Positions 1 through 64,000 of a DNA stretch of 64,000 bases are shown one piece after another. Both the position numbers and the translations under genes were made by a program. The notes beneath the pieces were generated by a model. It worked only from the letters and a program-made list of their open reading frames with translations, was not told where the DNA came from and did not search any database. The DNA comes from Escallonia rubra. Taxonomy: Eukaryota; Streptophyta; Magnoliopsida; Escalloniales; Escalloniaceae. The DNA lies in contig JAVXUO010001014.1 of the NCBI GenBank assembly GCA_033065855.1, forward strand, positions 186,001-250,000, given 5' to 3'. Each line of letters begins with the position of its first letter. The first letter of the stretch is position 1.

Positions 1-240
1 AGTTTGGGACTAGGCCTCAGTTGAGTCTAGCGCGTGTTGGGAAGGGGGTATTTTCTTGGGAGGGGAGAGAGGTGATGGGGAGGCTGTGGATGGTGGTATT
101 GGTGAAGTTTTTGAGGAAAGAGTGTGACAAGAGGGGGACTGGATTTGGATAGCAGGGTGGTTTACAGAACCAAATAATGCTTATTTAGAATGGGTAAAAG
201 CTAAGGTTTATCAGGTAAGTTGTAGGATGATAGAAGATTA
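1..240 (+). other. Possible 3' coding remnant, unidentified
   Basis: Two overlapping open stretches run in from the left edge. One is open from base 3 to a stop near 152. The other is open from about 113 to a stop near 238 and contains the segment WFTEPNNAYLEWVKAKVYQ. Neither has a start codon in the window and I recognise neither family. A GT that could be a splice donor follows VYQ near 214. It could be the end of a gene to the left, or chance. The amino-acid composition of the second stretch looks protein-like, but that is weak evidence. Confidence 0.15.
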
Positions 241-1473
241 GGTTTCAAGCATCGAAGATAGAATCATCTAGATATTGGGGCTTGCTGAATGCTAGAGTGG
301 ATAGGATCCTTTTATTAATTTTCAAAAGGTTTAGGAGTTGCTTGGACAAGCTCCTGGATTTCTATATCGGTGGTAGAGATATGTTGGTAATGTGTTGGTT
401 TCAGAAAGAAACAGTTGGGAGAGGAGAAACAGTAGAGAGGAGGAGACCAGAGGAAGAGTTGGTGGCTTTCATACGTTTGTTGTTACTAATATTGTTTCAA
501 ATTGACATTTAGCCTTGATAATGCCATCTGAAGTGCACATGAGCATCAAATAGGTATTTTTTTCCCATAGAAGTAGGAATTTTTGGGGCTTTTGTAAGCT
601 GCAATCTCATAATTACTATCTAAAGTTGGTTCGCAAGGGGTTAATTTTCAAAGTGGGTAAAATATGTGGGATAGTTTTGCTAATGGCTCTTCCCAATTCA
701 TCCTTCCATGCACAGACGGTACATGTGTCTAATTTTGCATGGTGCCATTTTATAATTGTATTTGCCAGGTTTTATTGAGTTTGGTTGAATCTATTTCAGA
801 AAGTACTTCTTGACAAACTTAACAAATTCCAGCACTAACTCGTACAATCAAGGTTGGTTGGTTGTACGTAGAATTGAGCCCAGTTTGGTTCAGTTTCTTT
901 TACAACTTTGTACTTGTATTTAGATGTATCGGCGGCTGACATTTTTACTAATATGTAATTGTAACTTGCTGATGTATGTTTCATTGGCAATGCTGCTTCT
1001 TCCACCATCCTGGGACATATAAAACTTGTTTTCTGTATGCATATTTGAACAGCCTTTGTGAACAGGGGAGCCTTGTTAAACAGCTTGGTTTAATGGACGG
1101 CCTGATGTCTGGATGCACATAGCCTTCCGTGTTGGCCTTTCCAGATTAAGTAAGTCACCATAGTACCCCCTCCCGCCCCAACAGAAAAAAGAAAAAGAAA
1201 AAAATCAAATTAGGTTAATGGATTACTGTTCATTGTAACCAGAAGTAAATAGATATTTAGTATGTCAGATAGATAAGTTGTCATCTGGAGATGAGTTACC
1301 TAGTCTCTTTCTTACCTTCTAATCTGCCATGTATCTCTGCTGCAAAGGGAAAAATGGTGTTGGTCTGTTTCGGTACTTGACTCTTATTTATGCATTATTA
1401 GACCGTGGATTTCAACTATTTTAATACATTTAACCACCATGTGGCCATCATTTTCGAAGTTAGATTTGAGAAG

Positions 1474-1588
1474 AGTATCATAACCTGTCATAGTTTCCGT
1501 GGGCGGACCGTGTGCGCCTATTCCAATCAGTATCATAACCTGTCATAGTTTCCGTGGCCAGACCGCGTGCACCTATTCCAATCAGTAT
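1474..1588. repeat. 55-bp tandem duplication
   Basis: A 55-bp unit starting AGTATCATAACCTGTC occurs at 1474-1528 and again at 1529-1583, with the first five bases repeated once more. The copies differ at only a few positions, so the duplication is fairly recent. Confidence 0.85.
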
Positions 1589-1768
1589 TTTTCTCTATGA
1601 TGATGATGATGATGCTATTGTTGTTTCTGTCAAGGTCATCGTAGTGATGTGATCTCCAGAAGTGAGCAAATTTATTGCTGTTGATATTTCTTTCTTTATG
1701 TAGCCATGGTTGTTGCAAGAAACTACAAGGTACTTTCCTCTGGCTCGTGTCTTGTACGGCATCCAAGG

Positions 1769-1816
1769 TCTTCTATTTCTGAAGTCAGTCTTCTATTTCT
1801 GAAGTCAGTCTTCTAT
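1769..1816. repeat. 20-bp tandem repeat, about 2.4 copies
   Basis: The unit TCTTCTATTTCTGAAGTCAG starts at 1769, 1789 and 1809. The third copy is partial. There is no evidence of function. Confidence 0.8.
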
Positions 1817-3282
1817 TCCAACAAACTAAAGAATACGTTTGACAAGCAGGAGTCTGAAATAACCTGTTCCTTACTTCCTTTCCAGCTGCCACCTTAGCTT
1901 TATATATATATAAAATTTAGCGTATTGAGGAATGAAGAAGCTGCTTCTTGGTGTGGTGTACACCCAACATCGCTATTTGCTCATTTGTCAAGCAATGGTT
2001 CTGAAAGTAAAACCAAGGAACAATATGAAGTGGACTTGTCAAAGTAGTACGAGTATCTGGAAGTAGCGCTAATTTCTCCAAATTTTGTTTATTAAAACTT
2101 TAGAAACTACGTCCGCACTCCACATATCTGGTTCTGTTTTGGAGCGTATTTATCATTTTTCCGTAATCATAAGGAAGTTAAAACATTTTGAAGGCAAAAA
2201 ATGAGGCAAGCAGACTATTCAAATGGTCCTTTGTGCAATTGACGGGTATGGGCAGCATGTTTAAAGCAACTTTGCGGACGTGCATGCAAAGTAATTGCTA
2301 CGTTTGAAACAAGAGCTGGGTAGTTTCGTGGCAAGCTACACCGAGATAGTTTACAAATTAATTGTCTCTAGGTACGTCGACGCTTTCATTTAGGCCTGTT
2401 TTGTGCTTATAGTACCAAAAAAATAAAAGGTTTAGAAGCTGAAGCTATACTATACATGGACGTCATGGGTAATAAGACCATCCCTCGAAATGAATATAGC
2501 CGTATCCTTAGCAATGTGAGTCGGTGGGACAGATGAACACAATCGTTTTTATCCATTTTAACATAGTAGGTTTTGCTATACTTTTAGTTAAAACTACTTT
2601 AATGAGGCAGCTTTAAGGATCCTTAACTCATTTGTAATAACAGAGCCAAGAGCAGCATCATGTCATCAGCCACCATTCTTGAAAGTTCTGCTCTCCTGCC
2701 GCCGGCCAGGCTGCATGTTTAGACTCAATTTAGATATTGCCAAAAGAAGGTAGGGTACGTACAAAAGGAGAACTCGAACCGCTCTCATAGCACGGCCACC
2801 GGCATGCAGCAGTGTTCCCACCCTTGGAAAATTAATCAAAACAAAGCAAGTACAATAAATTTGGCTGTCCCCGCAGCCCCTCCATTCCAATGTAAACCCG
2901 TAGGCTGAAAATTACAACCTTTTTGAAAGATAGTGCCATGGAGAAAAGTTCTTTGCGCAGCCTATACAGTAGTAGTTGGGTTTGAACAGATTTGTTCACG
3001 TGAACCATTAAAGTGAACGCATAAACATCGTGTGTTCAACAATGTAATCCTCCCTACTGTGCGTCGCTAAATCAAACTGAAATATGCATGCGGACAGAGA
3101 AATTCCCATTTTTGAGCTCAGGAAGTTGCAACGGAGCTTCCTTTGGCCGACTGACTTCGTTTATAAATAAGGCAGCAAACAATGACCAGAATGAAGTTCT
3201 TTCCTACCTGACTTGTTCAACCAAGCTCATACGAGTACGGCCTTTTGCCCTTCACCATCTCTGTGAGTTTTGGAAGGTAGAA

Positions 3283-6200
3283 ATGGTGAGTAAACTCCAA
3301 TCTTTGCTCTTTAACATAAGCACGACCAACTTCACCAAAGCCCGAAAGAGATGGCGCTTCGCTTATACCGCAATTTACTGCTCTAGGGTCATTCTCTCTC
3401 TCGCCAGAGAAGTTGTATCCCACAAAAGAAATTTTCAGCACCTCTCAGAAATATTAGTCGAGCCTTCTCATACAGTTCTCAATATCGATTTGGCATCATC
3501 AACTTCCGTGACTGCACCTGCTTCCCATTCACCCGAAACAGAAAATGTTCAGGGCTCTGGCTTCCCCGGCATTGACCAAATGAAACTCACAGAGATGGTG
3601 AAGAAAAAAAGCCTGGAAGATCTTTGCGCGTTTGGCGGTGTTGAGGGCTTGCTGAATGCTCTTGAAACTGATGCTGAAAATGGCGTCCATGGCAGTGATC
3701 AAAACGTCAGCCAGCGACGCAACCTGTTTGGCTCGAACACCTACCAGAAGCCACCCCCGAAAGGGCTCATCTTTTTTATCCTTGAGGCGTTCAAGGACAC
3801 CACAATTCTCATCCTCATGGCCTGTGCTGCTCTTTCCCTTGGTTTTGGAATTAAAGAGCATGGGTTGCAAGAAGGATGGTACGAGGGCGGTAGCATATTC
3901 TTGGCCGTCTTTCTGGTCATTGCTGTATCTGCAGCTAGTAACTTCAGACAGGAGAGACAATTCGACAAGTTGTCAAAAATAAGTAACAACATTAAAATTG
4001 ATGCTATGAGAGACGGGAGGCGGCAAAAGATCTCCATCTTTGACATAGTAGTTGGAGATGTTGTCTTTCTGACAATTGGAGATCAAATTCCTGCAGATGG
4101 GGTGTTCTTGGACGGGCATTCTTTGCAAGTGGACGAGTCAAGCATGACGGGAGAGAGTGACCATGTAGAAGTTGACTCCCTCCATAACCCTTTTCTCTTT
4201 TCTGGTTCCAAGGTGGCAGATGGGTATGCTCGGATGCTTGTGCTATCGGTGGGAATGAACACTGCATGGGGGGAAATGATGAGCTCGATCACACGCGATT
4301 CCAAAGAACAAACACCATTGCAAGCCCGTCTCGACAAACTGACCTCATCTATTGGAAAGGTAGGCCTTGCTGTTGCTTTTCTAGTACTTACAGTCATGTT
4401 AATTCGATATTTTACGGGAAACACGGAAGATGAGTACGGAAATCAGGAGTATTTTGGCAGCAAAACAAGTACAACCGATGTATTCAACTCCGTTATACGT
4501 ATTTTTTCTGCTGCTGTTACTATTGTGGTGGTGGCGATTCCTGAAGGTCTGCCATTGGCTGTCACACTCACTCTTGCATACTCCATGAAGAGAATGATGG
4601 CTGATCAGGCAATGGTCAGGAAGCTATCTGCTTGTGAGACGATGGGCTCAGCAACGGTTATATGCACCGACAAAACAGGCACGTTGACAATGAATCAAAT
4701 GAAAGTAACCAAGTTTTGGCTTGGCCAAGAAGACATGGGAGAACTGTGTTCCGGTGTAATTGCTCCAGAGATCCTTGAATTGCTGCACCAAGGAGTCGGT
4801 GTAAACACTACAGGTAGCATACACAAATCAGTTTCTGGATCTCTACCTGAGTTTTCTGGAAGTCCAACTGAGAAAGCGATTCTCTCTTGGTCTGTCCAGG
4901 AATTGGGTATGGATATGGAGAAATTGAAGCAAAACTCCACTATTCTTCATGTTGAAACGTTCAACTCGGAGAAGAAACGGAGCGGGGTATCAATGAGGAA
5001 GAGAGCTGATAGCACCATCCATGTGCACTGGAAAGGAGCTGCTGAGATGGTACTAGGAATGTGTTCAAGTTACTATCAATGTAATGGAAGTTTACAATCC
5101 ATTAATGAAGATAAAAGGATGCAACTTGAGAAGATAATCCAGGGAATGGCCGGAAGTAGCCTTCGTTGCATTGCATTTGCTCATAAGCAGATTCCAGAAG
5201 GAGAAATTCAACAAGATGAAGATGGAAAACCCCAGAAGCAGCTTAAAGAGGATGGGCTGACGTTGCTAGGCATTGTTGGTCTCAAGGATCCATGTAGACC
5301 AGGAGCAAAGAAAGCCATCCAAGTTTGCAGAGATGCAGGAGTGGACATTAAGATGATTACTGGAGACAATGTGTTCACAGCCAAAGCTATAGCCACAGAA
5401 TGCGGAATACTTGGACCTGGTCACGAAGTAAAGGATGGAGAAGTAGTAGAAGGTGCGGAGTTCCGGAACTACACGCATGAAGAGAGAATGAAAAAGGTCA
5501 GTGAGATCCGTGTAATGGCGCGATCCTCGCCATTTGACAAACTTCTGATGGTGCAATGCTTGAAACAGCAAGGTCATGTGGTTGCTGTCACTGGCGACGG
5601 AACGAACGACGCACCGGCCTTGAAAGAAGCCGATATAGGACTTTCTATGGGAATTCAAGGCACTGAGGTGGCCAAGGAGAGCTCAGACATTGTCATCTTG
5701 GATGATGATTTTGCTTCTGTGGCCACGGTTGTAAGATGGGGGCGATGTGTTTATAACAATATCCAGAAATTCATTCAATTTCAACTCACTGTGAATGTTG
5801 CAGCTCTTGTGATCAATTTCATTGCAGCGGTTTCTGCTGGTGACGTTCCCCTAACAACGGTCCAACTGTTGTGGGTCAACCTCATCATGGACACGTTGGG
5901 AGCTCTGGCACTTGCTACAGAGCTGCCCACAGATGAGCTGATGCACAGGCCGCCTGTGGGTCGAGTTGAACCCCTCATAACAAACATCATGTGGAGAAAC
6001 CTTCTGGCACAAGCTCTATACCAGATAGCCGTCCTCTTAACCTTACAGTTCAAGGGTAGGTCAATCCTTAACGTGAATGAGAGGGTAAAGAATACTCTTA
6101 TCTTCAACATATTTGTCCTCTGTCAAGTTTTCAATGAATTTAATGCAAGGAAGCTGGAGAAGAAGAATGTATTCGAAGGTCTTCACAAGAATCGTTTGTT

Positions 6201-6432
6201 TATAGGGATTGTGGGAATAACAATCATTCTTCAGGTGGTGATGGTAGAGTTCCTGAAAAAGTTTGCAAATACAGTGAACTTAGATTGGTGGCAGTGGGGA
6301 GGTTGCATCGCCGTTGCAGCTTTAACATGGCCTATTGGTTATTTTGTTAAGTTCATACCAGTAGCGAAGAAGCCATTCCTCAGCTATCTTAGAGCTGGCC
6401 TAAAGGTTTGGATTAAGAGGATCAGCGGGTAA
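3283..6432 (+). CDS. ACA12: Autoinhibited plasma-membrane-type Ca2+-ATPase (ACA12/ACA13 type)
   Basis: P2B-type calcium pump that exports Ca2+ from the cytosol by ATP hydrolysis. The chosen start at 3283 (M of MVSKLQSLLF, good context with A at -3 and G at +4) gives 1,049 residues, close to ACA12/13 length. The frame is open up to an ATG at 3088, which would add 65 atypical residues. Residues about 18-42 are basic and amphipathic (KARKRWRFAYTA), matching the N-terminal calmodulin-binding region. The other hallmarks follow in order: TGES actuator motif near 289, PEGLP in the fourth membrane segment near 420, catalytic DKTGT with phospho-Asp near 463, and hinge GDGTNDAP near 771, then C-terminal membrane segments. 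It is intronless, as expected for the ACA12/13 subgroup. All catalytic motifs are intact, so the gene is probably functional. ACA12 versus ACA13 orthology cannot be decided by eye; plasma membrane location is inferred from the family. Confidence 0.95.
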   Translation: MVSKLQSLLFNISTTNFTKARKRWRFAYTAIYCSRVILSLAREVVSHKRNFQHLSEILVEPSHTVLNIDLASSTSVTAPASHSPETENVQGSGFPGIDQMKLTEMVKKKSLEDLCAFGGVEGLLNALETDAENGVHGSDQNVSQRRNLFGSNTYQKPPPKGLIFFILEAFKDTTILILMACAALSLGFGIKEHGLQEGWYEGGSIFLAVFLVIAVSAASNFRQERQFDKLSKISNNIKIDAMRDGRRQKISIFDIVVGDVVFLTIGDQIPADGVFLDGHSLQVDESSMTGESDHVEVDSLHNPFLFSGSKVADGYARMLVLSVGMNTAWGEMMSSITRDSKEQTPLQARLDKLTSSIGKVGLAVAFLVLTVMLIRYFTGNTEDEYGNQEYFGSKTSTTDVFNSVIRIFSAAVTIVVVAIPEGLPLAVTLTLAYSMKRMMADQAMVRKLSACETMGSATVICTDKTGTLTMNQMKVTKFWLGQEDMGELCSGVIAPEILELLHQGVGVNTTGSIHKSVSGSLPEFSGSPTEKAILSWSVQELGMDMEKLKQNSTILHVETFNSEKKRSGVSMRKRADSTIHVHWKGAAEMVLGMCSSYYQCNGSLQSINEDKRMQLEKIIQGMAGSSLRCIAFAHKQIPEGEIQQDEDGKPQKQLKEDGLTLLGIVGLKDPCRPGAKKAIQVCRDAGVDIKMITGDNVFTAKAIATECGILGPGHEVKDGEVVEGAEFRNYTHEERMKKVSEIRVMARSSPFDKLLMVQCLKQQGHVVAVTGDGTNDAPALKEADIGLSMGIQGTEVAKESSDIVILDDDFASVATVVRWGRCVYNNIQKFIQFQLTVNVAALVINFIAAVSAGDVPLTTVQLLWVNLIMDTLGALALATELPTDELMHRPPVGRVEPLITNIMWRNLLAQALYQIAVLLTLQFKGRSILNVNERVKNTLIFNIFVLCQVFNEFNARKLEKKNVFEGLHKNRLFIGIVGITIILQVVMVEFLKKFANTVNLDWWQWGGCIAVAALTWPIGYFVKFIPVAKKPFLSYLRAGLKVWIKRISG

Positions 6433-6442
6433 ACTCAGTACT

Positions 6443-6735
6443 ATTGAAGTATGGTGTCCAGCCCAAAAATATGCTCATGAGTAGGAGAAGCCCACCAAGT
6501 ATAAAAACTAATCACAAACCCTATGTATGGTCGATCTGGGACTTGACATCGTCCTCATGCGAAACGTGAAATAAGAAGTGATCTCATCAAGCCGAAAGAA
6601 GCGGCTAGAAAGAGACCTGAATGAGGCCGCATGAGACTAACTCTGATATTTTATTGAAGCCTGGTGTCCAACCTAAAAGTATGCTCAGGCGTGGGAGAAT
6701 TAAGCCCATAAGGTTTAAGAACCAATCCTAAGTAC
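6443..6735. repeat. Diverged direct repeat pair downstream of the Ca2+-ATPase
   Basis: A segment of about 80 bp beginning ATTGAAGTATGGTGTCCAGC (about 6445-6525) recurs in diverged form, beginning ATTGAAGCCTGGTGTCCAAC (about 6654-6735). It probably derives from an old local duplication or a mobile-element fragment. It lies in or just past the 3' untranslated region. Confidence 0.6.
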
Positions 6736-6766
6736 AATCCATTTGAGCTATCTCATGGGTTGAGAC

Positions 6767-7768
6767 TAGACCTGGCAATTTTCTACCCGTACTCGCGGGT
6801 CGAACCGTACCCGTTCAAAAACCCGGGGTACGGGTACCTATATAGACTACCCGTGCAATTTTGACCCGTACCCGAACCGATCCGTAGTTTTCGGGTCTGT
6901 TCGGGTTGGGTACGGGTTACCCGGGCGACCCGAACTTTTAGTATATAAGTTATAGGGTTTTCTGATTTGTCCTCACTCGGTCATTTTTCTCTCCTTCCAG
7001 CCGATCTGCGGCGCTGCTCCTCTTTCTCTCTCCCTCTCCCTCTCCCTCTCCCCTCTCCCTCCCCAGATCGATTTACCTCGAACCGTTGCTCTCTCTCGTC
7101 TGTCAGATCCATTGATGGCAGTGACACGATACCACATCAACTCGACGGCCATCTACTGCACATCAAGCAACGGTGTCCATCGTCCTTCTCTCGCTCCGCC
7201 GCGAGACCTGCCATAGCTCCGCCGCCAGACCTGCCATAGCTCCGCCGCCAATGTCTTCGATCAGATCCACCACCGCTCCGTGCCCACCATCTCCGTCGCC
7301 ATCTCCAGATCTGCTTGTTTGATTAGTGTTAAAAATCTTTGTATGTATTTAAGTATTTTGTAATGTTGTTTTCTTTCAGATCTGCTTGTCTTTTAATTTG
7401 TGTTGTGAGATAATTTATTTCTAGATCTGCTTGTTCCATATTTGTGTTTGGAGACTTGAGATGATGGGGTTGGTCCGGTTGGATTTGAGAATTGGATTTG
7501 AGATTAATCATCAAATGATAATTGTAGAAATGAAGTTGTAAATTGTAATAATAATAAAATAGAAGGAAAAAACAGGCCAAATGTTTATTAATAAAAAAAT
7601 AAAAAATTAATAATTTACCCGCGGGTAATACCCGCCCCGTCAGGTTAGGGTACGGATTTCAAAAATCCCTACCCGGGAAAAATCGGGTAAAAATTATCCG
7701 AACTGATTTTATTCGTACCCGGTCGGATTTTACCCGTACCCGGTTGGGTTACCCGTTTGCCAGGTCTA
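6767..7768. mobile_element. Complete non-autonomous hAT element
   Basis: The 1,002-bp element is bounded by perfect 12-bp inverted repeats, TAGACCTGGCAA (6767-6778) and TTGCCAGGTCTA (7757-7768). It is flanked by a perfect 8-bp target-site duplication, GTTGAGAC (6759-6766 and 7769-7776), which is diagnostic of hAT transposition. Subterminal regions are packed with CCCGTACCCG-type motifs on both sides, a likely transposase-binding array. The core (about 6990-7300) is a CT-rich, GC-rich stretch with a short tandem repeat (CCAGACCTGCCATAGCTCCG). There is no transposase frame, so movement would need an autonomous partner elsewhere. Confidence 0.92.
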
Positions 7769-7879
7769 GTTGAGACATAAGATAATAGGATCTGCCGGTT
7801 GATCCATTACCAACAACACATATACGGTAGTGTGTTTTCTTCACGGATCTCAATCTCCGCCTAGGGACTTCTGAGTGTT

Positions 7880-8256
7880 TGAGATGAGTTGCCTACCCGA
7901 CGAGATGAGGTAGTGTCCAAAAAGAGTCGCCTACTTGGCATTCTAGAATGCTACCGTGGTGCGCTCCAAGTGCTCTGGCATAAGGACTTACCCGCGGGAT
8001 AGGGGACTCTTCCGAGACAGTATTTCCATTCGGGTGTCTAGGTGACCAGTTTACGTGCTTTGGCACTGGGGACTCTTCACGGCATCCCTAGGGACCATGA
8101 ACCTTTGTTACTCCGAGAAGGGAACAGGTCTCTGTAGGGCATCCCACCTAGTCCGTCTGACAAGTGGGCGTCAGGCCTTCTCCACTACTGCCAAGTTTTC
8201 ACGTTTCTCAATGTTCTTATAGGACTCAATAAGGGCTTTGGATTGATGGCTAGATC
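7880..8256 (+). repeat. Dispersed repeat, copy A (partner at about 60.6-61.05 kb)
   Basis: This segment contains phrases such as GCGCTCCAAGTGCTCTGGCA, TAGTCCGTCTGA and GGCTTTGGATTGATGGCTAGATC. They recur in the same order and orientation at about 60640-61050 inside the JMJ31 intron. The copy is diverged and holds only about one unit of the array seen at the other site. It is probably part of one transposable-element family of unknown class. Confidence 0.75.
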
Positions 8257-8257
8257 T

Positions 8258-10040
8258 GTTGAAGACAAAAGGTCACTCAAACTTATACATTCACAAACTA
8301 GGAAAATGACATAGAGATCTTAAAGAGAACACAGAATGTACCTTAAGAATATTATCTCTTAATTCTCACTTCCACCTTACACAGTTTTACACCTTACAAA
8401 TGACCAGATTAGCTAGCCTTTTATAGCCTCTTAATCCATTCTGTAATGAATCTTTGTCTTTTATTCTCTTTCTCGTATTAGAAGTAATAGTGCGAGCTTA
8501 CTTTATTTAAGGGAATGGTCTTTCGCACCTTAATTGCCCTAGACATGTAATAACAATACCACTCGAATCCACTGTACTCGCAATTACTAGACCACAACTC
8601 AACTTCGTAAGCACACTAGTAATGCCCTTATAGCATATGCACCACTAACACATTATTAATACACCACTAGTGCATGATTAATGGTCCCTAATACTCTTTT
8701 TTACTAATACTAAATATAACAATATTATTTTTCATCACTCCCCTTTAAACTTGATTCATAGCTCCAAGTAGTCTTGGTCAGTGAGGGGCTCGTTAAAGGT
8801 CCTAATCATTGTTTCATCTCCGGTGCCTTCGAGAGCACAATTTGCATAGCCATTGTGAGTATAAATCACATGGATCATCTTCATGTTGAAATTATCAATT
8901 ACCTTCCATGTGTAAGAATATCGGGCATTGTACATTGTCTTGGAACAATTATTGCAGCTCCTCTTGGTCAAAGAACATCTCCTGACCATCGTGAACTTTT
9001 ACATCTTTATCAATGTTTTCATCTTCCATTTGTTCATTTTGAGCATTGTCATCACAAATTTTCGTTCTTTTCTCTTTCTTTAGTAATTTCTTAACCTGCT
9101 TCATTGTCGATCTCATTCACATTTCAAGCTTATGCATCTATCAGCTCTTTGTATCTCTTATCTTCAAAAGCTTGAAGTTCTTCTTCAACCTTTGTCTCTT
9201 CCATGTCTTTGGATTTTTTTTTTATTTTTTTTTGGAATTTCCCAATTGGGAAATAATATAATTGCATTTCATATGGGTAACCCGGGGGGGGAGGGAGGAA
9301 TCGAACTCGGGACCTCGAGGTCACTCCTCGAGGCCCTTTGCCAACTCCACCAACCCCTTTGGGTTATGTCTTTGGATTTGAAAGCGTGAAACTCGTTTTC
9401 ATCTTCCATTGGAGTTCTTCCTTGAGATATTCATGCACGATCTATATTTGTGAACTTATCTTCTTCTTCTCAGCTTTGTACCCAATACTCTTTAGGTAAA
9501 AAATCATGTCTACTAGAAGCAATGACATCGGTCATTTGCAAAACATCACTTGGAGATCTTAAATCTCCGATGCGTAGCCATATCACTGCATGAACGGCCT
9601 TCTGCAACACTCAAAGTGCCTTTTCTTTTATCTTTCATCGAACTCTTTTCGGTTGGCTAGTAAGTGGTTCTTCACCGACTACATCCCATAAATTACAAGA
9701 TTTGAGATACAATGAGTAAACACCCATCATTCTCACATAAATTAAAACATCAATTTCTCACGTGATAAATCCATTTTTGAATAGTTTTTCAAACTGTAGG
9801 AAGTTTAGCAAACTAGTTTCACAATGTCCATTAGGATCGTTGTGACTTCGATACCACTTTGTTGGAGACAAAATGTCACTCAAACACTCACACTCACAAA
9901 CTAAGAGAATGATAGAGAGATACCTTGAAGAGAACACACAATACATCTTAAAATTTTACTTCTTACACTTGCACCTTAAACCATTATACACCTTACAAAA
10001 GACTAGACTAGCTAGCCTTCTAATGGAACTCAAAAGTAGG
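8258..10040. mobile_element. Old element bounded by diverged direct repeats
   Basis: About 180 bp at 8258-8445, beginning GTTGAAGACAAAAGGTCACT, is repeated in the same orientation at about 9861-10030, beginning GTTGGAGACAAAATGTCACT, with many substitutions and small gaps. Both contain CTAGCTAGCCTT near the end. The 1.4-kb interior has short broken frames, the longest being a minus-strand frame at 8756-8989, with no recognisable transposase or polymerase. A degraded short LTR-type element or a double insertion of one repeat are both possible. A SINE has landed inside it. Confidence 0.4.
9217..9365 (-). mobile_element. tRNA-derived SINE, full length with target-site duplication
   Basis: Read on the minus strand, the 149-bp element begins AACCCAAAGGGGTTGGTGGA. 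It carries a Pol III A-box-like stretch (TTGGTGGAGTTGG) and a B box (GAGTTCGATTCC) about 40 bp later, and ends in an A-rich tail (plus-strand T run 9217-9232). It is flanked by a perfect 14-bp direct repeat, ATGTCTTTGGATTT, at 9203-9216 and 9366-9379, the mark of LINE-mediated insertion. The intact duplication indicates a fairly young insertion. Confidence 0.88.
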
Positions 10041-13000
10041 CTTAACTACAACCTATACATATGATTTATCCAAAAACCACCAGATTCTAAAACATTAATA
10101 AGGTTACTAAGAGCTACACTTAAGGATTCTGAAAACGTCGCTAATAATATATTCAAAAGTGCCAAAACGACAAATAAAAACTGAAATTTGTGGCGACCTG
10201 AGCTCCTTACACTATTTCAATGATTTTAGCAACTACACGTAATGAAAAGTTATCGGGTCTAAAAGGAATTCTGCTACTCTAGCGACTGTTTCCCGGCGCA
10301 TCTACCTCGTGTTCCTCGTAAGGGTTGGGTCCATCTAGATCGTTACCTGAAAAATAAGAGAACGAGCTAGAGCCCAGCAAGTATGCATACCAAATTCCTA
10401 AAATAGATTTTGGGGTTTTACAAGAACATGCCATGGTTTTCCTTTTTCAAAATCAGAAATTACTCAATGCGAAATTAGCTACATTTGATATGTGCAACAT
10501 ACTAAATGTATAAACAAACAGTTCTGACCACGAAAATGTATAGCATTTGATTCATCATATGACTATTATAGTTAAAACCACCATCTTCGGTATGATGCGG
10601 TCAACGTACATAATCCCACTGACTTGGGTCCGGAATCCAACTTACAAAAGTAATGTGCATTTCGTCAACGTGCATAGTCCCGTTGACAAGGGCCCAAAAT
10701 CCAACTTTCTCACGATGGATGTGGGGTACAATAACCAATAAAACCTCTGTTTCAATCAATGACACCCAAGTTTAAAAAAGAATAGGAATAAAAGCATCCT
10801 ATGGCAATTCCATTTTTTTTTTCTTATCAAGCGGTTTAACATAATTGCAATAACAATTCTTAAAATGCTTTAAAAAATAGTTGGTACTAATACACATATA
10901 AATCCGCTCAGAATTGAAAATAAAGTAATAGGCGGGGACATGACAGAAGTACTTACCTGAATCACTAATTGGATTTGTGATTTGGTTGAGTTTCGGTCCT
11001 AATCCTCTTCTATCGGAACCTAAAATGATAAATCGTAATGATATTAATTCTCGACGCTTAATCATGCATGTCCACTAAATTTGCCTTCGGGTATGGAAAA
11101 TTATCAAAACACCCGACGTATGTGAAATTACCAAACCACCCCTGGCGCACCATCAAAAATCCAAAAAATGGTTTTAAACATATTTTAAAGCAAACTAGAT
11201 TGTTTTTCAGACGACCTTTCGGGAGATTTTACGCTGAAAACCCTTATTCAATATGTTAATGAGCAATGAATGGCCAATATAATATCGCTACAAATCGTAA
11301 TCAGTACCGTAATACCAAGAAATTTTAGACACTGAAGTGTCTCAATAACACAAGGTCACTATAAAACTTCCAAATAAAAATAGTTTAATCTATTATTTTA
11401 AATAAACTAAAAGAATTTCAGATAAAATCATCTGTTGTCCTTCGTTGACACAGATAAATCTCAAAAAATTCCACATTGTAGATATTTTAAAAATAATGGG
11501 GTTACTCTCTTGCACCTGGTCAAAATCAGGGCAAAAACTGCTTTTAAAAATAAAAAATCTTAAAAACTAATGACTTATAATGACACTTATACTTTCTATT
11601 TCTAAGCTTCTAGATCAAACGCACACAGTTTCACCTTACGCAAAAATACTTGCATTGGCTCTGTCCTAACACTCTTAGATTACTCTCAATATACACACGC
11701 AAGTGCGCACTCTACTGAACACAATGCACACACCTTACACCTTACACCTTACACCTTACACAGTCACAACACCCAACAACAGTGAAACCCACTTCACTTT
11801 ACTCTCACAACACACAATCACATTTTTCAGCCTCGCACACAAAAAAAAAATACAGAGTTATTTTTCTCGCGAATTTGATCCAGTCAAAAAAGGATGAAGT
11901 CTTATCAAAAAGTCGCACCTCTCTCGTCGTATGCCGCGCTTCAACAGCTGGAATTCTACCACCATTTATGTCTCACGTACACTCCTCTTTTCAGCCCTTT
12001 CTTTTCTTCAGTTGTTTATCACCCACCCATCTGACTTTTGAAAGAATTCTCACCCTCCAACATCTCCCTAAAATCAGCTTGTTTTTGTCTCCCTAATTTC
12101 TATATTTTTCTTACTTTCTTCTCTTTGTATCTCCCCAGCTTTCTAAGGCATTCCGGTGGCTATTCTTCATTTCTTCTGTCTAACTAAGGTTGAAGAAAGT
12201 TCTCTTGCTTTGGTGAAGAATACTCGTAGAGAGAACCACACACAACTCATACAGGGGAGATCTGGTGCGCAGATGGTATCTAAAACATCCAAGAATGTTT
12301 ACCTAAAATGAAGAGCATAGCCGCTTAATCAGGTTACCTCCAACAGTGCCTTGAAAATAGATTAAAAAGTGGAGAAGTTTTAACTGGAATACGTGAAATC
12401 ACCAGCTGGAAGAAGCTGAACAACAAAAGATGTGCTTAAAACTCGGTAGAATTAGCCAAACTAAACGGAGGAAGATTATGCTCTCCAGCACGTAGATATC
12501 GATCACTTTGGCTTAATCTCTTCAGCCCGCTGCTGTTAGGCACGCTAGGGCTAGTGGATCGATCTGCTACATATGTAGCCATAATTAAGTGCAGAAAAAC
12601 AAAGGGGGTACAACTTACCGACTATTTTTTCATCTGCCAATTCCACTGGCCTAACAGCTCTCGGCTCTTAGAAGAGTGGCAGCTAAGTTATGAGTTAGAT
12701 AGGATTGTTAGTTGTTGTAATGCTTGTTTGGTTTCGTGTAGATTATAAGTCATGATCATCTCTGTTACTTCCTACTTAGAATCTGTTATAGCTATTAATT
12801 TGGATATGATTGATGCTCCTAATTAGGATCAGCGGATGCAAATTAGGATTTATGTTATTGAAATCTAAGCAACAAATATAGTCTCCTCTTCCTTCTGTTC
12901 CAAGCAACAAATATTTGACCGTTGCGTAATTCTTATTGACAACTATTTATGCATATGCTCACCAGGAAAGGATGTGCATCCCCCCCCCCCCCCCCCCCAC

Positions 13001-13090
13001 CCAATTGGTCACTAAAGTTATGCATTGAAGACTATTAAGTTACCATCTACTCTAAAAGTTTAAATTGTTAGAGAATCGGCCCAACAATGT
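10041..13090. other. Gene-free, probably decayed transposon DNA
   Basis: No frame here resembles a known protein. About 10190-10400 reads like reverse-complement retrotransposon leader sequence. At 10595-10705 two phrases beginning GTCAACGT and ending ATCCAAC form an imperfect duplication. A (CACCTTA)n run of about four copies lies at 11731-11762. A long C homopolymer lies at about 12980-12998. I see nothing else that I can name. Confidence 0.4.
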
Positions 13091-13395
13091 TATCATTCTT
13101 AACACTCCCCCTCACATGCAAGTCTCAATTGCACGTGGAGAGACAAATCATCAAGACAGAAATAAACATAAACTGAGTGCAAATAACAATATGATACAAC
13201 TGACCTTGGTAAACCAGAGCTCTGATACTATGTTAAGATCAAGCGATTACCAATGCACCAAAAGCAATTGCTATTAGTAAAAGCGTAACTTTATTTCCTT
13301 ATAGTCCTGGCACAGCAGCCAGCGCACACGGTCGAGTACACAAGAGAGCTAGTAGATGGACGCCACAATCCCTTTAAGTTATCATTCTTAATAGA
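13060..13395 (-). mobile_element. TRIM-like miniature retrotransposon, degraded
   Basis: On the minus strand the pieces come in retrotransposon order. A segment of about 160 bp (plus 13231-13393) ends TTGATCTTAACA. It is followed directly by TAGTATCAGAGCTC (13217-13230), one mismatch from the TGGTATCAGAGC primer-binding site for initiator tRNA-Met. About 110 bp later comes a purine tract, GTGAGGGGGAG, and then TGTTAAGAATGATAAC (from about 13102), which resembles the start of the first segment (TATTAAGAATGATAAC). The two flanks share only their first 16 bases, so one terminal repeat is rearranged or lost. The interior is too short to code. Confidence 0.45.
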
Positions 13396-14415
13396 GACCA
13401 TGGAATTGTGATGCTATAAAATAACTATGGCAGCGATTTGTTTTCTTTTATCGCTAATGGCCTCATTAGCAACCGATTACATAGTTCGACCCCCAAGTGC
13501 AAGGGATCCAAATTTCTACTTCACACCCCAAAAATTGTTAGCATTAGCACATTCCGTTATAAAACGACTGAAGCATGTAAAAACTAAAATAAAATAAAGG
13601 CTATCAATTAAGTTCAAAATACTTTACCTACAAGTAACCGGGATATGACACAGAAATTATGACACTCTTCTTCATCCGTTAATCAGTTGTTACAAAAGCT
13701 GTACCTATTAACAAAGTGTGGTGAGAGAGGATTACATAGTCGTGCGCACCTCTTTTGTCGCCGCCGGTGCCTACTTTTGACCATTTACCAACGGTGGCTG
13801 GCACTTCTTGGACTTTTTTTATCAAGCTCGATGCAATACCGCCAAAACCAAATGCATTACCAATTACAAGCATATAATCAGGATCTGCAATTTTCGAAAA
13901 GCAAGAATATTTCAAAAAGTATTGCTAAAGAGCTTCAAAGTCGTTACTGAATAAAGTGACAAATCACTTCAATTTTTAGTCTTTTGTCGCTTAAGACTAG
14001 GTAGCACCCCATGTGTGCAATCCATAAGAATCCCCTGCTATTACAGGCAACGGGGTGCTACCCAAAAGTAAGCAACTCCTCTCCACCTCGGACAGTTTAG
14101 CCAGTGATTCCCATCGCCCAGGAGATAGGGAGGGCTCAATTCCTTTGACCCACATCCCATTCCGCAACATGGATGAGATCGCGAATCTATGTAACGTAAT
14201 TTTTGTTGTTATTGACCGTCACCACGGTCACAACGATGTTGCTAAAAGCTCACCAAAAAAGTTGATTAGTTTGCTTGAGCCAAAATGCCATATAAATGCT
14301 GTCAAGTAAAGGAAGTCATACCTATCAGGAACTTAGCTAGGGCAGACAGACAAGCACGAGAAAGGAACTTGAGAGCAGTGCTGGAAAACTTGTTGCGGGG
14401 TGATTTAGGTTTTCG
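13396..14415. other. Intergenic, with a short hairpin
   Basis: AT-rich DNA. A perfect 11-bp inverted repeat, GGTAGCACCCC (14000-14010) and GGGGTGCTACC (14052-14062), encloses 41 bp; it may be a MITE relic. A minus-strand frame at 13679-13915 contains NAFGFGG, a motif seen in ketoacyl synthases, but the rest does not support that family. Confidence 0.45.
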
Positions 14416-14417
14416 TG

Positions 14418-14512
14418 ATCCCATCAACAGGTGAAGTTGCCACATGATCTGATCTCTCCTTCATAAATAAGGCAAGTTTAGATCATGCTGGCAGCTTCAA
14501 CTGCTACTAGTG
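14418..14512 (-). ncRNA. MIR167: MIR167 precursor hairpin (locus 1)
   Basis: The minus-strand sequence of 14479-14499 is the 21-nt mature miR167 (begins TGAAGCTGCCAGC, ends GATCTA). It sits on the 5' arm. The 3' arm at 14430-14450 reads AGATCATGTGGCAACTTCAC plus C and pairs with it over nearly its full length, with one mismatch and one bulged G, the usual miR167 duplex shape. The terminal loop is about 28 nt and the lower stem continues for about ten more positions. miR167 targets transcripts of the auxin response factors ARF6 and ARF8, which act in flower maturation and root growth. A TATA-like element lies upstream at 14685-14692. Locus 2, 4.7 kb upstream on the same strand, encodes the identical mature RNA but a different 3' arm. 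Confidence 0.95.
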
Positions 14513-14542
14513 CACGATAAGCAAGCGTACCATATCCATCCA

Positions 14543-14590
14543 TGCGACAGAAGAGAGAGAGGGAGGGAGGGAGGGAGGGAGAGAGAGGGG
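14543..14590. repeat. GA/GAGG microsatellite in the MIR167 locus 1 leader
   Basis: Runs of GAGA and GAGG lie between the hairpin and its candidate promoter. On the transcribed minus strand they are CT-rich, a common feature of plant leader sequences. Confidence 0.8.
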
Positions 14591-14682
14591 GATCGAGATT
14601 CATTGGCATATGTTATCTTCATCTCGCAGCTAAAAATTGGATAGCATGAGAGGAGAGGATAGCAGTAGTGATGTACATAGAT

Positions 14683-14694
14683 CCATATATATGC
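14683..14694 (-). promoter_or_regulatory. Candidate TATA box of MIR167 locus 1
   Basis: The minus strand reads TGCATATATATGG, about 190 bp upstream of the mature miRNA. This would start a primary transcript near 14655. The position and the CT-rich leader fit, but the assignment is inference. Confidence 0.45.
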
Positions 14695-16348
14695 AGACAG
14701 AGAGAGAGCCAAGGAGATCCCACCTCAAGGGGTTAGTCCTTGAAGTGATTTTGTAGTTATTAGGAGCCGAAAAGCTTGTGAAACATAAATTTATGAGCAA
14801 AGCAGATGGCAGTAAGTGGTCCAAAATGAGACAAACTTTGAATATTGACACAACCACGCCTCCCCCATGCAGACAACCAACTTGTAGCCTTTACTAACTT
14901 TAGCTTGGGACTCTGATTGCAACCAATTACTGCAAGAATGACCAAATTGCCCATAGACTCACAGAGTTTCATTTGTTCATTTAGCCATATCCGCCTATAC
15001 TTGGGGGTAAACATGATTTGGGTCCAGATAATCAAACCAACTTGTTCAATAATCTTTGGTTTTCAATGTCTAGGCTTTTGGTTATTTGATAATCGAACTC
15101 TTCTCTATATGTTTTAGTTTTGTGCTCCTAATTTTTGTGATTTTGGGAGAATGAAATTTCGATTCGATAACAGAGAAAACATATCTCAAATTAAAGTCGA
15201 TTAGCGACGATTCATGTTGTATTTTTGTATTTCGATTTTCCGTATTCAGAACACTCAAACTTGCAAATTGATCCGGTTTGACTAGCTGATGGCTCGGTTA
15301 TACAAAACGAAAAGCTTACGCCTACCAATAAGCTTAAAAAAACTTTTCTCTGCGTTGCTAACATGAAGGTGGATGGCCAGATAATTACGCGGAAGGAGTT
15401 CATTGGGGACCATTTGTATGGCTTCATTGCGTAAGATGAAGGGAATTAATGGCATCTTTCACCTAACAACCCTCATGTGACTCCGCCTTTAACGTATATG
15501 CAACAAAAATGTTTGTTGCTTACCTAATATGTTATATGTATCATGTGTACTACTTATCTTCATTCCTTGAGTATATTATTTCCTATGTTCAATGAAGATA
15601 GCTTTTTTCTTTACAAACACGGTATGCCATATGTCGGATGCCCTGTTTCTCCTGCACCCCCGTGGTGTCAGCTATACATTAAAAGCAAAGGCTAAGGCAT
15701 GATGAGATTAAGCTACAAATAGGGGCTCTACTCTGTTAAAAAGGCCAACAATCTGCAACTAGCCATTAGAAAAATGACAGGCCCTGCCAAAAGTTGTTAT
15801 TATCTTGGCCCTTTCTTTGTTTTTCTAGTACTAATTTTTTGGTTCCTTTAGCTTGGTAAGTTTGTGCAGATGGAACCAATTGGTGCATGCCGAGTATCCC
15901 CCCTTTCAAAAATCAAAAAAGTCGCAAAAATTGGTTTTCTAGGGAAAGGTTCCCAAAGTGTTGGCTGCATCCTACTTTACACATGTAGGATTACCAGTAT
16001 AAGAATAAGACTGCTTTAGGCTTTTTTTTAAGATGTTTTTTCAACTGATGTCTTGTTTCCAAAGACTTAGACGAACCAATGAATCGTTGTTTGCTGTTTG
16101 AAAATTCTTGCATTGCGTTCCCTCCAGAGGCATTAAACAGTACCTGCAAGAGTAAAGTCCTTGTAGTTTTGTCAGAAAAACTTATACCTTGACAGTGAGA
16201 GCTAAAGATTTGCACATTAAAAGTACGATTGCTCCTAGAACTATGACCGTTGAGATCTCTACACCTTGCAGTGGGATATACGACTATCCACTTTTCATTA
16301 GTTTATCTGGTTTGTGCTTTTATGTACTTGCAAGATCTATTGTTCATC

Positions 16349-16872
16349 TAGGGGTGCAACTTCGGTATGTACCCAATCCAAGAAAACTCGTGTGCATTAA
16401 AATCAAACGAGCTTTAATCGTAGGAAAAATTGAATTAACTAGGTTGGGTTGGTTTGAGTTGAGTTGAGTTGAGTTGAGTTGAGTGAGTATATTTGGGTTT
16501 CAATGAAAATGACCCAAATGAAGTAAAAATTCTTTTATTTAAACAAAAAAAATAGTGGTGGTGGCCAACGGCGGCTCCCAGCAACAATGGTGGCGGCAAC
16601 GAAGGGAGTTACCAGCCATTTGGGCAGTGCGGCTGGCGGTGGTGGAGACGGCCAGCAGTGGCTGTGTCAAATGACGGTAAATGAAAGTGTGGCGACAGGT
16701 GGTGGTGATTGGATTTATGGAGGTCACCAACAAAATATGAGTTTTTGTCCAAATGAGTTTTATACGTTCAATCCAAAACAACTCACTATCGTATGAGTTC
16801 AGCTCATCCTAACCCTTTTGTAATTAAGTGGGATGAGTTAGATGAATAGTTCGGCCGAGTTGCAGACCATAA
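16349..16872. mobile_element. Possible hAT-like MITE
   Basis: The left end, TAGGGGTGCAACTTCGG, and the reverse complement of the right end, ATGGTCTGCAACTCGG, are similar. The interior is repetitive (GGGTTGAGTTGAG on the left, ACTCACTATCG on the right), with a GC-rich core at 16556-16720. I could not find a convincing 8-bp target-site duplication, so the boundaries are provisional. Confidence 0.4.
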
Positions 16873-17140
16873 TCTAATGTTGCCCCGTGACTAATAAAAT
16901 TTACCCTTTGTCTAAAAATAAATAAATGAATCGTTGTTGCCTTATATAACTATGTAACATTGTGCAAACTATATGTTGTCGCCTCATCAGAATTGTTTAC
17001 AAAGTAGTGTTAAAGGAGCAAATATATTAATAGCACAAAATGGTTGCTCAAGTTATCTTCGGTTATTAGCTATGTAACACTTGCAATCTTCATCCCTTTT
17101 GGGCAAAGAGATGCAAAACAATAGTAAGGTTGTAGTTATT

Positions 17141-17592
17141 TAGGTAGCGTTTGAAAATCATTTAGTTTTCTATTTTTTCTCTTATTTTGTAAACTAAAGA
17201 AAACAAACGCGTTTAGCACACAGTTTTCATTTTTTTCTTCTTCAGTTTTAAATATTAGTTTTTAAAACAATGTTGTTTTTGAAAACTCTCTCTTAGAAGT
17301 TTGAGTTTTCAATTTTGGTTTTTATTTTAAGACCACCACCCTCCCACTGCCCACCGACGATCGCCGCTGGCTATGCAGCCCGTCGGCGATTGCCGCTGCC
17401 GCCGCCGGCCACCGCCATCGCAATCACCACCAAAGAATTTTTTTTAAAATAAAGACGGGTAATCAAACACTCAAAATAATAACTGAGTGATCAAACATCC
17501 ATTTATTTTTGTAAAAAATAAAAACTACACTGCCTTTGATTTTCATTTTTTTTAAATAAAAAATTAAAACTGAAAGTAATTTCAAACAGACT
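17141..17592. mobile_element. MITE family copy 1, with GC-rich core
   Basis: It begins TAGGTAGCGTTTGAAAATCA and ends TTTCAAACAGACT. The inner flanks are T-rich on the left (TTTTTGAAAACTCTC) and A-rich on the right (TTTTGTAAAAAATAAAAACT). A GC-rich segment at 17330-17430 (proline/alanine-codon-like CCACC and GCCGCC runs) forms the core. Related copies lie at about 49505-49890 and 58029-58275. Confidence 0.65.
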
Positions 17593-19123
17593 GCTTTGAT
17601 TTATATATTCGTTTTTGTTATGTTTTTTTTCTGGTTTAAAATAACTTTTGTCTTTAAAACAACAGATGAACTAGTTTTAGTTTTTCACTGTTGTTGTTGG
17701 TACATTATTGTCCTCGTCCTTGTCCTGGTGGTGCCTTTATTAGAATTTTTGGTAGTATCCAGCCAATGAAATTGTCATCCATGTATGTGCGTATCAATTT
17801 TACGTTCTTTATGAACTTGAGGCAAACGGGAGTGCTTGTAATCTTATAAATATATAAATCCCTAATATTATGCGAAAAAAAGTTCTTCCAAGTACGTTCA
17901 ATGCATAAAATTTTGGTTTCATGTACACAAATCCTGTTAAATCCATTTGTTATATCTATTATGTGTCAATCGAGCCCCAAAGCAGTGAAATCGCACTCGG
18001 AAAAATGGTTTTCACCCCATAAGAATCTACAATACCTCCTGCAAGTTTATATAATAGAGGCGCATACACTTTAAAGTTGTTCAATCGATGGGCTCGACTT
18101 TGAAGGAAAGCCTTTTCGTTAATATTGAGAAAATGGGTTCTCAGTATAGTATGTATGACCACCAGAATTTCTCTCAACTCTCACATTACTACTTAATTCT
18201 AGTTCCGTCCTGTGTCTGTGGAAAATTGGTGACAAAGACAAGAGCAAGAACGAATCAAGTACATACTACCGAACCAAGATACTTGTTTAATATATCATCA
18301 TCGAAGAAATCACCGTTATAATGTACATTTATTTCCCAACATCGTCGAGGAATACGGAAAAAAAAAAAAAAAAGGAGAGAAACAAGAGCCATTGCTTTAC
18401 TTTCCATACAGTGTGATTGCTGCCAACACATTGACTTCTACATCGGTCACATTAGACACTACATAACTTCCACACAAGTGCTAAAAGATCTAGTCTTTCA
18501 TTTTCCTCGGGATGGAACTTGGGGAGGCATGCATGCAATGGAGCTGGATCTGGACCAAGGGTCTAAGTGGTCAAAGAAATTTTTGCTCCAAACTTCACCC
18601 GACTCCCGTTTAAGCTAAAGAAAATCGTACTTACCCATCTGACATAGCTTTTGCGACGAAGTAATGCAATAATCGTCATCGAAGCGTTACTTGAATGAGG
18701 AGTATTAGAAACTTTTAGTTAAGATTGATGTATGTGGGCCGGAAGGGAGGGTTGGAAAAAGTAGCTCTAACCCTGAATTTTTCAGCATGCAAAGGTCAGT
18801 TCAACACAATTTCAACAATAAAATTTGTCACCAGGCTTTGTGATCGAGTGTGAAGTTTGGAAAGTAGTGAAACAGAAAGACCAGAATAATTTCCAGCACA
18901 AAAGAGTCAAATGGTAGTACAACTACCCACCGATCCCCATGTGGAGGAAGAGGAACGATTGTCCCATTCCAAGCTTGCTAGAGTCAAAGCAGATATGGAG
19001 TAAAGTTAAAAAGAGAGTCTAGAAAGCATGTGTGTAGTAGGGCAGGCATTACTATATGTTCTTCAGCAAAGGAATATACTTACAGTGATTTCTCTGTCTG
19101 TTTTCTCTTCACAAGGGCCCCCA

Positions 19124-19240
19124 AAAGGGAAGGAATGAGGCTGTCAGAGCATGACCTAGCCGAGGTTAATTGGCTTGTTTGTGTGAAGCAGATATCTTAA
19201 CCCAGGTTAGATCATGCTGGCAGCTTCACTAATTCCCTTG
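19124..19240 (-). ncRNA. MIR167: MIR167 precursor hairpin (locus 2)
   Basis: The minus-strand sequence of 19208-19228 is again exactly the 21-nt mature miR167, on the 5' arm. The 3' arm (19136-19156) reads GGTCATGCTCTGACAGCCTC plus A, a passenger-strand type known from other miR167 genes. It pairs with mismatches at positions 4 and 9 and a small bulge. The loop is about 51 nt. A lower stem of GGGAA paired with TTCCC extends the helix by roughly ten base pairs. A TATA-like sequence at 19831-19840 and a CT-rich leader (GA runs on the plus strand) suggest transcription from about 19800 on the minus strand. Both MIR167 genes therefore point towards the Ca2+-ATPase gene. Confidence 0.94.
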
Positions 19241-19745
19241 CAGACTTTAGTCACTGCTGTGGCATCTGTAGGTCACCATCTAGGTTGATGGAGTATCAAG
19301 GAACAAAAGCCCTAAATGCAACTTAATTATCAAAAAAGAAAAAGAAGTTCCAACTACAAATCTCTGGCATATGTAGGAAAGTGAAAATGTGGCTATACAT
19401 TACCATCGACCATAAATCATACATTCATCGTACATTCATGAAACTTCAAAAACACCTTTAATGGCATGTATATACTGTTTGAATGATTAATAACAATTTG
19501 AATGGAGCCACAGATTCAGTAAAAAGGTTGTGCAAAGAGGCAATGATGGTAATGGATATACGATCATGAAGAAAAACAGTGGGAACTGGAAAAATGGTTT
19601 ACACTAGGCAGTGCAACTGGTAAAATGATTTGGAAAAGAAATCCAGGGAGGAGTACAAGTAAAAAAGATGGTGGTGGATTAGCATACATGTCTTTATAAA
19701 GCAGCCAGGTTCTAAACTTGCTAACAGAAGAAAGACTTCAAATGA

Positions 19746-19770
19746 AGAGAGAGAGAGAGAGAGAGAGAGA
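19746..19770. repeat. (GA)n microsatellite upstream of MIR167 locus 2
   Basis: About 12 GA units; a second run of about 10 units lies at 19940-19960. On the minus strand the first falls inside the predicted primary transcript leader as (CT)n. Confidence 0.9.
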
Positions 19771-19830
19771 AATACATATGTGGTGAAGGAACTTAGAAGA
19801 CAAACACAAGGGAGGAAGAGATAGTGAGTG

Positions 19831-19840
19831 ATATTTATAC
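19831..19840 (-). promoter_or_regulatory. Candidate TATA box of MIR167 locus 2
   Basis: The minus strand reads GTATAAATAT, a good TATA consensus, about 600 bp upstream of the mature miRNA. Assignment to MIR167 rests on position and strand only. Confidence 0.45.
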
Positions 19841-19859
19841 TTGGAGGTTTGGAGAGTCG

Positions 19860-21745
19860 TGTTAATAAAGAGACAGTACAAAAGACACACCCCACATTGG
19901 TTAACAGTGAATTAAAAAGCATCATCATGTGGGCAGCTAAGAGAGAGAGAGAGAGAGAGCACTAAGAAGCTAGCGATGTATCACAAAGAGAAGAGTACTC
20001 TAGGTTACAGGTGGTAGAAGCATAGGACGGCACGGCAGGGTCTCTGGGGGGCACTCCACGACTACAAATAACTGTTCCTCCATGTTCAATTAGGAGGAGC
20101 AGGAGCAGAAGAGGAGAGCAAGGATTCAGTCAAAAGCTTTCTTGTAGACCAATTTATTTGGAGTATACATAGTCAACGATAAAGGGTAATGACATTGCCC
20201 AACGTATCACAAGAATGCACGACCATTGAGCCAAATGACAACAATCGAGGTCTACACCTTAGAAGCAAATTATTGGTTGCATAAGCTGACACGCATGTGT
20301 AGATGCCATTCAATATTTACACCTTACGAAAATGGGTCCCAAAATGTTCTAATTACTAGCCCTAAAAGGTGTCAATTATTCACATAGGAGGCGACACTCA
20401 TAGACAGGTTCATTTCCATACTTGTTTTCCATGTTTTGTTCGGGGTATGTTGGAGGTAACTTAAACATTTGACAGTCCGATTAATTTATTGACACATGCA
20501 ATATCCAATGGCACACGCTCCACGGTCGATGAAAAATACATATTGCATACAACTATTGGATATTGCATTCAACTTTTGAATATTGCATCCCGGAATAAAG
20601 ATGATATCAGAAGGTGGTTGACTAAAGCTACTGCATTCACATTTTCTATATATTTGGTTTTCTCCAGCTGTTTAATTAATAGCAGAAATGCAAGTAAATG
20701 CATGTTTAAATGATTCAGGAGTAGAGTGACAGCATGCATGCAAAAGAGTCTAGAGTAGAGTAGTACCAGCAGCCAGTAGCCAGTAGCTAGTCCTGTGCAG
20801 GGAAACCTTTGCTTTTCTCTTGGTATGCTAAACACTACATGTTAGCTACCCAGCCAGCAGTACTACTAATGGCCTCTCAGCTGCAACCAACATTTATTAT
20901 CATCAGCATAGCTCCTACATGCATTTGAATTGTCAGCTTAGAGAGGAGAGAGAGGGCGGCGAAATGGGATAATTGCTCACTGCGGCCCAACAAGATTGTG
21001 CTGGACCAAGGTTTGGCTGCCATACTAATGGCCCAGCCCGCAGCCCTGTTATGGAAACTCTGGCCCACAACGGCCCACCATTAAACATACCCGAACTCTA
21101 GGGCCAGTAGCTATTTAGAGTGCCACTAAACAGCAGCAAAAGATCCATAAATTCCATTCTGGTAAAAACAGCTGCACAAGGACATTTTCATAATCCATCA
21201 TCTTATTTACAATTAGTCTATCAAGTTTAAGAAATCGCCATTTTTCACAATATATAATAGCTTCCAGCCACACATTGCAAAACACTAATCACAATTTTCT
21301 AGAAAAAAATATATATATTCTCTTTCTTTTGAAGACAATACCACAAGAGTTCAATTACAAGAAACAATATCATGATGTCTACAAAACATTAAGATTACGG
21401 ATGAACCCTACCGAAACCAATAGCGTGACAAATGAGTACAAATGTAGTCTTTCAGTACCCCATTCCTTCAACAAGTCTGTTCATGAGTAATGAAAGACCT
21501 TAAACCATCCCTGCAGCTCTCTGTGTATATAAAGATGCAAGTTCAGTCCCCAAAAGGACAATGCAGTCAGAATTTTGAATGACAGAATAATGCAGTATAA
21601 GTCTACCTGGATGAGCTCCTTCTACGCAGAAGTGCAACAAATGGGTAATTAGATCAGTTATCCACCGCGTCGATCTCCACGTGAGATGAGCGATCCTGGT
21701 GGTCATCAGCAGGAGATTCGTCATTGTTTAATTTGTTGATCTCGA
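19860..21745. other. Intergenic, nothing recognised
   Basis: This is the presumed promoter region of MIR167 locus 2 and the 3' flank of the PPR pseudogene. No coding frame resembles a known protein and no mobile-element boundary was seen. Confidence 0.5.
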
Positions 21746-21749
21746 CTTG

Positions 21750-23269
21750 TTACCAGAAGTCGCCACAAGAACAGACTCCACTACAAAAATGATGGAATCT
21801 CTTGGCATCCCTCACGATAATTTCTCGTTCAAAGAACTTTGAAACTAGCTTGCTGTAAGTATGGCAATCATCACAAACTCGAAGATTCTTAGTGATTCTG
21901 ATTGGGATTCCCTTAGGGGTTTTAAGCAGACCATATGCCATTGCCAACCTTTCGCTGTGCCCGTAAAGCATCTTGACTTTCTCTTTCTCGTCTACATTGT
22001 GCAGAACATGCTTGGTGTCAGCCACATACCCGCCTTGCGTTTCCAATCTCTCAGTAATCTGAGCTAGTTTTTGGTAAATTTCACCAGATTCTGGATGAGA
22101 CCTGTCCCTTGCAATGAAAGTATGAACCTTATCCATAATCTCAATCCAACTACATGCTGGGTCTTTCTTCAAACCTTTCACTTTCATATTCCTTCTCACT
22201 ACGTCCACGTCTTCCCATCTGCCTGTTGCAGCATACACATTAGATACAAGTACATAATTTCCCGGATTCGCCGGATCCAATTCTAGAAGTTTCATTGCTG
22301 CAAAATCCCCAAGTTCTTTGTTAGAGTGGATTCGGCAAGCACCAAGGAGAGCACACCAGACAGCAGATGTGGGCTGCATCTGCATGCTTTTCACAAACTG
22401 AAATGCTTCGTCCAAGTAATTTGCACGACCAAGCAGATCAACGAGACAAGCATAGTGTTGTGGCCATGGCTCCAAGTTATATTCATTTTGCATCTTATCA
22501 AAGTATTTTTTGCCTTCATCAACCAGAGCCGAATGGCTACAAGCATAAAGAAGTGCCAAGAAGCTTATAATAATCGAAAAACCGCATCATCTTTTTCCCT
22601 TCCTTTCAAATATACATAATGGCTCCTTCACATGCACTTTGCATCCCATATGACATTCATAACATGCTATACTTCCAAACTAAATCTTGTCAACCGACAC
22701 CATGTATTGAACCCAAGCGAAAGATCTGAATTCTCCACACATGCATAATACCTACAAGAGAGCAACAAGAGAACCCGGATTGCTATCCCATTCCTAATTA
22801 AGTGCCCTGAATCTCTCTCCATTTAACAAGCACAGATCATGCAGCCATGCAGACAATATTCTTTCAGCACTAATAGATCAAACTCAATGTCTGCTTCTTC
22901 CATTGCACTGAAAATGCAAAGAGCCTTGTACGCAAGTTCATCATATGCAGCAGCAGATTTCAAAAAATGGGCATGGACTTGTTGGCCTTGTGATAAAGCG
23001 TTTCTGCTGGCACAAAGCTCTAGAAGTGATGAATAGGCTTCATTTACACAGCTCTGAGGTGAGTTTTGCTGGCTGAGTTTTTCACTCAGAAATATAAAAC
23101 TTTCTTTGAAGTTATCTTGGTGAATTCCTTTAAGTTGAGCGACTTTGATGGGCTTTTGAGAGAATCTGGAGAATTTGGGAGGTGGGTTTTTCCTGGCTTC
23201 CTCAAATGTGGGATGGGGTGGTGAGGATGATGTGGAATTCAAGAGAGAGTATTGGATTGACGTAGCCAT
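21750..23269 (-). pseudogene. OTP86: OTP86-like PPR-DYW gene, internally deleted
   Basis: The family consists of organelle RNA-editing factors; Arabidopsis OTP86 (At3g63370) is needed for chloroplast rps14 editing. The 5' piece (23269 down to 22823) starts at an ATG with a Ser/Pro-rich transit-peptide-like start. It runs to VHAHFLKSAAAYD, then jumps to a later PPR (LAYKALCIFSAMEEADIEFD), and stops soon after. About 250 AT-rich bases follow with no PPR homology. The 3' piece (about 22580 to 21750) then resumes at FLALLYACSHS and continues intact through the E/E+ region (SWIEIMDKVHTFIARD) and a DYW deaminase with HSERLA and CDDCH zinc motifs, ending SCGDFW. Relative to the roughly 950-residue parent, more than 500 residues of PPR tract are missing. 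The spacer could conceivably be spliced, but the large PPR loss makes normal function unlikely. A functional copy would have to be elsewhere. Confidence 0.85.
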
Positions 23270-23365
23270 TGCATGGTCTGTGCAAGAATGCTAATCCCAA
23301 TAAATTACTTTCCCAAGCTAATGTTTAATGTTTAAATAACAATACTCATAGTTGGAACTTATAAA

Positions 23366-23437
23366 TCCATTGTCGTCCAGCGGTTAGGATATCTGGCTTT
23401 CACCCAGGAGACCCGGGTTCGATTCCCGGCAATGGAA
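23366..23437 (+). tRNA. trnE-UUC: tRNA-Glu (anticodon UUC)
   Basis: A 72-nt cloverleaf: acceptor stem TCCATTG pairs with CAATGGA, the D arm includes GTCCAGCGGTTAGGAT, the anticodon loop is CTTTCAC (anticodon TTC), and the T arm is CCGGGTTCGATTCCCGG. There is no intron. A T6 tract (23440-23445) directly downstream serves as Pol III terminator. The body matches the usual plant nuclear tRNA-Glu(UUC), except for a paired change in the acceptor stem (A:T where I remember G:C), which keeps pairing intact. It is therefore probably functional. Confidence 0.96.
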
Positions 23438-23439
23438 AC

Positions 23440-23445
23440 TTTTTT
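23440..23445 (+). terminator. Pol III T-tract terminator of tRNA-Glu
   Basis: Six T residues start three bases past the tRNA 3' end. Confidence 0.85.
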
Positions 23446-23635
23446 GCACTTGCTCTCAAAAGTCTTTTTATTTGCTCAATCGGTAGCTTTAAATCTCTTT
23501 TCCAATTTTTGTTTTTTTGTTTTTCGGTCGTGATTACAGAAAAACTAACGGGAAAGGGAAACCAGATTCTTAATCACGTGATAAAAAGTAAAATACAATC
23601 AATTTGTTTTGCCTAATTAAACTCGATCTCAAGTT

Positions 23636-23744
23636 TGTGGAGATCTTTAGCAACGATAGTTTTTTGGTTTAGAAAAGAAAATTGTATTGATAAAAAAGTG
23701 TTAAAAGCTAGCAATTATTATTCAAGTTCATTTTTAACGACAAA
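23636..23744. repeat. 109-bp direct repeat, copy 1
   Basis: It is identical over 109 bases to 24964-25072, 1,328 bp away in the same orientation. Beyond the identical block both copies continue with AAAAAGCTGAAAA and ATTATTTTTTTGTCACTA, so the shared segment is longer but interrupted. Confidence 0.95.
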
Positions 23745-23821
23745 AATTGATAGAAAAACTCATATAAAAAGCTGAAAAAAAAATTTTGATTATTTTTTTG
23801 TCACTACCAATTTTTTTTAGA

Positions 23822-25136
23822 GTTAATTACGTGGTTGACTACTATACTATAATCCAAATTTCATTTTGACCACTGAACTTTGTGTCAAAGTGACCATTGA
23901 ATTCTTCAATTGATCTCAATTGGGTTATTCCGTCAATTTTGGCCCGTTAACTGCCCATGTGCGAGGCACGTGGAGCTTAAATTATGGGCAAAATCGTCAA
24001 AACATAGAGAATATTGGTTCTCTTTTACTTTTTTAATTTTCTTTCTCTTTCTCTCTTCTTTCTCCTCCGATCCCCACTACCCACCACCTTATCCAACCAC
24101 CAAAACTACCCAACCTCTAGCAGCCATCACCGTCTAGCAGTTCCCCCTCCCCCGCCGCCGGTAGCCTCCCTCTCCCCCACCACGCCGGCAACCTCTTCCC
24201 ACACCACCCCACCATACCAGTAAACTCATCGCCCACCCACACCGCCGGCAATCCGTTCGCAAACCCACGCCGCCGGCAATCCCTTCGCAAATCCATGCCG
24301 CCGGAGAGAGATCGGAGATATGGCAAGGTTCTCAATTGGGCGAGAAGACGGGAAGGACCCAGCAGCTCTAGGCCCAAACGAAGGCCACGAAGAAGAAGAG
24401 GAAGAGCAGTCTGATGACCAAAACGACGATGGAAAAGGAGCACCTGATTGACGGTCAACGACATCTTAAGTCGCCGATTGAAACTCCTCCGCCAGCCAGT
24501 GACAGTGAACCGACACTGGAAAGCCTACCGTCGGCATTGCCGAAAAAATGGAGTAATACAGATCTGTTCTTATGAACCCAATAAATGGTGTAATACAAAT
24601 GGAGTAATGGTTGTAGGTGTTGTGGTGGTGGTGGTGTTGGTGGTTGGTATATGCAGGTTTGTTGATGATTGTGGTTACAGCTGGTGTGGTGATGGGGTGC
24701 TTGTGCTGTGAGGGAGAGGTGGCAATTGGGTTGGTAGTGTTTGGAAATGGGTCTGTTTTAGAGAGAGAGTCAAGAGGATTGTAGAAAAAAACAGGAGTTA
24801 GCTGGTTATGTTTGGCAGTTGGTGGTGGATGTGTGGCTATGCTTGGTGGTTGGTGGTGGTGTTGGGTTAGTGGTGGTTGTGGTCAGTGGTGGTGTTGGGC
24901 TGGAAGGCAAATATGGGGATAAAAAGAAGATACAATATTGGAATGACTAATTTACCCCCGAAGTGTGGAGATCTTTAGCAACGATAGTTTTTTGGTTTAG
25001 AAAAGAAAATTGTATTGATAAAAAAGTGTTAAAAGCTAGCAATTATTATTCAAGTTCATTTTTAACGACAAATTAAAGTTCAGTGGTCAAAAAGCTGAAA
25101 ATAAGTTATAGTATTATTTTTTTGTCACTAATTAAC
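23822..25136. mobile_element. Non-autonomous TIR element with GC-rich core
   Basis: The ends are imperfect inverted repeats. The left end begins GTTAATTACGTGG and contains TTTTGACCACTGAACTTT. The right end, reverse-complemented, begins GTTAATTAGTGAC and contains the same 18-base phrase. The interior has a CT/CCACC-rich block (about 24040-24330) and TGGTGGTGG-rich DNA (about 24600-24900), with no transposase. Flanks TTTTTTAGA and TTTTTTAAT are similar but not a clean target-site duplication. Copy 2 of the 109-bp repeat is embedded next to the right end. Confidence 0.6.
24964..25072. repeat. 109-bp direct repeat, copy 2
   Basis: Identical to 23636-23744, but located inside the right side of the TIR element and followed directly by its terminal repeat. 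Confidence 0.95.
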
Positions 25137-25139
25137 TTT

Positions 25140-27000
25140 TTTAATTGTTATTAGGCATATACGTAAGAAATCTCTCAACCAGTATTTTGACAGTTGTTGC
25201 TCCCATGTGCAATGCACGAATCAAAACTAGTTAAATATATGAAATTTTTGTCATTCGTGTCCATTCATCTTTGACCCCTTAAAAAAGTATACGTTTTACC
25301 GATAATGTCATGAATAGTTGATTATACACTTCAAAAATTCAATACTACCTTTATAAAATATATGCATGTTCTGAAACCCTTATTATCTAATTCTCATTGC
25401 CTCACCATCACCACAAATCACCTCATCACCACAAGGCCGCACCTCAATCTGCCAATTGCCCACCACACATTGCTCCAGTTCACGCTGCCACCAAAATCGC
25501 AGAAGGGCAATTGGAGAGGAGCACCGCTGTGAATCTGTGTGCGCTGAAGAAGCACTGCAATTCGCGACAATAGCTCTGTGTGTGTCTGCGTGCGCGCACA
25601 CGCATATTTATTTGTATGTGGTGCGTGTGTAGAACTGTATGTGTGCGCATATTGGTGTTGGTGGTAATGGGGTGGTGTGATGGTTGTGACTGGTGGTGTT
25701 GGGATGATGTAGTGGTGGTGTTTAGAGCTAAAGAGGGAAAAGAAAGACAGAAAGAGAGGAGACAACGAAATTAGGACATTAGGGTTTGAAAATTAGGGAA
25801 TTAGGCAACGGGCGCGGTGGCAGTGGTGCTCTGCCAACTGTTCATAAAGAGAAAGGGTATAGAGTAATGTTTTAAAAACGTCATGTAGATTATCATTACA
25901 GAGAAACTTAAATATATACAAGGGTGATCTCCACCAAAATTGAGCAAAAACACACGCCTAGATCTTCAAATCTTCACGATTAGCTTACGGCGTGCACGGG
26001 CACTGCAGTCTGGCGCGCGGGCGCTGTGCTTGAAGGGCTCATGGGCGCGAGGCTTGACGAACTTGTGAGTGCTATGTTGGGAGGGCGCATGGGCGCAGTG
26101 CTAGGTGGGCATGGGCGCTACGCTGGATGGGCACAAGGACGTTGTGCTAGGTGGGCGCAGGGGCTTGTCATGCTTGGTGCCAAAGGGCAGCCCGTGACAC
26201 GTAACACTGTCACCTACCTCTAATGGATCCATGACCTCAAAGACATTTTGTGCCCGGCTCATTTTCATGACGATCCATCCATAAAGATTGAATCGGGGTT
26301 TTTCGATTTATACACTACCACATGCAAGTATTGCACATTTTCGACTCGTGAACAACAAACATTACTGGTATTTACCAAAACTAATAAATACGCGTGTAAT
26401 TTCACCCTGATCTCAGAAATCTTGATGTAATTAATCCAAAAAAGTGCATTTTTGGCAAGAAGCTTTTTGGCAACAACTATTGAGCTCAAAGGTTTAGAAC
26501 ATACGTGGACAGTTTATGTACACCACCTAACATATGTGGCCGAAAGGGGTGCTCTAATGGACTCATTCAATGAACACATGCAACATTGATGGAAAGCGAG
26601 CTACCTTACACAACCAAAATATGGGCAGGATATAACCAATCCCACTCGGGTAAAATGAGTCTAGGCCAAATAGAAACCGAAGCAAACACTAAAACCACCG
26701 GATCAATATCACCCAACACTCCACCCCTGGCAAACACCAATCTGCTGTACAATTTCATTTATACACTGTAATTTACCCCTTTTTATATACAACAAAATTT
26801 GAATATGCCGCCGCCCACGCGGAACATCAAAACCTCTTCCCGCCAGAGAGCAGCAAATGTGTCTTGTAGGCTCCGAGTCAAAATATTGGAGCCACAAGGT
26901 GCATTTGAAGTATCCGATGTCTCGTGCTTGACGGGTGTTTTTTAGCATCTACCAAAAGCCGACGTGTTTCTTCTTCCTTGTCATCCTTTCCCCTTTTCCA
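25140..27000. other. Intergenic, low complexity
   Basis: A GT/GC-rich low-complexity block lies at about 25400-25720. A degenerate tandem of GGGCGC and GTGCTAGGTGGGC phrases (roughly 25-30 bp period) lies at about 25985-26170. The rest is AT-rich. No gene was recognised; the last few hundred bases are the 3' flank of SPIRRIG. Confidence 0.45.
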
Positions 27001-27142
27001 TCTCAATTCCGCGCCAGCCCTCTGTTGGTTTTTTCCCCTCTGATATTATAAATAACAGTCCTTTCTTTTTCCCCAGAGAGAATGGACACAACCCATTTAG
27101 CTGGCCCAGCTAAACAAGGACTCAAATACAAAACAATCAGTG

Positions 27143-48897
<21,755 letters not shown>

Positions 48898-49500
48898 CGT
48901 TCTCCTGGACGATTTCTGAAACATGTGACGCCCTTTCTCATCAAAAGAGGACACCCAGGCCCCGAAACGATGTCGCTCCGCCGGCCGATCAGCCGGATCT
49001 GACGAGCTCAACGGGTCAACAGAAATTCAAACGAATTTCGGAAGTTGAAAAACTGTGATCGGAGCTGTGAGATTGGGGAATCTATTGATCGAAGTCGATT
49101 ATGAACTGGATAGCAATTCGATTGTAATAAATGCCTTTTTTTGAATTTAACTTGGCTGATCTGTATCTGTTGCTCCGTAATATTTTCCGAAAATGGTTTT
49201 GTCTATATTTCGTGCCCTAAAATATGGGAGTACGACTGAAGCAACGACGAAAGAGAAGAACACAAGAGCTTCTCTCTCTTCCTCTTCTCTTCTCTTCTCT
49301 CTCTGTGTGTATCTCTGTGCTTGTTTTCGGACGGCCTCCCCGCGCCTTGTTTCTCGCTCTATATGCTTTTTTTAATTTTCTCTCTCTAATCTTTGACTCT
49401 CCCTCTAAAATTTCATGCGGAATATTAAAATCCTCTCTTCCAGATGAGAAGCTTTCATTAATTTCACTTATTAGTTTTTTTTTCCAGTTTTACAAATTGA
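48898..49500 (-). promoter_or_regulatory. 5' region of SPIRRIG
   Basis: Upstream of the ATG on the minus strand is a GA-rich tract (plus-strand CT runs at about 49260-49330), typical of plant leaders and promoters. No clear TATA box was seen, which fits a broadly expressed gene. Confidence 0.35.
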
Positions 49501-49504
49501 AAAA

Positions 49505-49890
49505 AAAAATGCGTTTGGCATCCCGTTTCATTTTTTTTCATCAGTTTTGAAAATTAATTTTTAAAACAAGATTGTTTTTGAAAACTCTCCTTTAGGCCGT
49601 CCCTCCCACCGCCACTGCCCACTGCCTACCGTCGGCCGCCGCAGCCCCGCCGGCCAGCCACTGCTTGCCTCTGGCGGGCGGCATCCACCACTAACGACTG
49701 CTGCCAGCCACCGCCACCGCAAATCACCACAAAAAAAAACTCAAAATAAAAACTGGGTAATCAAACACCAAAAATAAAAAACTCAAAATAAAAACTGAGT
49801 AATCAAACACCTATTTGTTTTTTGTAAAAAATAAAAACTAAACTGGTTTTGATTTTTACTTTTTTGGAAACAGAAAACCAAAACTAATGT
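49505..49890. mobile_element. MITE family copy 2, with GC-rich core
   Basis: The left flank contains TTTTTGAAAACTCTCC and the right flank TTTTGTAAAAAATAAAAACT, as in copies 1 and 3. The core (about 49595-49730) is GC-rich (CCACCGCCACTGCCCACTGC). It lies just upstream of SPIRRIG. Confidence 0.6.
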
Positions 49891-49899
49891 ACCAGGTGA

Positions 49900-52800
49900 A
49901 GATTTGCTCAATTTGTTTGTGTAGAACGTAACAATTACGATTAAAGAGACAATGTGTTAAAACCTTTGCTGCATCGAGTGATGATCGAAGGGGCGCGAAT
50001 TATCTTAAGAAAATGATATAGTCGACATCTCGCCCATGCTAATCAGTAACAATTGTGCTTACATTAGCGTCATTGTTGTTATTATTTTGCTATTATTTTC
50101 AACACAAACCTTCAACTAGGCTATTACACTATATTTGGTTACCATTTTGTGCTTGTCAGAGTTTTATTGCACCATCAAAGTTTGTTGCTATAAATTGGCA
50201 ATAAGATGTAAGCAAGGTATTTTACGCGAGTCGAACACCTGTTGTCCTATCATTTTAAAGGTTTTTATCATGTGGAATGAAGATAAGAAAAACAATAAAA
50301 GAAATTTAAAAGGGCAATTGAGTGCACGAAACTTATTTTTAAAAGGTTTTGAAAGAAATAATGCATGCACTTTCGGGAATAGACCGTTGCCGCCACGACT
50401 TCTATGACTGAGTAGATAAAAGTTTTGATTCTACTCACTTATTTACTTGCCTTTTTCTTTTCCATTATTTTTCCCTTTTGATGGTCAAGGCCTATGAAGA
50501 TTAACAAAAGATTCATTAACCAGTGAGTTTGGAAAGTACGTGATTATAGCAGAATTGCTAGTGATAGTACATTTGAAAATTGTTATTTCAACTTTAATTT
50601 AGACTCTCAAATCAAATTAGATTTTTTATTCTTGCAATCAAAGTAATAAAATTATCAGTTAAAAAATACTTTGCTCACAATTTGTCACATCATTAAAAAA
50701 TTAAAATAAAAATTTACGAAACATAGCATAACTCTAAAACTGATAATCATCGTAATAATAATTATATGTTCAGTCCATAAGCCAATTAATACACAGAGGC
50801 AACCACTTTTTCGAGCATTTACTATGGGTAATGCACATTTCACTTTCTCCTAGTTATTATAAATAAATAAATATTTCCCCAAATTTACAGGTCAGCATGG
50901 GATCCACGCCTCCGGAGGCTCCACGTGGCATCTCGTGATCTACGAAGGAGACGTGAGGGCCTCTTCCTGTTGATCTTCCCCGCTTATATTTTAGTGTTAT
51001 TTTGCATCTAAGTCTGCAGGGGGAGATCATTACTCATTACTATTGGGGGAGGTAGCCAGCCACTTAATTTGGGCAGTTGGACTCGGAATTGTCTTTTTCA
51101 TTTGTTTAATGTGATTTCCAATGTTAAAGTCATTCACCTCTCCCTTTAATAATGATAATGATGATGCATCCCTTCTTGTTTACATGTCCCATTTTTTTTG
51201 CACCTTTCCTACAAGTAGTGCTGATTGTTCTTTATAGATCTGAGATGTCACTTGTTGTGCAATATACAAATGGCTTGCATTAATTAACAATACCGGAAGT
51301 GTTGTTAGCTATTTTAATACGAGAAGTGTTGTTAGCTATTTGAAAAGCTCTGGTCGGAAGATTACGCTAACAGTACCTTGATATCACTTTCTGGACGGCC
51401 TGAATTTTTTCTCAAAGCGACTGAACCCGATAGTCATTATGTTTTCCTTGAATACTGTTAAGTTACGCTAAATTATTATAATTATCCCACTTCCACGGGG
51501 GATAAGTTGGTTTGCTTCTTATGTCGATCAACATAGTTACGAAATTTGTGCCGTACCTTGCGAAACGAGCCAATACATATCAATCCTCTATATGATTGGT
51601 GTGGAATCCTTTTTATTCAATATATTGACTTTAGTTACGGCAGATACCGTATGTTTGTCAGTACTGGATTTTGTTACGGCAGATACCGTACGTTACTCTT
51701 ACAACGCTACGTAACGAACCAAACTCGCTACGAGGGTGACCGCCCACGTGCTCAATTGACAAACTCTCATGAGCACTCTTAGGCCTCGATCACTAAAACC
51801 CATACAAATAGCAGCATAAACTAAAACATTCACAACCCCAGATGTGAAGTTCATTTCTAATTTCATTAGAAATCCTTTATAACGACGCTTATGATAAAAT
51901 CCAAAAGTTAACAATTACGATCCTTGAAAGTTCACGGCATTTCTCCTTAAAAATTTCAAAGCTCATGATCGACGGTGTGACCTTAATTTTACGTTAAGTA
52001 AGAGGTAAGCAACCAGATGTGAAGCGTGACATGAACCTAATATGAGTCAACAACAACAACAAGAGGGAAATAACTTACCCAGTAGACGCTCGTGGCTTGA
52101 ATACACAAGTAATTAGGTCAATATACTACAAATTGTACAGTCTACACCGCAACTTCCTTTTCATTCCAATGAAGTGATTAGGTGAGAATGAGTCTTGATG
52201 ACTAATTCTATTAGCTCTGAAGGCGTCAAAATACTGCCATGCCCGTGTGAATGAGTTTCAATTTTCCAGTTACATATCAATTTGAAGTGTGAACTGATCA
52301 TTCATTCCCTTTCTTGTTTCACTTTCGCTAGTGGCAATGTCCAACATCACACTGCGACCAACGAAAAGTCAAGTCCTGCCGTGATCATTTTTATTCTAGT
52401 TTATGGAACTTTAGCAATCAATTAAAGGCATTTCCTAAGGATCGTGCCTACTTTTTTCATGTATATGACAATCGCTTGTAATGTATCTTACGCGCATGTG
52501 TCGATCAAAGTCAAACTACATCAAGCATGATATCATTGTAGGTTTCATTATCTAACAGTTTAAGCTAAAAAATTAATTGATAATAAGATAAGACACTTAA
52601 GCTTGCAAGACTTGTATGTCAGATTGTTAATTGCGTACATGGATTTATAGTACGTGTTGGGACTCTTGTATGATTTTTTAACTTAATAGTATTACAGTAC
52701 GAATGCAATTTTTAGTCGTAGAGAGTCTCAAAAATAAAATAAAATAAAATAAAATGTGAAAACATATGAGTTTTCATATAATACCATGTTTGACAGTAAA

Positions 52801-54530
52801 TGTGGAGAGATAATCAACTCAATATCTTGATCAAGAAAAGTGATCCTAATTATTTTCCTATTCTGTGTACTACGTAGGAAATTGATAGTCATTTCATGAC
52901 TTAGTAAGAGTTTTTGTGTTCAATGAACTTCTTTTGACCTTTACTGCAAAAATGGAGGGTAGACAATAAAAAAATGTGTGAAGTTGTCATTTCCTTGATG
53001 TACTTGGACAATTTTTGCAAAGGTTAAAGTCAAAATTGCCACTCAAACTTAAATATAGTTGTCGCTAAAGGGGGGATCCAAAAAGGTAAATCTTTTTTTT
53101 GAATTATTTTGTCACGGCCCTCGAATCATGACTATGGTTCTCACACGCTTAACTTTGAAGTTTGCACGATGTTACAGGAGAGAGCAACATGAGATGCGAA
53201 GCAAACGATTGCAACTTGTTTTCTCCAAAGGTATACAATTTATTCCTTTTAAAGTGCATGAGACTTTGAATATTCTTTATTAGTGTTGGTTGCTTTTTCT
53301 TTGAATATTCTTTTAAAGGTTTTCTTTCTTTTCTTTGGTCCTAGAAGTTTAACTTAAATCACGTTATCTCGTTCATCTGTATTCAATAGCAATAAATTAG
53401 AAGTAGCTTACACACTTTCAATTTTCTTAGAGACAAAACACTAAGTCATAAATTAGATGGTTTATTATTGTGATGGCCTGACTCGTAGTTATTCAAATTT
53501 CCAATTGGATTGAGTCCATACGTTTACGAGAATATTCTTATGGGATGTCACCGTAGAGGTGTCAGATGAGAAGTGGAAGTCGTGAATCCATTCTTTTCCT
53601 TTCAAGCCTAATTTTTTTTTTTTTTTCCTTTTTGTAGATGAATGACGAAGTTATAGATCGAATCATGAAAACATATTTGAAGGCAATCACTATGATAAAT
53701 TCCGCCGCTTCCTGTGATCAAATAACAAGTCCTTACGAACACTTGCATATCTTGCTAATTTATCTGCCGCGTCTTTACCCGTCCTCCACGTTAGACTGCA
53801 TTATACTTCAACGGTCTATTAATCATTCTTCTCGCATAATCAAGTCTCAATTTGTACACACCGTTCACACGCATCAAACACGTCAAACCGTAAAATTAGT
53901 TTAAAAGAGCCAAACGTATTGCCCTGTTTAGGCTAGATAATCAGCCTAACTTGTGATTTTTCTTCTGGACATAAGTCCCATGACCACACCTTAAAAAAAA
54001 AAAAAGGGGTTGTGCATGAAAGCTGTAGTCTGTAGTTTCAAGCAGCAAACTGTGGACAATGATATATTCGGGCTCACACGAAGCTCATGCCTATAATGGG
54101 TTGAGGAAAGGCCCATTTAAAAACGAATGAGGCTGAGGAAGCCTCGGCTCTTTGGTTGACCCATGTCCTAATACAAAAACTTTATTTTTTCGGTGTAAAT
54201 ACAATAACTTTATTTTTTCGGTTTAAATGTAACAACTTTATTTTAGTACTGGAATAGTGTTTGACAGAGTTCACCCATATTTAGCGTAGACAACTATTAT
54301 TGAACATCTAGAAGATATAAAAAAAAAGTATATTTTGGACACAAACTATAGATATATTTGATAACTTTACACGGGACAATACCACAATTAAAACGTATAA
54401 TTTAAGAGTATGTTGGATCTATTTTGTAGATGGATTTGCTAGAAAGATGACTATACATGTTATAAGGAGATTTGATAAACTAAAAAATGACTATAAGCTT
54501 CGAACTACTTGTACAAAAACAATTGAGACA
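49900..54530. other. Intergenic, nothing recognised
   Basis: AT-rich DNA without plausible genes. Small features: TTACGGCAGATACCGTA twice (from about 51635 and 51674), (AAAAT)n near 52733-52755, and several T or A runs. Confidence 0.5.
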
Positions 54531-54540
54531 GTTTTAAAAG

Positions 54541-55875
54541 GGGCTAATTACACCTATGTCCCTGAGGTTTGGGGGTAATTACACGCGAGGACAATAGTTT
54601 GCAATAATTACACTTATGTCCATTGACCAAACGGAATAAAAAAATACTTAACGGTTTTGACAAAAAGATTTGATTGCCCCTGACTTTAAAATAAAATACC
54701 ATCCATCCCTATCAAAACCCTAATTTTCAAATTAGGTTTATCTTTCCAAACTTTTTCTCCAGATCTGCCGCCCACTCCCTCACCCCACGCCGCCGACAGC
54801 CCATGCCCCCTCCCTCGCCCTACGCCGCAGGCAGCCCAGCCTCGTCCCTCGACCCATGTCGCCGGTAACCCAAGCCCCACCTCGTCGCCGCCGCAACAGA
54901 TCTCCCCACTGAGCAAGCCGCAGCATCAGGAGCCCCCTCTCCCCTTTGTCGTCACCCTCAACTGCATCGAGGACACCGTCCACCGCCGCCGTCCTTCTTC
55001 TCTCGATGAAGCGCATACCTAAACTTACCTTCGGTTATCGGTAGAATAAGGACATAAGACCTCACTTCAGGGACATCAAGAAGTACCCATTGGGTCTTCA
55101 TTTGCAAATCCGATCCAAAATTCCCCGCCCACTGGGTAGAAGACGCCAATTGTAACCAAGATTTAATTGTTTATATTCGAATCATTTGGAGAATCTGTGT
55201 TGTGGATTTGAGGGTGGCTGAGGAAGAAGACGCTGGCTGCGACGCCGACGTGGGTTGTGGATTTGAGGGTGAGTATGAGTTATTGCAGCGGCGCCGTCGT
55301 GGGTTGTGGATTTGAGGGTGAGTCTGGGTTGTTGCTGCGGCACGGGTGAGGGGGGCTGTCATGAGTTGTTGAGGCGGCGACAGGAAAAACGGCGCTGCCG
55401 TGAATTGTTAAAGGGGCCGGCGATGGGGTGGGGAGGGAGGTGCCGGCGCCGGCATGGGCGTGGGGAAAAGAGACAGTTTAAAACCCTAATCCTAAAATTG
55501 GATTAATCAGTGTTTCCCTAAAATCCTAATTTAAAAAATAAAACCCTAATTTGAACAAACAAAACCGTAATTTGCTCAAATTAGGGCTTTGAAACCTCTA
55601 ATTTGGAAATTTTAAAACCTTAATTTGAAACTTAATGGAACCCTAATTTTAAAATTTTAAAATATTCAGTATATACAGTACAAGGAGCAGTATCGTCATT
55701 TTAAAAATACGTATTGATGACATCATAAAAAAATACACTTTTTTGACGGAACCCTGACGGATGGACACGGGTGATACATTTGAAACACTTTTGGTCACGG
55801 AATGTTACATTTTGAAACTTTGTATTCTTGACTGTAATTACGTCATAACCTCAGGGATATATGTGTAATTAGCCC
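54541..55875. mobile_element. Mutator-like non-autonomous element with 9-bp target-site duplication
   Basis: The left end, GGGCTAATTACACCTATGTC followed by CCTGAGGT, matches the reverse complement of the right end over 28 bases with few differences. The flanks are a perfect 9-bp direct repeat, TTTTAAAAG (54532-54540 and 55876-55884), the length expected for Mutator-family transposition. The 1,335-bp interior carries a GC-rich block (about 54765-55460) with internal repeats, notably three copies of GGTTGTGGATTTGAGGGTG-type sequence, and an AAACCCTAATTT-rich stretch. No transposase is present. The GC-rich core may be captured host sequence, as in Pack-MULEs, but no parent gene was recognised. 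Confidence 0.9.
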
Positions 55876-55884
55876 TTTTAAAAG

Positions 55885-56640
55885 TTGAAACAAAATTTGA
55901 CAACGTGATAGATTTTGATTAGCTAATGATAAAAGCTCACCTTCTGGAAGGTTCATTAAAGGCGAACCTCCCCTTGTGTCAAGGCCAGAGCTCCAGACTA
56001 AATAAATATCGAAATTAATAATTATTTTTATTAGTAAAATAGCAACAACAAAAAAATGCATTTTTCGACAAAACACAAATTAATACGAAAAAACATCCAA
56101 AAAGTCATATTTAAAGTTTGGAAGTTGGAACATACTTGTCACTGAGTCGCCGGTCGCCGGAGTTTTGGCCGCCGGTCGCCGGAGTTTAGCCGCCGGTGAA
56201 CTGTTGGAGTGAAGGCAGTACAACCGAAGTCGCCGACTCGCCGTCGGCGTAGATCCGAGGTCACTGGGTCCTTGCCGCCGGCGGTGGACCGTTGGAGTGA
56301 AGACTGAAGACTCTCCGTCGCCGACTCTCCGTCGCCGACTTGCCGTCGCCGTAGATCCGGGGTCAGTGGGTGCAGTTGCCGAGTCGCCGTCGCCCGTCGC
56401 CGACCGTCGGCGTAGTCGCGTAGATGAAGATCTAGAAAACGAGCCCGTGAGTCCGTGACCGTGAGGCGCCGTCGCCCGTCGCGCCGAAGTACGTTCGTCG
56501 TGGGTGGGTGCCGCCGTGCCGGAGGACGGGAGGAGTGAGCCGGAGTGAGGCGCCGGCCGCCGCTCGGTGTCTACTTGGTGAGAACTGAGATGCCCGGAGC
56601 AGCCGAAAAAGTGTGAAAAATACTATATATATATATATCA
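55885..56640 (-). other. CpG-rich block with possible exon fragments
   Basis: About 56110-56600 is strongly CpG-rich, with imperfect repeats of CGCCGACTCGCCGTCG and of a GTAGATCCG-GGTCA phrase. On the minus strand it is followed by a stretch framed by acceptor-like TTTATTTAG and donor-like GAAG/GTGAGC, coding LDTRGGSPLMNLPEG (about 55930-56000). This may be the start of a small unknown gene or captured gene pieces. I do not recognise the family. Confidence 0.25.
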
Positions 56641-57159
56641 AAATCTAGGCTATATAGTACATACGTTGCCGTGGTCAAGGCGAGCTCCAACTTGGACGTG
56701 TCTACCATGAAGCAAATGAAATTGTTAACTTACTCACCAAAGCGGATGGCCTATATGAAGAGCCTTTTGTTCTCATTGCTTATGTACATAACGAGTGATC
56801 TTAGAAAACGTTAAAATATGAATAGATCTTATTACGTGTCACGCAAAAAAAAAAATTGTGCAGTCATGCGACTCATGCTCACAAGTCCTAAGTTGCTATT
56901 TGATGAATGCCCGTGCAGCCAAAACTAAAAAGTTCAGCTAGGCTAATAGGTTGCAGTTAAAGGTCAATACCCATCAGTCTCACTAGCTAAGCCTTTTACA
57001 CTTGTCCGTCTAAGGTTTATATTATTTTCTCACTTAGAACTCCGTAATTTCAATTGTATTACATAACAACTTAAAAATAAAAATCAACTAGACCAAAAAT
57101 CGTCTAACCGCTAAAGAAAATGCCGAAAGCTGTCCACATGAAAAGGCCAACACATGTCT

Positions 57160-57980
57160 TTTCAAGACAAATACACACCCAACGCCTCATAGACGGCGCT
57201 AGCACTCCCGCCACCCACCCCCCATAATACAATTTGCCCCCACCACCCATTTCGTCCCCGCCCCACGCACCTAACACTTCGTAGACTTGCTGCTAGCACC
57301 CCCACCACCCTCCCTTTCCCCTTCCCCTTCCTCCACCACCCCACACCCTGCAGACACAGCTATACATAGTCTGCCCCACCACACCCACCTTCCGTTACAA
57401 TCACATAATTATTAGTTTGTCCTCCTACCACCACCCTCTTAATACAAGCACATCATCACGACCAAATTCACCACAGACCAACTCCAGCACCATCGACGCC
57501 CATAGCCGGTCTGTATTCCACTGTTGACCTCTGCCTTCTACCTTCCAAATACCACTCACCGTCTCGTGTGATGTGTGTGTAAATCAAGAGAGAGATGGGT
57601 CTTAGCATGTGTGTACGTGTGTGTGCGTATGTGTGAACCAAGAGAGAGATGTGTAGTGGTGACGGGAATAGGGGCGGGGAGGCAAATGGGGCCTAGCAGT
57701 GTGTGTGCACTGGTGGTGGTTGGCGTGGGATTGTGGTGTGTGGGCACTAGATAGTGGGTGATGGGGGTGGGGACGGTGGCGTTGTGTGGTGGTCCGGTTA
57801 GAGGGGTGAGCATTGAGGGTCGGGGGCTGGAGGTGGTTGGGGGCAGATTGCATGTGCAGGGTGTGGGGTGGCGGGGGAAGGGGGTGGTTGGTGGAGGTGC
57901 CAATGACTGGGGTGTTGGGTGTCTTTACATTAAAAAGACACGTTTGATCCTTCATGTGGACATCCATCATTTTTTTTATT
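57160..57980. repeat. Low-complexity CCACC / GT-rich block
   Basis: C-rich, CCACCC-dominated DNA (57180-57540) is followed by GTGTGT- and GGTGGTGG-rich DNA (57560-57930). The open frames here reflect composition only. Confidence 0.6.
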
Positions 57981-58028
57981 AATAGAAATTAGATTTTGAG
58001 TCAAATTGAAATCAATCTTTAAATGTTA

Positions 58029-58275
58029 GGTAGCGTTTGATTTCGTTTAAGTTTCCACCTACTGAAAAAAAAAAGGCGTCTCACAGTTTTCGTTTTTTCT
58101 TTCAATTTTGAAAAACAGTTTTTAAATCATGACTGTTTTTTAAAACTCCAATTTTGGATTTTAGTTTTGAGACGACCACGAGCCATTTATTTTTGTAAAA
58201 AATAAAAGTTAAATTGATTTTAATTTTTTTAAAAACTAAAAATCAAAACTGTAAATGATTTCAAACAAACAAACT
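58029..58275. mobile_element. MITE family copy 3, without GC-rich core
   Basis: It starts GGTAGCGTTTGATTTCG and ends TTTCAAACAAAC. The inner motifs match copies 1 and 2, but the GC-rich core is absent, giving 247 bp. It lies about 200 bp upstream of the JMJ31 start codon. Confidence 0.65.
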
Positions 58276-58294
58276 TTTTTAGTATTATACATAT

Positions 58295-58394
58295 ATGAGT
58301 TGAAATTGAAACCGCCATGCGTGAGTGAAAATTTGATATAAACCATGAGTTGAAATTGAAACCACAAGGCTTAGGTGGAAAAATGATATAAACC
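58295..58394. repeat. 50-bp tandem duplication upstream of JMJ31
   Basis: Units at 58295-58344 and 58345-58394, both beginning ATGAGTTGAAATTGAAACC and ending GATATAAACC, sit 80-180 bp before the start codon. Confidence 0.85.
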
Positions 58395-58475
58395 ATGGGA
58401 GGGTTTAATAAATTTTACCATCAATGAAAACATCGAAAGCAGTAAAATTGAACTTCATCCGTGAGCAGCGCAAAA

Positions 58476-61400
58476 ATGGAAGAAGAGTCTCTGCAAATTC
58501 GAGTATTCGAAGAAATTCCATCCGCAGAAGAATTTGCTTCGCAAATCGAGCCCAAAAACGTCCCTGCTGTAATAACTTACACCGGTACCTTTCTTTCTTG
58601 CCGTGAAAGCTCAGGGATAATATTTCCTAATTTCTAGGTGTTTTTACCTGAAAAACAGGTCTTTAATGGCTGCATCAAGAACTGGAAGGCATTTGCCAAG
58701 TGGAATCCATCCAATGGCGGCCTCGACTATTTACAGGTATTCAACCTTCGTTCGCATCCACACACACAGATACTCACCAAACACACACAGTGGGAACACT
58801 TTAATCATCTTATATATTATTGAAAATAACAACCACTGGAAAGAGAAGAACTGCACTCTGCTTCATAATTTATGTCCTCTTCTAAATTTAGCGGATTTTC
58901 TAGTGTAAAAACCAAGCGTTTAGACATGGAATTGAACTCGATCAGTCATTACAATTACTACTCCCTCCGTTTCATTTGATTTTTCCCCATTGAGTTTACG
59001 TAAATTCCAGGATAGAGTTGGTACATGTAAAGGTTAATTTTACTCTGTTGTTTCTATCCTGACTTTTATTCGAGCTTAATATAACGTTATCATGTTGTTA
59101 CCAACCCATCTTGGTCACACCCTTTGACCGTCCCTGGGCCCACTTTTCTCGACACGTCAATATATTCAGTGGTCAAAATTCAACGTTCCCAAGTTAGTAA
59201 AACCAAAGCGCACACCCAAATCACGTGTCCGTCACTCTCTTTTTCATAAAATCTCTAAGTGTCCAAATTCGGCACGCCATCACCTTAAGGGGGTTGGCCT
59301 CCCCACCTTGAAGGGGGTCGGCCTCCATCACCTTAAGGAGGTCGGCCTTCCCCCTTTGTTTGGGTCTTTCCTCCTTGCCCATTAAGAGTTCCTCCATCCT
59401 TGTTTGCATCCAAGACTTTCCATACCCATAGGGACTCCTCTCCTCAACGCTGGGGCCTCCCATGCTTCACCCCTTGTCCTCTCCTCCCCTTGGGAGTCCC
59501 ATGCTCCAGGACCCTGGTCGCCGCGCACCGACGACGGCAGAGCCCTGTCTCCACATCACGTGCCCCCGGCACGATGCCTATCTCCGCGACGTGTCGCTGC
59601 GCCCAAATGCCATCCCCCGCGTCACGTGCCCCTGGCACGACGCCTATCTCTGTGACACCCGTCGCCGTGTCCGACGCTGTCTCACCGTCACGTACCCCGA
59701 GCACGACGCCCATCTCCGCGACACCGTCACCGCGATCGAGAGGCACAACACTTAGTGATTGCGCGGGGGCGCTATTTCCATTGAGCGTGCCCCTGGCAAC
59801 ATGCACACCCTCCGCACCCATGCACCTCGCCATTTGTACAGTGGCACCCCTTGGCACCCTGGCACAATACCACGCCTTGGCGTTGGTCCATCCCTTCACC
59901 ACACCATGCGCACCTTGCCTTGGTGGTGGAACATGCTTTGACCCACTTCCCAGAGTGTGCATCATCCCTCAGTGTAGGAGACTCCTCCCTGACATTACCT
60001 CAGGAAGCTCTAAGTGCTCCGGCATGAGGACTCCTATCCCGCCACGTAGGCAACTCCTCCGGGACACTAGCTCGCCCCGTGGGGTAGGCGACTCCTCCAG
60101 AACTACCTTGGTGCGCTCCGAGTTATCCGGCACAAGGACTTATCTCGAGGATAGGCGATTCGTTCAGGGCATTATCCCCGTCAGGAGCTCCAAGTTCTCC
60201 GACATGAGGATTCCCCTCCTGCCAGGTAGATGACTCCTCCTAGACACTATTTCCGCTCGTCGGGTAGGCGTCTTCTCCGAGACACTACCTTGGCGCGTTC
60301 CAAGTGCTCTGGCACAAGGGTTAACTCTTGGATACTATATCCGTCAGGGAGTTCCAAGTGCTCTGGCATGAGGACTCCGCTCTCACCAGGTAGGCAACTC
60401 CTCCGGGACATTACCTCGGCCTGTCTGGTAGGCCACTCTTCCAGGACACTACCGTGGTGCTCTCTGGCACAAGGACTCGTTGCGGAGATAGGAGACTCCT
60501 TCGGGACACTATCTCCATCTGGGAGCTCCTGTTCTCGGGCATGAATACTCCCGTTCTGCCAGGTAGGTGACTCCTTTGGCCCGTTGGGTAAGGGACTCCT
60601 CCGAGACATACCTCCGCATGTGGGGCAGGCGACTCCTCCAGAACACCACCTCGGTCGGTCGGGTAGGGGACTCCTCCGATAAATTACCTTGGCACGCTCC
60701 GAGTTCTTCGGCACAACACCCGCTGGATACGCGACTCTTCCGGGACACTATCTTCGCCAGGGTGTCTGCATGACTTGTCTATGTGCTCTGATATTGGGGG
60801 CTCTTCATTGGCACCACTAGGGACTATGTCCCTCGTGTCACTCTGCGACGGAAGCAGGTCTCCAGAAGGAATCGCACGTAGTCCGTCTGATAGTCGGGCG
60901 TATGGAGCCTCCCCCACCACTGTTAGTTCTCTGTCTCTCAGTGGCTTTGGTACTCAAATAGAGATTTGGACTGATGGCTAGATCAAGGGGTTTTCCGCGT
61001 CTCTCAACGCCCCTGTAGGACTCAACAAGAGCTTTGGATTGGTGGCTGGATCAAGGGGTTCTCAAGGGGTTCGCTGTGTGGGCTAGTCTTTCCAGACAGA
61101 CAAACATACAAAGCTGTGCAGGGCAGGCCTGGTAAATACGCAATCCAACAGTCTATGGAGCACCGGCAATTGTGGCCTCTCGACGAGGTGTCACTCCCAG
61201 GGAGCGCCACCTGTCACTTGATAGCATTACCATCTCAACTACTATAAATAGGGGACTTGAGAATTCATTTTCAGGACTTTAAGATTTCAGAATTCATGTC
61301 ACTTTCTCAATGGAATTCTTGAGCTATAGAATTCTAGAGAGAGGAATATCCTGACACAAGACCCTGACGCTGGACCTTGACTCTGGACCTAAGCATTGGA

Positions 61401-64000
61401 CTGTGACTGTCGTGTGCACTCACCGTGGGCCTTCATCCTTGCTGCACTGCCACTCCTCAGGCTCTGTTTGGGAGCCTTGGTCTCTGCCCTTGTTCCGTCC
61501 TTGCTCTGTCCCACATTAGCATACTTGGTATCTGACTCGAACAACATTCTTTGTGGATTCTCCACGTCTCCTGCAAACCCACGTCCTTGGCATTGCATGG
61601 TATTGCATCTATCCTATGATTTTTGAAAATGTCAAAAGAAAAATCAAATCAAAGGTTGGGAGTAATTGATAATTCAAACCAGTGTAAATAATAAGCAATG
61701 CTTACAAGTTCATGCTTTATTTGAAGAATTCGCAAAAAGTCAAAGGGGAAAAAAATTCCGAAGGGGGTGGGGGGAGTATAATGTCTCTTATACCTTCATG
61801 TTAAGAATTGGTATACGAGAAAATTACTTTTTAAAGATATTAATAGCTGCATTTAGTCTGATAACAAATATCGGCATCTAAATCTCTCAAGTGTTTGGTG
61901 TTGCACTACATTTAGATGTGGGAGAACAATACCTTTGCGTGCTTGATTGAGTTTTTGTACTTTCAAATAAAGGTTGTACTTGATCTACGTATTCATGGCT
62001 GGAAAACTAGGAACGAGCGGGGTCATCCTTAGTGGGGGCTATGCTGTCAAAATCTGCGCCAGTTTTCAATGGTGATATTAGAAGCCATGAGAGGGTAATT
62101 TGTGGTTTTTTAAACATTTGTTTCCTTTTCCTTGTATGAAGCTTCAACTCGCCTCTTGGATGACAGTTGCCTTACACATTTAGTCATCTTAACTTATTTT
62201 GTAGGTTCTGCTGCCATTTTCTACTTTTGTTGGATATTGTAAGGAACTATTTCAAAACAAGGATGACGGTCATGATGTTAAACAAGAGAAGCATGAGCTG
62301 GCGGCGTCGGAGACAGAGGACCGCCTTTTGCAGTTTGCGGATGCTCCTCAGCAAATTTATTTAGCCCAGGTTGCTCTTAGAGGACTCTATATACCAAATG
62401 TCACTGCTGTTTTTGATATGGTTTTCTTTTGTGCTCTAGTTACTGATGGCACATATACAAGGGCAACATTGACTATCTTATGATTCAGGTGCCAATTATA
62501 AATACCGAGAACGAAGAGAGCGTTCAATTGGAAATTCTGAGAGAAGACATCCAAAAGGTGTGTGTGTTTTACTGCACTTTGTGCTTCCCTCCTTATTGTC
62601 TATGCCTGCCACAAAAAGAGCTTGTTTTTGACTCCCAGATGCATGTGGTTTATATCAACAGCCTGCATGTCTGAAGTCGAGAGCCGTGGCTTCTGTGAAT
62701 CTGTGGATGAACAACGCTCAAACTAGATCAAGCACTCACTATGATCCTCACCATAACCTTTTATGCATAGTGACTGGACGCAAACGAGGTTTGACTTTTC
62801 CTTTTTTCCTTTTTTGCTTCGTGGATAGTGGTCTTTGTAGGTTGCTGTGGATTGTTTCTCGTTGGCGTTTTACATGCTATTTTGCTTTGTACGTGTTAGA
62901 CGATCAATATATCGACACTAAATTCATCGGTTTCATGTTTCTTTAATGATAACTTTTCTATCCTTCTCTTGGTACTTTGGTAATAGTCTAAAACATAAAT
63001 AGACAAAATTGAGGGGCATTTCCTGGCATTCTGTGAGGGCAGGCCTTACCCAGGGAACTGAAGTTAAGACAAACCTATTAGAGGTTAGATAAAGAGAGTG
63101 CCTCGAGCAGCTCATACCAGTAGAAATGATCGAAAGACGACTAGAGCTCTTCCCACCAAGTTATAAATGCTTTACTTAAGCTAAGTGCTAGTGAAGTGAA
63201 ATACATATACGAAACTAGAGAAAACACATCTTACTTAGTTGAAGTTTTTAACTACCATGTGGAGCAGTGAAGGATATGCACTATGTAACAATCGTTGCAC
63301 CTGTACGATATAAGTGTGTGGCTGTTGTGAGTTAAAAGGAGTTCTGGTTGAATCTTGAGAGCTAAGAGGTATGCAACAAAAAGGGAACACCGATAATCAA
63401 AAATCGATAACCAAACACCATATTTAACAATGTCGATGAAAATGCTGTAAGATTTATAGCAAAGTAACAAAATGATTTTTACAAGCTCTAAAGAACTAGT
63501 GAATATAACAAGCCTCTCGAAATGCCATCAAAATTGAATCAGAGATTCTAGGTTCCTGCAGCTTAACACTTGAACATGTAAGATCATTGAGAGTAGTGGT
63601 TGAGAGCAGAGATAATAAGGTTGTATGGTCTAGTGTTTCTGTGATTCCAACGAGGACAGCGATTTCCATTTTCCGGGGGAAGGTAATCATCATCATAGCT
63701 GCTGGAAAATTTGGGTTCTTGGTTCTGATGAATTATTGTAAGGGCGTGGAACTATAACTTTTTCTCTTTTGAAATGTATTGATTTCAAACTGGAGCGATC
63801 TATATTGTTGCAATGTATGTGCTCCATGTTAATAGATTTTTTTATCTTTATCAGCTTTCGAGTATGTTATGAGTCTCGTCTGTCTTCAGGCTGTTTAAAC
63901 TAATGCTCTGTCTCTCTCTCTGAACAAATTATTTACTTGCAGTTGTCTTATGGCCGCCTTCTGCAAGTCCCTTCTTATATCCAATGCCTATATATGGAGA
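58476..64000 (+). CDS. JMJ31: JMJ31-type JmjC oxygenase, 5' part (runs off window)
   Basis: JmjC-domain Fe(II)/2-oxoglutarate oxygenase resembling Arabidopsis JMJ31 (At5g19840), annotated there as a lysine demethylase though related to tRNA- and protein-modifying enzymes; the substrate is uncertain. Exons: 58476-58568, 58659-58736, 62011-62094, 62205-62369, 62489-62557, 62662-62788, and 63943 to the edge. All junctions are GT-AG and in frame. The protein begins MEEESLQIRVFEEIPSAEEF, continues with NGCIKNWKAFAKWNPSNGG and the core MLSKSAPVFNGDIRSHER, and reaches the metal-binding HxD (H189, D191 in STHYDPHHN) in exon 6. Exon 7 gives VVLWPPSAS and LYPMPIYG. Roughly half of the protein is visible; the distal metal-binding His lies beyond the edge. 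Intron 2 is 3.3 kb because of a repetitive insertion. No defect was seen in the visible exons. Confidence 0.93.
59980..60770 (+). repeat. Degenerate tandem array with a period of about 170 bp
   Basis: The phrases GTAGGCGACTCCTCCGGGAC, ACTACCTTGGCGCGCTCC and AAGTGCTCCGGCACAAGGAC alternate through the region. The AGCTC-AAGTGCTC-GGCATGAGGACTCC landmark occurs at about 60006, 60186, 60350 and 60524, spacings of 180, 164 and 174 bp. Each large unit contains two or three shorter related subunits. Confidence 0.8.
60640..61050 (+). repeat. Dispersed repeat, copy B
   Basis: Counterpart of 7880-8256: TAGTCCGTCTGATAGTCGGGCG, GACTGATGGCTAGATC and GGACTCAACAAGAGCTTTGG follow in the same order. Here it is the right-hand part of the composite insertion. 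Confidence 0.75.

Follow-up and report, generated by a model that had tools for sequence, protein, structure and literature searches.

The stretch of DNA analysed here (the window, 64,000 nucleotides of Escallonia rubra contig C2121) very probably holds one of two paralogous blocks in which MIR167 has stood beside an ACA12/13-like Ca2+-ATPase gene since before the blocks split; in this block the neighbouring OTP86 gene was later broken. MIR167 acts through ARF6/ARF8 on the development of flowers and ovules, and the history of the family cannot be read from its mature sequences, which are too similar. The genome can serve as a two-block reference for MIR167, anchored by VTE3, ACA12/13 and OTP86 in one block and by DMC1, ATP sulfurylase and DUF3700 in the other, and usable signal is present in the precursor arms. 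The window block is of MIR167B type and runs VTE3-like gene, ACA, MIR167 type 1, MIR167 type 2, OTP86:

C2121:143060-143713: VTE3/APG1-like gene on the ACA side, 46 kb beyond ACA
3283..6432, plus strand: ACA12/13-like intronless type IIB Ca2+-ATPase gene, 1,049 aa (single ORF, TIGR01517)
14410..14519, minus strand: MIR167 copy 1, type 1 precursor; mature miR167 14499-14479, miRNA* about 14449-14430 (by eye)
19115..19246, minus strand: MIR167 copy 2, type 2 precursor; mature miR167 19228-19208, miRNA* about 19156-19134 (by eye)
21753..22586, minus strand: C-terminal remnant of the OTP86 orthologue, an open frame of 278 codons that takes in the last part of the PPR tract and E, E+ and DYW (Pfam, DYW matches)
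22590..22825, minus strand: middle remnant of OTP86, frame-broken, most PPR repeats gone (three-frame reading, stops in every frame)
22826..23269, minus strand: N-terminal remnant of OTP86, ATG at 23269, 148 codons and then a stop (frames)

An earlier note on this DNA had described the order as an ACA, two MIR167 copies and an OTP86-like PPR gene; the order is real, but the PPR gene is not whole, consisting of a 148-codon piece, a broken middle and a 278-codon end.

The ATPase is a type IIB (PMCA-type) pump, scoring 988.9 bits against TIGR01517 (cut-off 507.05) and carrying all five P-type motifs sought, and its best relative among solved structures is Arabidopsis ACA8. Its 1,049 codons form one open reading frame, and the lack of introns is a trait of the ACA12/13 clade. 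A genome search returned four near-full-length paralogues (72-73% identity), all of them on C1406/C1407; intronlessness and the position of these nearest paralogues together suggest that the window gene is ACA12/13-like.

Exact miR167 20-mers lie at 14480-14499 and 19209-19228, both on the minus strand and reading towards ACA; two were seen where 0.01 was expected, and 0 of 100 shuffles gave two. Each copy forms a stable hairpin that carries the mature sequence on its 5' arm and a star paired with it, and both hairpins beat 200 of 200 shuffles, with z scores of -6.2 and -5.6 in copy 1 and of -4.2 and -5.1 in copy 2. The copies are separated by 4.7 kb, point the same way and are identical in mature sequence; they also have in common a 25-nt repeat (24/25 identical). 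At the gathering score, Rfam detected neither. At a relaxed threshold RF00640 scored copy 1 at 62.5 bits antisense and 46.6 bits sense, against a gathering score of 100, and did not match copy 2 even with E allowed up to 10. Because the printed consensus of RF00640 carries the reverse complement of miR167, its shortfall is not weighed against MIR167 membership, and the model is set aside in judging membership since it found copy 1 only at the relaxed threshold and preferred the antisense strand. Both genes would be expected to act normally, with processed miR167 silencing ARF6/ARF8. The whole assembly holds three exact 20-mers, two in the window and one on C1406; an exact 18-mer gives the same three, and eleven 18-mers with one mismatch occur elsewhere.

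The sole exact miR167 locus outside the window marks the second block, of MIR167A type, whose order is DUF3700, DMC1, MIR167 type 1, ATP sulfurylase and an ACA array that includes a second VTE3-like sequence. We infer that C1406 joins C1407, because the array reaches the end of one contig and the start of the other.

C1406 647.2 kb: DUF3700
C1406 649.9-651.2 kb: DMC1 exons
C1406 675.1 kb: MIR167, type 1
C1406 723.2-724.4 kb: ATP sulfurylase exons
C1406 728.8-895.2 kb: ACA array

The MIR167 of C1406 reads towards ACA, as in the window block, and at least 15 ACA-like C-terminal halves lie in tandem on the C1406/C1407 side. The NCBIfam DMC1 model outscored RAD51 on 4/4 exons, while phmmer with one DMC1 exon placed human RAD51 above DMC1 (76 vs 67 bits). 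The flank scan of C1406:615-725 kb took in 10 and then 115 ORFs, and that of C2121:136-186 kb covered 10 ORFs. On the window's ACA side stands a putative VTE3, so named for its resemblance to that gene and its matches to general methyltransferase families (Pfam). A genome search with its protein gave four matches, two of them strong: one at C2121:143.1 kb and another at C1407:83.4 kb that lies inside the ACA array and contains a stop. The blocks differ in the relative orientation of VTE3 and ACA, which share a strand in one block but not in the other. An EDR1-like kinase sits between DMC1 and MIR167 on C1406, and a BEACH/WD40 gene lies beyond OTP86 in the window; neither is known to be an Arabidopsis neighbour of these loci. 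On the far side of OTP86, the window sequence up to 43 kb gave no matching anchor.

The presence of a second block with A-type flanks in the same genome indicates that the ACA-MIR167 linkage predates the block duplication. The earlier note had proposed this antiquity for the whole neighbourhood; it is supported for ACA and MIR167, whereas OTP86, found on the window block only, may be older or younger than the duplication. A PPR gene at C1406:712.4-714.4 kb was considered as the A-block partner of OTP86 and rejected, its identity being only 46-49%.

In the window, OTP86 is badly damaged: what survives is a fragment of the N-terminus and the terminal E/E+/DYW part, and most of the 20 PPR repeats are lost. 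Pfam recognised E_motif, Eplus_motif and DYW_deaminase in 21753-22586 but no family in 22670-22822 within the middle remnant, and PPR matches were weak and confined to the C-terminal piece, with none in the N-terminal or middle piece. Arabidopsis OTP86 combines 20 PPR repeats with E1, E2 and DYW (PMC7611903); the span 21753-23269 could encode at most about 505 codons, into which the 20 repeats used for target recognition do not fit. The identity of the gene is nevertheless legible. A solved-structure search with the window PPR-DYW sequence returned a synthetic PPR-DYW protein at the top and, as the best natural match, At3g63370, which is OTP86 (PDB 7o4e). With the At3g63370 DYW as genome query, the window remnant ranked first among the 150 matches listed (150 of 258 candidates scored), at 70% identity and 216.7 bits; the runner-up reached 58% and 177.5 bits. 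Between the two DYW domains 94 of 135 residues are identical. This search bore out the earlier assignment, which closer kinship of the PPR gene to other family members would have undone.

A misassembly at the locus could imitate such damage, in which case the plant would have an intact gene. OTP86 is the Arabidopsis plastid rps14-80 editing factor (PMC7231544, PMC7611903), and the C at rps14 position 80 is kept in 4/4 assembly matches (up to 3 mismatches allowed), as expected with a working OTP86. We consider an artefact improbable all the same, given that the gene shows frame breaks and a stop besides missing sequence, and that no second piece came to light. An N-terminal query found itself as the one match in the genome (34/34 candidates scored); a C-terminal query of the 566-Mb assembly found no intact copy elsewhere among 140 matches, the next best at 54% (139/473 candidates scored); and the Arabidopsis DYW query likewise found none among the 150 matches listed, with the 58% runner-up next. 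OTP86 would have been lost later in this lineage, through deletion and frame breaks.

The two MIR167 copies have a history of their own. The earlier note had supposed that sequence alone cannot sort MIR167 loci; here it can, because the precursors outside the mature 21-mer sort them, and precursor trees have already been published (PMC4602222). Copy 1 is 84% identical to the C1406 MIR167 over 109 nt, and downstream of the mature 21-mer the two agree in 61 of 83 aligned columns, a score above 300/300 shuffles; copy 2 aligns with either of them, outside the mature part, no better than shuffles. As copy 1 resembles the C1406 copy and copy 2 resembles neither, the tandem pair looks older than the block duplication. 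Type 2 itself looks old, because the star type of copy 2 has been published for a monocot, date palm (one read, PMC4633500), and for castor, where rco-miR167a* differs at 1 of 23 positions compared by eye (PMC3722108). A pair younger than the block duplication, made by local duplication in the window block only, would suit the closeness, single orientation and single mature sequence of the copies, the absence of any type 2 precursor or remnant from C1406:615-735 kb (short-word blastn), and the tandem group-B loci of poplar and grape, whose group-A loci are not tandem (PMC3072343). We disfavour it as very unlikely, since copy 1 has much more in common with the C1406 copy than with copy 2 and the star type of copy 2 recurs in date palm (one read) and castor (PMC4633500, PMC3722108). 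On the preferred reading of an older pair, types 1 and 2 would already have stood in tandem before the block duplication, after which the A block would have lost type 2, and OTP86 would either have been lost there or never have been present.

Arabidopsis DYW1 acts in trans with CRR4. By analogy, the E/E+/DYW piece of OTP86 could have been kept as a short PPR-less deaminase acting in trans, leaving the gene partly alive. Its 278 codons are free of stops (0/2000 shuffles were equally open), its first Met is residue 32, its HSE and CxxCH...CxC motifs are intact, and its DYW agreement with Arabidopsis OTP86 points the same way. We give this little credence: the remnants upstream are frame-broken, and recent decay would account for the open frame just as well. 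If OTP86 is instead dead, as we prefer, the loss of the PPR tract means that it should no longer recognise rps14, so that C80 is predicted to be unedited or edited by another factor. Codon 27 of rps14 reads TCA on C201, a contig taken to be plastid-type from its complete rps14 ORF. A genomic T at the site, as an explanation of OTP86 loss, was rejected (0/4 assembly matches, up to 3 mismatches). C80 is apparently an orphaned editing site. With the factor dead and the site kept, this plant can show whether C80 must be edited or whether another PPR protein has taken over the editing.

For RARE1, another editing factor, a site-first order of loss has reportedly been proposed. We give about even odds to a fuller history. 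In it, the ancestral flowering-plant locus held two MIR167 genes in tandem, one of each precursor type, next to ACA and VTE3 and perhaps OTP86. The block duplication would have duplicated the pair, and Arabidopsis, after reciprocal loss, would have kept type 1 as MIR167A and type 2 as MIR167B; here OTP86 would have died and its editing site stayed, the reverse of the RARE1 order. MIR167A and MIR167B of Arabidopsis may then come from different members of the older pair, judging by their precursors; if so, comparisons treating the two as simple duplicates need redoing. That the ACA linkage is chance, born of large many-copy families (48 ACA-like pieces in the assembly, at least 140 and at least 150 PPR-DYW matches), is scarcely credible, since near-full-length ACAs of at least 72% identity occur at just two places, C2121 and C1406/C1407 (the C2078 matches are just two fragments, 37 and 51 residues long), and both MIR167 places lie within 200 kb of such ACAs, for which a simple uniform estimate gives about 2e-6 with VTE3, DMC1 and ATP sulfurylase not yet counted.

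Comparison with Arabidopsis is by locus number, some numbers coming from papers and those of DMC1, APS1, DUF3700 and MIR167B being provisional. At3g63375 is presumably MIR167B; none of the papers searched mentions it, and none names two of the six neighbouring loci around At3g63370-63440. The MIR167B block (OTP86 At3g63370, MIR167B, ACA12 At3g63380, VTE3/APG1 At3g63410) has the same genes in the same order as the window, which differs by its two MIR167 copies and broken OTP86. The MIR167A block probably runs DMC1, MIR167A, APS1, ACA13; C1406 likewise has DMC1, MIR167, ATP sulfurylase and ACA in order, and C1406/C1407 adds the tandem ACA-like C-terminal halves (at least 15) and the VTE3-like sequence. 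The Arabidopsis-like content and order claimed earlier therefore match on both the MIR167B and MIR167A sides, some locus numbers being provisional. Published assignments cover At3g63380 as ACA12 and At3g22910 as ACA13 (PMC3355532), At3g63370 as OTP86 (PMC7231544), At3g22886 as MIR167A (PMC7084539) and At3g63410 as APG1 (PMC3123201). Both ath-miR167a and b are on the plus strand of Chr3, at 8108072 and 23406168 (PMC3072343), and by locus numbers ath-miR167b reads towards ACA12, like both window copies. The OTP86 DYW domains are best matches both ways (among the 150 matches listed in the genome) and share a neighbourhood, whereas the window PPR tract is mostly deleted and its frames broken.

The closest precedent is the MicroSyn study of Cai et al. 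2011, which sorted MIR167 into microsynteny groups A-D (PMC3072343). The linkage put forward earlier as a guide to MIR167 orthology is supported and extended here, but sorting by neighbours, with a tandem group B, was already in print. The main text of that study nowhere mentions PPR, pentatricopeptide or ATPase (PMC3072343). Its Arabidopsis miR167a and b have conserved neighbours, as here, and its group B is tandem in poplar (twice) and grape where group A is not, the pattern also seen here (PMC3072343). Cai et al. derive miR167a and b from a single duplication, R2, and leave rice unplaced among A to C (PMC3072343); the precursor types described here suggest instead that A and B each descend from a separate member of an older tandem pair.

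The order proposed in the earlier note, ACA, two MIR167 copies and an OTP86-like PPR, is indeed present in the window, although the last member is broken by frame breaks within a span of about 505 codons:

3283-6432, + strand: type IIB Ca2+-ATPase (ACA) gene, one ORF of 1,049 codons
14410-14519, - strand: MIR167 copy 1
19115-19246, - strand: MIR167 copy 2
ATG at 23269, - strand: OTP86-like PPR-DYW remnant

The ATPase is type IIB by NCBIfam profile, and its closest solved relative is Arabidopsis ACA8. The miR167 20-mer occurs twice in the window, both times on the minus strand (chance expectation 0.01), and both copies fold into strong hairpins. At 14421-14510, the Rfam model RF00640 (MIR167) scores higher on the antisense strand (62.5 bits) than on the sense strand (46.6 bits); its printed consensus contains the reverse complement of miR167, and the model may have been built on the wrong strand. 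Elsewhere in the window, at 59400-60714, ORFs overlap on the two strands in GC-rich sequence that contains repeated motifs; these are probably repeat rather than genes.

The whole assembly holds three exact miR167 loci. The sole one outside the window, at position 675123 (+) of contig C1406, lies in a second block that appears to continue onto contig C1407:

C1406, 647.2 kb: DUF3700 gene, near MIR167
C1406, exons tested 649.9-651.2 kb: DMC1, with the NCBIfam DMC1 model above RAD51 on all four exons
C1406, 675123, + strand: MIR167
C1406, exons tested 723.2-724.4 kb: ATP sulfurylase
C1406, 728786-895246, to near the contig end, with apparent continuation at C1407, 7887-144270: ACA-like array

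One DMC1 exon departed from the NCBIfam result by phmmer, where human RAD51 ranked first. The array comprises at least 15 ACA-like C-terminal halves in tandem. Some of its genes are in one open frame, others are split at about residue 475, and some pieces contain stops; an array of this size seems unusual in this family of pumps. Its nearest ACA is 54 kb from MIR167. The four genes most similar to the ATPase of the window (72-73%), on C1406 and C1407, are at least 191 kb away. We take the Arabidopsis order to be DUF3700 (At3g22850), DMC1 (At3g22880), MIR167A (At3g22886), APS1 (At3g22890) and ACA13 (At3g22910). Two ORFs among the 115 scanned at C1406:615-725 kb match the emp24/gp25L (p24) family, a member of which presumably also lies near MIR167A in Arabidopsis. 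Published work identifies At3g22886 as MIR167A (PMC7084539) and At3g22910 as ACA13 (PMC3355532).

A third gene connects the two blocks. On the window's own contig, 46 kb left of the ATPase, lies a methyltransferase gene (C2121:143060-143713) that we take to resemble VTE3/APG1 closely; APG1 is At3g63410 (PMC3123201), close to ACA12 by locus number. A genome search with the methyltransferase gave four matches. Two of these are strong, one being the gene itself and the other C1407:83431-84021 (74%, with one stop inside it), which sits amid the ACA array. If C1406 and C1407 adjoin, VTE3, ACA and MIR167 are common to both blocks and were thus grouped before the blocks split. The orientation of VTE3 relative to ACA differs between the blocks. 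The proposal that the linkage predates the duplication is supported for ACA and MIR167; OTP86 was seen on one block only, so its earlier linkage gains no support. Depending on the species, the duplication may correspond to the core-eudicot triplication, which would be an obvious candidate. Between VTE3 and ACA lies an ORF that is rich in proline and bears a Prolamin_like domain at its C-terminus (L018:5374-6249, a stretch taken from the assembly).

Sequence alone had been thought unable to sort MIR167, yet outside the mature 21-mer the precursors do sort here. Copy 1 is 84% identical to the C1406 copy over 109 nt, and 3' of the 21-mer 61 of 83 aligned columns agree, an alignment that scores higher than all 300 shuffles. 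To either of these, copy 2 comes no nearer than shuffled sequence does. Compared by eye, the star of copy 2 has a single difference over 23 positions from castor rco-miR167a* (PMC3722108) and from date palm pda-miR167b-3p, the latter known from one read (PMC4633500). Castor b, c and d have the other star type, d* equalling the C1406 star over 20 positions (by eye; PMC3722108). With the copy 2 star type common to a monocot and a eudicot, the two types look old. The simplest history would place the tandem pair before the block duplication, with the C1406 block later losing the copy 2 type. When provisional sequences of the Arabidopsis precursors are aligned, MIR167b pairs with copy 2 (z 13.4) and MIR167a with copy 1 (z 6.4), a possible correspondence that is a lead rather than a test; it is weakened by MIR167a scoring no better against the C1406 copy (z 3.6) than against MIR167b (z 3.8). 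All other alignments that involve copy 2 or MIR167b, again with these provisional sequences, give z of at most 1.6. The genome also has 11 one-mismatch miR167 18-mers, in four forms at 6, 3, 1 and 1 places, which are perhaps repeats.

Using microsynteny, Cai et al. 2011 divided the MIR167 loci of Arabidopsis, poplar and grape into four groups, A to D, and in poplar and grape group B is tandem (PMC3072343). Here, the window matches group B and C1406 group A. We recognized no locus fitting groups C or D in the assembly. Precursor trees are also published (PMC4602222). Sorting by neighboring genes, the resulting groups and reliance on precursors are therefore all known. In a limited literature search, three points did not turn up: the named anchors of this genome, whether the tandem pair is older than the blocks, and a ruined OTP86 alongside a retained rps14 C80.

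The window PPR itself looks like a ruined OTP86 orthologue. Pfam E, E+ and DYW domains mark its end, and in a solved-structure search a synthetic PPR-DYW protein ranks top, with OTP86 (At3g63370) the best natural chain. From the ATG, 148 codons run to a stop; the DYW part has 278 open codons in a different frame, and between these two parts none of the three frames is free of stops. Arabidopsis OTP86 has 20 PPR repeats (PMC7611903), which cannot fit in so short a span. Rather than proving nearer to other family members, as the earlier note had allowed, the remnant ranks first for the Arabidopsis OTP86 DYW query among the 150 matches listed (70% identity, 216.7 bits; runner-up 58%, 177.5 bits). 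The N-terminal piece matched only itself in the genome, and among the 140 matches listed for the C-terminal piece, best candidates scored, none apart from itself exceeded 54%; across these three queries and their best candidates, no spare OTP86 was found. About 100 bases from the broken start is a tRNA-Glu(UUC) gene (23366-23437), and beyond OTP86 a multi-exon BEACH/WD40 (neurobeachin-like) gene occupies about 27143-37077 on the minus strand, where NBCH_WD40 and PH_BEACH pass the Pfam cut-off and DUF4704 falls slightly under. Arabidopsis OTP86 is not known to have a neighbor of that kind.

Arabidopsis otp86 mutants reportedly look normal, which, if so, would make loss of OTP86 tolerable. Its target site appears to be retained: with the edited base left open, the rps14 pattern occurs at four places in the genome, with C at each. 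The plastid-type contig C201 (111,839 bases), putatively the plastid itself, carries rps14 as a complete ORF whose codon 27 is TCA. On C1375, rps14 is a fragment within other DNA (L045:210-392, 183 bases, identical to the C201 copy), and looks like a plastid-to-nucleus transfer. With C at all four places and OTP86 broken, the C80 site seems to have persisted after loss of the factor. In Arabidopsis, rps14-80 is edited through OTP86; other PPR proteins have been proposed in soybean (both PMC7231544), so takeover of the site is conceivable. The order of loss here, with the factor gone and the site kept, would differ from that of another editing factor, RARE1, whose site is proposed to have been lost before the factor (PMC4727281).
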